Positions 1 to 64,000 of a stretch of 64,000 bases of DNA are shown piece by piece (the first letter of the stretch is position 1; the number at the start of each line of letters is the position of its first letter). Source of the stretch: Lophium mytilinum (taxonomy: Eukaryota > Ascomycota > Dothideomycetes > Mytilinidiales > Mytilinidiaceae); NCBI GenBank assembly GCA_010093605.1, contig MU004181.1, positions 1,922,001-1,986,000 of the forward strand, in the 5' to 3' direction. A model generated the notes under the pieces. That model saw nothing but the letters and a program-made list of their open reading frames with translations. It did not search any database and had not been told where the DNA came from. The translations under genes and the position numbers were made by a program.

Positions 1-148
1 CCTTGGGACTGGGGTTCGCGGGCTTGAGCTCTGACTGTGGTTCAAAATAAATGGCCTTGTGCCCCTGGCGCTGCTTCGGTGATGTTCCAGCACACCTTTC
101 AATCATTGGGTCCCTTTACGTGACCTACATAATTCTCAAGAATCGTAG

Positions 149-1279
149 ATGGAGCAGAATATCGGCTTTATAGGTGACAGCCGCTGAAATTTGCTCGCTA
201 TAGATGGATCAAACTAATAGTATCAAAGGACTCGGAGCCATGGGCTATCCAATGGCTAAGAACATAAGAACCAAGATGAACCAACAATCAACTCTATGGG
301 TCTATGATGTACAGAAAGAGGCCTGCGAGAGATTTAAGCAAGAATTCATGGGTTATGGACCGATATCTATCGCGAACTCAGCAAAAGAAGTCGCCCAGAA
401 CGCTTTGACCATCGCCACGATTGTACCTGCGGGCCACCATGTCCGTCAAGTCTTTTTAGATGAATCAGATGGCGTAATAGCCGCGAAAAGATTGCCACAT
501 GACAAGGAGCGACTATATCTGGAGTGCAGCACCATTGACGTAGCGACGGCTCGAGATGTTGCGCAGAAGCTCGAGACCATGGGTATGGGGCGTTATGTTG
601 ACTGTCCGGTATCTGTACGTCTATGTCCCTCCGATGCTTGAACGTTATTTGATGATCTTCCTCTCGCAGGGCGGCGTGCCGGCAGCAGATTCTGGGACAC
701 TGTCGATGCTGGTAGGAGCCACGAAACCCGCTCCTGCAGAAGCTGAACAAGGTGTGGGTAAGCGATTGCAAGCTTTACTGCTATGGATGGGCGATGCGAA
801 GAAGCACTTCTACTGCGGTGGTGTAGGCTCAGGCTTGGCTGCAAAGATATGCAACAACTATCTGTCGTGTACGATCCTACTGGCTAACGCCGAAGCCATG
901 GCGACTGGCGTCAAGCTTGGTTTGGACCCGAAACTCTTGTATGAGGTCATTGCAAACTCCACGGGACAGAATTTCATGTGCGATCACGTCTGTCCCGTTC
1001 CCGGCGTCGTCCCTCATGCCCCGAGCAGCAACGGGTATAGACTGGGATTCAAGGCGCAGATGTTGTCCAAAGACGTCGGGCTAGGGGTTGAGGCTGCGAA
1101 GAGTGTTAATATTAAACCCTCTATTGGCGAAGCTGCTGTAGCCGTGTTTGATCAGGTTGGTAAGGATGAGCGATGTATCGTAAGTTTTGCTTGCTCAGGA
1201 TAGCATTGAAGCCCCTTCTGATGCTGTCTAGGACCGCGATGCATCTGTCGTGTATCGATTTCTTGGGGGGCCAGAATAG
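149..1279 (+). CDS. 3-hydroxyisobutyrate dehydrogenase-like oxidoreductase (copy A)
   Basis: Predicted NAD(P)-dependent beta-hydroxyacid dehydrogenase of 322 aa in four exons: 149-173, 229-614, 670-1179 and 1232-1279, all with GT-AG introns. The tiny first exon is needed to restore the Rossmann motif GFIGLGAMG; a later ATG at 204 lies in intron 1 and would lose it. The substrate motif CPVSGG spans the exon 2/3 junction. The catalytic lysine region reads GLAAKICNNY. The family oxidises 3-hydroxy acids or reduces semialdehydes; its role here is inferred to be reduction or oxidation of a cleavage product. It is paralogous to the gene at 17303-18354 but shares no intron position with it, so the pair is old. 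It converges on the C2H2 regulator, 218 bases away. Its promoter is cut by the window edge. Confidence 0.88.
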
Positions 1280-1497
1280 GCCATGTCTCGATAGCGGACG
1301 GCAGAAGTCCTGCAGGGCCCACAAGGTTGGAGGGCGAATCTTGAGGTCAGCTAGACGAGCCGACTGAGTGTTCAGAGTGCCTGAAGGCACGCTCGCTAGG
1401 ATTATTTCTAGTGCGGCCGCGGTAGGTCAACCGTAGATATACGGACAAAGAGTATGAAACAGTTTCCACAGTCGTCCGTGTCCAGTCCCCAGTTCTG

Positions 1498-4400
1498 TCA
1501 GCGAGCAAAGGTCGCTGAAGACCTTTCCCCAAAACCTCTAGCTTTCCTTGAGCTACTTTCGTAGACCTTTGCAAGATCCATCAGAAGGCGGCCCATTCTC
1601 GTAGTGATTCCCCAAACCCAGACCTAGGATTGGATTAGCTGAATGAACACTACGTGGACTAAACAGCGCGACATACGTCGGTCATCAATGAAGCCCAACT
1701 CTTTACAATAGCAGCTGCAAGCGAATCGTTCTCGCTGCACTCGATGTCCATTCCCTCAAGCGCTACTTTGACTTGTGAGATGATCTCGGCTTCCGCATGG
1801 GTAAGTGGAGTGTCGCTTGATTGATCCTCGAGACAGTGGATCCATTTTGAAAGCAGTAGAACTTGGCAACACTCATCAGTAAAGGTAAAGTAGATCGGCT
1901 TGAGCTGGGAACTTACCGCAGCCCCAGCCTGCGACAGCATGCTCGACGCTCCAACTTATCGCTGCCGTCTTCTGCACAAGCAGATAGCCCGCTTTTGACG
2001 GCACAGAGAATGCTTCACACATGTTCGCCATTGCCTTAATAATGAGAGGACTTCGCTCTTGCCTAGCAGCAACGAATCGTGTCAATAGTCTGACGTTCTC
2101 TTCCGGACTGTTGAGGAGGAGTACGATGCCATCAGGCATACTTGCATTAAGGAATAGTCGCGTATAGGCGACACGTAGCATAGCTTCGCAGTTTAGAAGT
2201 AGCGGCCCTTCAGGATTGTTCCACAGGGACTCGATGCCTTCTGGTCTAGCAAGTTGCAAGACTTCGCGACATCTTGCAAGCGTTGTCAAGGCATTTGAGA
2301 GCAATGTATTTGGCGCGACACCTGATAGATCAGAGAAAGGAGAGATATGTAAGTGGGTCAATTGGCTTAGGTTCCACGCGTACACGTTGACCGCGTGTGT
2401 GATGACAAGTGCAGTGAATCCCGACACATAATAGGGCGAATATTCGGAACTGTCGTTCGTCGTGCCTGCGAGCATGTCTTCCATCACGTCTCGTATGGTC
2501 TTTGTGGGTGATGATAGTTCGGAGTCTCGCAGGGCTCGCCACTCGTCAGCAGTTGAAGCATTCCATAGATTTTCCTCTTTGAGCACCTCGATCTCAAGGT
2601 CCTGCGTAATGCCGAGGCCGGGAGGAAGACCATACACGATCACGAGAAGGCTGCTGCAAATGAACCCAGCACACAGAAGCCGCTTAGTGGACTCGATTTG
2701 AATCCATTCCTGCCATTGAACTTCTCCGTACTGGCGACTTTTGGCTAACAGGGCAGATCGTCGAGATCGATGGTCCTTGGTCGTGTAAGTTCAGTTCATC
2801 AACAAGAAGTCAGCGTCACTCACCGTCGTAAATACTCCCAGCCTGTCAAGCTCCGACTTCATTATCCCACTGTTGCTACCAAGCGCAGCATATAGCAGCA
2901 GAAGAGTGCGCGCCTGCATGAACCACAGTGGCCTTAATTCCACCAGATGACTCGCTTCTTGCTCTTCCGTAGACAAACTATAGTTTGACTTGACCGGAGA
3001 TGGATAACCATGCCCTGCAAGCTCCGTCTCCAACATACTGGCACTCATTAAATATAGCTTCTGAGCTTTCTGACGATCAAGACGGTATAATGCTCCAATG
3101 CAACACATTGCAAAAATGAGAGGACTAGGCACTTCAGACACCAGGAGCGAAGGCAAATGAATGATAGGTAAATGCCGGTGGAAGCAATCCAGATAGCCAC
3201 TCAACAAGTGCTGCAGCTCTCGACGGTTTTTGAAAGGGAGTTGAAGCTCGCTCTTATCTAACCGTTGATAGGCATCAGCACAGACTGATTGAAATGCAGC
3301 GTCGTCCACCACAAGCTTGGGCGGGTTCTCGGACTTCTCCTTCAGAATCATTGGCATGCGTATTCGATCGGTCCTTTCGGTTCCAGTATCGCTGGTAGAG
3401 TCCGAGAATTGTCCCGAAGGCGAGCCATCCGTGGAGTTTGGTAGTCCAAAACTGTAGGAATCCGAGATATGATTGGGGTTGTCCATATTCCTGCGTCCGT
3501 TCAAGGCTTGATTCTCTTGCTGTGTGATTTGATGGAAAAAAATCTCATTACTGACTCCTCCGATCTCCATATCAACATCCATGAAATCGAATGAACGGAG
3601 CGTGTTCTGTGCATCGTCCGATGACATTGTTTGCGGGGTTGGTAATGGGAAGACCTCGTCATTCTGGACAGGTTGCAATGATGGAGCATCATCAGATAGT
3701 CGTTGGCGCTTATTGCGACCTTGTTCGGCTTCGAAAAGATCGACATGGCTTTCCCAGTGTGATAATGATCCAAGTGGTGACGGGATTAATAAGTCACTGA
3801 GGTTAAAGTCGAAATGCTGAGAGCTAGCTATCGGAGATAGCGGGTGGATGGGCGAAGACTGTCCTCGAATCCGTGCAAACATTGGGGATGTTGATGTGCA
3901 ATGGCTTTTCTCTGGCGATTTAGTTGTTGTATTATTCAGTACGGCGGCGTTGGCGGTGAGCAAGAAGGGAGATACTGAAGACGCACGCGACGTCACGATA
4001 GTCGGATCGTATCTGATTGTATTCGGGTCGCCCGAAAAGGTGGCTCTCCTTGAAACAGTCGGCGTCTCATTATGATTCGCTAGAGTCTCGTCATCTGGTA
4101 CAGCGAGGTCCCTAATACTGGATGCATCTCGGCCCGTCTGGTTAGGAATGGTGTGAAGGTGGATGACATCGCGATCTTGCCCAGAAGAAGTATTGATATC
4201 GCCAGCGCCTTGCTGCTGTTTGGGATCACTGGGATTGACTAGCGCGTTGTATAGGTCGGCGTGGATGGTTCTCTCATGCCTTTTGACGAGATCTCTTGAG
4301 AATGGAAATCAAATTAACTATACTGAGCCTGACAGGTATTTGCAGTGGAGACATACCTGCGAGCATAAGACCTGTTGCAGAACTGACATGGAAATGGTCT

Positions 4401-4589
4401 TTCCTTTGTATGTGAAAGCTCGTGGCGAGAGCAGTGTTCGCTCCTCTTGAAGGCCTTGGGACAATACGAGCATTTGAAGGCATGTGTCGGCTTGGATTGA
4501 TTGGCGTTGTTAGTGCTATTGTTGGGTGCTGCCCGGCTGTCAAGAGGCCTATTCTGTACCGGAAAGGAATGAACAGACATCTGCAGCAT
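1498..4589 (-). CDS. C2H2 zinc-finger regulator with fungal-specific TF domain (copy A)
   Basis: Transcription factor of about 957 aa. Exons on the minus strand: 4589-4357, 4294-2824, 2775-1917, 1861-1677 and 1623-1498. Two adjacent C2H2 fingers lie at residues 40-60 (C40, C43, H56, H60) and 68-89 (C68, C71, H84, H89); an intron splits finger 2. The contact helices read RSEHCSR and RRDLVKR, the ADR1/Msn2 type that reads G-rich sites. The middle region carries the fungal-specific TF domain (YLDCFHRHLPIIH). A short last exon (VWVWGIT) is confirmed by the paralog at 23939-26894. ATG 4589 is the first Met after an in-frame stop; an upstream exon is not excluded. A GCGGGG site lies 120 bases upstream, so self-regulation is possible. 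Confidence 0.87.
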
Positions 4590-4709
4590 GTTTGGAGGTA
4601 TCTCAGAAAGTTCGCAGTCTTCGTCGAGTGTACTGAAGATGGACCACGGATGGATTTGTAAGAGCTAGGTTGCGACAATCTGGCGATGGAAAGGATTCTT
4701 GCCAAAAAT

Positions 4710-4715
4710 GCGGGG
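4710..4715. promoter_or_regulatory. GCGGGG site upstream of C2H2 regulator A
   Basis: GCGGGG matches the GNGGGG site predicted from the finger contacts of both cluster C2H2 proteins. It lies about 120 bases before the regulator's ATG. Binding is inferred, not shown. Confidence 0.4.
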
Positions 4716-6252
4716 TCCCGTCCGAGCCAGGGGCTGCCATGACTTGCCACCAAGCATACCTAGACACGGCAAGGAAAGACGGTCAAATCACACGCCACTC
4801 AGCAGTAATGCGTTCACGCACGTGCCGCCAGCCACTCCCTTAGTGCCAGCCATCCCATTGCATTTGCCGGTCGCGAAGTCTATTGCACGGACCTGGGTAT
4901 CCAATCCTTGAATTGACTCGGCAGCTGTGCCATGATCACTCATCCTCCAGTTGCTGGTTATGATTTGGTGAAAAGTTGAATGCTTTGACTGCTTCACAGC
5001 ATCAGCGGCCTCCTCCTCGACGGCGCTTCACAGCCTCTGTGCTATAGCTCTACAGTAAGTATCTAGAAGAGATCAACCTCATAGATTAATTGCATGGCAA
5101 CATTCACTCACATCCTCCTGGTAACACGCAGAACTGGTTGGGGATCTTGCTTTTACCATATATTACCCTAAAACTGCCCTGCCTGAGCTAGTCAAGATGG
5201 GGAGTGGGAAAACGAGAAAGCATGGAGACCCTGAGAAGTTTTCAAGAATTCCCAGGAGAAGAAACACCCATCATCTCTTCGAATAATCTCTCCAGTGCCT
5301 GGGGTTTGATTGCATCCTGAAAAGCTAGCGCACACATTATCAGTCACTCGTTTCCGACTGTTCCAGATCCAACTCCATGTCTCTAAATCAGTATCAACAC
5401 AGCCCATGCCTTGTCCCTCCCCCTGTCACTTCAGGTAGCCCATATGCGGCAAATCGAGACATCCCAAAAGTTGGGCGGCCAAAATCGATGCTGAGAGAGC
5501 AAGGTCAGATATTCATCCCCGTTGGTGCTTATGAGCTAGGGGTTGTGTCTTTTCAGCTCCAATGGTGAAAATGTTCATGCATTCGTGTTGGTTGACTGTC
5601 TCGTTATTATATCTGAACATATAGTCATCTTCAGCAACCTCCCGCTCAGGTTGCAATAAGTTGACTAGTTTATTTAGCGATTTAACCACTCTTGAGCAGT
5701 CCGAGTGTAACTAACTGTGAGCTAGAGATTCTCTCTTCACGTAGCCCATCCTGCTGTAAAGATGGATCCCGAAGTGGGGCTGTGATAATATTTAGGGAAA
5801 TTTATCATGATGTAAGGATGAAGCAAAGAGAACTCGACGATGATCTTTCCATAGGACATCCTAGAATTTTTATGCGGCATTCGTTCGTCGTCTTCGAGAA
5901 TGACACGCAAGGTGCTGTTGCCGAGGGTGTCAGAAGTCGCCGGATAAAGGCAGAGAAAAGAGATCGATATGTTATTTCTGACCTTATAGATACCGAACAC
6001 CCGTATGGCACTGATAAGGCCCACTTCACTGTTCTTTCTCGGTCGGCTAAGAGCTGGAGCTATATCGTTGGGAGCCTCTAGATAATAGGAGATCCCAATC
6101 TCCTGTAGTTGCTGCCTGCCCTCTCTCACGTCAAAATGCCGACATTGGCCAATCATTTTAGGACGATTTTGGGGATGAAGGCCAGTCTCTGCCAAGCCTA
6201 TTTACCCCATGAAGTGAAGTGAGGGGCCCCTTAGCGAGGGGCTTCCCCCTTA
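4716..6252. other. Intergenic region between C2H2 regulator A and the SDR
   Basis: About 1.5 kb with no ORF that resembles a known protein. Open frames on both strands at 5692-6195 overlap each other and have no recognisable domain, so I leave them out. The right end is G/C-tract rich (GGGGCCCC at 6223-6230) and leads into the palindromic site at 6253. Confidence 0.5.
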
Positions 6253-6265
6253 CCCCACAGTGGGG
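6253..6265. promoter_or_regulatory. Perfect palindromic CCCCAC/GTGGGG site before the SDR
   Basis: CCCCACAGTGGGG is a perfect inverted repeat with 6-bp arms around one base, 190 bases upstream of the SDR ATG. Each arm is the predicted target of the C2H2 regulators. A TACCCCAT half-like site lies at 6203-6210. Confidence 0.5.
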
Positions 6266-6455
6266 TTTTAAACAGATTTACACGGCAAGACCAAATCTGG
6301 GGTGCTATTCTCCAGTCATGAACATCATTTCCAATGCCGCGCATCAAAAGTAGTGACTCGCTTAAGACTATAAGGGTTGAGGGCGTTGATGGCGGGGAGA
6401 ATTTTGTCCTGTGAGCTGGTGGCCAATCCTGTTCGACAATCTCTGTTTTGGAAAC

Positions 6456-7469
6456 ATGACAACCTACAACCTTAAGAATGCTGAGTTCGAGGCGTTGAAG
6501 GGGAAAGTCATTTTGATCACTGGAGCTGCGACTGGCATTGGAAGAGCTACGGTGGAGCTTGCACATAGTATGTCTTCACAAGCTGCTGCGCCAAAGCTAT
6601 ATACTGATACACCGGCAGAGTATGGGGCAACCGTTGCGATTGGAGATTGGAATGAAACAGAAGGCGCGAAACTTGTGGCCAGTTTGAAAGAGTGTGTTCT
6701 TCCTATTACTGACATTGCTTTTAGCTGATGTTGTGATATGTAGGCGCGTATTGTTCCGTAAATGCGACGTCACCAAGTGGTCGGACGTACTTGCACTCTT
6801 CGAGGAGACCCGCAAGACTTTCGGTATCATCCATGCGGTTCTTTCCAACGCTGGCGTCAACCAAGAAGACCTCCTTCTTGACCACTTCGATCTCAAGACT
6901 GGAGAGCTTCTCGCCCCAGATCGTAAAGTTCTCGATATCAATCTGACAGGGACACTTTACGTGGTCAAGTGTGCAGTACATTATTTCAGACAGTGGCCGG
7001 AAACACGAACCCAGATCGTGATGACTGGTTCTGCAGCCAGTTATATCGATACCCCCCCGCTTCACATTTACTGTGCTTCAAAGGCCGGGGTGCTGGGACT
7101 AATGCGCTCATTGAGGACACAGCTCGTCAAGGAAAACATCACCATCAACATGGTTGCGCCGTGGATGACTAGTAAGTTTCATATAGAACTGAGCCGCTTC
7201 CAAGCTGACTGCTATACTATGTAGTAACACCTATGCTGTTGCAAGAGATAGTCGATATGTGGGGAGATTTACCAGCCAACCGGCCTACTGGTGTTGGAAG
7301 AGCGATACTTCTACCAATAGTACGTCCAGAAGTGAATGGGAAGTCTTTCTTTGTGGCCGGCCACGAGATTGTGGATTTTGAAGACAAGCTTCATGATACG
7401 CAGCCGCAATGGATGGGGCAAAGCCTGAGTAAAGCCGTCGATGAAGGGCAACGGCGTCTTATTCCGTGA
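6456..7469 (+). CDS. Short-chain dehydrogenase/reductase
   Basis: Classical SDR of 285 aa in four exons: 6456-6567, 6619-6691, 6744-7171 and 7225-7469. It shows the cofactor motif TGAATGIG near residue 20, the catalytic Ser in MTGSAAS and the YCASK active-site pair. The acidic residue after beta-2 (GDWNE) favours NAD(H). Resembles fungal 15-hydroxyprostaglandin-dehydrogenase-like SDRs; the substrate is unknown. Likely oxidises an alcohol or reduces a ketone made by the cluster P450s. It is transcribed toward the P450 at 7776-9386; the 306-base convergent gap between them holds nothing I recognise and no GNGGGG site. Confidence 0.88.
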
Positions 7470-7775
7470 AAGCCAGCTGTGCTGGGACTGATTATGGTTC
7501 TGATTCCTTGTGGTAGCTCACACAGCACGTGCTCATTTAGATGTCTGATGCTGTGAAAAAGTCGAATGTTGCTGCGTTGTAGAAATCTTTGGAACTAGAA
7601 ATATGAGGATTAAGATGCTCTGTCCAAAAACTAGAACTTCTGTGCGCCCGTTGAGATTATAAGGCACCATCTACAGGAGAGATGTCTGTAAGAGTTGAAG
7701 ACTGTATGTTCATAGTATGACAGCCAAAAGCCTTCGCATGGTAGAAGAATTGAGACAGATGGACTAGGATTTTGA

Positions 7776-9386
7776 CTAGTATTTGGTGTTTACGGCCTCA
7801 AGACAATCCCGCTCAATCAGCGCAGCGTGCTTCTCACTCCTGACTCTCACTTTCACAGCAAATGGCGCCTCATTCTTCGTTATTTGGGGAATTGTCATGG
7901 TATCGATCGGGTGATTCTGTTTGAAAGTCAGTGAGACCGCTTTTGAGCTAGCCTTGGTGTTATGCAGCATTGGGAATTGATGGCTAGATCGTACCTTGTC
8001 TTCGTCAAACTCAAAGCAATACAGCAGCCTTGCAATTGCGATCCAAACGTTCATTTCGCCGACCTTCCAGCCGACGCACACTCGTCGACCGGGGCCGAAT
8101 GCCCAGTGGCCTTTCAATGCGTTAGTGAGATGCTCGTTCATGAATCGCTCCGGCCAGAAGCGCTCTGGCTGCTCGTATTCTTTCTCGTTAAGTGCTATAG
8201 CCCACGCATTCCAGGTGAAAATGGTCCCAGCTGGAAAACGATAGCCTTCGTATTCGTCATCACGGACGAGCGATGTTGGTGCCCCAATCTCAGCAATATT
8301 CGGGCGCCAGCGAAATCCCTCTTTCACAACGGCGGTGATATACGGAAGAGCCTCCCGATCGTCCCATCCCGGGAGACGTTCAGCGTTCGCACCGCAAACT
8401 GCATCCAGCTGAGCGCGCGCTCTGGCAGGCCAATCTGGGTATGTTGCTGCGCCTGCGATGATCTGCCCAATACTGACGCGGGACGTATCTGAGCCAGCTT
8501 CCATGAGCGTCCCAAGAAGGAAGAGCTGCTGCGTTTCGGAAAACTTTGTCTCTGCCTCTTGTTGCTTCAAGAAATCCACGGCAAAGCATGGTTTTTGCGT
8601 CCCTGCGTTGATGCGAGCGTGGACTGCATCGAGCTCTCTTTTGTATACTTTTTCCGTCATGCGAAAGACTTTCTCGCCTCGCGGTCGCCACCACTGCAGG
8701 CGTTTAGGAAGTTTGTTGAAGATATTGAATCCGTCTACGAGGTTCACGCCCGGCTGCTGATTCTCCAAGAAGAGCTCGATTGTCTCGAAGAGCTCGCGAG
8801 TTTGCTCTGAGTCCAGATCCGTGCGAGTCCCAAAAACCACCGACATAATAACTGAGTTTGCAAAGCGGCCATTGGCGATATACCACTTGCCTGGATGGTG
8901 CAGGTAATCGTAGAGAAGGTGGCGAGATTCGAGGTCTTGGTACGGCTTAAAGATGTCCTGCGACCTACCCGCAAGGATGTTATGCATGATCTTGCGGAGG
9001 GCACGCCACCGGTCATCGTATGGCATGAGCACAATGCGTGAATCGCCTGACATGATACTCTGCGTCATGGGAAACGGGGGCCGGGAGCAGTAAATCGCTG
9101 CTCTACGCTCCAAAAGATCATTGACCACACGTGACGAGTTCAAAAAGACCCAGGTATTGCCACCAAAACTGCAGGTAAACATCTCTCCATACTTTTCAGC
9201 AAGCTTCTTTGCCCATGGTCCCTGCTGCACCAGAGGGATCTGAAATGTGTTACCAAATACTGGAACTCCGGGTACACGAGGCGGGAGCTTGTATTTTCGT
9301 GCCTTTAGATGGGATTGGAGGATACCGTAAGCAAGGAATAGGACTGGAGTGCCGAAAAGAAGCAGGAGGAAGAGAAAGCTATCCAT
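7776..9386 (-). CDS. Cytochrome P450 monooxygenase (A)
   Basis: Microsomal P450 with an N-terminal membrane anchor (residues about 3-25), proline hinge PPRVPGVPVFGN, I-helix EAGSDTS, ExxR motif in KEGFRWRP and heme-binding FGPGRRVCVG. The frame is open across the whole span (536 aa), but 7917-7994 has perfect intron signals: GTACG donor, CACTGAC branch-like sequence and ACAG acceptor. It is 78 bases and in frame, so the mature protein is probably 510 aa, which fits P450 alignment better. It resembles fungal families related to O-methylsterigmatocystin oxidoreductase and the patulin-pathway P450s, a loose similarity only. The substrate is presumably aromatic. It is divergent from the esterase at 9849, sharing a promoter gap with several CCCCNC sites. 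Confidence 0.9.
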   Translation of the reverse strand: MDSFLFLLLLFGTPVLFLAYGILQSHLKARKYKLPPRVPGVPVFGNTFQIPLVQQGPWAKKLAEKYGEMFTCSFGGNTWVFLNSSRVVNDLLERRAAIYCSRPPFPMTQSIMSGDSRIVLMPYDDRWRALRKIMHNILAGRSQDIFKPYQDLESRHLLYDYLHHPGKWYIANGRFANSVIMSVVFGTRTDLDSEQTRELFETIELFLENQQPGVNLVDGFNIFNKLPKRLQWWRPRGEKVFRMTEKVYKRELDAVHARINAGTQKPCFAVDFLKQQEAETKFSETQQLFLLGTLMEAGSDTSRVSIGQIIAGAATYPDWPARARAQLDAVCGANAERLPGWDDREALPYITAVVKEGFRWRPNIAEIGAPTSLVRDDEYEGYRFPAGTIFTWNAWAIALNEKEYEQPERFWPERFMNEHLTNALKGHWAFGPGRRVCVGWKVGEMNVWIAIARLLYCFEFDEDKVRSSHQFPMLHNTKASSKAVSLTFKQNHPIDTMTIPQITKNEAPFAVKVRVRSEKHAALIERDCLEAVNTKY

Positions 9387-9537
9387 GATGCAGATTGTGA
9401 ATGCACGTCAATGATTGCGGGTCTTATTGCTGCAAACTGCCTATGAGAGGTTGGTGGTCGTAGATAGAATGCAAAAGCTGGAGCGCCGCTGAGGCATTTG
9501 AGATTCTGTTAGGGTCTTGAAAAGACTCCAGGAGTAG

Positions 9538-9614
9538 CCCCACCTTACCCCAATGTGGTAGTTGGTGAGTTGTTGACCCATGGAGTAGGCTGCGGGGTCC
9601 CCCCATTCCCCCTC
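9538..9614. promoter_or_regulatory. Site cluster CCCCAC / GCGGGG / CCCCTC between P450 A and esterase A
   Basis: CCCCAC at 9538, the near-palindrome TACCCCAATGTGGTA at 9546-9560, GCGGGG at 9592 and CCCCTC at 9609 (within CCCCCTCATTGGG) sit in the divergent promoter gap. They match the predicted GNGGGG target and could serve both genes. Confidence 0.45.
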
Positions 9615-9848
9615 ATTGGGCGTAACCTAACCTAATAGGTGGTCGGTTCGAATTCCCGGAACGCCCGCGCTGTCGTTGGCGAGTGGCGCGGAGAGAGAAG
9701 TATAGCCAGACAAGCTGCTCACGGCTTACCACGTTCGGGGCCAGCTACTAGCACGGTCATTTTGGTATTCGTAAACGACGTCCCTCTGTGTATTTGGCCT
9801 TGTCGCCCCCTCGTCGATCGTAAAACCTGGCCCGTCCTGAATGGAAAC

Positions 9849-11765
9849 ATGGAAATCCTTCTCAGTCATCGCGACATAGGCACTATCAAAGGGATCAGAT
9901 CAGCCGGCGTAGCCCAATTCCTAGGGGTCAAGTATGCGGCGCTTGCTGATCGTCTCGCTCCTCCAACTCTAGTGACCAGCTATGCGGCCGATCCAATCGA
10001 CGCGACGACATATGGGTGCGTAACAAGCCTCCTACAGCGTTTCATGGCAGCTTGACTGACCATTACAGTCCTAGTGCAGTGTCTCCACCAATGGGATGCG
10101 ATATGGAGTTTGGCATCATCCAGCACTCGTTGCCCAAACCTCAACAGCTACCATCGTCAGATCTTGACTGTCTAAACCTAAATATCACTGTGCCGCTCGA
10201 TAGCTCAGGTGAAATACATACTGCAGGCAAATTACCTGTGTTTGTCTTCATCCATGGCGGTGGTTTTGGTATTGGAGCAAATTGGTGGCCGCAGTATGAT
10301 GCCGCCGAACTTGTGCGCCTATCCAAGGCTAAGGGGAAGCCGGTTATTGGAATCAATATCAAGTAAGATCACCGTTTAGCTCAACTCAAGCCTTTAGCCT
10401 ACATCTTTGCCGAGAGTACCATCTGAACAGACATGCAGCTACCGTCTTGGTGCGCTAGGGTTCCTCACATCGAAAGAGCTTCGTCAGGCTGGATATCCGG
10501 GCAATAACGGCCTCCGTGACCAGAGGGCTGCACTGCAATGGATCAGGAAATTCATTGGAGTGTACGGAGGGTCCTCAGATGAAATAACAGTTGTTGGCGA
10601 AAGTGCCGGAGCTTGTAAGCGACCTTTTTGCTGCTTCAGAGTGTGTGAAATTCTAATCATTGTGCTCTACCAGTCTCCGCGACCATGCTCCTACAATCCA
10701 AAGAACCTTTGATGAAACGTACTGCTGCGTTTGGGGGATCACCACTTCTGTTCAAACCTCTCCCACTGCCGGTCACCGAGTTCGCGTATGAGAGTGTTCT
10801 TCAAGCTTTAGGACTTGTCGACAAGTCGCCAGAGTCTCGTATCCAAGCTCTTTTAGAAATACCAACGGATGAGCTGTGGCAGAAAATTCCACCCGCAATC
10901 CCGATGATGCCCTTCATGGACGACGATATCGTGACTGCCGAACCGACCTTCGCCATGTTTTATGGTCCGCTCGATCGTACCGAGCTAGCCTTTCCAGGAC
11001 TCAAGTGGTGCGAGGGCCTCATGGTGGGAGACTGTCAGTTTGATGTAACTGACCCTTCCCTTCCTCTCGACTTCCAAACATGAGATTTCAAATCTCAGGT
11101 GTCTGTTTTCAGATAGTACTAACACGCAAGCCATATAGGGAAATGTCTTTGGCCACATCGGCCTCCACGATCGCAAGACCGGCATAGCTACCGCCTTCAT
11201 AAGGTCGGTCGAGGCCACACTGAAATCTAATTCGACAGCAACGTCCGCTATTCTGGAGGCATACCAAATAAGGACGGATACGAGCGACGACGACGCACTG
11301 AACTCCATCTTGCAATTCGCAAGCGACATCACGTTCTACGCGCCAGCAATCACCATCGCCGCGTATTGGCCCTCCACCAGGAACTCCAAATCGTACCTGT
11401 TCCACTTCAATGAACCAAATCCGTGGGATGGTCTATACAAAGGCAAGGCGTCGCATGTTCTAGATGTGGCATACCTGTTCCAGAACTTCGCGAAGCATTT
11501 GACCGACGATCAGAAGGCCGTTGGTCGCGCTCTTGGTTCGGATTTCATAGAATTTGTGAATGGAGGTTCACCGTGGCAACCCGTTTCGGCTGGAAAGATG
11601 TGTGCTAGGGTTTATGGCCCCAGCGACGCAAAGGAGACTGCTAAGCTGGTTGATTCAAGCGACACGGTGGAGTCGGGGAGGAACAGAAAGATTCACGACC
11701 TTGCCAGCCTTGTTGGCTGTGATGCTCTTGCAGAAGTCTATATTAAGTTCTTCCAGGGAACGTAA
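9849..11765 (+). CDS. Type-B carboxylesterase/lipase (A)
   Basis: Carboxylesterase of 544 aa in five exons: 9849-10015, 10069-10362, 10439-10614, 10674-11044 and 11139-11765. The oxyanion-hole motif HGGGFGIG and the nucleophile motif GESAGA are intact; a C-terminal His in KASHVLDV is the likely catalytic base. No signal peptide is seen, so it is probably intracellular. ATG 9849 is chosen because an ATG at 9841 soon stops. The family hydrolyses carboxylic esters; here it may free a phenolic acid or alcohol. The introns after the TYG codon and in GDCQFD|G match positions in the esterase at 34280-36057, so the two are paralogs. Confidence 0.88.
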
Positions 11766-12229
11766 TGCGAAGCGCTACTCTTGTCATGGGCTCCAGACAG
11801 CCTATTTTGCTGGACTATAAATCGTCGAACGAGATCGGATGAAACAAGCTCCTTCACAAAAGCCGTCTGTAGACTATATCTACTTGCTTCTCAACAGAGT
11901 TCTTTACTTCGTTCCCGCCGTTTTATAATATGCCTTCCAAATCATCCAATTCTAGATTCATATGGCCAATACCGCGCCAAAATTGCGTTAGTCACAATAA
12001 GATTTTGCACATGCTGTATCCCGTGTGGCGGGGAAGGCACCGGCAAACAATCAATACTGGATCGATGAGTCGGTAAATATGGTCGACTGCATGGTTAAAG
12101 ATATGATATTTGACTCAGTCTCCGAGTTTGGATTTACACGGGAACAGACACGCAGCGTCACGGGACGTTACACAGCCAACGAACGTAACTCCTAATATAC
12201 TGTAACTGATCTCAAAAGATGTTTACTAC
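11766..12229. other. Convergent 3' gap
   Basis: 464 bases between two converging genes. No coding signal. It holds the only GNGGGG match in the five convergent gaps of the cluster (GCGGGG at 12028-12033). Confidence 0.5.
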
Positions 12230-13966
12230 TTAAAGCTTAATTCCCTGTTTTTCGCCCTCGACGAAAGTCTCTCGAATAATCCTGGCGTGTTTGGTGGAGC
12301 GCACAGTGATCTGACACTCAAACGGCTCCGGAACACTGAGGAACCCTCTAACCATCCTCGTGGTGGGCTCTACGACTCCGCCATCCAGTCCCTTTTTCTT
12401 GGCTATGTTGAACCCCCATAAAGTACGCACGATGTTGATATAAAGAGAGCGCTCAGCGACATGCACACCTGGGCATACCCTCCTTCCTGCCCCGTACGTG
12501 AAATGGTCTCGCTCGAGTGGGCTTTGAACGTTGATATAATGGGCCGTAGGTAGGGGCTTGTTGAGAAAGCGCGCTGGATCAAACTGTTCTGGTTCTGGAT
12601 AGAGCTCTGGATTCATGTGGATGGCCCTTTATCGTGACTTAGTCATATTCTCGTCTGACAGCTTCTGGCGGGAAAACTTACCACCAGTTCAAGATCGCTA
12701 CGGAGCCCTTGGGGATGAAGTGACCCTCATACCAGTCGTCCTCACTGGTTGCATGCATCATGCCAAACTTGTTGACAGGGCGCCAACGCAAGATCTCCTT
12801 GACCATACTTCTCGAGTACGGGAGATTCTGCTCATCGTTCCAATCCGGGAGTCGATCTGAGCCCACGACACGATCAATCTCCTCCTGGGCTTTCTTGGCG
12901 GTCTCCGGGAAAAGGACCATGGCTAGGATCCAGTTGTTCAGAGTTGTTGCTGTTGTCTCCGAGCCGGCTTCGACGAGGCCCCCGCATGTGTAAGCTGCGA
13001 GTAAATCATCGATGCCATTCTTCTTTGGGTCGTCAAGGTAGAACTGCTTGCAGAAACAGTTTGCGGCAGTACCCTCGTCCACCTCCTTCTTCAAGCGCTC
13101 CCACAAGTCTAGGTATACTTTACTGTCGTACTTGAATACGCTCTCAGCATAGCTACGCCAGTTTCCAAGCATCCACTGGGGCAGGTATGCCAAAGAAGGG
13201 AAGCTGTCTACTACATGTGCGCCTGGTGCTGTCATCTCGGTCAAATTGTCGAGGACAGTATAGATTTTCTTGATCAGGGGATCGTTCCACGATGGGATCC
13301 GATAGCCATAGGTCACCAGCATGATGACAGAAGCAGAGTAGCGCCGATTTATGGAGTAGAACTCGTCAGGCTCGTTCAAGAGATCGTGTAGAACTTGCTT
13401 TGATTCAAAGTCCTGCACGGGTTGGTACTTCACGGCGGTGGTTGAGCTAAGAAGCGCGTGGCTATGTTTACGAAGCTGTCTCCATTGCGGTCCATAGGCC
13501 ATGAACAGCTGTCGGCAAAATCGACTGGCGACATCTTGGGCCAATGGAAGGGGAGGTCTCGAAGAGTAGATTGCCGATTTCTTGTCCATCAAATCTTTGA
13601 CAGCTTGTGGCGACGAAAGCCACACATAGTCCGCTCCGCCTATCTTGGTGTAGAACACATCACCGAATTGTCGGTGCCATTGGACTGCTTTGGCTCGGAC
13701 CAGTTCAGAATCAGCCAGGTCGAATAAGTTACCAACAAGCGGCAATCCTTTTGGACCGGGTGGAAGGCGTCGCCTTCGCGAATCCTAAATGAAAAGCGGA
13801 GTCAGAAGTGTCTTAATGCTGCCGAGACTAGACTTGCACATACCCTGATCACATTCGGAACGGTAAAGAAATATACAGCAACTAAGAGCAAAACAGGCCC
13901 AACAACGAGCACAAGCGAAAGGGGGATGTGGGGCATCAAGCCACCAAAAAGCGCTGCGAATGCCAT
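12230..13966 (-). CDS. Cytochrome P450 monooxygenase (B)
   Basis: P450 of 540 aa. Exons on the minus strand: 13966-13844, 13784-12682 and 12626-12230. Exon 1 encodes the membrane anchor; exon 2 opens with the proline hinge LPPGPKGLPLVGN. The I-helix is EAGSETT (Glu instead of the usual Asp), ExxR is in KEILRWRP, and heme binding is FTYGAGRRVCPG. It is clearly related to P450 A (shared AIYSSRPP-like region, shared C-terminal layout), but no intron position is shared, so duplication is not recent. Substrate unknown, probably an aromatic intermediate. It is divergent from the decarboxylase-like gene at 14426. Confidence 0.9.
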
Positions 13967-14116
13967 GCTTGTATCGGATAGTCAACACAGCCTCCAGGAC
14001 AAAACAACTGCAACGAGTCGGACCAATGCTTATACATACACAAACGCCCCAGCTAAGAAAGCGGAAAGTAGCTGGTGGGCTGAATGTGAGCGTGGGGAGG
14101 CGCCAGGGCCGAATTA

Positions 14117-14138
14117 CCCCTCAGTGGGGAGACCCCTC
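14117..14138. promoter_or_regulatory. Palindrome CCCCTCAGTGGGG plus CCCCTC
   Basis: CCCC-N5-GGGG at 14117-14129 has the same spacing as the site at 6253; a further CCCCTC is at 14133. It lies between P450 B and the decarboxylase-like gene, about 160 and 300 bases from their ATGs. Confidence 0.5.
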
Positions 14139-14425
14139 GCAACCGCCCAGAGCCTACTCCTGAACTGTACTGAAGTTGCATAGTCCTACCCCCATCTTTA
14201 AACTAAGTGGGATATGCAATGGATGTGAGGAACTTCTCTCGCCATCTGCGACCTTCCGCATCCCGTCACCGCCGCCGACGACGCGCCCCCTGACGTTGCT
14301 TATAGAACTGCTCAAGTCTCGTATGTATCATCTCAATCACGAGCCTATTCCAACCTTGGGCATCCCTGCAAATCATTGACCGCTGACATTTCAGAAGTTT
14401 AGGACCGTCTATCTGTTCTCGAAGG

Positions 14426-14839
14426 ATGGCGTCTCCCAAGGAAGTCACGGACGCACACAAGACGATATTTGAAGAGGGCATCAAGATGCGATATGCCGTT
14501 GCCGGGAAGGAGTACGTCGACAAGGCGCTTGCGAATGGGTCATCCGAGTTCGCCCGGCCGATGCAAGAGCTGGTTACGGAAGCCTGCTGGGGTTCTGTTT
14601 GGAGCAGGCCAGGGCTGGAGCGGAAGCAGCGCAGCTTGCTCAACATTGCAATGCTGTGTGCCTTGAATCGTTCTGCCGAGCTTGCAGTGCACGTCAAAGG
14701 CGCTGTGAATAACGGCGCGTCGGACGTGGAGATCAGAGAAACATTGTTGCAGGCGGCTATTTATTGCGGAATGCCCGCTGGGATCGAGGGGTTCAAGGTG
14801 GCAGAGAAGACGATAAACGAGATGAGGATTGCGAAGTAG
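14426..14839 (+). CDS. Carboxymuconolactone decarboxylase-like protein
   Basis: Single-exon protein of 137 aa of the AhpD/CMD fold. It matches the size and layout of bacterial gamma-carboxymuconolactone decarboxylases: an N-terminal helix with KVR-like lead, a central ELVTEACWGSVW segment, a LLNIAMLCALNR helix and a C-terminal GMPAGIEGFK segment. In bacteria this family works in the protocatechuate branch of the beta-ketoadipate pathway, but fungi usually use a different lactone there. Its role here is therefore inferred: decarboxylation of a lactone or acid intermediate. A GTATGT...TTTCAG stretch just upstream may be a 5' UTR intron. It converges on the FAD monooxygenase. Confidence 0.85.
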   Translation: MASPKEVTDAHKTIFEEGIKMRYAVAGKEYVDKALANGSSEFARPMQELVTEACWGSVWSRPGLERKQRSLLNIAMLCALNRSAELAVHVKGAVNNGASDVEIRETLLQAAIYCGMPAGIEGFKVAEKTINEMRIAK

Positions 14840-15183
14840 AGAATACAAGTTGACGGTTGAGAATCTCGGTGGAGCAAGAATGGTAGCGTTGCTGGCCGGG
14901 AAAGACTACACGCATATCAAGATTTTCACTTTCAAATCAAATACTAGCAATGTTCGCCGATTGAATCATGAATCCGCAACTTGGTGCGCGTCCTACTTTC
15001 CAATGTGTTTCCGACCAATGCTACTGTGCTAGCTCGACGAAAGGGACATCATTTTCTCATTGCGGTGTCATTGTTGGCATTGACGAAACTTGGACTACCC
15101 CCTAATCACGATAGCGTAACATATGTTTTGCTAAATGTATACGTGCTTTCGAGTCTACCATTGAGAACGCTATTTCGTTTTGT
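14840..15183. other. Convergent 3' gap
   Basis: 344 bases, A/T-leaning, no coding or repeat signal and no GNGGGG site. Confidence 0.5.
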
Positions 15184-16778
15184 CTAATCAGTGACCCCCA
15201 CAGCCGCTACCAAAGCAGGGGAAGTGAATTCCTTGCCAACCACAGCTGCGTCTTTTGCTCCTGTTGAATTATTGTAGTGTTTCGTGAAGTCGTATTTCAG
15301 AGCGTTGATACCCTAGAATTATTTCAACCCAGTCAGCACAGTACTCCCTTTGTACTCAACGCCGCTTTCTCCGATACACTTACAGCTTGGAATTCCCTCG
15401 AGAAATCTGCGTCTGTTGCTGTCCTTTGGCAGAGCTTTAGAAATTCATCCGTCTCAAGAGCCTTTTCTGGGTCTTGTGCAAACAGACGGCGAATGTTCTC
15501 ACTTGAGAGGGGATCGACGATACAGGTGTATAGCTTCCTACGGACGTCGCTGTAGATGTCGAGAATGTCTGGGGCGGCCACATTGTCGTAGATGCCTATA
15601 AGGCAGTCGTATAGTCCGCCCACATCAACTATCCCACCGGTGAGTCCGAGACCCCCGCTATTGCTAGTGTGTTAGCGTTCGGTTGACGACAGGGTAGAGA
15701 ACGGGGTAGAGTATGCTGCGGAAGCCTTACAAAGGGTTGCAGAGATGTGCAGCGTCTGCTGCCAATAGAAAACGGCCAACTCTCATCCTCTCTGCCAGCC
15801 GCTGGTGTATCTTATACGGACTAATGCTGGCAAGCTTATAGTCACTGGGCTCCGGATTACCAGGCAGCATTGTCTTGAACTTCATTGGTTGGCGGGCAAG
15901 CAGCTCCTCCCGCGACAACCCGGGCAGTTCGCCATAGCTAACTCTCCATAGACCATCATTCGAGATACGTGACGCCATGTGCCAGTGCTCTGGGTGGATG
16001 ATGAAGTTGGCGTCCTCGTACCCGTACTTAGTGAAGTCGTAATACGTCTGAAAATAGCACCGTTAGCCGGGGCCTGTATGGTTGGATGCATCATCAGAGG
16101 TGCATCGGCTTGACTCTTACATTAGTTGCTACGATCTGCTCATCCCACGTTCGTCCGGGAAAATTCGAATCACCAAACAGTGACCGGCGTATCTGGCTGT
16201 TCGCACCGTCGCAGCCGACGATGTAGTCGGCCTCTATTCTCGACTCCCCATCCGGTGACTGGACGTCCACCCAGGCCTTGTCATCGTCTTGACCGATGCC
16301 AGTGACCTTGTGCTTGAAGAGAATCTTCGCAGTGGGCTGTTTCGTCACATGCTCGTACAAAACAGCCCCCAGCTTATTCAAGGGCAGGCACACCATCCGG
16401 TCCGGGTCGCCGTCCATGACACTGCCGTCGATGCCTGCTAGGACAGTGCCGTCCATCTTTCGCCAGCAGACGACGCCTGGAATGAAGCCTTTGGCACGGA
16501 CGTCATCGCCGACCCCAGCACGATTGAGCTCATGCATGGCTGGCGGACCGTAGTGTGTGGCGCGTGGGTTCTCGTCCAGCTTGTCACCCATTTCGAGTAT
16601 CGTCACGGGAATGCCTTGTTTGGCTAGGAGAATACTGAGGAGTAGTCCCGCAGGGCCTGCGCCTACAACGATGACCTGGGGACGGCCGTCAGTCTTGGAC
16701 ACGACCCAAAATGGGCAACAGGCTGGAATGCGTGCTCGTTACCTTTGAAAAGCCCGGGGTCTTATGTGAAATAGCCAT
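15184..16778 (-). CDS. FAD-dependent aromatic hydroxylase (class A flavoprotein monooxygenase)
   Basis: Flavin monooxygenase of 444 aa. Exons on the minus strand: 16778-16743, 16693-16121, 16047-15731, 15663-15384 and 15312-15184. A 12-codon first exon supplies the ATG; without it the frame would open only at a GTG. The dinucleotide motif VGAGPAG lies near residue 20, the DG motif reads GCDGANSQIRR, and the second FAD motif reads AADAAH where most members have GDAAH. NSGGLGLTGG follows. The family hydroxylates phenols or benzoates using NAD(P)H and O2. It lacks the thioredoxin-like C-terminal domain of phenol 2-monooxygenases, so it is closer in size to salicylate- or 3-hydroxybenzoate-type enzymes. 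Substrate unproven. Confidence 0.87.
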
Positions 16779-16892
16779 GATTACGGTAGAATGAGAAGCA
16801 AGGTAGTAACAGGACTTTCCGCACAACAATCAGAGGAAGCAGCATCTTTATTGACTGCGCCACAGCGAAGCAGAGCAGTCGAGATGGCGGGG

Positions 16893-16933
16893 GAGGGGCA
16901 AGCAATGCGGGGCCAACTTGGGGAGCTTCCCCA
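16893..16933. promoter_or_regulatory. GAGGGG, GCGGGG and TGGGGAGCTTCCCCA upstream of FAD monooxygenase
   Basis: GAGGGG at 16893, GCGGGG at 16907 and a perfect 15-bp palindrome at 16919-16933 lie 115-155 bases before the ATG. The palindrome has the G and C tracts in reverse order (GGGG-N5-CCCC) compared with the sites at 6253 and 14117. Confidence 0.45.
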
Positions 16934-17302
16934 GGTCAACGTACCGGCGACGGCAAAGGACGCCTGGTAAGGCTTCGTCAGCCAGTAGCTACTGCGTGTA
17001 GGTGTAGCTTTTCTGCCGTGGAGACAGGGGGCTGCATCAGGTGCCAGCGCCAGGTCGCTAACACACCACACTCCACTTGCGCAGTGACTGCATCAACGAG
17101 CTTGTATGGAAGAATCGGCTGCCTCGATCGCGTTGTGTGCCACGAGAAAGTCAGGAAAGATTGGAGCGCAGCTAGGTTTGATCGAGACATCCTTTCGGCA
17201 TGGCGTCGCTTGACACACGTGACACCACGTGATGTGCTAAGCTTCAAGTATTTTCATTTGTGCGAGAGCTACAGGACTTCATATACCCGCCCGAAACATC
17301 TA
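16934..17302. other. Intergenic stretch
   Basis: About 370 bases between the hydroxylase promoter and the 3' end of dehydrogenase B. No gene seen. Two close CACGTG E-box-like words occur near 17216-17235. Confidence 0.4.
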
Positions 17303-18354
17303 CTACTGTGCACTCCCTCTAGCCGCGCCCGTCTTCCCTACAGCCCAATCTTCATCGCCGCCGATGTATCTAAACACCACTCGCGAGTCGAGATCGCGGC
17401 AGCGCTCATCATTCATCGCAGCCGTATACGTCTCCAAGCCCGCATCTCCCAGCATCAGCTTCGCGCCGACGCGCTTCGCCGAGTCCACGGCCAGCGAGAA
17501 GTCCTTTCGCATCAATTGCACTTTGAATCCGCCCTGGTAGCCCTTGCTCGCCGGCGCCTCTGGGCAGATGCCCGGCACCGGATTCCACTTGTCACAGATG
17601 GTACTCTGCGCCGTGCTGGTGTGGAAGATGTCAGCCAGCACGCGCGGGCTCATGCCAGACTTAATGCCCATGTTCATTGCTTCTGATGTCGCTATGGCAA
17701 TCAGGCCGGAGCAGTAGTTGTTGCACAGCTTCGCCGCGAGGCCGAGCGACTGGGCACCGCATGGGAAGACGGATGTGCCCATCATGCCTAACAGGTGCTG
17801 GATGCCCGCAAAACGGACGTCGTCGTGGGCGCAGCCGACCATGAATGTGAGAGTAGCTTTCTGGGCGCCCAGGTTCCCTCCTGAGACCGGGGCATCATAG
17901 AACGCAATGGATGCGTCTTTTTCCCTGATGCTTGACGCTACGGCTAGCGAGGTAGCCGTGTCGATGGTGGAGCAGTCAATGAGCAGCTTGCCATTTATGT
18001 TGGCGGAGAGAATGCCCGTTTCGGGCGTGAGGTATACCGAACGGACATGCGAGCCTTCTGGCAGCATGGTTAAGATGATATCCTATGGCGTGGTGTCGTG
18101 TTAGCCATTGGTGGGGTTCTTTAATTACTGTAAAATGGGGGCATCTGTACAGCTTTTTCTGCTACATCCTTTGCGCTCCCACATGCTTCAACTTTACCAT
18201 TGCTCTGTACAGACAACATGTGCATCGGCTGGGTAACTACGTCAAACACATACACCTTCACCGGCTGCGGGAGCTTCTTGGCCAAGTTCTCAACCATGGG
18301 ATATCCCATGACACCGAGCCCGACGAAACCAATGCTTTTGTTTGTAAAGTCCAT
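17303..18354 (-). CDS. 3-hydroxyisobutyrate dehydrogenase-like oxidoreductase (copy B)
   Basis: Protein of 327 aa, exons 18354-18151 and 18082-17303 on the minus strand. The Rossmann motif GFVGLGVMGYP is at residues 9-19, the substrate-binding DAPVSGGNLGA near residue 125, and the catalytic Lys in GLAAKLCNNY. The intron follows the AEKA codons with a GTACAG donor and restores the conserved DIILTMLPEG segment. It shares the fold and most motifs with copy A at 149-1279 (for example MGYPM, CDKWNPVPG against CDHVCPVPG). Likely reduces or oxidises a 3-hydroxy acid or semialdehyde. Lies downstream of, and in the same direction as, the metallo-beta-lactamase gene. Confidence 0.9.
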
Positions 18355-18489
18355 GATATAGCACCAGACGGGCAGAAAATTGTTGCTAGGGACAAAAAAA
18401 AAATGCGAATACTGTCGTTGGAAAATTGTTAGGTGTGTTTTCTAAGGAGAGTTGCTGGTTTTATCGGGCCGGCGATTGAAGAGGATCAG

Positions 18490-18591
18490 GTGGGGTTTGA
18501 CCGATCGCGTACCTGGACACCAGTAGCTTTATGGTAGTGCTAGTAACTATATCACTGTTGCCACAGGGCAACAGGGGGCTTCGGCGCGGGG
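18490..18591. promoter_or_regulatory. GTGGGG and GCGGGG upstream of dehydrogenase B
   Basis: GTGGGG at 18490-18495 and GCGGGG at 18586-18591 lie 136 and 232 bases before the ATG in a 350-base gap that has no other features. Confidence 0.4.
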
Positions 18592-18704
18592 TACATAAAT
18601 GCTCAACGACGCGTCGGCCAATCATCAGCTTGCCCAGGGACAGTATTGCGGCCCACATCTGACAAGTATTGCAAGTTTAAATTTGGGGCTACCAGTGCCT
18701 CTCT

Positions 18705-19643
18705 CTAAGGCAGCGAGTTTGGGAAGAAGTATGCCTGATTCGCCTTATACCAATGCTCATCGTGAGCAGCAACTACCTGAACACCACCAGATTGCTGCAG
18801 CATCCGCAACCTCACAATCGACTCCCTCGCACCCTCCGGGTCCAAGTGGATGCACAAACTATGCCCTTCATCACCAGTCCAGAAGCCCAGTTCCTTCTCC
18901 CCGCTCAGCAGGCGCGGGTCGTGGAACGCATCGCCACAGAGACAAACCCACTTTGTCGGCCCGGTGCGACACAGTAGATTGATATGGCCTGGAAGGTGAC
19001 CGGGGCAGTCGACCACGTAGACGGAACCGTCCCCTAGCAGATCAATTGCTGCAGGGAATGGCCCCAGCGCCTGCCAGTTCCACCTCTGCTCCGATGCTGC
19101 ACTGGTGCTGTCCACCGGCGGGAGCTCGACGGTACGTTCTTTGGGCAAGACATGTGGGTCAAAGTGCTGGTGAGTGCCTTTGCCCGTGAGACCGTGGGCC
19201 GTCATGTTGCATGCGCCGTGGCCCACAATCACTTCAGCGGTGTGGAAGTCCTCCAGATCGCCGTGGTGGTCGTAGTGCATATGGCTGATTACAATGGCGT
19301 CAATTTTAGTCGCCGGAATGCCTCCATCCGCCAACTGTCTTGCCACGCCTGGCCCCAGCTGGTATGGCTGCCTGTTCCGCAAGTGGACTTGCTGCATAGG
19401 CGTGTATCGATTGATGTCGGAGCGCAGGCCCAAGTCAAACATCAGGTAGAATGGCTTGCTGCTCCCATCGGCCAGGCCCGGGTGAGTGATGAGAAATGCC
19501 ATTGAGGGCACTGTCCTCACGGCTTCAGAGTCAGCCGGCGATACGAAGGCCTTTTCTGGGAGGGTTATGAAGCCGCTCGTCAGCGGGGACACGGCGACGA
19601 ACTTCTGGCCACGTGGGCAGGCGGGCAGCGTGGAGCTGTTCAT
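18705..19643 (-). CDS. Metallo-beta-lactamase-fold hydrolase (lactonase-like)
   Basis: Intronless protein of 312 aa. The zinc-binding motif HMHYDHHGD (HxHxDH) is at about residues 120-128, with later ligands in VGHGA, CGDAFHD and AAHDEHW, so both metal sites look complete. The layout matches the N-acyl-homoserine-lactonase-like group of the superfamily. In a catabolic cluster it could open a lactone made during ring breakdown, or quench bacterial signals; the sequence cannot decide. No signal peptide. It is divergent from the Zn2Cys6 regulator, with GTGGGG and CCCCGC in the shared gap. Confidence 0.88.
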   Translation of the reverse strand: MNSSTLPACPRGQKFVAVSPLTSGFITLPEKAFVSPADSEAVRTVPSMAFLITHPGLADGSSKPFYLMFDLGLRSDINRYTPMQQVHLRNRQPYQLGPGVARQLADGGIPATKIDAIVISHMHYDHHGDLEDFHTAEVIVGHGACNMTAHGLTGKGTHQHFDPHVLPKERTVELPPVDSTSAASEQRWNWQALGPFPAAIDLLGDGSVYVVDCPGHLPGHINLLCRTGPTKWVCLCGDAFHDPRLLSGEKELGFWTGDEGHSLCIHLDPEGARESIVRLRMLQQSGGVQVVAAHDEHWYKANQAYFFPNSLP

Positions 19644-19814
19644 GGTGAAGACGGTCGTAGATGCTCAGCTTGGCGGAGCGTGGTGGGTACTGTGCGATGT
19701 TGGATACACAAGTAGTAGGCTTAGGTGGGCTATAGACAGCTTGGACAGCATGATTGACAGCAGGTAGTTGCAAAAGCAGAAATGGTTGGTGTTTACCGCA
19801 GTCAAAAGCCGGAT

Positions 19815-19838
19815 GTGGGGAAGCAGTGAAGTCCCCGC
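19815..19838. promoter_or_regulatory. GTGGGG-N12-CCCCGC pair
   Basis: GTGGGG at 19815 and CCCCGC at 19833 lie in the divergent gap, about 170 bases from the lactonase-like ATG and 150 from the Zn2Cys6 ATG. Confidence 0.45.
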
Positions 19839-19987
19839 ATAAGAGCAGTCCCTGAGCCCCTGACTCAGACCCCGTTTGAGCCACCAGCAGCAGCAGGTAT
19901 ATTGGCGAGAGCTGCTGCTGCCGGCAACGTTAAATACCATCTTTTCAAACGCCGATATCGAAATCAAACGCCACAGCCGTGCCGAAA

Positions 19988-21919
19988 ATGGGCTCCGTAG
20001 GAGAAGCTTCGACAGCAGAAGCCGCGCTAGCTAAAGACGACCCCGATGGCCACCATGACCACGACATCGAAACCAGCACCACCTCGGCCTGCACGGAAAA
20101 ACGGGCGGCAAAGCGGAAGCCCGGGAATGTGAGGCCCCCCCGTGTTCAGACGGCTTGCGAGAGATGCCGTATCAAGCGAGTGCGCTGCGACGGCGAGCTG
20201 CCCAGCTGCGCTCGCTGTCTATCATTGGACCTCCCGTGCCAATACCCGCGGCGGCGGCGGCCCAGGGGCCGCTCTGACTACGTGCGGGTGCTGGCGTCGC
20301 AGACGTCCTCATCCTTACCCCAAGTGACGGAGCATTCCACCCAAGATCTGCTCGGAGATCGATTCCGGCCCGAAGCGCATCGCAACAAGGACAGCCAGCC
20401 GCTGGCGCTGCCACCAGATGCCTGGAGCCTCATCGACACCTACTTTGCATACACGCAGAGTTGGCTACCCATTCTCGACCGTGCCAACGTCTACCGCACA
20501 GCGCACTTCTGCTCGGCGAGCGGCGTCGAAGATGCGGCCAACTGCCCTGGTCCGGGGGCAACGGTTGCGTTATGGGCCGCCCTCGCGCTAGCATCGAGCC
20601 AAATCTCAATGCCTCCACGCGACCGAAACCACATCTACCGCGTGGCAAGAGGCCTGGTCTCGGACGATGTGGAAACTTGCGGGCTGGGACATGCCCAGGC
20701 GCTGCTCCTGCTTAGCCTCGTTAAGTTCAATGCGGGATTCTGCGCCACGGCCTCCCTTCTGGTTGGGCAGGCCATCCAGATCGCCTACAACATCGGCCTG
20801 CACCAAGCAAACCGCCCCTCCGATGGCGACGCAGCATCGCATGCTCCTCATCCCAAGGGGAAGCACGTCCTGCTAGGATGCTTCATTCTCGATACCTTGT
20901 ACTCGGCTAGGCTTGGCCGTCCGCCGCAGCTGCGAAAAGACTTCGTTGGCGAGCTGGAACGTCTAGACGAAGACGTACTGGAGGAGTGGGACGTGTGGGA
21001 TGTCCCTCCCCACTTGAACTACGCTGTGAGCCGGCAGCCGCTGAGATTGAACAGTACTTTTAAGGAGCTGGGAAAAATCCACGTGCTTCTCAACGACCTC
21101 CTATGCAGCGGTATGGAGAAGGAACACGCGCCCGGGCAGTACTCCCTCTTCTTCGACCGGCTGGTGAAGCTCAGCAGGGAGCTTCCTAGTCCTTGTCAGC
21201 TCAACATGTCGCTGGAGGAATCAAAACTCATCGCCAACATCCATCAACTGCAGGTATACAATCTGCACTCCGCCTTGGCCGCCGCAGCCATGCTTCTCCA
21301 GCTCTATCCCTACCGCGCCGAGAGCGCCGACACCTTGGCCACCAACCTCGGAACAGGCCCTACCCACGCCCACCACATCCTCGGCCTGCTCCGCCGATAC
21401 TCAACTACATTCGGGCTTAGCTACGTCCCGCCTCATCTCGATTTCGCCGTCGCGCTGGCAACACGTCTTTCAGAACGGCCAACTGCCGGCACCGACTGTG
21501 ACTGGAGCGCCGAGAGGACAGTGAGGATCCGTCTAGAAGGCTATGCCGCGCGGATCCGCTACCAACGACTGCAGCTCGACGCCGTAGACACAGCCTCTCT
21601 CGCCTCGCCCGCGTCCCTCACGACAGCGACGACAGAAGCGGCATCGAGCCCGGCGACCAGCCTCGACGGGGCTTCTCACCACACGCCAGCACTGTGCTTC
21701 TCCACGCCGAGCTCCTCGATTTGCACTGGACCTATAGTAGAGGCGGATGTTGTGGCTATGGATCTCGTAGGGAAGGGGGTGCCGTGCCCCGACGAGTTGA
21801 AGAACTGTGCCCAGTCGCTGGACGTCGGGAGCGTGTCTGCAGCGTATGGGCCACGGGAGTCCGAGACACCATTCCAATTTATCGACTGGCCGAACGAGCT
21901 ATTAGCGTTCTCGTTATAG
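19988..21919 (+). CDS. Zn2Cys6 transcription factor
   Basis: Intronless regulator of 643 aa. The binuclear zinc cluster is canonical: C57, C60, C67, C74, C77 and C84 with spacing 2-6-6-2-6, followed by a basic stretch (PRRRRPRG). The middle is a fungal-specific TF domain (SWLPILDRANVYR, then ARLGRPPQLRKDF). The acidic histidine-rich N-terminus (DGHHDHD) is notable. ATG 19988 is the first in-frame Met. The gene is more GC-rich than its neighbours. It is a third regulator in the cluster and probably the substrate-responsive one, as is usual for this family; that is inference. Confidence 0.9.
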   Translation: MGSVGEASTAEAALAKDDPDGHHDHDIETSTTSACTEKRAAKRKPGNVRPPRVQTACERCRIKRVRCDGELPSCARCLSLDLPCQYPRRRRPRGRSDYVRVLASQTSSSLPQVTEHSTQDLLGDRFRPEAHRNKDSQPLALPPDAWSLIDTYFAYTQSWLPILDRANVYRTAHFCSASGVEDAANCPGPGATVALWAALALASSQISMPPRDRNHIYRVARGLVSDDVETCGLGHAQALLLLSLVKFNAGFCATASLLVGQAIQIAYNIGLHQANRPSDGDAASHAPHPKGKHVLLGCFILDTLYSARLGRPPQLRKDFVGELERLDEDVLEEWDVWDVPPHLNYAVSRQPLRLNSTFKELGKIHVLLNDLLCSGMEKEHAPGQYSLFFDRLVKLSRELPSPCQLNMSLEESKLIANIHQLQVYNLHSALAAAAMLLQLYPYRAESADTLATNLGTGPTHAHHILGLLRRYSTTFGLSYVPPHLDFAVALATRLSERPTAGTDCDWSAERTVRIRLEGYAARIRYQRLQLDAVDTASLASPASLTTATTEAASSPATSLDGASHHTPALCFSTPSSSICTGPIVEADVVAMDLVGKGVPCPDELKNCAQSLDVGSVSAAYGPRESETPFQFIDWPNELLAFSL

Positions 21920-22047
21920 CACACAGGTGGCCCGGGTTGCCCGTCTTGGGCGGAGGAATTGTATTAGTACCCTGTTGCTATACTTCTACAGAGGCGTCAC
22001 GGATGTAATGAAGGGATATGAAGGGTCATAATCATTAATATGAAAAT

Positions 22048-22323
22048 TCAGGGCTTAAGGTTGGAACGTTGAATTGGATTGTACTCATAATTATGAAAGA
22101 TATATACAGAGGAAGAGACGAGTTCCAACGGTCAACGTCGCGATAGACTAGGCCTGGAACAACGTTGGTCCGATCCGTAGCGCCACCACTGGTTACGTCG
22201 AGATATAAGAAACTACGGCGAACGCAATACCTTTGATCAAGAGGCGATAGATAATTGACATCCAAGGTAGCAACGCTCACATCTCCTAGAACGTGATTCA
22301 ACCGCGCAGTCCATTCCATCTGC
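22048..22323 (-). mobile_element. Possible solo LTR fossil (Copia-like)
   Basis: A segment bounded by GTTGGAAC-like and GTTCCAAC-like ends, with a TATATATC tract near its end, resembles a short Copia-type LTR. No internal region and no clear target duplication are visible. It looks old. Weakly supported. Confidence 0.3.
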
Positions 22324-22354
22324 TGGCTATCCTGGCGGGCAAGTCGTTGAAAGG

Positions 22355-22437
22355 CCCCTCAAAGTAGCCCCTCAAATTGACCCCTCAAAGTGACCCCTCA
22401 CCCCGCACCCCACATCTCCACAAAATGTGTGCCCCGC
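22355..22437. promoter_or_regulatory. Tandem CCCCTC array upstream of the alpha/beta hydrolase
   Basis: CCCCTC recurs at 22355, 22368, 22381 and 22394, exactly every 13 bases, within a CCCCTCAAAKTGA-type unit. CCCCGC (22401), CCCCAC (22408) and CCCCGC (22432) follow. These seven matches to the predicted regulator target lie 340-420 bases before the ATG. CCCCT is also the stress-response element core, an alternative reading. Confidence 0.55.
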
Positions 22438-22774
22438 ATGCAAACCACCCTCCCACACGAGACGAAGTGGCCTGGAGAGCAGCTCGAGCAAAGCATGGCG
22501 ACCCCTCGCCCCTGGAGAGAGGGCGGCACCCGTGTCAGGCTATACTGGGGGGTCGCATTCGAGCCGCAAGCCCACGCTGGCCTTAACTTCGGCAAAGTCA
22601 CGGCGGGGCTATTGATACGTACGGGCAGTGCCCTTAATACAGCCACCGCTACGGTTTGGGCAGGTGGTACTAAAGAATTGCTACGCATCTACTTCAGCGT
22701 CGCCTTTTTGCATTTCATATATTGTATATTTTCGAGCCCTTGAATTCCCACGAGCCTACTCTCGCAGCAGCGCA

Positions 22775-23662
22775 ATGCAGACAGCCGACAGCACAGGAAA
22801 CACGTTCGTCGTCCATCCCAGCGGCCAGAGGACGCACTATGTCGAGGATGATGTTGACGATCCTGGAGCTGGCGCACAGAAGCCCAAGGAGACGGTCCTC
22901 ATACAGCATGGCTTCTGTCGTACCACCGCCCATTGGCAGCATTGGGTTCCTGCTCTCGCGCGCCGGTTTCGCGTCGTCCGGCGCGATCTGCGTGGCCACG
23001 GGCGGTCTAGCTATCCGCTAGAATCTGATGGCTACGACTTCTCAATCGACACGATCCTGCTCGAGATTGTGCAGACGCTCGACGCGCTGGGCGTCGACAG
23101 GGTGCACTTCATCGGCGAGTCGACGAGTGGCATGCTCGGTGAGATCTTCGCCGCCAGGCATCCGGAGCGGCTGCTCTCCCTGACGGTCATCTCGTCGCCG
23201 ACACACCTCCCTCCGCAGGCACTGGAGCTCTTCGCGTTTGGCCACGCCAGCTGGCCGGAAGCATGTCGCGCGATGGGCTCACGGGGATGGGCCGAGGCGC
23301 TGTCCAAAGTCCCGGGAACTGTCTCGAGCCCTGATCCGGTGTATATCAAGTGGTGGATCGAGCAGGTGGCCGTGTCGAGTGGGGAGGGTCTCGCGGCCTA
23401 CGCGCAGTTCCTAAGCACGCTTGACTCGCGGTCGTACTTGAAGGACATTCGCGTGCCAATGCTGATCCAGGCGCCGGCCAACAGCGCCGCAACGAAGCTG
23501 CCCGACCAGCGGTGGTTAGCCGAGCAGGTCCCAAGTGCCAGGCTAGAGGTAGTTAATGGCCGCGGGCACGAGATCTACGTGGAGATGGCGGAGGAATGTC
23601 AGAGGCTGTTTGTCGAATTCGTGGACGGGCTAGGCGAGCTAGATACTAGCAAGGCCCAATGA
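22775..23662 (+). CDS. Alpha/beta hydrolase (enol-lactonase-like)
   Basis: Intronless hydrolase of 295 aa with the alpha/beta-hydrolase core: oxyanion region QHGFCRTTAHW, RRDLRGHGRS after strand 4, nucleophile elbow IGESTSG and catalytic His in NGRGHEIY. The elbow reads G-E-S-T-S, so the last Gly of the usual GxSxG is Ser. The closest known layout is the 3-oxoadipate enol-lactonase/C-C hydrolase group. That would suit cleavage of a ring-opened or lactone intermediate. ATG 22775 is chosen because translation upstream lacks family features. It converges on C2H2 regulator B; the 276-base gap is empty. Confidence 0.88.
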   Translation: MQTADSTGNTFVVHPSGQRTHYVEDDVDDPGAGAQKPKETVLIQHGFCRTTAHWQHWVPALARRFRVVRRDLRGHGRSSYPLESDGYDFSIDTILLEIVQTLDALGVDRVHFIGESTSGMLGEIFAARHPERLLSLTVISSPTHLPPQALELFAFGHASWPEACRAMGSRGWAEALSKVPGTVSSPDPVYIKWWIEQVAVSSGEGLAAYAQFLSTLDSRSYLKDIRVPMLIQAPANSAATKLPDQRWLAEQVPSARLEVVNGRGHEIYVEMAEECQRLFVEFVDGLGELDTSKAQ

Positions 23663-23938
23663 GAGTAATTACTTGTTGTACTCACCTACACGGTACAGTC
23701 ATCGTTGATCTGGTATTTGGCTGGTGGTGTCTCCGTTGCCCTGCTTCATGTGCTCTACCGCAACGAACGGATCAACACTCGCAAACTACAATTGATAACC
23801 GCACCGCACGACAGATCTAGCGGCTGTCGGCCGGTCCCATCATGTCAGTAGCCAGCTATTTGCAGTAGCCCCGAGCGAAACTAAGCGCCCGGGCATTCAC
23901 TACCGCAACTGGAATAGCGATGCGGTAGACGGAGCCGC

Positions 23939-26894
23939 TCAGGAGACGCGGGCCCAGCTACGATAGTCTTTCTCGAATTGGCTTGCAAGCTCTTGCAGCA
24001 CTGAACCCATCCTCGGTGTTATGCCCCATACCCACACGTCATCTAGGGCCAGTTAGAACACAAGCGCAAATGCCGGCCACCGGCCGCAACCACCATCGTG
24101 ACTTACCAAGAAGGCTGGCCCACGTCGTCGCGACAGCCGCGGCCAGCGACGAGTCCCCGGAATAGTCACTCTCAACCTCCGCGAGGAGCTCTTTAACCTG
24201 GTCGAGAATCTTGCGCTCCCCTTCATCGGGATCCTGTACAGCCGACGATTTCTCCACCGTGTGGATCCATTTCGTAAGGAACAGTGCTATGGTGGAGGGT
24301 TACTCGACTGTTGCAATCAGAAAACACATGCAAAGGGCCTGCACTCACCACTGTCCCATCCCGCTACAGCGTGCTCGACGCTCCAATTGAACGCGGCCGT
24401 CTTCCTCACCAGCATCAAGCCAATTCTCACCGGCGCAAGTAACCCTTCGAATGCCTTGGCAACGGCCTTGGTATGGTGATGGCTACGCTGCTGCTTGGCA
24501 AAAACGTACACGGTCAAGGCTTGCTTAACCTCCTGTGGATTGTCCGCGAGCAACGCCATACGGTTGAAAGCTGCGGAATCCGTAAAGATTCGGTTGTACG
24601 CAATTCGCAACAGCGCTCTACAGTTGAACATAAGTGGGCCCTCTGTTTCGCTCCATGTGGAACCAGGATCATCGGCATGGCCTTGCGTGAGGGCCCCCTG
24701 GCACCTTGCGAGCGCTGTCGATGCCGCTGACAGCAAGACAGACTGGAGCGACCCGTCCGGGCCGACTTCGGACGCGTCCTGGCTGAATGACTGCGTGAAC
24801 TGCAGCTGGGTCCACATGTGCACGTTTACGGCGTGCATGAGGACAACGGTCGTGAATGCAGAAATACAGAGCGGACTGGAGTTGACGCTGTCTTCCTTTC
24901 TGGCTAAAATGAGCGTCGCCATGGCCTCACGAATGGTTTTGATCGGGCTCGAAACTTGAAAGTCTCTCAGACTAGCCCACTGCTCAGTCGAAGAGGCATT
25001 CCAGAGCTTCTCTTCACATGGCATCTCGATGATGAGGTCGTGGGTTGTCGAAAACCCAGGCGTCACGCCGTACGTTATAGCAATCATGTCGCTCAGGATG
25101 AAGAAGGCGCAAAGAACCCTAGTTTCGTTAGAAAAGAATCGAAAGGCCAAGGGTAAGCCAAATGTGGCTGCTGAGAAGAGCCAACAAGCAGGGCACTAAG
25201 TTCACAACCGGTGTGTCGCGGTAGCTTACCTTTTACTCGATTCCTTACAGGTCCATTCCTCCCAGGTCAAATCCTCATCCCGTCTCGTATCCGCGAGCAG
25301 CGCCGTCCTCCTCGCCGAGTAATCCACCACAAAAAAACCTAGCTTAGAGATCATCGCCTTCGCAATTGCCGGCTTGTCGCCAAACATGCCGAATACAGCT
25401 AACAGGGTGCGGGTCTGCGCAATCCACAGCGGACTTGGAGCTAGCGACGCGCCGAGCATATTTGGAATTGAATTTGCTTCCAGCATCTGCGTGGCAAGCT
25501 GATACAGACTCTTAGACCACTTCCGGTCGAGTCGGTAGAGCGCGCCTATTGCGCAAACAGCGAATGTTAAAGGGCTCGGCGTAGTGTGCAGGTCGAAGGA
25601 GGCGAAGTGGATGATGGGGAGGTGGCGGTGAAAGCAGTTTATGTAGCTTGTCACGAATCTTTGTATGTCCTTGGCACTCGGCAGGGGCGTTTGACTGCAT
25701 TCGTTTGCCTTTAGTCGGCTCTGCACGTCTCTATGCATCTGCTGGTACGCTAAGTCCTCGATTCTTGGATTTGGCAAATGAACGCCGCTATCCCATGATA
25801 TAAGAGGTAGGTTGGCGAATGGATTGCCGGTGTGTTCGTTCGCGAATCCGAGCGGGTGTCCCTGTATATTTGACTTCTTCCTCTCGGCGGCCTTTCCAGC
25901 TACAGACGAGTGCTCGGACCCCGACGCCCTGAGTTGTGGTGGGCGGGGAGTCTGCTGCGGTTGCCCTTGGTGCATCGTCTGCTCATTGTCTGGGCTGAAT
26001 CCGACGTTAGTCATGAAGGCTAAGTCTTGGAAGACGTTGAAGTCTGATCCAGTGCCCAGGTCCATGTTAGCCCACTCGTCAAACGGCTGCGGCGGGCTGA
26101 CGTCCTGCTGCTCGATCATGTCTCCGGGTTGCTGGTGCTGCTGCTGCAACGGAGATAGCAAGGCCTCTTGGTCGGGCATATTGACAGGAATCACGGGCTG
26201 GAAGTGGGATGAGTTTTCTGCCGTGAAACTGGTGGGCGGCGCATGTTGAAACGAGTCAAGATCCATATCTGGAGCCCCATCGATGCAGAAGTCCAATTCG
26301 GAGCCGAGATGGAAGTAGTCATCCACCCGTCGGGTCTGCGTAGGCGAGAACGTGCCTCCTGATGCTTGCGAAGAGCGCGAAGCGAGGTCGTTTGCTGGCT
26401 CTATGGCTGCACCTGATGGACTTGCCTGAGGGGCATCCTCGGGCGGTTGGTTCGCGAGCGCAGCCGGACGGCCGACATTGATGGTGTCGCTGGTGTCGAG
26501 CTGCCGTCGTTGCCCAGCGGGGGGAGCGGCGGCGGTGTCAACCGGATGGATGGACCTTTCGTGCCTCTGGACTAGGTCTCTGCCGACGGCGTGGTCAGTC
26601 TTTGCGCTTTAATAGCGGAGGGCCGAGGGGAGACTTGCTTGCGGGCGTAGCGACGTGTGCAGAAGCGGCAGGCAAACGGCTTCTCTTGAGTGTCTGCAAC
26701 ACCGGTGAGGCCAGGCCGGCGGCGGCGGAGAGGCGAGCGCGAGGTGTAAACTTACGAACGCGTTCGTGGCGGGCACAGTGCTCGCTCCGCTTGAACTCGC
26801 GGTGGCAGCTCCGGCACTTGTGGATTCTTCTTGGCCGACCCGTCTTAGTAGTGGAGGTGTCTGGCGGTGGAACCTGCAGGTCGGTGAGAGACAT
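23939..26894 (-). CDS. C2H2 zinc-finger regulator with fungal-specific TF domain (copy B)
   Basis: Regulator of about 865 aa. Exons on the minus strand: 26894-26756, 26693-26639, 26579-25230, 25118-24349, 24286-24107 and 24042-23939. Fingers lie at residues 27-47 (C27, C30, H43, H47) and 55-76 (C55, C58, H71, H76). Contact helices RSEHCAR and RKDLVQR carry the same -1/+3/+6 residues as copy A. The intron inside finger 2 uses a GC donor (AA|GCAAGT), same place and phase as the copy A intron. The fungal-specific TF domain includes YINCFHRHLPIIHF. The final exon (DVWVWGITPRMG) matches copy A, which supports the splice model. A glutamine/proline-rich linker separates the fingers from the TF domain. 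It is divergent from the MFS transporter. Confidence 0.88.
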
Positions 26895-26914
26895 TGGGCG
26901 TGTCCACGATGGGG

Positions 26915-26951
26915 GAGGGGAGTGGTGGAGGCGGGGATGGGTGCGGAGGGG
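26915..26951. promoter_or_regulatory. GAGGGG, GCGGGG, GAGGGG upstream of C2H2 regulator B
   Basis: GAGGGG at 26915 and 26946 and GCGGGG at 26931 lie 20-60 bases before the regulator's ATG. The region is G-rich in general, so chance matches are more likely here than elsewhere. Confidence 0.35.
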
Positions 26952-27496
26952 ATCGTGTCGGGGGTGGATGCGAAGCTGAGCAGTATGGTTGCCAAGCCGG
27001 CATGTTCGAGCTGCTCGGTCTGCCGAGCGTGAAGGCCAGGGGAGCAGCCGATCAAGCGGGGAAGGGGCCTGGGCGGTCTGTGCTGAGGCTAATTTTGACC
27101 ATCCTTCTCGACATTTTGCACACAGAACTCGCATGCACCGAAAGCTTCTACAGAGCTATATTCTAGCTACACGATTGCACTTTGGCCTTATCGTAGTCAT
27201 CAGGAATACTGCCATTGCGTTCTTGACAGGCTCAAAGGCAGTCTTACTATCTCCCAATAGTCTGAACCACGCTCAAGTTCCAGGACAATATCATCGGTGC
27301 TTTCAGACACAAATATCGTGCTAGAACGGACTCTTCGTGCATGACTCAAGCATTCCTAGACGGAAAATCAACATTGACACTGCGAGTGCTCGCCTTGCAT
27401 TATCTAGCTAATCTTCTGCGTATTTAGTAAGCCTTATACACCATGTTCATGGGCACGCGTCCCTCACTGCGCTATCACGTGGCTGTCAGGTACTTA

Positions 27497-27528
27497 CCCC
27501 ACACCCCGCATTCCCGGTCATACCCCAC
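27497..27528. promoter_or_regulatory. Triple site CCCCAC-CCCCGC-CCCCAC upstream of the MFS transporter
   Basis: CCCCAC (27497), CCCCGC (27504) and CCCCAC (27523) lie about 255-285 bases before the transporter ATG. The rest of the 26952-27781 gap holds no gene that I recognise. Confidence 0.5.
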
Positions 27529-27781
27529 ATTACCGCCCTGGGTTTAGCGTCAATTCCCCATACTATCGTCGGCCAATGGCAGGTCAACGTCAGCGAGGGT
27601 CTGGACCTACAATGCATCTCGATTGAAGCCACAATTGTGCCAACTTGTAAATAAAAAGGATGTCAGGGTAGCTAGAAGATGTTCAAATCAATCGTGCAAA
27701 CGGCCAGCCTCTCTTAGAACAGCACGCTCTTCTTCAGTCTACTCTTGTACTTTACGTTCTAGCTCAGATTCGTTTACCACC

Positions 27782-29452
27782 ATGGGCTTTGGAATCCTCG
27801 AGGACAAATCAGACCTCGCTCATGTTCCGGGCACTGTTCTCCTCGCCGAGAAGATATCACAACCTGGTGACGTTCTCGCACAACTCAAGCATGGCAGTGG
27901 AGCAGATGCTCAGATCGTACTCGTCCCACAGCCTAGTGAGGACCCCAACGACCCCCTGAATTGGCCATACTGGAAGAAACTGTCCATTGTTGCCATTCTT
28001 GTGTACGGCTCTTGCCTATGCGCCGCAACAGTCGGCCCTTTGCTGAACGCAAGCATCGCTGTGCTCGCCATGGATTTCAAGACATCTTTCAAGGACATCA
28101 CTCTCATGTCTGGCTATCAACTCCTGGCTGCTGGCTGCTCCGGCCCGATTGTGTCTGCTCTGGCGAGGAAATATGGAAAACGTCCAGTATTCTTAGCTTC
28201 TTCCCTCTTCGCAGTAATAGGGTCAATTATGGGCTCGGCATCCCATTCTTACAATACTCTACTTGCGGCTCGCATCGTCCAGGGGTTCTCTATTTCCGCA
28301 TACGAGTCCATCATATTCTCAGTTATTCCGGACCTCTTCTTCCTCCACCAACGTGGACTGTTCACGGCCATCGTGAGCTTTACGCTAAGCGCTGTCTCCA
28401 ATTTGAGCAGCGTTGTCGCAGGGGCTGTCACGAACAATCTCGGATGGCATTACCTGTTCCACCTCCTCATAGTTACCGTGGGCCTACAGCTCATCCTGCT
28501 ATATCTGTTCGTGCCAGAGACGACTTATCATCGCGACCGTCTTTACGAAGTTGACCTAGCCTCGACCGACAACCTCCAAGAACTGGCAGAAGCTGAGGCT
28601 CGGCACGACCCAAGAACACAGAAAGCTATCCAGGACCTCAAGATCGAGAAGACCGTTACAAACACCAGCTCAGTACCTCCGCCCAAGAAGACTTTCATCC
28701 AAGAACTTGCAATATTCACGGGCACCCACAGCGACGAAAGCCTCATCCAGCTCGTCTTCGCTCCGGTATTGTGCTGTCTCAATCTGGGAGTTCTGTGGGT
28801 GGTCGTCGTCAGTGGCACCGTGACGTCCTTTTACGTCGGCATGGCCTATGTCGCCGCCCAGATTTTCTCTTTCCCTCCATACAACCTTACCGCAGCCGGC
28901 GTGGGCTACTTGTCCCTTGGACCATTTCTTGGCGGTGCACTCGCCTCCATCGTGTTAGGTCTAACCAACGACCCTCTGATTATCTGGTTCACAAAACGCA
29001 ACAAAGGCATCTTCGAGCCTGAAATACGTCTTTTACCAATCATTTTCAGCTCCGTCGGTGGTGTTGGCCTTATTCTATACGGTGTGCTCGCTCAAAGAGG
29101 AGACAACCTTTACCTAGTGGACTTCATGTGGGGCCTTATGCTCTTCGGAGCCGTCTTCATCTTCACGTCGGCCTCGGCGTACGCTATCGATGCGTACCGG
29201 GACATGAGCAGCGAGCTGTTCATTGCCAGCATGATGTTGAAAAACTTCCTATTTTACGCTTACAGTTACTTCATGAACGACTGGGCCGCTTCTGCTGGAC
29301 CAGCCCAAGTGTTTGAAGTTTTTGGCGGCGTGTACTTTGCACTGGCGCTGACTACCATTCCTCTTTATATCTTTGGAAAGCGATATCGAAGCTTCTGGCA
29401 TCGTCATAACCTTTTGGAGATGCTTCATGTTCGCACTCACTCTGCGTTTTAG
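27782..29452 (+). CDS. MFS transporter
   Basis: Intronless membrane transporter of 556 aa with about 12 membrane segments. The cytosolic N-terminus ends in EDPNDPLNWPYWKK, a hallmark of fungal drug:H+ antiporter-1-type MFS proteins. Motif-A-like SALARKYGKRPVF lies between segments 2 and 3, and RIVQGFSISAYESI in segment 4. A long central loop follows segment 6. ATG 27782 is chosen over upstream codons because it opens the family N-terminus. It is the only transporter in the cluster, so it probably imports the substrate or exports a toxic intermediate; direction is not readable. Confidence 0.88.
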   Translation: MGFGILEDKSDLAHVPGTVLLAEKISQPGDVLAQLKHGSGADAQIVLVPQPSEDPNDPLNWPYWKKLSIVAILVYGSCLCAATVGPLLNASIAVLAMDFKTSFKDITLMSGYQLLAAGCSGPIVSALARKYGKRPVFLASSLFAVIGSIMGSASHSYNTLLAARIVQGFSISAYESIIFSVIPDLFFLHQRGLFTAIVSFTLSAVSNLSSVVAGAVTNNLGWHYLFHLLIVTVGLQLILLYLFVPETTYHRDRLYEVDLASTDNLQELAEAEARHDPRTQKAIQDLKIEKTVTNTSSVPPPKKTFIQELAIFTGTHSDESLIQLVFAPVLCCLNLGVLWVVVVSGTVTSFYVGMAYVAAQIFSFPPYNLTAAGVGYLSLGPFLGGALASIVLGLTNDPLIIWFTKRNKGIFEPEIRLLPIIFSSVGGVGLILYGVLAQRGDNLYLVDFMWGLMLFGAVFIFTSASAYAIDAYRDMSSELFIASMMLKNFLFYAYSYFMNDWAASAGPAQVFEVFGGVYFALALTTIPLYIFGKRYRSFWHRHNLLEMLHVRTHSAF

Positions 29453-30021
29453 TATAATAGGAAGTTAGCTTTATTGGGCCGAGTTAAGGAGCGTTGGCGA
29501 AATTACATTCACTAATAAACACCCTCAACTTCTCATGACTCCTACCATCCCTCGGCCTATCAAGGTCTTAGTGCAATCGTGCTATTGCTGATGTTCCCCT
29601 TTCACTTTTCATCTAGGGGCGCACATAGGGATCAATGCCGACCACTCTCCTGCATGTTTCCCAGAGCGGAGGCTGGTTCGGCGTAGGGGCGCATATTCAA
29701 TTAACAGCTGGATATCTTATTCTGTAGATGCAATTGGGATTTCCCTCGGGGTACCACTCGTTCGTGTAGATCTGACAGGTCTCCAAGAGCCTTATTACCG
29801 ATAGTTCCTGTATTTAGAAAGGGATGCTCCTATATCTAATCCACCATGATCTCTTCATCACCTTCTACGAGCTGTCAGTGTAGTAGTACTCAATCTGAAT
29901 CACGATACTCTAGGGAGAAGTGGAAGTGAGCAATGACCTTCATTGATGAGCTATAAAGTCCCATTCAAGAAAACGTGCGTTGAGATTGAGCTAAGTAGGC
30001 AAGAAAAAAACCCCTTGCTAA
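29453..30021. other. Convergent 3' gap
   Basis: About 570 bases between the transporter and the dioxygenase. AGGGGCGCA-type words recur twice (about 29616 and 29686), but no gene and no GNGGGG site is seen. Confidence 0.5.
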
Positions 30022-31552
30022 TCAATGCTTCGAGTTCCCATTCAGAGTAGTGCTCTTCAAATTAGCCATAATCTTCTCAACTTCCTCCTTGTGCCCCGAA
30101 AAATTATCCACCAGACTGTCCCACATTTTCGGCTCATGCTCATGCTTCTTCTTGCTATTCCATGCGTACTCCGTGATGGTGAATGGCCTGCTACTCTCAA
30201 ACATGAAAGCGATGGAACCCTTGGAGATTTGCATGACTGGAGGGTCGGCCTTCGAAGCCTCGGCGAACTCTTCATACGCAACACCATGAGGTACCATGCC
30301 GCACTCGAACGAAACGCTGCCTGGCTGGAACTCATCAGATCGGCCGCCGTAATCTCCATATATGAGGCCCATGAGCTCAGACGCCGCGTTGCGATGATAG
30401 TAAGGCGGCCGATACGTGTGAGACGCAACGTCCCAGCGCGGTGAGAAGATCAAAATGTCTGCCAGCGGAGCCGTCGGATCGCGCGACCTCGCGGTCAGGA
30501 CACAGAAGATGGACGGGTCGATGTGGTCTACTGAGATGGATCCCACATTGACGAACTTGGTGAGATCGTACTTGAATGGCACGTAGTTGCCGTGCCACGC
30601 AACGACGTCGAATGGGCAGTGCCGCTGGGTGCTCTTAAAGAACTTGCCGCCAAGCTTGTAGATAATCTCCCATGGATCGTCTTGCGTGACTTCGTAGGCC
30701 GCCTTGGGGTGGAGGAAGTCGCGAGCGTTTGCGAGCCCGTTGGCTCCAAGAGGACCTAGCTCGGGAAGTTCGAAGTTTGAACCCCAGATCTCGAGAATGT
30801 ATCCTCGGGTAGGGCCATCGACCTTGACTTTGAAGCGTTGGCCTCGTTGGATGATGCAGATCTCGCCGGGTTGAACGTAAAGATGTCCATACTCGGTTTG
30901 GATATCTAGCGCACCCTGTTGTGGCACAATGCAGAAGTCTCCGTCTGAGTTTACAAAGGCTCGCTTCTCCATGCTTTGATTGCACAGATAGACGTGTGTA
31001 GCTAGACCTTCCCTCAACATGGGATCGCCGGCGCCTGCGATCGTTTTCAGCCCGGAAACGAAATCGACCTTGTCGCTGCTCTCCGGAAGATCGAAAGGCA
31101 GCCAGGCCAGCTGAGTCGGAGAGACGCGAACCCGAGGATTTATAGGGAGGAAGTTTGATTCCGTATCATTATTATCAGGCATGTCGGTCTACGGCCATAG
31201 TTAGATCTAAATATATGAATGGGTACGAGAAAGTACTCACAAAGCCTTGATGAGCAACCGCAGGCCGTGCGCGATACAACCATGCCTTCTTGTTCAAATG
31301 CCTCGGAGCAATAAAAGAAGAAGCAGTCAGTTGCTCGGCGTATAATCCAAAGCGAACGCATCTGGGGCTATTTTGACCCTGTGGAATGGTACCGGGGATA
31401 GCTTCAGACTCAAAGGAATTGCCTAAGCCGGCCATGTACTCGTATGGATCATTCTTCCGAGTAGCGAACGACGGGACGGCGCCATTCTTCTGCGTCTCGG
31501 CCCAGTGGAAAATATCCTGATACTCCTTGGAGTTTGACAGTTCGGCAGGCAT
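30022..31552 (-). CDS. hmgA: Homogentisate 1,2-dioxygenase
   Basis: Ring-cleaving dioxygenase of 492 aa; exons 31552-31241 and 31188-30022 on the minus strand. It follows the family end to end: YMAGLGNSFESEAIPG near the N-terminus, the cupin segment with YGHLYVQPGEICIIQRGQRF, then YYHRNAASELMGLIYG and MVPHGV, which hold the His/Glu/His iron ligands. The enzyme opens homogentisate to maleylacetoacetate with O2 and Fe(II). A gap of 47 bases with GTGAGT and GTAG ends supports the intron. No isomerase or fumarylacetoacetase gene lies in the window, so either those act from elsewhere or the true substrate is a related hydroquinone. The promoter carries two GTGGGG sites. Confidence 0.96.
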
Positions 31553-31662
31553 GGTGGATTTGATGTAATGCTTACACGAAACGAGAAGAAATGGTATTGG
31601 GTGACTGGTTTGTATCGATTGGCTCAGTATTTAGATGTGTTGTATATGAATCTATGATGAAT

Positions 31663-31722
31663 GTGGGGATGGTGGGGTAGTTAAGGGGGCTACTAAAGTG
31701 GTCCGATGGGGCGATGGAGGGG
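31663..31722. promoter_or_regulatory. GTGGGG, GTGGGG, GAGGGG upstream of homogentisate dioxygenase
   Basis: GTGGGG at 31663 and 31672 (9 bases apart) and GAGGGG at 31717 lie 111-170 bases before the ATG. A separate CCCCATTGGGG palindrome is at 31961-31971. Confidence 0.5.
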
Positions 31723-32713
31723 CACCGAAATGGGCTGATGGAACATCCCGTGCCGTTTTTGACTCTGGCAACCGAAATAATGAGACGAACGAAAAGGTCC
31801 TTTAGGCAGATGTCTACAATGTAAACTTTTAAAGATCAAGATCTACATTTTTACTAAAGCTAGTACAGGCCTCTATATCTTCGGTATCTCGCGAGTACAT
31901 ACATTGAACTCCCCGGTATGTCTCGCTAGAATAGCGGACAATTGAGTAACCCGACGGTTTCCCCATTGGGGTATCTCGTATTGAACGCTGGAAGTAGGAC
32001 CTGTGGCTTCGTTTAAACCATGATCGTAATGCGAACTTTTGCTAGAACATCCCGGAAAGGACGATCTTGATGTTTCTATCTACGTGTCACCCCTCCTCTG
32101 CCGTCAGGAGACTTGAGACTGTGAAGTATCGATACGGTACGGATATGATCGAGGAGCTAGACTGCTTAGAGCATAGATTGAGGCATGGAAGTATCTCAGA
32201 ACTCCCTGGCAGCCAACAAGCTTTAGAGAATACCAGTGGGCCAAAATTCGGAAAATTGCTGCATTGGTTGACATCAACGTAGTCAAAAGTAGCGATGATG
32301 ATCGGTATTCGATATGTCTATTATTGCTACTCATATAGAGTGCAAGATTTAATATCTATGATCTTAAGCCATATAGAATGTCACATATCGGCTACATCAT
32401 TGCACTTTGCTGGCTCGGCTTGCATAGAACAACATACTTTGGTGAGTCGGCAAGGGGGCAGATCAACCAGGAGACTGCGCTCACTCATTGTGAGTATTTT
32501 GCTTGCGAATGTCGATACATGCGCCAGCACCAGCTCAAAGCAGGATAGTGAGATTGAAAGTATGCATGAGGCGAAGTAGAAAGTAGTGATCGAGCCTATT
32601 GGACGCAAAGCTTAGTAGAAGCAGGGCTAGGCTACCACAGAGAAGTTTCTATGTAGATGTTCTTTGAGTGCGACCAACGCGTTCAATTACTATGTGAACC
32701 ATTTGCGTAGAAT
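31723..32713. other. Intergenic region between dioxygenase promoter and maleylacetate reductase 3' end
   Basis: About 1 kb, A/T-leaning. Short open frames occur on both strands but none has a recognisable domain. Only the CCCCATTGGGG word at 31961 stands out. Confidence 0.45.
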
Positions 32714-33848
32714 TTACAGATCTGCTCTAGCATTGTCTCCAGCCCAAGCCCTTCGAATAAGTTCTTGGATCGACGCCTTCTCCAGCGGTCTCGGGTTAGG
32801 GTATGGCTTTGATAGTGCAATCTCAGCCGCCTTGGCGACATCTTCTTCCTTTAGACCAAAATCTTTCAGTGCCCTTTTTACTCCTAGTCGTTCTAGTAAC
32901 AGATTTAATCCCTTAATTGCATCTCCGTCGCTATCCGGCAGCACTTCTGCAAGCTTCCGCATGGCTTCCGGAATTGCGGGAGCATTGTACGCTAGGGCAT
33001 GGGGCAGAACGATCGTATGTGTCTCGGCGTGAGGGAGATTGAAAGAACCTCCGAGAGTGTGGCAGAGTTTGTGGTGAAGTGCCATGTCGACACTACCAAG
33101 GCAAAATCCGCAAAGCCACGCGCCGTATAGAGCATCTTTCCGGGCATCGATGTCACTTGGCAGTGAAACTAGGGCCGGAAGTGAGCGGGCAAGAGACCGT
33201 ATACCTTCAAGCGCGAGGACGCTGACGATTGGATTCTTATTGGCTGCATAGAGAGCCTCCACTGTCAAGAAGAGTTGCTTATCAGTATGGTCATGGTGAC
33301 TTTCGTGTCTGGAGAGGCTGACCTGAGTGCGCAATTGCATTCACTCCACTTGTCGCACTCATCATGGCGGGCAATGTGAGTGTGAGGTCGATGTCATAGA
33401 TGACTGTTGTAGGAAGAATCGCTAAATCTCTGCGCGTTGTCTTGAGCCCGTCCACCGTCTCACCCAGTATCGGCGTCATCTCGCTCCCAGCATAGGTGGT
33501 CGGAATGCAGATATGCGGCTTGCCGGTTCGTACGCTGAGTGCCTTGCCGAGCCCAATAGTGCTGCCACCGCCGAGCGAAACGAAGCTATCGACACCGAAC
33601 GCGTTCACCACGCCTAGTGCTTTCTCGGTGATGTGGATGGGCGTGTGCATAGTCGCTTCGGAGAAGACATGGTCGGCGGCCGCTCCAAGAGACTTGGCCA
33701 GCTCTAGAATGGAACCTTGTTGCTCTGGTGTGGAGAGAAAGAGTGGCGTATGCACTTTCAGCCGTGCGAGCTCTGCGGCCAGGGTCGACAGTGTGCCTGA
33801 GCCAAATATGACTCGGCTGGGATTTCCGTTGTATTCAAAGCTAGCCAT
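32714..33848 (-). CDS. Maleylacetate reductase (iron-containing alcohol dehydrogenase family)
   Basis: Protein of 357 aa, exons 33848-33323 and 33261-32714 on the minus strand. The NAD-binding GGGSTIGLGKA and the family signature around IPTTYAGSEMTPI are clear. The metal/active-site helix NAIAHSVEALYA is rebuilt only by splicing out 33262-33322. The C-terminus keeps FNLPHAETH, including the conserved His. Length matches bacterial maleylacetate reductases. The enzyme reduces maleylacetate to 3-oxoadipate, the last step of the hydroxyquinol route. Its partner hydroxyquinol dioxygenase is absent, which is odd beside a homogentisate dioxygenase. It is divergent from esterase B. Confidence 0.92.
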
Positions 33849-33928
33849 AATTCAACAAAATGTTTGGTGAGCGTTGCAAATCCAGATATCTCGGGCATAT
33901 CTTCAGATAATGGATATGCAGGGCAGCG

Positions 33929-34176
33929 TGGGGTCAGGCCCGCAGCAGGTCTGTTTGATAGTTAAAAACATTCCTTAAAACAAGACACTTACAGTACAGC
34001 AGACGAGCGGAAAGAACAGGAGTCAGCCTAGACTGGATTAGAATGCCTGTTCGTACCCCACCTGGCCCTTGATAGCTCCCCTTGCACGTTTGGTTTTGTC
34101 TCCTCCGCTTTTTTGATCTCTTCGCCCCGTGGGGCGTGCTGCTCTGAACACGAAAATCTACCCCACTTCCGCGGGG
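33929..34176. promoter_or_regulatory. Multiple GNGGGG/CCCCNC sites in the reductase-esterase B gap
   Basis: GTGGGG at 33929, CCCCAC at 34056, CCCCGTGGGG at 34125-34134, CCCCAC at 34161 and GCGGGG at 34171. The last two face each other across four bases. The gap serves two divergent genes. Confidence 0.5.
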
Positions 34177-34279
34177 AACACCGTTTGGGGAACACAGTCA
34201 AGAGTTATGGACAATGCATCTACAGACCGCGGAGGGCTCGCAGAACCTCTAGACAACGTCTCTATAGTCTCTCTTCGCA

Positions 34280-36057
34280 ATGTCTGTCACACTGAATCAT
34301 GCCTCTCTCGGTGCCCGCCTGGAAGGACTCGAGGTTGGGAAGCTCTGGCAGTTCAGAGGCATCCAGTATGGAACAATACCCGCCAGATTTGCGCGAGCAT
34401 GCCCGAAGAAGCTTGAGGGTAGAGTGGACTGTACTCGTTACGGGTATTGCTTCTCAGACTGGTGGTCAACACAAATGTTTTCGCTGACTTGAGTAGGCCT
34501 CGTTGTCCGCAACTGAACTTCGATGTGCGACACCTTCTCCGTATCCCTCAAGATATCGAGCTGCCCGCTGAGCCAGAAGACGAATTTCAATGCCTAAACC
34601 TAGACGTGACGATGCCGCCTCTCAAGCCAGGGCCCAGGCCTCAGTTGCTGCCTGTTTTATTGTGGATTCATGGTATGCTTTGCTGTGTTTCGAGTAAGAG
34701 CAGTGCTTACCTAATTCTGTTCTAGGTGGTTCCCAGATTGCGACATTCGGGAGTTCGGCTTCAGGATTATGTGGTCAGTTTCTTTGCTTCGTATTCCGTC
34801 CCCATCTCTACTAGACAACTTTAACGCAAACCCTGTACCACAGATATGACCAGAATTGTGTCTGACTCGGTAGATCTTGGGTACCCGTTCATAGCGGTGG
34901 GTATTCAATATCGGCTGAACATGTTCGCTTTTGGGAACGGCAAAGGAGAGAAGAATCTAGCTCTCAAAGACCAGAGGCTAGCGATCGATTGGGTTGTGGA
35001 ACATATTGGAGGATTTGGCGGCGATCCAGTATGAGTTCCCAGCACTCTAAAGTTATACAAAGTCAGTGTTTGTGTCTAACCTAAGCTAGGCAAACATAAC
35101 TCTTGCTGGCGAGAGCGCGGGCGCGGTCTTCTGCCATGCACATGTCGTAGCTCAAGCTCCGATACACCAAGCGATACTTTCTTCGGGAACACTATATCTA
35201 TCGCCACCATTACCAGTCCAGAATGGCACTGCTCTCATAAACAATGTGGCTAGGGAGCTCGAGAAACTGGGCCACAAAGATATGGAAACTGCTCCACCGC
35301 ATATTCTTCTCAAAGCGCAGGCCAATCTCGGCATTAAATCTGTATGGATTCAAATGGAACCTGCCTTTGAGGACTGGGAAAATAAAACGGGAAATACTAC
35401 GCAGTTACTCATTGGAGATGTCGAGTTTGAGGTACGCTTCTACTACAGCTTTTCAATGCGGAAGGAGACTAACATAGTCAGAGTATCATATGGAGGAATG
35501 GAATCGAGATGCTAGAGCCCGATTACATTGCAAAATGCTTCGACAACCTCGGGGACGACAGTGCGGCTGTGAAGCGTTTGTACGGCATCTTGCCCGACCG
35601 AAGTACATCTTGCAAAATCGGAGCTCTTGACTTGATTACCGACCAGAGGTTCGCGCTACCGGTGGAGAAGGTTCAACGGCTATGGTTGAACTCTGGAAAG
35701 CCTGCCTACCGGTACTTACTGGATCAGCCAAATCCCTGGCAATCGTCGAATCGTTCTCATCATGCTGTGGATTTGGTATTTCTTTTCGGCGTATTCGACA
35801 CTTCAAATCCAGCAGCAGAAGCTGTTGGAAAGGCGATGCGGACGAAATGGATAGAGTTCATAAATGGGAGGGCCCCGTGGGATTCTTCTCGTGCTTTCGC
35901 GTTTGGGCCGTATGGAGAGGCGCAAAGTATCGATCAATCTGTGGTAGACATGCGGAGACGACGAGCTCATCTAGACCTCGTGAGCAAAGTAGGTTGGTCA
36001 AAGTTTAACGCGGCAGTTGTGCCACTGATTATGGGCCGTGTCAGCCTACTCAATTAA
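34280..36057 (+). CDS. Type-B carboxylesterase/lipase (B)
   Basis: Carboxylesterase of 496 aa in six exons: 34280-34443, 34497-34672, 34726-34773, 34844-35028, 35090-35431 and 35482-36057. The nucleophile motif GESAGA is intact; the oxyanion motif reads HGGS rather than HGGG. Near the C-terminus, HHAVDLVFLF carries the likely catalytic His. Introns after the TRYG codons and before SIIWRNG fall at the same positions as in esterase A, showing common descent. It is 48 residues shorter than A. Presumably cleaves an ester in the substrate or an intermediate. Confidence 0.86.
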
Positions 36058-36455
36058 TACTATCGACTCAAACAGCTCGCAGGTGATGATTGAATCCACC
36101 TGATGTCCCTCTGAGGAAATACAAGCGATGTGGCCATGATTTGTAGTTCGATATTAACTTGATCAAGGTAGAAAAGGAACGAAACAAAGTGATAGCAGGA
36201 GTGACGGCTGATCAAGGAACAGCCACTGCTAATTATTCATTGACCAGAACCAGCAACTCCATGGGTTGAACGTGGAGAATTGCTCACTGCGCTCTTACGG
36301 CGTACATATCGACCGGAACGTTCACTTACCCATGACGGAAAGCCATTGCGAGAGTGGCAGGAGAGGGTTCTCGCACAACTCTGCTCAGTCCTGATTGAGC
36401 GTAAGGTGTTTGACTGCAACGGGGCTCTTTTCCCGACTCCACACCATCTAGCAAA

Positions 36456-36481
36456 CCCCGCAAAACCCCCAGAATGCGGGG
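36456..36481. promoter_or_regulatory. Inverted pair ACCCCGCA ... TGCGGGGT before P450 C
   Basis: CCCCGC at 36456 and GCGGGG at 36476 form an inverted repeat with perfect 8-bp arms, about 125-150 bases before the ATG. A TATATA word lies near 36558, about 50 bases before the ATG. Confidence 0.5.
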
Positions 36482-36605
36482 TATGACAGCCTTGCGTAGT
36501 ATATCTAACCGTTACAGTTGGAGCAGGGGGTCTTCGCTTTGAAAGGTTGAGCTAAATATATACCGGGCTGGCACTGTAGCCATATGAGCTGAGAATCGAC
36601 CTCCA

Positions 36606-38498
36606 ATGAGTTTTTCCAAACTATTGCCTCATTTGACGATGGCCCAACTTACCCCAATCGCTTTTGCAGCGATCATATCACTTTTCCCCATTTACGTGGT
36701 GGTGCGTGCTATTGCTGATCCATTGAGGAAAGTGCCTGGCCCATTTTGGGCACGTTTTTCGCGATTATGGTATCTACGCGAAGTTTACAACGGCGCATTT
36801 GAGAAGCGCTCTCTTCAACTTCATGAGAAATACGGTGAGGTTACGATGTCATCTTACCAGGATCTGCACGGCAGCTGAACATTCATGTAGGGCCTATTGT
36901 GCGCATCGCTCCGAACGAGTATAGCATAGACGATCCGACAGCGGTCAAGACCATATACGGGCTGGGAACCAAATTCTATAAAGTATGGCAAGTCTACTAA
37001 CTATTCTTCGCCTCACCATCACTTTTCCAACAGGACAAAAATTTCAGCTAATCATCGCCCTGAAGTCGCCGTGGTATATTGCTTCCGGAAATCCAGATCC
37101 AGAACATTTGGACCTCTTCACGGAACGCGACCCCACAAAGCATGCGCTCATGCGACGGAAGGTTGCTGGCCTATACTCTGCATCTAGCTTAGTACGCATG
37201 GAGCCTTTTGTTGATGAGTGTGTAGGGCTGTTTGTACAGCGCCTAAATGAGGTTGCTGCAACAGGTCGTTCAATCAATGTGCAGCATTGGATGCAGTGTT
37301 ATGCATTCGATGTTATTGGATATATCACAGTATGACATTCTTCCGGTGACAACTGTAGATTTTGTGTTCTGATGCTAATCGCATGCAGCTTTCGAAGAGA
37401 TTCGGGTTCCTGGACCGCTGTGAAGACGCACCGGGAATGTTTACAAGTCTCCATTCCTATCTGAAATATGCTTCACGCGTCGGGGTATTTTCAGAGGTGC
37501 ATTCAATAGCATCCAAGTTGTTAGCAAAGCTCGGCAGCGGTGGTATGTCCCACATGACGAACTTCGTTGGCGCCCAGCTCCAAGACAGACAGCAGCGACT
37601 CGCAGAAAAAGAGGGCGGAGGCACAGATGATGACTTTATGTCGAAAGTACTCGCGCAGCACAAAGCGGATCCTGAGAAGTTCACCTTCAATGATGTTTTC
37701 ACTACGTGTATTACCAACATTGGTGCTGGTTCTGACACGACATCGATTTCGCTGTCTGCGGTTATGTACTATCTAATTCGTAATCCGGACGTGCTCGACA
37801 AGGTACCGTACCACACTCGCCTGCGTCTGCAAAAGCAAATCATAGGTCGAGCTAACGGGGACACCTGTAGCTTCGCAAGGAAGTCGATGAAAAGTTACCG
37901 CCGGGAAGCACTGTCGAGAACTTCTCGTTTCAAGACGCCCAAAAGTTGCCATATCTACAAGCGTGCATTAAAGAAGCTCTCAGAGTCCATCCGGCAACTG
38001 GCTTACCTCTCGGACGAGTGGTACCAAGCGGTGGTGCAGAGATCATGGGAGTGCTTTTCCCGGCCGGAGTAAGTAACTGAGACTACTTGTGTTGAAGCTC
38101 TGTATTAATGTTCCATCAGACGGTGGTTGGTATCAACACATGGGTTGCCCATGCTAACAAAGAGGTTTTTGGGCTCGATGCGGCTTCATATCGGCCAGAG
38201 AGGTGGTTGATCAACGATAAACAGCAGTTATCTCGAATGGAGGGTTATTATATACCGGTATTCTCCACATCAATTCAATCGCTATTGTGCAACATACTCA
38301 TATAAATGTTTTTAGTTCGGCCACGGATCGCGTACCTGTATCGGGAAGAACATAAGCCTCTTGGAAATATCGAAGCTTGTGCCCATATTGGTGCATCGAT
38401 TCAACTTCAACCTAGTTAGACCAGAGGAAGCCCTTAAATGCCAAAATGTCTGGTTCGTTAAGCAAACAAACATTGAATGTCGGGTGTCGCTCAGATAA
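36606..38498 (+). CDS. Cytochrome P450 monooxygenase (C), pisatin-demethylase-like
   Basis: P450 of 505 aa in seven exons: 36606-36834, 36891-36982, 37066-37329, 37389-37802, 37871-38068, 38120-38257 and 38316-38498. It has an N-terminal membrane anchor, hinge RKVPGPFWARF, I-helix GAGSDTTS, ExxR in KEALRVHP and heme binding FGHGSRTCIG. The KNISLLEISKL segment after the heme Cys is typical of the pisatin demethylase/CYP57-like group, which act on phenolic methyl ethers and related compounds. It is distinct from P450 A and B. All introns are GT-AG and 51-83 bases. It marks the right end of the cluster. Confidence 0.9.
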
Positions 38499-39236
38499 TG
38501 CTACGAACCTATCATGGAACGTTCCGCCCGATTCTGAAGAAGTATGTGTCAACGCAAGTCATCTGGTGGCTGCTCATCGCTGCTGGAGGGCCTCAGCTAA
38601 TGACCGCCTTGTGTATGTGGAAATTTTGCTCGGCATGAAAGCTGATACCAGCTAAAATGGAGCAGTGTTGGTTCGAACGCAGAATCAAGGGGTTTGTAGT
38701 TTTCATGCGCGGACTTGGGTAGCAGTGTTAGATCTAACCTAGACCTCTCGAGAATGAAGAAATTGAGCGACTCTTTTGTGAACATGCGCCTTATACCACT
38801 CTACACTGAGAAATATTGCCCAGGCTTGCTTGGTGCCAACCGTAGAATGCGAAGGTAACGTGAGGCGGTAACGAGACGCTGTGCTTGCCAGCTCAGGAGC
38901 AATCTCAGTGGAGACTGTTAGAGCGGGTAGAGACAGTAGTGGAGAGGGGTAGTGGAAGAGTAGTGGTAAGCGCCGGATGGGTGCCAGGTGAGTGCTAGGT
39001 ACGTGGCCGTGAGTAGTGGAAAAGCTGATCAACTTGCTTAGCCAGGATCACGGGCAGACGTGCGAGAAGAACTAGCAATTAGCTCGGAGCGATCTGGATG
39101 GTCAATGGTGCAAAGGAGCTTCTAAGATGCCTTATTGCGAAATTGTAGATCTCGCTCGTCCGGCCGGCTAGATTTTTAGAAATCTTTTTCTGGGGTTGAA
39201 GGGGCGGCCTGGTGCTCGAACGTGGACAATATGGGT
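38499..39236. other. Gene-free flank of the cluster
   Basis: About 740 bases after P450 C. No gene, RNA or repeat recognised. Confidence 0.45.
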
Positions 39237-39606
39237 AAAAAGGGAGAACAGCACGTGATTAGATACTTCTTCGGGAAAGTCTTGGCGGTACCCAAAAGGT
39301 GTGGAAGGCAGAGAGGATTCAGAAAGGGTTTAGAAATGGTTCAGAAATGGTTCAGAAATGGTTCAGAAAGGGTTTAGAAAGGGTTTAGAAAGGGTTTAGA
39401 AAGGGTTTAGAAAGGGTTCAGAAAGGGTTCAGAGAGGGTTGCGAGAGGGTTGCGAGAGAATTGTAGGGCAGTTTAACGGGGGTGGAGTTTGGGTTCCGGT
39501 TAAACCGACTACAATTTTAGACGCAACCCTCTCCGCCTTCCACACCCTTTGCACACCGCCAAGACTTGCCCGAACAAGTATCTGATCACGTGCAGACTCC
39601 TTTCAT
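39237..39606. mobile_element. Palindromic MITE-like element
   Basis: Two long inverted arms start at CACGTGAT (39252) and end at ATCACGTG (39592). Left arm reads on through AGATACTTCTTCGGGAAAG and CTTGGCGGT; the right arm has the same words with few changes on the other strand. The left arm is interrupted by an 11-bp minisatellite (39320-39451) and then resumes with GGTTGCGAGAGAATTGTAG, which pairs with the inner right arm near 39500-39535. It encodes nothing. A 3-base CAG on both outer sides may be a target duplication. Confidence 0.7.
39320..39451. repeat. 11-bp minisatellite (YAGAAAKGGTT)
   Basis: About 12 tandem copies of an 11-bp unit, with variants CAGAAATGGTT, TAGAAAGGGTT and GCGAGAGGGTT. 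The last copies match the arm sequence of the surrounding palindrome, so the array probably grew from it. Confidence 0.85.
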
Positions 39607-42331
39607 TTCGACCTTCCTGACTCTACTCTCTAACTACAAACACAACAATACCATTTTGAATATAGTTCTTATTCTTCCGATGCAGATTTGACTAGATCAC
39701 TTAGCATTGTGTGTTCTAAAGCCGCTTGTTAATTCATATACCTTGGGTTTCCTTAATCATTGAGCGATTGCTGAGCTCCTTCTGATGACCGGCCTGCTAG
39801 CATGCATACATACTGAGGTATGCCTGATAGGGTTTCATAGACTCGCAATCATTAGCAACATCCACCCCATATTACTAGCACTGAAGTCACTTCACAGCAT
39901 AAGAACTGTACCAACCCTGATCGATTATACCGAGACTTCCAACGCCCGATGCAGCCTGGCTCGGACACGATCGTGGACGTCACGCTCGGGAAGCTCATCA
40001 CAGAGACTCAGCGGGCTAGACCGCTCAGAATTCCATCCCGTGGATCAGCACCGCACCTAAGCAACAGCCCGACTGCTACTTCATTCCCGTGCTCCGCAGC
40101 TTCCATCAAGGAGGTCTAATTATCTTTGATTTCCGTTCGTCTACTCCGCTTCCCAGGTTGTGAAGCCGTTGTAAGGCCTTCGTTTTGTGTTCCGCAATCT
40201 TAGTCTTCTAGAAAGAGTCCACGCCTCAATCTTGAAATATGAAGCCAAACGAAACCCCGCGGGGTTCAGGCTCGATCTGCCAAAGATGGCGAGGAGCTGC
40301 TCACCGGTCTTTAGCGCGGGTGGCTTTTGGTGTAACGGCAAGATCGTATCCAATGACAGTTAGCGATGTCTAGTTAGTAGGTCGTTGGTCCGGACCTTGC
40401 ACAAGAAATCGAAGAGGCATCACACGAAGTACGTGGTTCTCATCACAGCCTTGTGAATGCAGTTCGCCTCCAAATGGTTCAGGTCGAGTAAAGATGATAC
40501 GGAGAACGCGGTTTACCGTGCACATAGTACGTGATATGGAATGCACGGTAATCGTGTTCGTATCAGGCACGCCCGAGTTCAATTAATCAGCGAGATACAA
40601 GGCTTCTGTCTTGAGAAAATAGAAATAAATCACGCGCAATCGATACGTGCAAGTTGAATCTCACCGATGACAGACAAGGTGTGGCTGAAGGGGATGGGAT
40701 GATACTTAACAATATAAGCGGCTGTAACCCAGAGCCTCGAAATGTGTGTTGTAAATCCAGCAGACCTTGCGATGAATGCTCGTACTCGTTCATGCTACAA
40801 GGCTGTGCTGTCTGCGTGGTCTTGGTGATATCGAGATAAAGCATCGTCAGTGGTCAGGATGGAAATGAGCCTTCTCCACACAGGCCAGCAGGTCGCAGCG
40901 TGGTGTTGTAGTCAGCTCGGCGGAAGGCCTTGCCAGGGCGCCACGTCCGCTGGGACGATGCGGATGAGAAACCAGGGCTCTAATTTAGAGGCCTGACCAG
41001 TAGCAAGGCTAGGGTGGTGACTTGAAACAAAAAGAATGGAATATATCAGCGATGCTAAGGGCAGGCTTACACCATGCACGCGAACCCAACACCTGCCAAG
41101 AAGGCCGGCATATGATGGATGGCCTTGCTTGCTCATCCAGCGGCGCAGCAGTCGCAGGGGTTTTGCGTGTCCATCAGCGAGGCATAAGGCGTCTCAATTC
41201 AGAGAGAGATAGAACGGGTGAGATGTAGATGAAAACGGTTTAACGGCGAAGACGACAGATACAGGAAATGTTCTGCAGCCACACGGGTAGTCTGTGTCAA
41301 AGCCAGAGATCCGTTATATTGGCTCAGGTAGGGTGCAGCAGAGGATGGGGGTTCTCTGCCAATAATGGGCTCTCGGACTGGTCTCGCGGCTGAGCATCCG
41401 ACAGCCAGGCAGGGAGCAAGGCCCGGGGCGCGGGGTCCGTAGATTGCTGGTGCAACACAGCAGGAATGCAATCGCGCACGAGGGTGATAAGGGCATCTCG
41501 CGATGGACGTGGTGTTGAAGCGCAAGGAGAGGTCGAAAAGGCGATATCAAACCCCCTCTGAGGCCGAACTGCCGGCTCCCCGTAGTTTCGAAAAATAGCG
41601 ATGGGCCCTGAAGGCGTTTCCGCTGGCTAGCTGCTTCGAGCAGTGCACGAACGAGTCTGCTCTGGCGCCGATGCAGCTGCATGAGGCCGCGCAGCCATCG
41701 CCGCGACCCCAGACCTCCCGCCGTCGCCCAACGCGCGATACATCTTACCTGCTGCCGCTGCTATTGTCACCCTTTACTACATTGTCTGCTGCTTTGTGCT
41801 ATCGCGACTTCGCCCACATCAACAGCCCAGAGTCTTCTTTGTCTCGAAACCCTGCGGACCGTGCTGCCCTGACTAGCACAGCGCCATTTCGCCGGGGGGC
41901 CGCCGTCGCCTGCTTTCAAAGGAGCGGCCAAGATCCCTTCACCACCACCCACTCAATCTTCAACCACCAGACCACCTCTCCTCCTCTCCCGCTGTGCAAC
42001 TGGTCCCACCCAGCTCCTCCTGTCGCTCGTTACTTCGCTGCCATACCTTCTCTTTGCCCGTCGTTACGCGGCACTCTTCCGCCTGTCGCCTTCCATTCGT
42101 CTGGCCTCGACCCGCTCAAGTGCCGCCCTCCTTTGTCCTCTCACCGTCGCCGCCTGAGTCGCACCACCGCTGTTGCGCCATCCACCTTCATTTTCTCCTT
42201 CACCGTACAGCCTGTTAGTCTGTCGCACTCCGGCCGGTCGGCGTGTCGCTGCAGCACCCAGGTCTCTGTCCATCACCCTCCCCTTCTAATATACCACTGT
42301 CGATCCTTCCTACCATCACCACTCCGCCGCC
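39607..42331. other. Gene-poor region and likely 5' leader of the Opy2-like gene
   Basis: About 2.7 kb. Open frames are short, overlap on both strands and lack domains. The last 600 bases are C/T-rich (long pyrimidine runs), as seen in fungal promoters and long 5' leaders. Confidence 0.45.
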
Positions 42332-43828
42332 ATGGCGCTCAATCGCGAGAGTCAGTCTATCCTCGTCCATCGCACCGCTCTCTCGCATGCTGACTTGTTT
42401 GTAGACGTCGAGTATACCCTACGCACCATCTTCCGTCGCTGCGTCCAGTGTCCCACGAATCAATCACCATCGTGTCCCGACTGCCCCAGCGGTCAGATAT
42501 GCGCCCAAACACCTTACAGCTGCGGAGCCTGCGCGTCAACAACCTGCATCCAGCAGACCGTCGACCCTACAAACACCGCTCCCCAGAAGTCGAGCGGCCC
42601 GAACGTCGGCGCCATTGCAGGAGGTGTCGTCGGAGGAGTCGTCTTTCTACTCATTGTTGTCTTTATCGTCTATAAATTCTGCCTCAAGGGCCGGCGACAA
42701 CAGAACCAGGAAGGAGAATGGCGCGAGGTTGACGCGCCGGCTGAGAAGAATGACCAGAACGACTTTGCTTCACGACGATCAGCACGAGCATCGACACACA
42801 CCGTGGCCTCCATGGCCTCTTCCGTCCTCACTCGAGCCTCGAATATCATCCAGATCGCCTACATTCCCGGAGTCACTAATCGCTCAGGCCCTGGATCTCC
42901 AGATCTTCTCGTCCCGCCCGTTCCTCCGATTCCCTCCGCCACGTCTCCCTCAACCGCTCTCACCAGTCCATACTCGATGGAGGACCAGCACTTCTTCCTT
43001 CCTGGCGAGCTGCGCGATTCTACCTACTCAGGGTTGACCGATGGACGCAGCAGCTACGCTCGCACGAGCATTACTCCGAGTCTTCAACGTTCCAGTGTTG
43101 CCACCACAATCTACCGGAATAACGCCATCGTTTCTCCTCTCCCCGCGCAGACCATCGTTCGTGGAAAGGCAGCAGTTGTCAGCGTCAAGTCGAGCGGATC
43201 CAGCAGCCCATCGGACACACCCGGCTACGAAACTCCTCCAATACCCCAAATTGAGCAGAAGCACTTGGCTGCTCCCATGCGGATCCAAATGCCAGGCATG
43301 GGCAGCTCGTCTTCACTCAGTCCATCAGGTTCTATAAGGAGTACGGGGACCCTGGCCAAGCCCACTGCCCTCAACATTGTCAGGAAGGCTAAGCCAGCGT
43401 TGGTGACCACGCCAAGTTCTTCGTCCACTACGTCAAGCACAACAACCACTAGGCCGGTAACCGCTGTTTCTGTAGCAGAATCAGAGTCTACCGTTGGGCA
43501 CTCCCGCGCCCGCCAATCTGGAAGCTTAGACTCCGACTCGGAATCCGACTCTGACGACCACTCACGCGCACGCCGCAGCTTGCTCCGGGAAGAGTCCAAC
43601 CCACGCGATTCAGAAATCACGGTGATACAGGACACACCGGGAATCAACCAAGGTCCCTTCGCCGACTCCGCCAGCCCCGACCCACCTCAGCGACAGTTCT
43701 CACGTTCCAGCATGTTGGGTCCTAGCGGCCTCGAGACAATCACCGAAGACCACTCCTCCAAACGCACAAGCAAGACGTCCCACCGAACCCAGAGCCCCTT
43801 CTCAGACGACAACGAGATCGGACGATGA
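42332..43828 (+). CDS. OPY2: Opy2-like single-pass membrane anchor
   Basis: Membrane protein with a short cysteine-rich N-terminus (CVQCP..CPDCPSGQICAQ..CGACASTTC), one membrane helix (GAIAGGVVGGVVFLLIVVFIVY) followed by a basic stop-transfer patch, and a long Ser/Thr/Pro-rich cytosolic tail. This is the layout of Opy2, which anchors Ste50 and feeds the HOG and other MAPK pathways in yeast. The tail has acidic-serine runs (DSDSESDSDD) that suggest casein-kinase sites. The frame is open throughout, but a 54-base in-frame intron at 42351-42404 (branch CTGAC, acceptor TTTGTAG) would give MALNRENVEYTLRTIFRRC, a typical start, and 480 aa. I prefer the spliced form. Confidence 0.75.
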   Translation: MALNRESQSILVHRTALSHADLFVDVEYTLRTIFRRCVQCPTNQSPSCPDCPSGQICAQTPYSCGACASTTCIQQTVDPTNTAPQKSSGPNVGAIAGGVVGGVVFLLIVVFIVYKFCLKGRRQQNQEGEWREVDAPAEKNDQNDFASRRSARASTHTVASMASSVLTRASNIIQIAYIPGVTNRSGPGSPDLLVPPVPPIPSATSPSTALTSPYSMEDQHFFLPGELRDSTYSGLTDGRSSYARTSITPSLQRSSVATTIYRNNAIVSPLPAQTIVRGKAAVVSVKSSGSSSPSDTPGYETPPIPQIEQKHLAAPMRIQMPGMGSSSSLSPSGSIRSTGTLAKPTALNIVRKAKPALVTTPSSSSTTSSTTTTRPVTAVSVAESESTVGHSRARQSGSLDSDSESDSDDHSRARRSLLREESNPRDSEITVIQDTPGINQGPFADSASPDPPQRQFSRSSMLGPSGLETITEDHSSKRTSKTSHRTQSPFSDDNEIGR

Positions 43829-44605
43829 CCACCTCTCCTCTCTAGCTGAACTACGGGAACTCGGTTTACAGGGTACAGGATACGGGCGTTGAACAGGAAT
43901 TTTGCGAGCCTGAAACTCTACGGAGATGCCGCCACGGAAATTTTCCCTTGTTTTTTTTTGAGATCCTCATTGTCTTTCATGTTTTGGAGACTTTTTGATA
44001 ACTTGTGTTTTACTTCTCTTCTACCAACCCCTTTTATTGTTCTAAACCTAAGGTTTGTTTGGAGCGTTTTGAGCTCTCGCGGGGCTTGATGTCGCGCGAG
44101 ACGGGGACTGAGCGATGAGATGAGATGAGCGGATGATGCATGGTGGGATAGCGAGGGGCTTGTTGTGCAGTGTTTTCTTGGCGAGAGCTCTGCTGGCTGC
44201 TGTGTTATCTTGAGCGATTAGAATCTATGGTTTTGATTGTCATTGAGTGTTTTCAGGTGGGGTGCGTGTGAAGTTAGCTCGTAATGCGGTGGAGATCGGA
44301 TGATCTGGAGGGGCGGGGAGATGATGTGCGTGGGTTTGGGAGATGGTGAAACGGGCCCCTGGTCGTTTGGTAGGCTGTGTGTGACGGGGAGAGAGTCATG
44401 ATTCTGGGTTGAGAACGCTTCGTTCAATAGACTGCTTGGGTTGTATGGTTGGCTTCGTCCTTCACGTGTCTAAGAGACAACCTCCTCACCTTCCTCGCCT
44501 TGCAAGGCTTGTTCTATGAAACTACGATATCATTGAGTATCGGTGTTTTAGAAACGTGGCTATGGTAAGTCTTCCTTTTCAGCTGTGTCTTCTCGTTCTC
44601 TTGAC
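43829..44605. other. Intergenic region
   Basis: Probable 3' UTR of the Opy2-like gene, then unannotated sequence with GATGAGAT short repeats near 44115. No gene seen. Confidence 0.4.
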
Positions 44606-44861
44606 TTACTCCCATTACTCCCATTACTCCCATTACTCCCATTACTCCCATTACTCCCATTACTCCCNNNNNNNNNNNNNNNNNNNNNNNNNNNNNNNNN
44701 NNNNNNNNNNNNNNNNNNNNNNNNNNNNNNNNNNNNNNNNNNNNNNNNNNNNNNNNNNNNNNNNNNNACTCCCATTACTCCCATTACTCCCATTACTCCC
44801 GTTACTCCCATTACTCCCATTACTCCCATTACTCCCATTACTCCCATTACTCCCATTACTC
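44606..44861. repeat. 9-bp minisatellite ACTCCCATT with a 100-N gap
   Basis: About 7 copies left and 10 right of a run of 100 Ns (44668-44767). One copy on the right has GTT in place of ATT. The unit length is a multiple of three, so frames stay open on both strands, but no gene is implied. The gap marks a collapsed or unresolved array; its true length is unknown. Confidence 0.95.
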
Positions 44862-46160
44862 CTCCCTGACCCGGATGGGCATTCATCGACACACTTCCGA
44901 TCGAGGGTAAGAAACACAATCAAAAGACAGCCTCCAGCACAACCACCTTCACCACTTGCTCCCCATCTCCCCTTTCCAGAATGGTCATTACCTTCAACCG
45001 ACCCTTTCGCTCACCGCTTCTTCGTGCACGACCATCACGTGCGTCCAATATCCGGCACGCTCAAGAAGTCCTTCTCAATCATGTGACCTCTATGCCTTCA
45101 TCTCCCCTCACGCACTACTTAAACCCTCTCCCTTCCTGAACGCTGGAGACATCGGCAGGAGCAAAGAGGTGGATCCATCGATAAAGATGGAGAGTGCATG
45201 AGGTGCGGTTCAACATTGCGAGTGCTGAGTCCCTATGGGCTTGTGCAAACTTGCGACCGCAAGCCTGATGATGGAGTTGGTGGTGGGGTTGAGAAAACAA
45301 CGACGAAAAACGGGCCAGGGAGCTCAAGAATGTGCGGTCCTTCGGAGAGCGACAGAAAAGTGGTGATGCTAAGCAGGTGATATAAGACTTCATGATAGCA
45401 AACGGTGGATTGGGATGATGAAGGTTTCAAAACGGTTGAGAAGATGATAAATCCTCATCGACACATCATCGATTTAGGGGATGATGATCGTCATGAACAG
45501 AGTACGTCGACGGTTCTCGGAGGCATGGGGGAGTAGTGGAGGTCATCACCGGCTGTGGCCTGGTAAGGGAGCGGCGACCAAATCCACCACTCCATAAACG
45601 TTGCTGCAAGAGAGAGTGGAACCCCACGACCCAGCCATGGGCTTTCACATTGAATATGTTGAACAAATCCCACCACATCAAGTCTTTGATTTCTATGTTT
45701 GATGCGCCCCAACCCTTTCCCACTGCATGTCCCAAACTTCCCCTTCAACCTCCCAAGAAGTTTAAATACCTTCGAAGAGAACTACGAAGCCATCCACCCT
45801 CACGTGCGCCATCCCAAACCCCGTGACCATAGTCTTGGCACGCACTCGGCCCGGATCGGATCGCCACACTCCCGTCCGGGGGTCCCGGGTGCCAGTGAAG
45901 ACTAAAGTGAAAGAGCAGTCATAGTGCCGGAGAAAATAGAGGAAATTTCATATATGCTATCTGATCTCTTGCTCATGTAACATCCACTGGAATCTTGAGC
46001 GCCTTGAAAACCTAGAACTACAACCATGCACCAAACGCCAATGCTTGATCTAAGAAATATGTGAAACGACACCGCTGTTGAGTATGCAGCATGCAAATGC
46101 CAAACTCAACTCCAAAAAAGCCTACACAAAGTCCGCTTTTTCAGTCTTCACAAGGTCGCC
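44862..46160. other. Intergenic region
   Basis: About 1.3 kb between the minisatellite and the MFS 3' end. Small open frames only; nothing recognised. Confidence 0.4.
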
Positions 46161-48027
46161 CTAAATACCACCCTCCCCCATCCTCCTCCGCCAGCGATCA
46201 CCATAATTCTTCATCGCCCAAATAACCGCACACCCACTCACTAGACTCCACAAACCCAGAATAGTAAACAACCACCCATTCCCAATAGCATCGATAATCG
46301 GCCCCGACGCCACCGCCGCAGCGCACGAAAAGATATTGCGGACGAAATTATTGATAGCGATGCCAGCGGATGCGCGGCGCGGCATGAACTCGGTTAGCAT
46401 AGTGGTGGCGAGGCCGAAGATGAGCATGCTGCCGATGCCGAAGAAGAAGTTGGCGAGCATCTTTTGGGGGGGTTAGCATTTCAATTCGGAAGAGAGGGGG
46501 ATGGTTGAGAGGGGGGGAAAGGAGGAGACGTACCGGGACAAACCAAAAGACCCCCTTCTCAGCCGTCCATCCGTACCAGATCAACGCCCCAGGCCACAGG
46601 AACGCAGCAAGCCATGCGTTCTCACGCATGCGGTCTTCGGGTCTGAAGGAGAGTTTTCCGTTCTCGTCGTACCGGCCTGCTTTGGTGGCTTCGCGGTGCA
46701 TGATGCGGTCGATCCAGCGGCCGCCGAAGAGGGAGGCGAGGAAGTAGCCGATGGAGTTGGGGATGTATAGGAGGCCGATGATGAGAGTTGAGAAATTGTA
46801 GGGTGACGCGGCAAAGGTTTGTTGGATTGAGATGTTGAGGAAGTAGAGCGAGCCGAAGGCGATGGAAGCGTAGTAAACAGTGAGTGCGACAGCTGGGTAT
46901 TTCAGGTAGGCTAGAACGAGGAGAGGGTCGATGAAGATGCGTTTGGCGAGGGTAGCGTACTTTTTTGTCTTGATCTGGACGGATTGACGGGTTGACATGC
47001 GGGTGAGTGGTTGTTGCTGTTGCGCGGCTCCTTTCTTTTCTCCGTCTTCTACAGTCTCTTTGCCTTTGTTTCCTCTTGATACCATTCGACGTATCACTTC
47101 ATCTTCTGCCTCTTTCGCAAGATCCTTCCGCTTCACCAAAGTTTCTGGAAGAAGGAAGAGGATACTGAGCACCATGATACCTCCATATACAACCAAGAAC
47201 CACTGGGTACTTCTCCACCCAAGCCCCTCCCCCATGGCACCTCCAATAATGGGAGCAAAAAGCGGACCGCATAGTGGGCCCAGATAGAACAGTCCCATAG
47301 CCCTCCCGCGCTCTTTCGGCTCCCAGATATCCGCGATCGTCCCAGCACCGACAGCTTGCACCGACGCAGCCGCACCACCAGAAAGAACCCTCATGACGAT
47401 CAACATAGCCATGCTCGTCGACACAGCAGCCAAGACCCCGAAGAGCAAAAAGAGCACAAAAGAAACGAGATAAATCGACCGCCTGCCCAACGTCTCACTG
47501 AAACTCGACCACCACAGCGGAAAGATAGACATAGAGAGCATGTATATGGCGACGTTAAGATTGGCAATCGTAGAAGAGGCGTGGAAGTTGCGTGCAATAT
47601 CGGCAAGCACAGGCATTACAATCGCAGACCCCAGCGGCGCCGCCATGCCCGCTATCGCAACAAGAACCGTGATCATCCATTTCGTGCGGCGAGGGTAGTG
47701 GTACGGATTCGTGACCTCGGGTATGAGAGCGAGAGAGGCGAAGAGGCCTCGTCGATGGCGCCCATCGACGTGGTGGGCGGTTGAGGCTATCGAGGAGGCT
47801 TGAGTGCGAGGCCGGGGCCTCTCTGCGTCGCTGTCTTCGTGCATCGATGGCGGTGAGGTTGAGGAGATTGCGGAGGGCGCAATTGAGTCGGTGTCTTCGT
47901 TTTTATCGTTTGATATTCCCATTTCCTTATCCATCTCTTCCCTCGGGCCATCAGCTGATAGCGATTCTGATGGGCTCGGGGCGGCGCCGTCGCGCGTCTT
48001 CAGAGCCTTTTTTTCCGAGTCATCCAT
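46161..48027 (-). CDS. MFS transporter, polyamine/multidrug (DHA1, TPO-like)
   Basis: Transporter of 597 aa; exons 48027-46534 and 46460-46161 on the minus strand. A 100-residue hydrophilic Ser-rich N-terminus precedes PYHYPRRTKWMITVLVA, the usual start of the first membrane helix in Tpo/Qdr-type proteins. Motif-A-like SETLGRRSIYL and motif GTIADIWEPKERGRAMG are present. The central loop has a Q-run (AAQQQQP). Splicing restores MLANFFFGIGSMLIFG. It is outside the catabolic cluster and probably a general drug or polyamine exporter at the plasma membrane. Confidence 0.88.
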
Positions 48028-48891
48028 CTTCCGTCAATTCAGGATGGTCGTTGAGTTGGCTAAGTGGTGAAGCCGTGGAATCGAGCCAATGCACATCTAT
48101 CTGTCTTCACAACGGTTGGAAGCTACGGCTCAAGGGTATCGCTAACAGGGATACGAAGACACAGCACGGCTTGATAAGAGAATACGCAATTGAGGAAGAG
48201 GAGAAAGGGTGAGTAGGCCAGACAGCATGCTGCCGAAGGGCAAACGAGGTATTGCTCGGACAAGTCTTCCCAGCGGAGTCATGTCGGAGCTCGAGTCGGC
48301 GTATGCCATGGTCCCTGCAAGCAACTGGGCCAACTGCTGAGGTACGGATGGCAAAAACGGCTCTTAGTAGACGGCGGGTGGGGAGGAGGTTGTATACAGC
48401 CAATTGGGGGTGCAGGCTGGCCGCGGGGGGTGCCGTGTGTGCCGAGTTCGCGATGCAAGATGGGTCTTGGTCTGGCACCGAGCAATCTGAGGGACAAGCT
48501 TTCCGAGCACTCACCGCACACCTCGACTTGTCCGATTGCGGGGTGACGTGCCCCGCCATTGCTGGTAGATATAGGTAGACATCTTCCGACCGTAGAAACA
48601 TCAATTTGTTCATTTTGATCACTTTAATCTACCAATTGACCGTGCTCAAGCTCGAGAGACGTTATTCGAATATGTCGAGCCCACCAGCCCTAGGCTCGCT
48701 ACTCATTCCATCCCGATTCCGGCCACCTTTGTCCAATCCACGGCGACGCCTCCGCCCATAAACTAATCCAGGCACTGTGGCGTCATCGCCCTTCTCAAAT
48801 AACTCATTGACATTCCTCAATTCTCAAACCCATCCTCAACCACATTTGCGTCTACAACTAAACTACCCTCACATCGACAAACTCCACAACC
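48028..48891. other. Divergent promoter region
   Basis: About 860 bases between the MFS gene and the methyltransferase. No gene or motif recognised; short frames overlap on both strands. Confidence 0.4.
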
Positions 48892-49842
48892 ATGTCCTCC
48901 GACCCCCAACCCCCCGCTCCCGCCCCCTTTTACACCGTCAACGAAGTCCGCACGCGCCTCCAATCCCACTTCCTCGACGCCGACCCCAGCCAACACCCCT
49001 CACGCTGGGACGACCTCTGGAAATCCCAAGACTTCCTCCCCTGGGACCGGGGCACCTGGAACCCCGCGCTCGCCGACGTGCTCAGCGAACAAACCGCCCT
49101 CCTCGGCACTCCCACCATTCTCGACGAAGCCACCGGCGTCAAGCGGCGCAAACGCGCGCTGGTCCCCGGCTGCGGCAAAGGCTACGACGTGCTGCTGCTC
49201 GCGAGCTTCGGCTACGACAGCTACGGCGTCGAGGCGTCCGCGAACGCCGTGCGGGCGTGCGAGAAGTACGCAGCAGACGCGGCGGATGCGTATCCGGCGC
49301 GGGATACGGAGGTGGGGAGCGGGAGTGTGAAGTTTTTGTTTGGGGATTTTTTCAAGGATGAGTGGGTCGAGGGGGTGGATGGGGGGTTGGGGGATGGGTT
49401 TGATGTTATTTATGATTATACGGTGAGTTCTGTACACGCTCGTTTGGATTCTGTGGACGAGTGTTGCGAGTGAGTGAGTGCTGACGCGGTTGTTTTGTAT
49501 TAGTTCCTATGTGCTCTACCGCCCTCGCTTCGGCCGTCCTGGGCCGCGAGACAGTCGCAGCTCCTCGCGCCCACGGCCCGTTTGATTTGCCTCGAGTTCC
49601 CGACGCATAAGAGTCCTTCGTCTGGAGGCCCGCCGTGGGCGCTGCCGCCGGTGGTGTATGAGGAGATACTTGCGAGGCCGGGCGAGGAGGTGACGTATGA
49701 TGAGGATATGAATGTGATAGTGCAGACACCGGTGAGGGACAACGAGAAAGCGCTGGAGCGTTTAGCACATTGGCAGCCGGAGCGGACGCATGAAGCTGGG
49801 ATAGGCACCGATTGGGTTAGCATATGGAAGCACAAGTATTGA
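48892..49842 (+). CDS. Thiol methyltransferase-like SAM-dependent methyltransferase
   Basis: Protein of 289 aa, exons 48892-49422 and 49504-49842. The start layout (WDDLWKSQDFLPWDRG) and the SAM motif ALVPGCGKGYDVLLLA are those of the plant HOL/thiol methyltransferase and thiopurine methyltransferase family found in many fungi. Further motifs GVEAS and DVIYDYTFLCALPP fit. The second exon completes the fold and ends in DWVSIWKHKY. The family methylates halides, bisulfide or small thiols. Exon 1 is strongly C-ending in codon third positions, unlike its neighbours. Confidence 0.88.
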
Positions 49843-49899
49843 TGTTGTGGTGACTTGGGGATGCCGGTGGATGGTGGAGGTAGCCTGAGAGCAAAAGCT

Positions 49900-50895
49900 T
49901 CACGGCGCTTTCCGCAGCGAGTTGTAATGCTCGCCTAATCCAAAGTTGTGATGGTAGTACCCTAGCCAAATCACCTTCTTATCGTCGCCTGTAGCAGTAC
50001 TGTCCTCGGCCGGAGTTATCTCGTCCACGGTCCCGTTCGCCTGGAGCACATTGATCTGTATCCCATACTGTCTCGCCAGCGCCATGAGCTCCACATGGCC
50101 GCCCCACTCCCCTGTCTCTCGTATCTTACGCAGATACTCGTCAACAGGCTCTTCCATGAATCCAGCAAAGTCGTCTGGATTCTGCTCAATGAAGTCCGCA
50201 GCAGCATACCTCACAAGCTTATATGACGGCAACTTCTTTTCCGCTTCGCCGACCCCGTCCAGCTGCTTGTCCGCTATTGTAGGTTGTATGCGTGGGTTCA
50301 GCCCCAGCCCGGCCTGGTCCATCTGGTCAGCAACAGCTGAGTACATGCAGTGTCCATCCGCTCGGATCTCCTTTTCCTGCAATTTGTACTTCGAGAAATG
50401 GCCCCGCATGTTAATGCGTTCTTGCTCCCGCAAATCCGGCATGGAAGCTGCTTCAGCGGCGGCCTGGGCAGCGAGAGCGTCCTGCTCGGCAGCGCGACGC
50501 GCGAGCCTTGCTTTAGCCCGGTTTTGCTTCTTTCGAGGCTCGCTGGAGGCCGGGGAATCTGCGGATTCGGAGGGAGGGGAGGATATCGATGTGTTCTGAA
50601 GTGATTCTGCTATGCCGTTGGTAATTGTTTCCGGGTCGTCTTCAGCTTCCGCCTCTGGGCTCTGTTCAATGGAGGCCTCGTCCTTCGCTATACTGCCATT
50701 CTCCCCGTTCAGAGCTGCCAGCTCTTGAGAATGACGTTCTTTCAGCTCACTCTCAAGCGTGGCACACTCGTCGTTCACGCCCTTCCTCGTCTTTTTGCTC
50801 GCAGATTTCTTTTTCTGCGTAATGCGGGCCTGGAGGTCGCGGTGTTCTCTGCGGTGGCGCGTTTGGAGGGCTTCTAAGGTCTCTAGAGGGCCCAT
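49900..50895 (-). CDS. OTU-domain cysteine protease (OTUD6/Otu2-like deubiquitinase)
   Basis: Intronless protein of 331 aa. A charged, coiled-coil-prone N-terminus (RHRREHRDLQARI, then KKKSASKKTRKG) leads to a C-terminal OTU domain. The catalytic Asp/Cys motif is ADGHCMYSAV and the catalytic His is in GLGEHYNSL at the extreme C-terminus. This domain order matches yeast Otu2 and animal OTUD6, ribosome-linked deubiquitinases. A housekeeping gene, convergent with the methyltransferase 57 bases away. Confidence 0.93.
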   Translation of the reverse strand: MGPLETLEALQTRHRREHRDLQARITQKKKSASKKTRKGVNDECATLESELKERHSQELAALNGENGSIAKDEASIEQSPEAEAEDDPETITNGIAESLQNTSISSPPSESADSPASSEPRKKQNRAKARLARRAAEQDALAAQAAAEAASMPDLREQERINMRGHFSKYKLQEKEIRADGHCMYSAVADQMDQAGLGLNPRIQPTIADKQLDGVGEAEKKLPSYKLVRYAAADFIEQNPDDFAGFMEEPVDEYLRKIRETGEWGGHVELMALARQYGIQINVLQANGTVDEITPAEDSTATGDDKKVIWLGYYHHNFGLGEHYNSLRKAP

Positions 50896-51280
50896 GGCGT
50901 CGAAGAAGCTTTAGATCTACTTGCCAGGTAGATAGATCACTCAAGGCTGCAGTTAAGAGCTCGAGTGTAGGTGGGGGAAGTGGACAGGTTTCGAGGTGGA
51001 TTTTGCGGACCTAAGAATAGACGGCGGAGTTGCCGAAAAGCACGTGATGTCCTTAAAACTACATGTCCGCGTCTAGCTTTCACTCTGTGTCAATATCAGA
51101 GCATGCTAGTGCAAATTGCATGTGAGACTTTACGAAAGTTATAAAGAGCTGTATTTTTAAGATTAAGTATTATAGGACCTCTATATAAACTCCACCCAAA
51201 TGCCGCCTAACGGAACTAAAACCTCCCAAGCCTATATCATTAAACATGAATCACCATCTTCTCCCTGCCAAGCAACCCTT
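50896..51280. other. Intergenic gap
   Basis: 385 bases, A/T-rich near 51100-51190. A CACGTGATG word at 51041 resembles the end of the MITE-like element, but no arm follows it. Confidence 0.4.
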
Positions 51281-54200
51281 CTATATCATGGCTTGATACA
51301 TACTCAGCCGGTCCCCTGCCCCGCAGAACTCATTCGAGTTCCCTGGACACAAGAAGCTACAGTCTCCTTCACTAGCAACAGTCGTCGGATTCGCAAACGT
51401 ATTCCCGCAATAGCACTCGGTTCCATACTCCGTCCCAAAGTACGTATAACCCGCGCAGAAAGTCGCACATTCCTCGACCGTCATCGAATTATCAAACAGA
51501 TACTTCGCATCCAACGCCCTGTTGCCAACGGAGTCGGTATGGCACGAGAGGTAGCTGTATCCAGAAACTATTGGATTAGACGGTCCGGTGTGTGATGTGC
51601 TACTCTTGAAAAGGTTCATCCGACCGCCCGCGCCGCACGTTTCGGTCGCATCGCCGGAGCAGGTGAAGGAGCAGTCGGTTTCCGGCGCTGTGTCGGTGGG
51701 GTTGGTGAAGCTGTCGCCGCAATAGCACTCGGACCCGTATTCGACGCCGAAGTAGTTGTAGCCTGAGCAGAAAGCAGCGCAGGAAGCGTATGTCGTGGTG
51801 CCGGTGGATTGTGTTTTGGCAGTCAAAACGCGGGCGTAGACTAGATCGGTGTGGCAGCCTTGGTAGTCATATCCGGCGAGGGTGGGACCCGCAGCGCTAG
51901 AAGAGGTGGTTGATGAGGACGACGACGTGGAAGCGACTGAGGGCGTTGGTGTCGTTGAGGTTGAGGCAGCCGCTGTAATTGTGGAAGAGAAGGAAGAGGC
52001 ACTACTAGAAGCTGCTGCGCTGCTTGTAGACGATGAGGAGCTAGAAGCGCTACTGGAAACGGCTGATTTCCTGTAAATGTTGAGACGGTTTCCAGCTCCG
52101 CAGTACTCCTGACTATTTCCAGCGCAGGCCATCGAACAGTCAGATGCAGACTGATTTGTGCTAGTCGTAGCAAGACTCGCGCCGCAGTAGCATTCTCTGC
52201 CGTATTCAACACCAAAGTAAGTCGATCCACCGCAGAAGGAAGCACAACTCTCCACGGTGAGATCGTCAGCCGCAGTAGAAGAATCAGCGAGAGCTCGTCC
52301 TCCTTGTGCTTCGCTGAAGCAGCCTTGATAAGTGTAGCCTGCGATCGTTGGATTTGTGACTGGGGCATATTTCAGGTTCTTGTATGCGCTGATACGGCTG
52401 GATCCACCACAATACTCATCGGTATTGCCAGGGCAAGCCACATTGCACTCTGACACTCCAGCACGAGTGCTCGAAGCATCTCGAGAGTTGCCACAGTAGC
52501 ACTCTCCCCCAAACTCTACTCCGAAATACTGAAATTTGCTACAATCTGACGCACACTTCTCCACTGTGAGGCTATTGTCGTAGAAAACGGCGGCTGAAAA
52601 CGCCCGAGAAGCAGAAGAGTCCGTGTAGCAGCCTTGGTATGAGAAGGCCAAAGAAGAAGGCGTCGAAGATGGAGCAGAGGGGCTTAGAGTTGCGCAGGTG
52701 CTTGGCAGAAGAGTAACGTTTTTGTAATTATCGGCAGCACTTCCCGCGGACACTCCAAATGAGGCGGTCTGTGCCTGAGAGGGATCTAGGGAATAGGTGG
52801 CCGCATAGAGATTATACGAACCAATCGCAGTCTGCGATGCCATAGCCGCCGAAACTGTAGATAGAGTAGGAACGATGATTCCATTGCTTCTTGGGATCTT
52901 CAGGGTGAGCTGGAGTTGTACGGAATTCGATGCGGTATTCCGGACCTAGGGTGTCGATTAGCCTTCAATGATATCTGCAAATGGTAGATAGAACTCACAG
53001 CAGCGACGACGGTTAGACTACGCTGCCCATTGGCATCGTTGGTCGAGCTGAGGCAGCTCTGTGGGGACTGCAACATGATCGTGTCTTGGATGGCAAATCC
53101 GGCACCATTATTGTCATGTAGCTCCGTAGACCCGTCGATGAGGGTCACAAGTACATTGAATGATGAGATTGAGGTACTAGCGTCAAGGTTGGCGGAAAAT
53201 CCATAGAACTTTACTTTTGGTCAGCATGCGTTCTAATTCGTTGACGTGAAGACTTACAGTAAAGCTATCGTCGAACCCGTTGGCAGTTCCTTTGAACGCT
53301 GTATCGATATTGTCACTCGCAGAATTCCCACTGCGGTCTTTATAGACAAGCTGGACACTGGCGACCTGGCTTGCTGTGCGAACGGTTGTCCGAATTCGAA
53401 TGTCACCAGTAAAAGAGATACTCGCTCCTCCTGCAACCAAGGTCAACTGAAGAGCATATGGTTTGACTTCATATGGTACAATTGGATCCGTAAGAACAGT
53501 CCCTTTTGGCACAACTTCAATCATCTTTTGAAGCATGGTCGAACAGAGGCTGGCGAAGGTTGTGGGGTTCGTCATTGCTTTGATAGTAACGTTTCCGTCA
53601 GCTGCGAAGACTCTCCCATCCGAGTTCTCCGCTTTGGCAATCGACGGGCCGACCACAAGAGGGTTCAAAGTAGACCCAGAGACGTATTCAGTCGCAACCT
53701 TATTGTCGAAGGATTGTGTAGTGTCGAAGTCCTTAACACCATTCGAGTTTGCAGCAGATGCTACCGGGACGATTTCTGGAAAATTGCTGGAATGGACACC
53801 CCCGAGAGTATGTCCGCATGCAACGACAGCGATCATCTCCGTTGTGTTGAATCCCATCCTGAGGAACTGATTCTGAAAAATGCTGATCGCGTTCTGCGGT
53901 AGCGGAACTCCAGAATCTCCGCCTTTGGTGGCATCAATTCTTCCAGTCTTAATAGCTACCACAGGCCCACCACAGGATCGCACGGCGGTGTACATCCCCA
54001 TTGCGATGATGTCGGACATTGACGATCGACTCGAAAAGAATGGCGCATACGTGGTGAGCGTTGTATTGAATGCGGGCCCAATATTTTCGCCTCCATTGGT
54101 CTCAAATACGAGGGACGCATCAAGACCTCCAATGCCTTGGACTGCGTTTCCAGTCGCCATGTCGTGGAAAGCGGTTCGAATCCATTCGGCTGCAGCAACT

Positions 54201-54391
54201 CGTCCGGCTCCCTGGGCAGAATAAGAGCAAGGGGTTACGGCAGCTGAGAATCCACGAGATCGGTAGCCGGTATTTAGGAGCATGATATCCTCCAACTCGT
54301 CCACTGAAGAAGGCCATGTTGGCACAGCGGATACTCCTGGTTGCAGAACCGACAGGACCCACACGAGGATCGGCAACGAGAGGGCGATCAT
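51281..54391 (-). CDS. Secreted class II peroxidase fused to four WSC domains
   Basis: Protein of about 1002 aa; exons 54391-53258, 53208-52999 and 52945-51281 on the minus strand. A signal peptide (residues 1-22) precedes a plant/fungal-type heme peroxidase domain: distal Arg and His in IRTAFHD and proximal His in VACGHTLGGVH. Residues from about 300 to 510 are a linker of beta-rich sequence. Four WSC domains follow, each with the YxGC...YFGVEYG.ECYCG...C..CxGN...CG pattern, with a Ser/Thr-rich stretch between the second and third. WSC domains bind glycans or cell walls, so the peroxidase is probably wall- or substrate-anchored. Peroxidase-WSC fusions are known in ascomycetes. The whole model relies on two introns that keep frame. 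Confidence 0.86.
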
Positions 54392-55104
54392 GTTTGCAGG
54401 CTAAATGAACGGCACAGCGAAAGACAAACAGCGCAGCGCAGCGAGTGATGGCGCTGGCCAAAAACGCAGGTGGAGAGAACGGGAAGAAACGAGTGGGCAG
54501 AGACAGATTTGCTCTCAAGCGGGCTCTACGGTCTATATCATGCCGGCCGAGTCGCTACTTTGCTTGGGAGGCAGCTTTCAGGGCGTGTCAAGAAAGACCG
54601 AGACTCTCAGAGCCGGCGACTGTCTGCGGGACGGCGTTAGACTTCAGGTCGCATGAGCCAGCCATATCTTATGCAAGCGCCACAGGCAATCGGGAATAAC
54701 GCAAACAGAGGAAAGACACTCTAAACATAGCCGACAGGGCGAGACTTTGACAGCGGGAAGAGACGGTGGTTCGAGAGCAGTCGCTGACCCCTGAGGGCAG
54801 GGCTGAGCGGGAGCGGCACATCGCCAAACCAGACACGCGCTATAGCAAGATCGGACCTAGCGGTCAACTTGCCAATACCTTATGCATAATTGTGCAGGAG
54901 AAACGGGTCGGATGCAGGGGCAAGTGGCTTCGGAGACTTGCGTGGCGGTGGAGATTGAAGAAACCCTGATATTGCTTGGGCGTCTGAGCTAGCCTCATTC
55001 GGAGCAAGCTGGGCGACAATAGACGGATTTCAGAGACGAATCGCACGGCCGTAGGAGGAAATTCGCCACGTAAATCGGTGTGATGAGGCTTAAGCTACTG
55101 CAGG
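54392..55104. other. Intergenic region before the RIP island
   Basis: About 710 bases of normal composition, peroxidase promoter side. No gene recognised. Confidence 0.4.
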
Positions 55105-58100
55105 CCCCTGGTTAGCTCGGTATTCATAAATTTTCATAAAATGCCCACTAGTAGGGGGCCCCCTAGTTAGCGGTATACCTAGTGTAAGGCCTGTATGCCC
55201 GGAGACCTTAGATAAGGTCTCTAATTAAGGTAGCTCGTGCAGGCCGTATATAGTAAGGCGCCGCTAAGATAAGGCTGCTAGCCCGTTCTATTTTATTATA
55301 GCCCTAATAATCTATAGATTCTTCTAAGAATTCTTAACTTTCTTATATTATAATTACCTATACTATAATTAAGGCCTAAGGCTATATATAAGGCTATAAA
55401 GAAGGCCTAAGGCTATATAGAAGGTTAAATATATAATAAGATTTATATTTATAATACTATTTTTAATAGAAATAGCCGGCTAATAATATAGAGAGAGGAG
55501 AGAAAGTAGAAGGCATAGAAATATTATAGAAAGCCCTTAACTAAATATTTAAGAGGAGGAAGATCTATACGCTATTTTATTAGTAGTAGAATTACCCTAT
55601 TATAATTTATTATTAGCTTCTACCTTAAATTCTTATAATCTCTATATAAACCTTAATTTTTATTATATTATAATATTCTCTTACTAGCCTAATATTTTCT
55701 CTCTTCTTAATACTGCGCCTAGAGTTCTGTAGCTATATAGAGTTCTATAGCCGCGCGTAGTTCTATAGCTGCGCGCAGTTCTATAATACGCGCCGCTACT
55801 CTTCTATTTAATTATTTCTTACTCTAAGTCTTTAGTAATACCTCTATAGCCTCTATAGGCTCCTCTATAGGCCCTAGGGCCTTACCGCGCGCTCTATAAG
55901 ATTAACGCGAATAAATAGCTAGAGCTTATTAAGCTAGATAATAATATAGATAATATTCTATAGACTTAAGAGTACTCTAAGGTAGAGAATAAAAATACCT
56001 TAATAGTTCTTCCACCCTTTTATAATATTATTTCTCTAGAAACACGTAAGTAATTAAGGCCGGCTAAGCAGCTCTACTTTATTAAGCTACTAAACTAGTA
56101 CCGCTACTAGGCCCGTAAGCGTTAGCTTAAGGCGTATATAGAGAGGATAGTAGTAATAATAAATAAGCTTACGGGCTGTATAGAGCGCGGCTATAACTTC
56201 TATAATAGATATAATTAGTTAAAGAATAAAATTAATAAGAGAATCGCCATCTAAAAGAGTAAGAGAGAGGAGACTAGAATAGTATAGAGAGATAATAAGT
56301 ACCTATAGCAGCTTAACGTCTTTATTATAAAGGCGGCGGATATAAATAAGGTAATTAAAAAGAAGCTCTAAGGCCTGCCTAAGGCATAAACCTATAATAG
56401 CTAGCGGCAGGCTATTATTATTAACCTTACGCGCTTAATTAGTATAAAGAGAGGAATTAATAATATTAATGCACTAGAGGAGGCGCCGCGGCCTTAGCGG
56501 AGGCCTAGTAGAGGACCTTTACGCCGCGGGGGGTTTACAGCCGCATACTGCATGCGTTAAAAGGTTAAGAAGCGTTAAATTACTTATGTAGATAAGAGAG
56601 AGAGGCGCTGTACGGCTAAGGCTAAGGCTTAAATTAAGAGGATAATAGCGGGATAGAGAGAGTTATTTAAGGCCTTTATACGGGGCCTAGTAATTTCTAT
56701 CTAGGCTATAATAGATTCTACTTAAATAGTAAGTAACTATAAGAAGCTATAGGTATTCTACTATACTACTAATTAACTATACTATAAGAGGGCGATTACT
56801 AATATAGAAAAGATATAGAGAGACTTTAAGCAGCTATTTTATATTTAAACTAAGGTAACTAAGGGCGCTAAGTATAGTAGAACTCTTGGTAAGGTTACTA
56901 GTAATATAGAACGTGCAATTAATAATAATAGAGGAAGAAAGAAAAGTATTATTAATAGAGGAGAGAATAAGAGGGTATTATTAGCGGAGGAATATAGCCC
57001 TATAGAGGTGGCTAGCCTAGCTAGCCTTAATTTAGGGCCTAATACCCCTAGAGACTTCTATTTTTTTAGTTCTACTTCTTATAACTAATGTATTTTAGAC
57101 GCTATTACTTATAGGTAGAAAGTAAGTAGTGCAAATTATAGTAGTAACTATTAGCTATATTTTCTAGTTATTTTTAAATAAATTAATAGACTTTTAGTGT
57201 TAGTTTTATATATGCAAAGTAGATAGATATAAAATTAATATTATCTATAGAGTTTTAATTTTCCTCGCTTATTTTGCAAGCTAGCAGGAGCTAAACCTAA
57301 ATAAACGCGTCTAATTAGCTAATTTCTTATATAATAGGTAGTAGTAATATTAGTTTACACGCTAGTAATAAAATAGAAAGGCTATATAAAATAGAAAGGC
57401 TATATAAGTATAGTAATACTATAATTTAGCCTACTATAACCTTAATTCTATACTCCTATACGCCCTTTTTAACGCCTAGGTACTTCTTAATATTAGGCGT
57501 GCCTATATTATATACGTCTACTATCTAATTACCCTAGAAATAGCTTAAATAATTTATTAGTAGCACGGTAATAATATAATAGCTTTCTATAGGCAATAAT
57601 TCCGTTTTTATTACTAACCTAAATAAACTAAAACTCTAGTATTTTAATACTAAACTAAAGCTATGCTTAATAGCTATATATAGGCTTACTATCTCTCTAT
57701 TATACTAATATTAATTAGGGCGCTAAGCTATATATTCCTCTAGCCTCCCTTTAAAGGCACTAATTATGCCCCATTTATTAATATATGCGGAATTACTATA
57801 AAGATACTAAACTTTCTCTAGTAGAAGGTTACTATATAGCTCTACTAGCTTTATAGATAGCCTAGACTCCTCTATTATTATAAAGTTGCTAGTACTATCT
57901 AGAAATAGCCTAGCAAGAGACTAGATTATGCCGTTAGAAGTAATAATAGACTAGAACTTAAGGTAGTAGTACTTTTTATACCTGGAGTATATTATCTACT
58001 AGATCTAGGGGTCCTTTAGCTATATAATTAGGCGAGTAGTTCTATCTATATAGCTCTAGACTTTACTAATACCTAGATAAGGTTCTATAGCTATTATATA

Positions 58101-58930
58101 CTTCTCTAGCTTCTTACGCGTAAGCTGCTGCCTATTCTAGTATAGCCGCTGCTACTACTAATTTATAAGAAAGATAATAGTATCTCTAAATATAGTATAA
58201 AGCTATAAGCGGCTATATCTAAATACTACTAGTATATTACTAAAGTAGTATAGTATTAAGAGGCGCTAAAGAAGTATATAGAGTAAGAGAATTAGATAAA
58301 AATAACGCCCGTAAGTATACTTAATCTTATTAAGCTAGAGAAGTATAGCTAACTATCTAATTTTCTTACAGTTAAAGCGCATCTTAAAGCGCGCGCGCTT
58401 ATTAGTAAGCTTATTATTAAACTAGCGTATAAAGTTAACCTAATTATATAGTAGTAGATTGCGTAGTTAAGGAATAAAGCTATTTAGAACCTTATTAACT
58501 TTCTCTTTAGCCTTTATCTTATCTATCTTAGCGGCCTTATTATTAGTAAGGGCACATTCTTTCTTATCTAATAGCTCCGCGAGCTTACCAATATTAATAG
58601 CAGCGGCCGCGGCAGCTGCAATACTACCTAGAAGGGCTATAAGGGTAGTAATGCAAGAATTATAATAATTTTCTATATTTTAATATGTTTAAATAATTAA
58701 AATTAAATAAGATATAGGTGCTAATAGCTAGTAGATAAAATTCTTACCTTATTATACTAAAATAACATCTAATCTATATTATTAGAGGCTCTGCGCTAAT
58801 TGCCCGTAACCTTATAATCTATAATACTAAGCCGGGCAGCCTAAGCTATATATAGAGGCCTTAAACGGGTGGAAATTAAAATCCAATTTTTATGAAAATC
58901 ACGCGTTAATGGCGGCCAGGGTAGCCCCCT
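55105..58930. repeat. RIP-degraded repeat relic (family unresolved)
   Basis: About 3.8 kb rich in TA and very poor in CA/TG, the mark of repeat-induced point mutation. It has sharp edges against normal sequence. Both ends carry CCCTGG followed within 20 bases by ATTTTCATAAAA in inverted orientation, so it may be a DNA transposon with weak terminal repeats. It is a fossil with many breaks in every frame. No coding family could be assigned. The repeat looks old. Confidence 0.8.
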
Positions 58931-59430
58931 GTGCTAATTTGTTAGTGTCACCACCAAAATCGGCACACCTCTTACCCCTCCGAGCCTAGCTGACCGCCGT
59001 GCAGATACTAGCGTAATTCCGTTGAAATCCGTCTAATAGTCTCGAACGCCAGCTTCGCAGATCCGAACAGGGAGCCGCCAACCGAGCGGTGATAGCGAGT
59101 CAAGAGCAGCTGAGGGTTGCGGCGCCTTATCATGGCAATGATCTCGCTATGCAAAGAGGCCATTGACTGACGGCACATTGCAAATCCTTTCTGGAGACCC
59201 AGAACTTAGCTGTTTGTGAGGTTGCGAGAAGTAGGAAATGAAGAACGCCGCTGTGATGCAGCATACATTAGTACTGGCATATACAAGTACGCCTAAGGGG
59301 CGAAGGGTTGTACTAAGTAAGCGATGAGCACCAAACGAGGCTGAGCTTCCAACACCACCTCTCTTGTCACCGCAATGCTAAGAGGATGATTACTTTGCTC
59401 TATCCAAAGCTCTCCATGGGAGCCGCCTAA
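58931..59430. other. Intergenic stretch after the relic
   Basis: About 500 bases of normal composition. No gene or RNA recognised. Confidence 0.4.
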
Positions 59431-59778
59431 AGATACGTTCCGATATCTTCCCCTAGCACCATTCGAAACCTAAAGCTGTACGGCGAGAAGACGAAGAGCT
59501 ATAAGCTCAGGTGCGACTTAATCGAAGCAGACCTCAATAAGCCCCCAGCCTTCGACGCCATCTCGTACGCATTGGAGAGACAAACACCAGACCATCATAT
59601 ATCATGTAATGGGAAGTGGCTTCTGGTAACGAAGAACTGCTGGGACACTTTGCGACATTTTCGCCCAAATGACCCATCCGAACATCGCCTTCTTTGGATC
59701 GATGAGGCCTGCATCGATCAATCGGTAGGGTCGATATCAGAGAAAAGCAACCCAGTAGCCCTGATGGGCGGTATATGA
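59431..59778 (+). pseudogene. HET-domain remnant (fossil)
   Basis: The reading shows the N-terminal part of a heterokaryon-incompatibility (HET) domain, with FDAISY, CNGKWLLVT and LLWIDEACIDQ. The rest of the domain is missing and the copy looks broken and old. It lies next to the RIP relic, a common home for such remnants. Confidence 0.7.
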
Positions 59779-60213
59779 AGCAAGGCACAGTGCTTGTTAA
59801 CATGGCTAGGTAAAATACTAGATTTCCACTACTTTCCTCCCCTTTTCAAATGGTTCATGTGCGTTAATGAGGGTGCTGAATGCCCTAATGAGGTTGAACG
59901 GGTGACGGGAAGCATCATATGAAGATATCATGCACACACATGTCTTGCAGAACCGGTGCAATGATCTCAGAGGTTTCTTTGAATCTGATTCCTACAGTGC
60001 ATAGTCCTCTTAAAGATCCCAAAAGGGAGAGCCCGCCGCTGTATCTGCAGGCTATCGCAAAGTAGTGGCCTCATATCCTTCGGTGAGGCCAGAAGTATCA
60101 GCCAGGCCGCCCATTCAATCTGACCTAGTTACTATCCGAGAACGCCTAATGTTAGGTAGTGGTACACCCTCAAACCGCCCGAAGTATCTTCAATGCAGCT
60201 TGCAAACCCCAGT
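59779..60213. other. Intergenic gap
   Basis: About 430 bases between the HET remnant and the nuclease 3' end. Nothing recognised. Confidence 0.4.
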
Positions 60214-62817
60214 TCACCAACCGCCTGGTGATGCTCGGCCCCGTCCCCTACCACGGCCGATTGAGCCACGGAGCGGACCGCCGTCCGAAGATAAGTTTCC
60301 TTGGTCATCTCCACTCGGAGGAGGTCCTCCTCTGCCACGCCCGAATCCACTACGATAATCAGGCTTCCTGGGTTCATTTTGAAGGGAGCTGTTACCGCCG
60401 CGACCACGGCTATAACCACCACGCGACAGCTCGCTGTTCCCACGACCACGACCGTATCCATTCCCGTGCTCGCCGCGGCCGCGATCACTCCAGCCGCCTC
60501 TTCCGCCGGCACCGCGTCCTGACAAGCCGCCGCGGTCGCCAGAGATGGTCGGCACGAGTAAGTGCGGGACAGAAGCTTCAGTCTTTTGCGGCGAGACAGA
60601 AGCATCAGCCTTTCGCTTTGCATCGTCGGGCTTTGCTCCACGACCAACAGGCACAGGCGCACCGCCGTCATCGCCCTCTTCCGCAGAGCTCCATCCTTCT
60701 TGATCTTCCCGAACCCTCTCTACAGCTGCGTTCTGAGCATCGACAACACGCTGCGCCTTATCCTGACCACGCTGTTCTGCAATAGCTTTGCCCCTCAGGC
60801 TCGCCTCTTTGACGGCGATCGCCATCATGCATTGCAGGGTGTAGCGAGCGTCGTTTCCCGCGTTGTGTAGATTCCACCCCGCGATGTCGAACTCGTAGAG
60901 AATCGTGCCAAGAGAGCGGGGATTAGCCTCGCGCTTCCACGCACGGTACATATCAGCGGTGTCGAGAATCTCGAGCATGTTTGGAAGGCTGAGAGGGTTG
61001 AAGCCTAGCTTTTGCAGGTATCTGACATCGTTGCCAGCGTCGTGGCCGAGGAAGATGAGGTTTCGCTTGTGTGCTGCATCGTCTGAGGCTGAAGCTGCTG
61101 GGTGATCGCTGGGCGCTGAGTATGGCGGTCGGAAGCACGACTCAATGATTTGAGCTGCGTCGGATAAGCTGATACGCTCCGAGTCGCCGAACTCGAAGGC
61201 ATTAACGCAACCAGTGACGAACTCAGTGTTGTGAAGGTGGCTGTGCTCGCGGATGATGAAATGGCGGTCGCGGATCTTGGATAGCCAGTTCTCGCCGTTG
61301 ATGCCTGGAGCAATACCCTCAAGGTCTAGGGTATCGAGGATTGAGATGCCAACCTCAGTAATCTTACTGTTGTCTCGCTCCCAGGCTTCGACGTCTACGC
61401 ATATGAAGATTACAGATGCATCGCACGGCCAAGGGCACAACTGCTCGGGGTCGTGAGCAGGGACGGTCAACACAGCTTTGCGATTAGCCTGTGCTTTCTG
61501 AAGCTCTTCCCAAGAAAGACTTGAGTCTTTCAACGGATCTTGAACTTCTTCTGATTAGCTCACACTATGGGTTCATTTACGCGGGCTCCACTTACTGTCT
61601 GGCCGCTTTGGGCGGAGGCCTAGATACCGCTGGGCTCTCTTGAGCTGCTTAGCCATGTTCTGCTGAGACATCTGCCTAGTCTTCTTTTGTTTCTCCCTCT
61701 TGGCTTTGTTCTTCCCCCTGGACAGCTCGACCATATCTTCTATCATTTCCTTGAAGGCCTCGAGTGTGCGTTCGTCCGGAGGAGGCGCGTGGCCTTCTCC
61801 CGGTGCCCGGTGCCTGTGGCCCGGTGGAGCAGCTGACATCTTGTCGAACTCCGCCTTGGAGCTGATACGGCCAAGATAGCGGGGAGTGAGTCGAGGGTGG
61901 TTGGGGAATCTAGCAGCTAGGCCTTGTTCGCGATCGGCGTCGGTGATTTTGGCGCCTATACGTGGGAACAAACGGTTGATGTGATCGAGCAGGGCTTGGA
62001 CCTGGTCTTCTGTGGTGAGAATGAGAGGCTTAGAACCGTCGGTTGGCCAGACGTAGTATCTGTGCAAGTGTACGGTTAGTATTTGCGGGTGCGTGCTAGG
62101 AGCTAGGTAATGGCGGTGAATCAATGGCACAGCCGGACGACTCTACGAGACGACGAAACGGTTGAGAGATGGTGACTTGCAAAGCAAACTGGCGCGTAGT
62201 ACGACAGCTTAGTGCTCATCAAGACGGCGGAGGACTGTGACTGGTGATTAAGGGCGAGTAACTTACAGGTCCCATCCACGTTCCCAGAATTTGCCCTCGT
62301 CAAAGACGGCAGAAGCAACTCTCTGAGATTCACGTCTCTCCACGAATAGGTAGGGGTACTTGCTGACAGCAAGAATCGGACTGTAGACTTGACTCGGAGA
62401 CGCGAGGGCGCCGCTGTCGAGGGTGCAACGCGGCAAGCTGGTGCTTGGTCCTTTAGGTGTGCCTTCTGTCTTCGTGTTATCCTTCAGTACGAGGGCGCCT
62501 GCCGTATTGGATGCAGCGCTAGGTTGTTCGGTGCCAGGGAGTCGTTTGGGGGGCTCAGACTCGAGCTTGTGGTCGGGGTGCTGAGAGAGCGGGACGGACG
62601 CTTGAAAGGACATATCCTTGACTGCGACCGCGTGACTTTCGTTACCGGTGATGCTGGGCACCTCCAGGTCAGTCGATGCTTTTAGTGCTTGCTCGGAGAG
62701 CAATTCTACACCGCCATCTGAATCATCGTCGGTCAGGCTGGCTGCGGGCAAGTCGGGGAGGGCTTCCATGTGGGCGTCCATAAGCGCCAGCCGATCTAGT
62801 CGAGATGCGAGAGCCAT
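60214..62817 (-). CDS. Gfd2/YDR514C-like DEDDh nuclease with RG-rich tail
   Basis: Protein of 783 aa; exons 62817-62267, 62059-61596 and 61550-60214 on the minus strand. The N-terminal third holds a conserved fungal region (YPYLFVERRESQRVASAVFDEGKFWERGWDL-type). A lysine-rich helix follows (KNKAKREKQKKTR). The C-terminal half is an RNase-H-like exonuclease fold: D and E in FICVDVEAWE, D in LGHDAGNDVRYL, and H and D in LHNAGNDARYT. The last 130 residues are rich in RG/GRG repeats, a sign of RNA binding and arginine methylation. Yeast Gfd2 is linked to mRNA export through Dbp5. The exonuclease activity is inferred from motifs. Confidence 0.85.
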
Positions 62818-63661
62818 GGTGGAGGGTAGGGAGTGTAGTAGAAGTAAAGCGTTTGGCTCGGTTGAGGTGGAACAAGGTCGTTTGCTATCGCAGACACGTG
62901 ACCGGTCTCGGAAGCGGCGCCGCGGACGGGAAGATGCATAGAAGGGTGTCCGAGGTGTGAGAAGCTTGAAATTTTGAAAGGAGGGCTGTCTAACTAGGCT
63001 TTGCGGCTGGTGGCGAAAAAGCAGAGCGGGCAGGAGCGTCTCTCAAGCCTGCTCTATATATGGCTAACACCTCGGGGCGAAATGGGTGAATTGAATGCAC
63101 CGAGGACCCTTACACAGCGGCACATTTCTCAGACCATTTTATACATGGTCTTGACTTGAGCCTTTCAGACATACACTATCTTCACCGACTGAGAGGAAAT
63201 ATAAGGATTTAAAAGAGCAATGCCGGGTCATTGCTGGCTCTTCACTCACTTGGGTACTAGCTCACTCCAAGTCCTGTGACATAGCCTATAGGCTCAATTA
63301 GCCAGCTCTGCGCTATTGCTACTCACGCCGAGGTGCTTGTAGGAACTTTACCGCCAGTAGAGCATTCACCTGCAGGTGGACGTCGCGTCTTACCAGGTTT
63401 TGGAGGTCGTGAATGTTCGCCAAGCCCCCCGCGCCGAAGAAGTCCCGCTTAAAGCGTCCTCGCGTGTAACCACCACCGTCACACTCCCTGAGCTGCTTTG
63501 GCACCCACCACACAAGTAACGCCCTCCACTCCGCTGTCACCACCACCCTCATCTCTCCCATCGCCGCCCCCATTCTTCTCCCATCCGTCGTCGACGCGTG
63601 GCTGGCTTGTCTGACGCGCCCGTCCGGCAACGCTGCTTCACGCTCCCAAACAGCATGCCCA
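62818..63661. other. Divergent promoter region
   Basis: About 840 bases between the nuclease and ING genes. A TATATATGG word lies near 63055. No gene recognised. Confidence 0.4.
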
Positions 63662-64000
63662 ATGGCTGAAGCGAGCATGGCGACCGCCCTCTCCGACATG
63701 ACGCCCCAGCCGCCCTCGAACCCGGACGCGCAAACTACCGTTAATGACTTCCTCGACTACACCGAGTTCTTCCCCTCGGACCTGTACCGCTCCATGAAAC
63801 TGATCGAGGATCTCGACCAGAAATATAAAGATGCTGCCCAGCAGGTCCACGAACTGACCCAGACATACGCCAACCTGCCCAAGACCCCCGAGAATGAGCG
63901 TGCAGATCCGCAGGAGCTGCGTCGGGAAATATCGGCTGCGCTCGAGAAGGCCCTCTTCTTCAGGGAATCGTCTCACGCCGAGGCCGCGCGCATCTGTGAA
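63662..64000 (+). CDS. ING-family chromatin protein (3' truncated by window end)
   Basis: The first 113 residues are visible and the frame is open to the window edge. FLDYTEFFPSDLYRSMKLIEDLDQKY is the start of the ING N-terminal helical domain, followed by an acidic coiled-coil-like region. Full-length members carry a C-terminal PHD finger that reads H3K4 methylation in NuA4 or Rpd3-type complexes; that part is outside the window. ATG 63662 opens the frame; an ATG 8 bases upstream soon stops. Confidence 0.88.
   Translation, partial: MAEASMATALSDMTPQPPSNPDAQTTVNDFLDYTEFFPSDLYRSMKLIEDLDQKYKDAAQQVHELTQTYANLPKTPENERADPQELRREISAALEKALFFRESSHAEAARICE

Follow-up and report, generated by a model that had tools for sequence, protein, structure and literature searches.

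Gene content and borders of the cluster

The window, i.e., the whole 64,000-nucleotide stretch of Lophium mytilinum DNA that was analysed, is occupied in part by a cluster in which 23 genes span about 48 kb and whose role is probably the catabolism of aromatic compounds. The left boundary drawn in an earlier note on this DNA had to be moved, since the cluster runs on for at least 9.3 kb past the left edge of the window. The genes and finger domains within the window were as follows, from left to right:

1498..4589, minus strand: Reg1, two C2H2 fingers and Fungal_trans (957 aa, hand-spliced model)
4261..4388, minus strand: Reg1 finger 2, contacts R/L/R, split by intron 4356-4295
4410..4472, minus strand: Reg1 finger 1, contacts R/H/R, from the translation
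6457..7469, plus strand: short-chain dehydrogenase (SDR; PF00106)
7776..9386, minus strand: P450a, cytochrome P450 (PF00067)
9850..11765, plus strand: CE1, carboxylesterase-like, several introns, from open reading frames (last exon 27% identical to CE2)
12230..13965, minus strand: P450b, cytochrome P450 (PF00067)
14426..14839, plus strand: carboxymuconolactone decarboxylase family, PcaC-like (PF02627; TIGR02425 under cut-off)
15184..16780, minus strand: FAD monooxygenase of the aromatic hydroxylase type (PF01494)
17303..18353, minus strand: 3-hydroxyisobutyrate dehydrogenase-like (PF03446, PF14833)
18705..19643, minus strand: metallo-beta-lactamase fold hydrolase (PF12706)
19988..21919, plus strand: Zn2Cys6 regulator (PF00172, PF04082)
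22775..23662, plus strand: alpha/beta hydrolase, PcaD-like (PF00561; TIGR02427 under cut-off)
23939..26894, minus strand: Reg2, two C2H2 fingers and Fungal_trans (865 aa, six exons)
26546..26670, minus strand: Reg2 finger 2, contacts R/L/R, split by GC-AG intron 26638-26580
26756..26816, minus strand: Reg2 finger 1, contacts R/H/R, last His codon completed past intron 26755-26694
27782..29452, plus strand: MFS transporter (PF07690)
30022..31551, minus strand: homogentisate 1,2-dioxygenase homologue (PF20510, PF04209)
32714..33849, minus strand: iron-containing alcohol dehydrogenase, maleylacetate reductase type (PF00465, PF25137)
34280..36057, plus strand: CE2, carboxylesterase (PF00135)
36606..38498, plus strand: P450c, cytochrome P450 (PF00067), drawn as the right end of the cluster

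The maleylacetate reductase name was taken from context, and CE1 gave no Pfam match in the single piece scanned. Three homologues of homogentisate 1,2-dioxygenase were found in the genome, the cluster copy matching the other two at 53% and 51%. With its paired FAD hydroxylases, dehydrogenases, P450s, lactamase-fold hydrolases and esterases, the cluster looks like two merged modules.

The model of Reg1 comprises five exons (4589-4357, 4294-2824, 2775-1917, 1861-1677 and 1623-1498), and PF04082 was matched in pieces. The model of Reg2 is identical to a deposited L. mytilinum protein (P0001), for which PF04082 is precomputed. The two regulators share 41% identity over 558 aa, and the contacts ascribed to them earlier, R/H/R in finger 1 and R/L/R in finger 2, were confirmed in both translations. 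Among 54 relatives that were treated as fungal (Reg2 included, 11 of them lacking an organism name; 18 other rows were excluded as animal or unnamed), the same pair was found in 46, the other eight having no complete readable pair.

Sites in promoter and convergent gaps

The claim that GNGGGG (or its complement CCCCNC) occurs in every complete promoter gap was borne out, with at least two sites in each and 51 in 7889 bp overall (6.5/kb, between 4590 and 36605). Twelve complete gaps had been claimed, of which 11 were counted, plus one across the left edge of the window with one site (at 9945 of L009, the adjoining 10 kb). From left to right, the complete gaps were:

4590..6456, Reg1/SDR promoter gap: 7 sites (4710, 5774, 6221, 6236, 6253, 6260, 6392)
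9387..9849, promoter gap: 5 sites (9538, 9592, 9599 as GGGGGG, 9609, 9807)
13966..14424, promoter gap: 4 sites (14092, 14117, 14124, 14133)
16781..17302, promoter gap: 3 sites (16887, 16893, 16907)
18354..18704, promoter gap: 2 sites (18490, 18586)
19643..19987, bidirectional promoter gap: 2 sites (19815, 19833)
21920..22774, promoter gap: 10 sites, including a tandem array
26895..27781, Reg2/MFS bidirectional promoter gap: 7 sites (26915, 26931, 26946, 27056, 27497, 27504, 27523)
31552..32713, promoter gap: 4 sites (31663, 31672, 31717, 32090)
33850..34279, bidirectional promoter gap: 5 sites (33928, 34056, 34129, 34161, 34171)
36058..36605, promoter gap: 2 sites (36456, 36476)

The array repeats CCCCTC every 13 bp (22355, 22368, 22381, 22394) and leads into CCCCGC at 22401 and CCCCAC at 22408. 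Sites lie close together elsewhere as well, as in CCCCACAGTGGGG (6253-6265, Reg1/SDR gap) and CCCCTCAGTGGGG (14117-14129), and pairs within 30 bp numbered 38 against 12.0 expected. Five pairs were offset by 7 bp (0.4 expected), of which one array contributed two. Runs of three same-strand sites, counted genome-wide, were not above a reversed control. The nearest site was 21 to 293 bp upstream of the start codon for all 22 start codons examined. With blastn at E 0.01 the cluster promoters showed no similarity to one another and hence are not simple duplicates.

The five convergent gaps named earlier (7470-7775, 11766-12229, 14840-15183, 23663-23938 and 29453-30021) do hold a single GNGGGG in 1959 bp, at 12028, and a sixth (1204-1497) has one GGGGGG. 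Compared with the background convergent rate, this poverty gave a P of about 0.04; background convergent gaps (2.58/kb) are not poorer than background promoters (1.89 to 2.31/kb). The cluster genes contain 26 GNGGGG in 26951 bp.

Enrichment and the refined motif

The background was assembled from contigs C1 and C4, on which 18 pieces of 10 kb were placed at even spacing; one of these was AT-rich and was omitted, and the other 17 supplied 79 non-coding stretches of at least 250 bp, 65016 bp in total and including promoter and other gaps alike. Two contigs only are thus represented, and the labels come from a home-made gene finder trained partly on the window gaps. From the 147 sites of this background, 17.9 were expected in the window gaps and 51 observed, an enrichment of 2.8-fold over background non-coding DNA. 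GNGGGG came out on top of the 2695 hexamer families compared, which had at most one internal N and five or more occurrences. With gene-finder limits only, the promoter-type gaps of the cluster had 50 sites in 8.2 kb and those of the background 111 in 51.7 kb; 11 of the 13 cluster gaps so defined had a site, the two others being pieces of 4 bp and 430 bp that lie inside genes by hand annotation. GHGGGG was present in all 16 hand-set gaps of window and flank, compared with 57 of 79 background stretches (Mann-Whitney P 2e-8), and its 67 occurrences exceeded those in 300 dinucleotide shuffles (mean 14.6, maximum 25).

The freedom of the second base proved narrower than the earlier note had it, with 4.2-fold enrichment for GTGGGG, 3.8-fold for GCGGGG, 2.3-fold for GAGGGG and 0.5-fold for GGGGGG (2 of the 51 promoter-gap sites). 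In word lists built with no preset motif and with the tandem array taken out, the leading 6-mers were GTGGGG and GCGGGG, the leading 7-mers TGCGGGG and GTGGGGT, and the leading 8-mers GTGGGGTA and ATGCGGGG. The word predicted from the fingers is the top word of the promoters, and the site is about ATGYGGGGT, with GAGGGG weak. The A and T before the hexamer and the T after it lie outside the reach of two fingers by the plain recognition code.

The enrichment extends into the left flank and ends there, as counted with gene-finder limits in L009 and in the next 10 kb (L010), which is beyond the cluster. GYGGGG numbered 17 against 4.7 expected in L009 and 4 against 5.0 in L010, ATGYGGGG 6 against 0.4 and 0 against 0.4, and GAGGGG 1 against 2.8 and 8 against 3.0, respectively; plain GNGGGG with neutral limits gave only 18 against 8.9 in L009. 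Thirteen plus-strand ATGYGGGG were found in C1:1912529-1958474 against 1.2 expected (1097 in 43.18 Mb), a form picked after the sites were seen and a 46-kb span defined by the sites themselves. Ten of the 13 fall in promoter gaps and three outside, as do two of the eight minus-strand copies in the cluster, and the closest listed plus-strand neighbours are 80 kb away on the left and 29 kb away on the right. Such words could help to draw the borders of clusters of this kind from DNA alone.

Candidate binders and comparable systems

The closest parallel considered was HxnR of the Aspergillus nidulans nicotinate regulon, which, like Reg1 and Reg2, combines two C2H2 fingers with PF04082 and is encoded in a catabolic cluster. 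Its C2H2 type was called unusual for a pathway-specific fungal regulator at its description, where Klf1 of Schizosaccharomyces pombe was given as the closest characterised factor (PMC5746545). In a 2021 paper, the canonical site GHGGGG, identical to the word predicted here, was predicted in the promoters of all HxnR targets but one, and the binding sites were said not to have been determined experimentally (PMC8478523). Three HxnR-like traits were found here: the fingers with Fungal_trans, regulators inside the cluster (their control of it being predicted) and GHGGGG in the promoters. The motif of this cluster differs in having been tested against genome background and in being narrower (about TGYGGGGT). 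PF01494, SDR and MFS genes are common to both clusters; unlike hxn, this one has P450s, FAD hydroxylases, a homogentisate dioxygenase and two regulators of the HxnR class instead of one. No hxnS-, hxnT-, hxnY-, hxnM- or hxnN-type gene was found among the gene pieces scanned, which covered the exons in part. A putative HxnR relative of A. nanangensis (P0013) showed 38 and 39% identity over about 600 aa, and its gene model is joined to a PF01494 and PF07976 protein of the HxnV build.

Zas1 of Schizosaccharomyces pombe, with two or three C2H2 fingers and PF04082, is built as Reg1 and Reg2 are, and was reported to bind CCCCAY in EMSA, with at least two instances in most promoters analysed (PMC6028546). 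Its targets are condensin and other cell-division genes and not a catabolic cluster. Adr1 of Saccharomyces carries R/H/R and R/L/R contacts. It has two fingers, the solved ones (2ADR) matching Reg1 and Reg2 by sequence, and is a carbon-source regulator, not a cluster regulator; its listed consensus is TTGGRGN(6-38)CYCCAA (PMC2536678), and TTGGRG was not enriched in the cluster promoters (16 against 13.1).

It is likely that these sites serve as the cis-regulatory code for a regulon of HxnR type, run by two paralogous regulators. Reg1 and/or Reg2, with finger 1 on GGG and finger 2 on GYG, would recognise 5'-(A)TGYGGGG(T)-3' upstream of the cluster genes, those of the two regulators included (autoregulation), and the whole cluster would be switched on together by a pathway intermediate, as inferred for HxnR. 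Because the same word, the predicted target of the cluster's regulators, stands in promoters cluster-wide, the whole pathway may be under a common switch. Which protein binds is something we infer, because identical R/H/R and R/L/R contacts are found in at least two further C2H2 proteins encoded in this genome, L031 and L032; an exclusive tie of the word to the cluster's own regulators is not supported.

CreA, CRE-1 and Mig1 also have two C2H2 fingers and an overlapping site, SYGGRG. CreA is not known to carry PF04082. That this global carbon-catabolite repressor is the main binder and the cluster a catabolic one rich in repression sites appears unlikely. In its favour, GYGGGG is covered by SYGGRG/SYGGGG as well as by TSYGGGG, the CRE-1 site of Neurospora (PMC8844935 and PMC7985698), SYGGRG overall numbered 84 against about 43 expected, TCYGGGG occurred three times in L009 against 0.5 to 0.8, adjacent sites are favoured by CreA and close pairs are in excess here, the genome encodes L038, a C2H2 protein whose finger 2 is of CreA type (R/E/R, that finger alone having been read), and the Yarrowia ACCCCACA has been compared to the Mig1/CreA site (PMC4766638). 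Against this, the forms proper to CreA were flat, i.e., CYGGGG (window 7 against 6.2, flank 3 against 1.9), SYGGAG (21 against 17.5 and 3 against 5.4) and GYGGAG (14 against 13.7), although SYGGAG was not enriched among A. niger CreA targets either, and a single sharp peak over one cluster is unexpected for a global factor. These sites could additionally serve CreA.

Little credence is given to another C2H2 protein with the same contacts as the real binder, whether L031, L032 or an unlinked factor of the Klf1/AN6733 type; such fingers recur in yeast Rsf2 (P0059) too, but it is not apparent why unlinked factors should produce a peak over just this cluster, in which two regulators of the predicted specificity are encoded. 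The Zn2Cys6 protein has a slim chance of being the pathway regulator, with the G-rich words as its sites or as promoter architecture: its gene lies inside the cluster and fungal pathway-specific regulators are generally of this type (PMC5746545), but CGG and CGGN0-12CCG stood at 0.89 and 0.67 of expectation in the promoters, and TCAACGT is a better candidate word for a second factor. Chance or base composition is scarcely credible given the background non-coding DNA, the shuffles and the left flank, even though GNGGGG density over genes and gaps pooled (4590-36605) is near background (2.4 against 1.9/kb).

The proposed regulon of Reg1 and Reg2 would provide a concrete candidate site for the regulator family, with the predicted word first in an unbiased count and flanking bases added, and it would be a natural example of paralogous regulators that apparently share a single code. 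Only tentatively can it be suggested that the two diverged proteins, with the same contacts, share the sites across the merged modules as a competing or heterodimeric pair, which, if true, might let, e.g., the inducers of both modules be read on one code of spaced TGYGGGGT sites. Relatives of the family occur in many filamentous ascomycetes, and in a Verticillium gene model a regulator of the Reg family is joined to an orthologue (58 and 63%) of the left P450 of the cluster.

Gene content and limits of the cluster

Pfam matches and reading frames delimited a cluster of 23 genes, spread over about 48 kb (C1:1912.6-1960.5 kb) of the window (C1:1922001-1986000 in a genome of 43.18 Mb and 24 contigs) and of L009, the 10 kb to its left (C1:1912001-1922000); positions 48001-64000 of the window were covered via ORFs and scripts.

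Genes of the cluster (L009, left flank; window, analysed stretch)
Gene 1, L009: FAD_binding_4 oxidase
Gene 2, L009: P450
Gene 3, L009: FAD_binding_3 monooxygenase
Gene 4, L009: epimerase-like
Gene 5, L009: shares 31% identity with gene 15; pieces without Pfam match
Gene 6, window: 3-hydroxyisobutyrate dehydrogenase-like
Gene 7, window: Reg1 (C2H2 regulator)
Gene 8, window: SDR
Gene 9, window: P450
Gene 10, window: esterase-like
Gene 11, window: P450
Gene 12, window: carboxymuconolactone decarboxylase-type protein
Gene 13, window: FAD monooxygenase
Gene 14, window: second 3-hydroxyisobutyrate dehydrogenase-like
Gene 15, window: metallo-beta-lactamase-fold hydrolase
Gene 16, window: Zn2Cys6 regulator
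Gene 17, window: enol-lactonase-like hydrolase
Gene 18, window: Reg2 (C2H2 regulator)
Gene 19, window: MFS transporter
Gene 20, window 30022-31551: homogentisate dioxygenase
Gene 21, window: iron alcohol dehydrogenase, maleylacetate reductase type
Gene 22, window: carboxylesterase
Gene 23, window: P450

Judged from its predicted products, this inventory reads as aromatic catabolism. Paralogues recur within it, with identities of 56% for the FAD monooxygenases and 41% for both the regulators and the dehydrogenases, and P450s, esterases and lactamase-fold hydrolases are also paired within the cluster (window positions 204-38498 plus L009); these pairs suggest that two modules may have merged. 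The homogentisate dioxygenase is one of three homologues found in the genome, the others lying at C8:1823239 and C15:37050, and in the presumed upstream regions of these two (1.2 kb apiece) GNGGGG occurs twice, a density close to the background. By eye, imperfect repeats of the AGAAAGGGTTT type form a run at 39300-39480, in the gap right of the cluster, and a TTACTCCCA repeat array surrounds a 100-N assembly gap at 44610-44860.

Enrichment, form and arrangement of the site

The hexamer GNGGGG (CCCCNC on the other strand), predicted as the word for Reg1 and Reg2, occurred 51 times in the 7889 bp of the window's 11 complete promoter gaps, with at least two copies in each, once in the 1959 bp of the five convergent gaps and 26 times in 26951 bp inside cluster genes. 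The probability of at least two copies in all 11 gaps at the background rate was 2e-6. The background consisted of 18 evenly spaced 10-kb pieces of contigs C1 and C4, with one AT-rich piece (L022) excluded. Coding DNA in these pieces was labelled by a small gene finder of the Viterbi type, for which long frames and the hand-annotated window gaps served as training data; it replaced an earlier, too conservative one. The resulting 79 non-coding stretches of at least 250 bp (65016 bp, promoters and others) contained 147 GNGGGG, placing the window gaps at 2.84 times expectation, and GNGGGG ranked first among the 2695 families that allow at most one internal N (log10 P −9.9; runner-up −5.6). The earlier note had claimed a site in every complete promoter gap between 4710 and 36481, which held for the 11 gaps found, and comparison with the sampled background promoters and other non-coding DNA showed enrichment. 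For promoter-type gaps drawn by gene-finder limits alone, 50 sites were counted in 8.2 kb of the cluster versus 111 in 51.7 kb of background. With hand-set limits, GHGGGG was present in all 16 cluster gaps (11 of the window, 5 of L009) versus 57 of the 79 background stretches, with median densities of 6.7 and 1.9 per kb, respectively. The cluster-wide observation is confirmed and sharpened.

Among NNGGGG words, GTGGGG (27 vs. 6.4 expected) and GCGGGG (23 vs. 6.0) were enriched and GAGGGG more weakly so (17 vs. 7.3); ACGGGG (5, ratio 2.8) and AGGGGG (10, ratio 2.0) were slightly raised, and GGGGGG, CCGGGG and TAGGGG were lowered. Since 5 of the 16 GAGGGG in the window came from the single gap 21920-22774, the second base appears to be T or C rather than free; the predicted core was upheld in the promoters, but not the full freedom of its second base. 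Around the hexamer, cluster sites differed from background sites in a T directly before it (32/67 vs. 35/124, P 0.01), an A one base further upstream (29/67 vs. 31/124, P 0.01), a T directly after it (32/67 vs. 35/124, P 0.01) and avoidance of a following G (5/67 vs. 35/124, P 0.0007). The top 8-mers from motif-free word lists, with the tandem array removed, were GTGGGGTA, ATGCGGGG, TGCGGGGT, ATGTGGGG and TGGGGTAA. The form ATGYGGGG, picked after inspecting the sites, has 1097 plus-strand copies genome-wide, 13 of them within C1:1912529-1958474, where 1.2 were expected. Among the matches listed (the first 100 plus-strand places, to C1:2.97 Mb), the nearest copies outside that interval were 80 kb and 29 kb away. 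Promoter gaps held 10 of the 13 plus-strand and 6 of the 8 minus-strand copies. The longer TGYGGGGTAA showed no excess genome-wide (43 + 42 vs. 58 + 54 in the control).

L009 and L010, the 10 kb beyond the cluster, lay outside the sequence available to the earlier note. In L009, hand-set gap limits, drawn after the sites had been listed, gave 17 GYGGGG vs. 3.0 expected and 10 TGYGGGG vs. 0.8, and the neutral recount with gene-finder limits gave 17 vs. 4.7 and 10 vs. 1.3, together with 6 ATGYGGGG vs. 0.4 and 18 plain GNGGGG vs. 8.9. The L009 convergent gap 4480-5244 contained no site. In the next 10 kb, beyond the cluster (L010), GYGGGG (4 vs. 5.0 expected) and TGYGGGG (0 vs. 1.4) showed no excess; the sharp form therefore continues with the cluster and stops with it. 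The loose form GNGGGG discriminates less well, and the L010 convergent gap contains seven copies. Non-coding DNA at L010 4011-6293 is rich in GAGGGG/CCCCTC (8 vs. 3.0 expected in all of L010) and lacks TGYGGGG.

The nearest site lay 21 to 293 bp upstream of the 22 start codons examined, a site in a shared gap being counted for both genes and some starts being inferred; the 23rd gene (window 204) shares a gap with its left neighbour, with one site at L009:9945. Site pairs no more than 30 bp apart numbered 38, versus 12.0 under uniform placement. The commonest offset was 7 bp (5 pairs vs. 0.4 expected, 2 of the 5 from the array 22394-22408), a count matched at the best of any distance in 0.2% of simulations. 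Inverted CCCCNCNGNGGGG made up two of the five 7-bp pairs and has 34 places in the genome vs. 11 for its reversed control. Runs of three same-strand CCCCDC were not commoner genome-wide than in the reversed control (831 + 931 vs. 990 + 1061), so runs alone are no argument. Copied promoters were rejected as an explanation, promoter-promoter similarity being absent at E 0.01.

Candidate binders of the site

Reg1 and Reg2 both carry R/H/R in finger 1 and R/L/R in finger 2 at contacts −1/+3/+6, as the earlier note had read them. An intron splits the finger-2 helix of each, and its position agrees to the codon between the two (Reg2 26638-26580, of the rarer GC-AG type; Reg1 4356-4295), and the spliced Reg2 model is identical over 865 residues to the Lophium mytilinum protein P0001. 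Protein searches, in one of which the best 8000 candidates were scored, yielded 72 proteins; 54 were taken as fungal, including Reg2 and 11 without organism name, and 18 animal or unnamed rows were excluded. The complete contact pair was present in 46 of the 54, and the other 8 had no complete pair to read. In two gene models a member of this regulator family is fused to P450 sequence: in Verticillium to an orthologue of the P450 at the left of the cluster (58 and 63%, two pieces), in Sporothrix to a P450 fragment (35% over 65 residues). We read both as adjoining genes merged by annotation. The monooxygenase part of the A. nanangensis relative P0013 matched none of the cluster pieces compared.

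The closest known case is HxnR of Aspergillus nidulans, which has the same two C2H2 fingers and PF04082, is encoded in a catabolic cluster, and is required for the induction of the cluster genes and of its own gene, its constitutive mutants pointing to a closed state without inducer (PMC5746545, PMC8478523). Its predicted canonical site, GHGGGG, is reported in all targets but one, its binding sites being, in the authors' account, not experimentally determined (PMC8478523). Fission yeast Zas1, also built of C2H2 fingers and PF04082, bound CCCCAY in gel shifts, with at least two instances in most promoters analysed (PMC6028546). The sites are most likely read by the cluster's C2H2 regulators, and the cluster most likely represents an HxnR-like regulon in a larger, putatively aromatic-catabolic setting with two paralogous regulators, for which we infer binding by Reg1 or Reg2.

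Another protein with R/H/R and R/L/R contacts could bind the sites instead, although Reg1 and Reg2 are the most likely readers. Two unlinked C2H2 proteins of the genome (L031, L032) and yeast Rsf2 (P0059) have the same contacts, so the recognition code by itself does not point specifically to Reg1 and Reg2; the predicted word is the top word in the promoters, but its exclusivity to these regulators is not supported. CreA may also act on the GYGGGG sites, because these fall inside the CreA/CRE-1 consensus, given as SYGGRG or TSYGGGG (PMC8844935, PMC7985698). SYGGRG reached 84 overall vs. about 43 expected and TCYGGGG 3 vs. 0.5 in L009, whereas TCYGGGG in the window (2 vs. 1.5), CYGGGG (window 7 vs. 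6.2; L009 3 vs. 1.9) and SYGGAG (window 21 vs. 17.5; L009 3 vs. 5.4) were not enriched. The Yarrowia word ACCCCACA, likened by its authors to the Mig1/CreA site (PMC4766638), includes the complement of the cluster's GTGGGGT form. In the cluster promoters, neither AreA sites (31 vs. 29.1 expected) nor Gal4-type CGG pairs were enriched, and the relaxed HxnR site GNGGDG, with GNGGGG excluded, was at expectation (53 vs. 54.6). A literature search on GTGGGG as an Adr1 motif gave nothing usable.

A second over-represented word, TCAACGT, was found 8 times in 10.3 kb of cluster promoters (window 16936, 22066, 22132, 27584 and 32274; L009 2452, 8235 and 9925) vs. twice in the 65 kb of non-coding background, or 16 times in all 180 kb when coding DNA is counted too; it is possibly the site of the cluster's Zn2Cys6 protein. 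The word GGTCAACGT occurs 24 times on all of C1, with 4 copies in C1:1924384-1949582, one of these within the coding part of Reg1.
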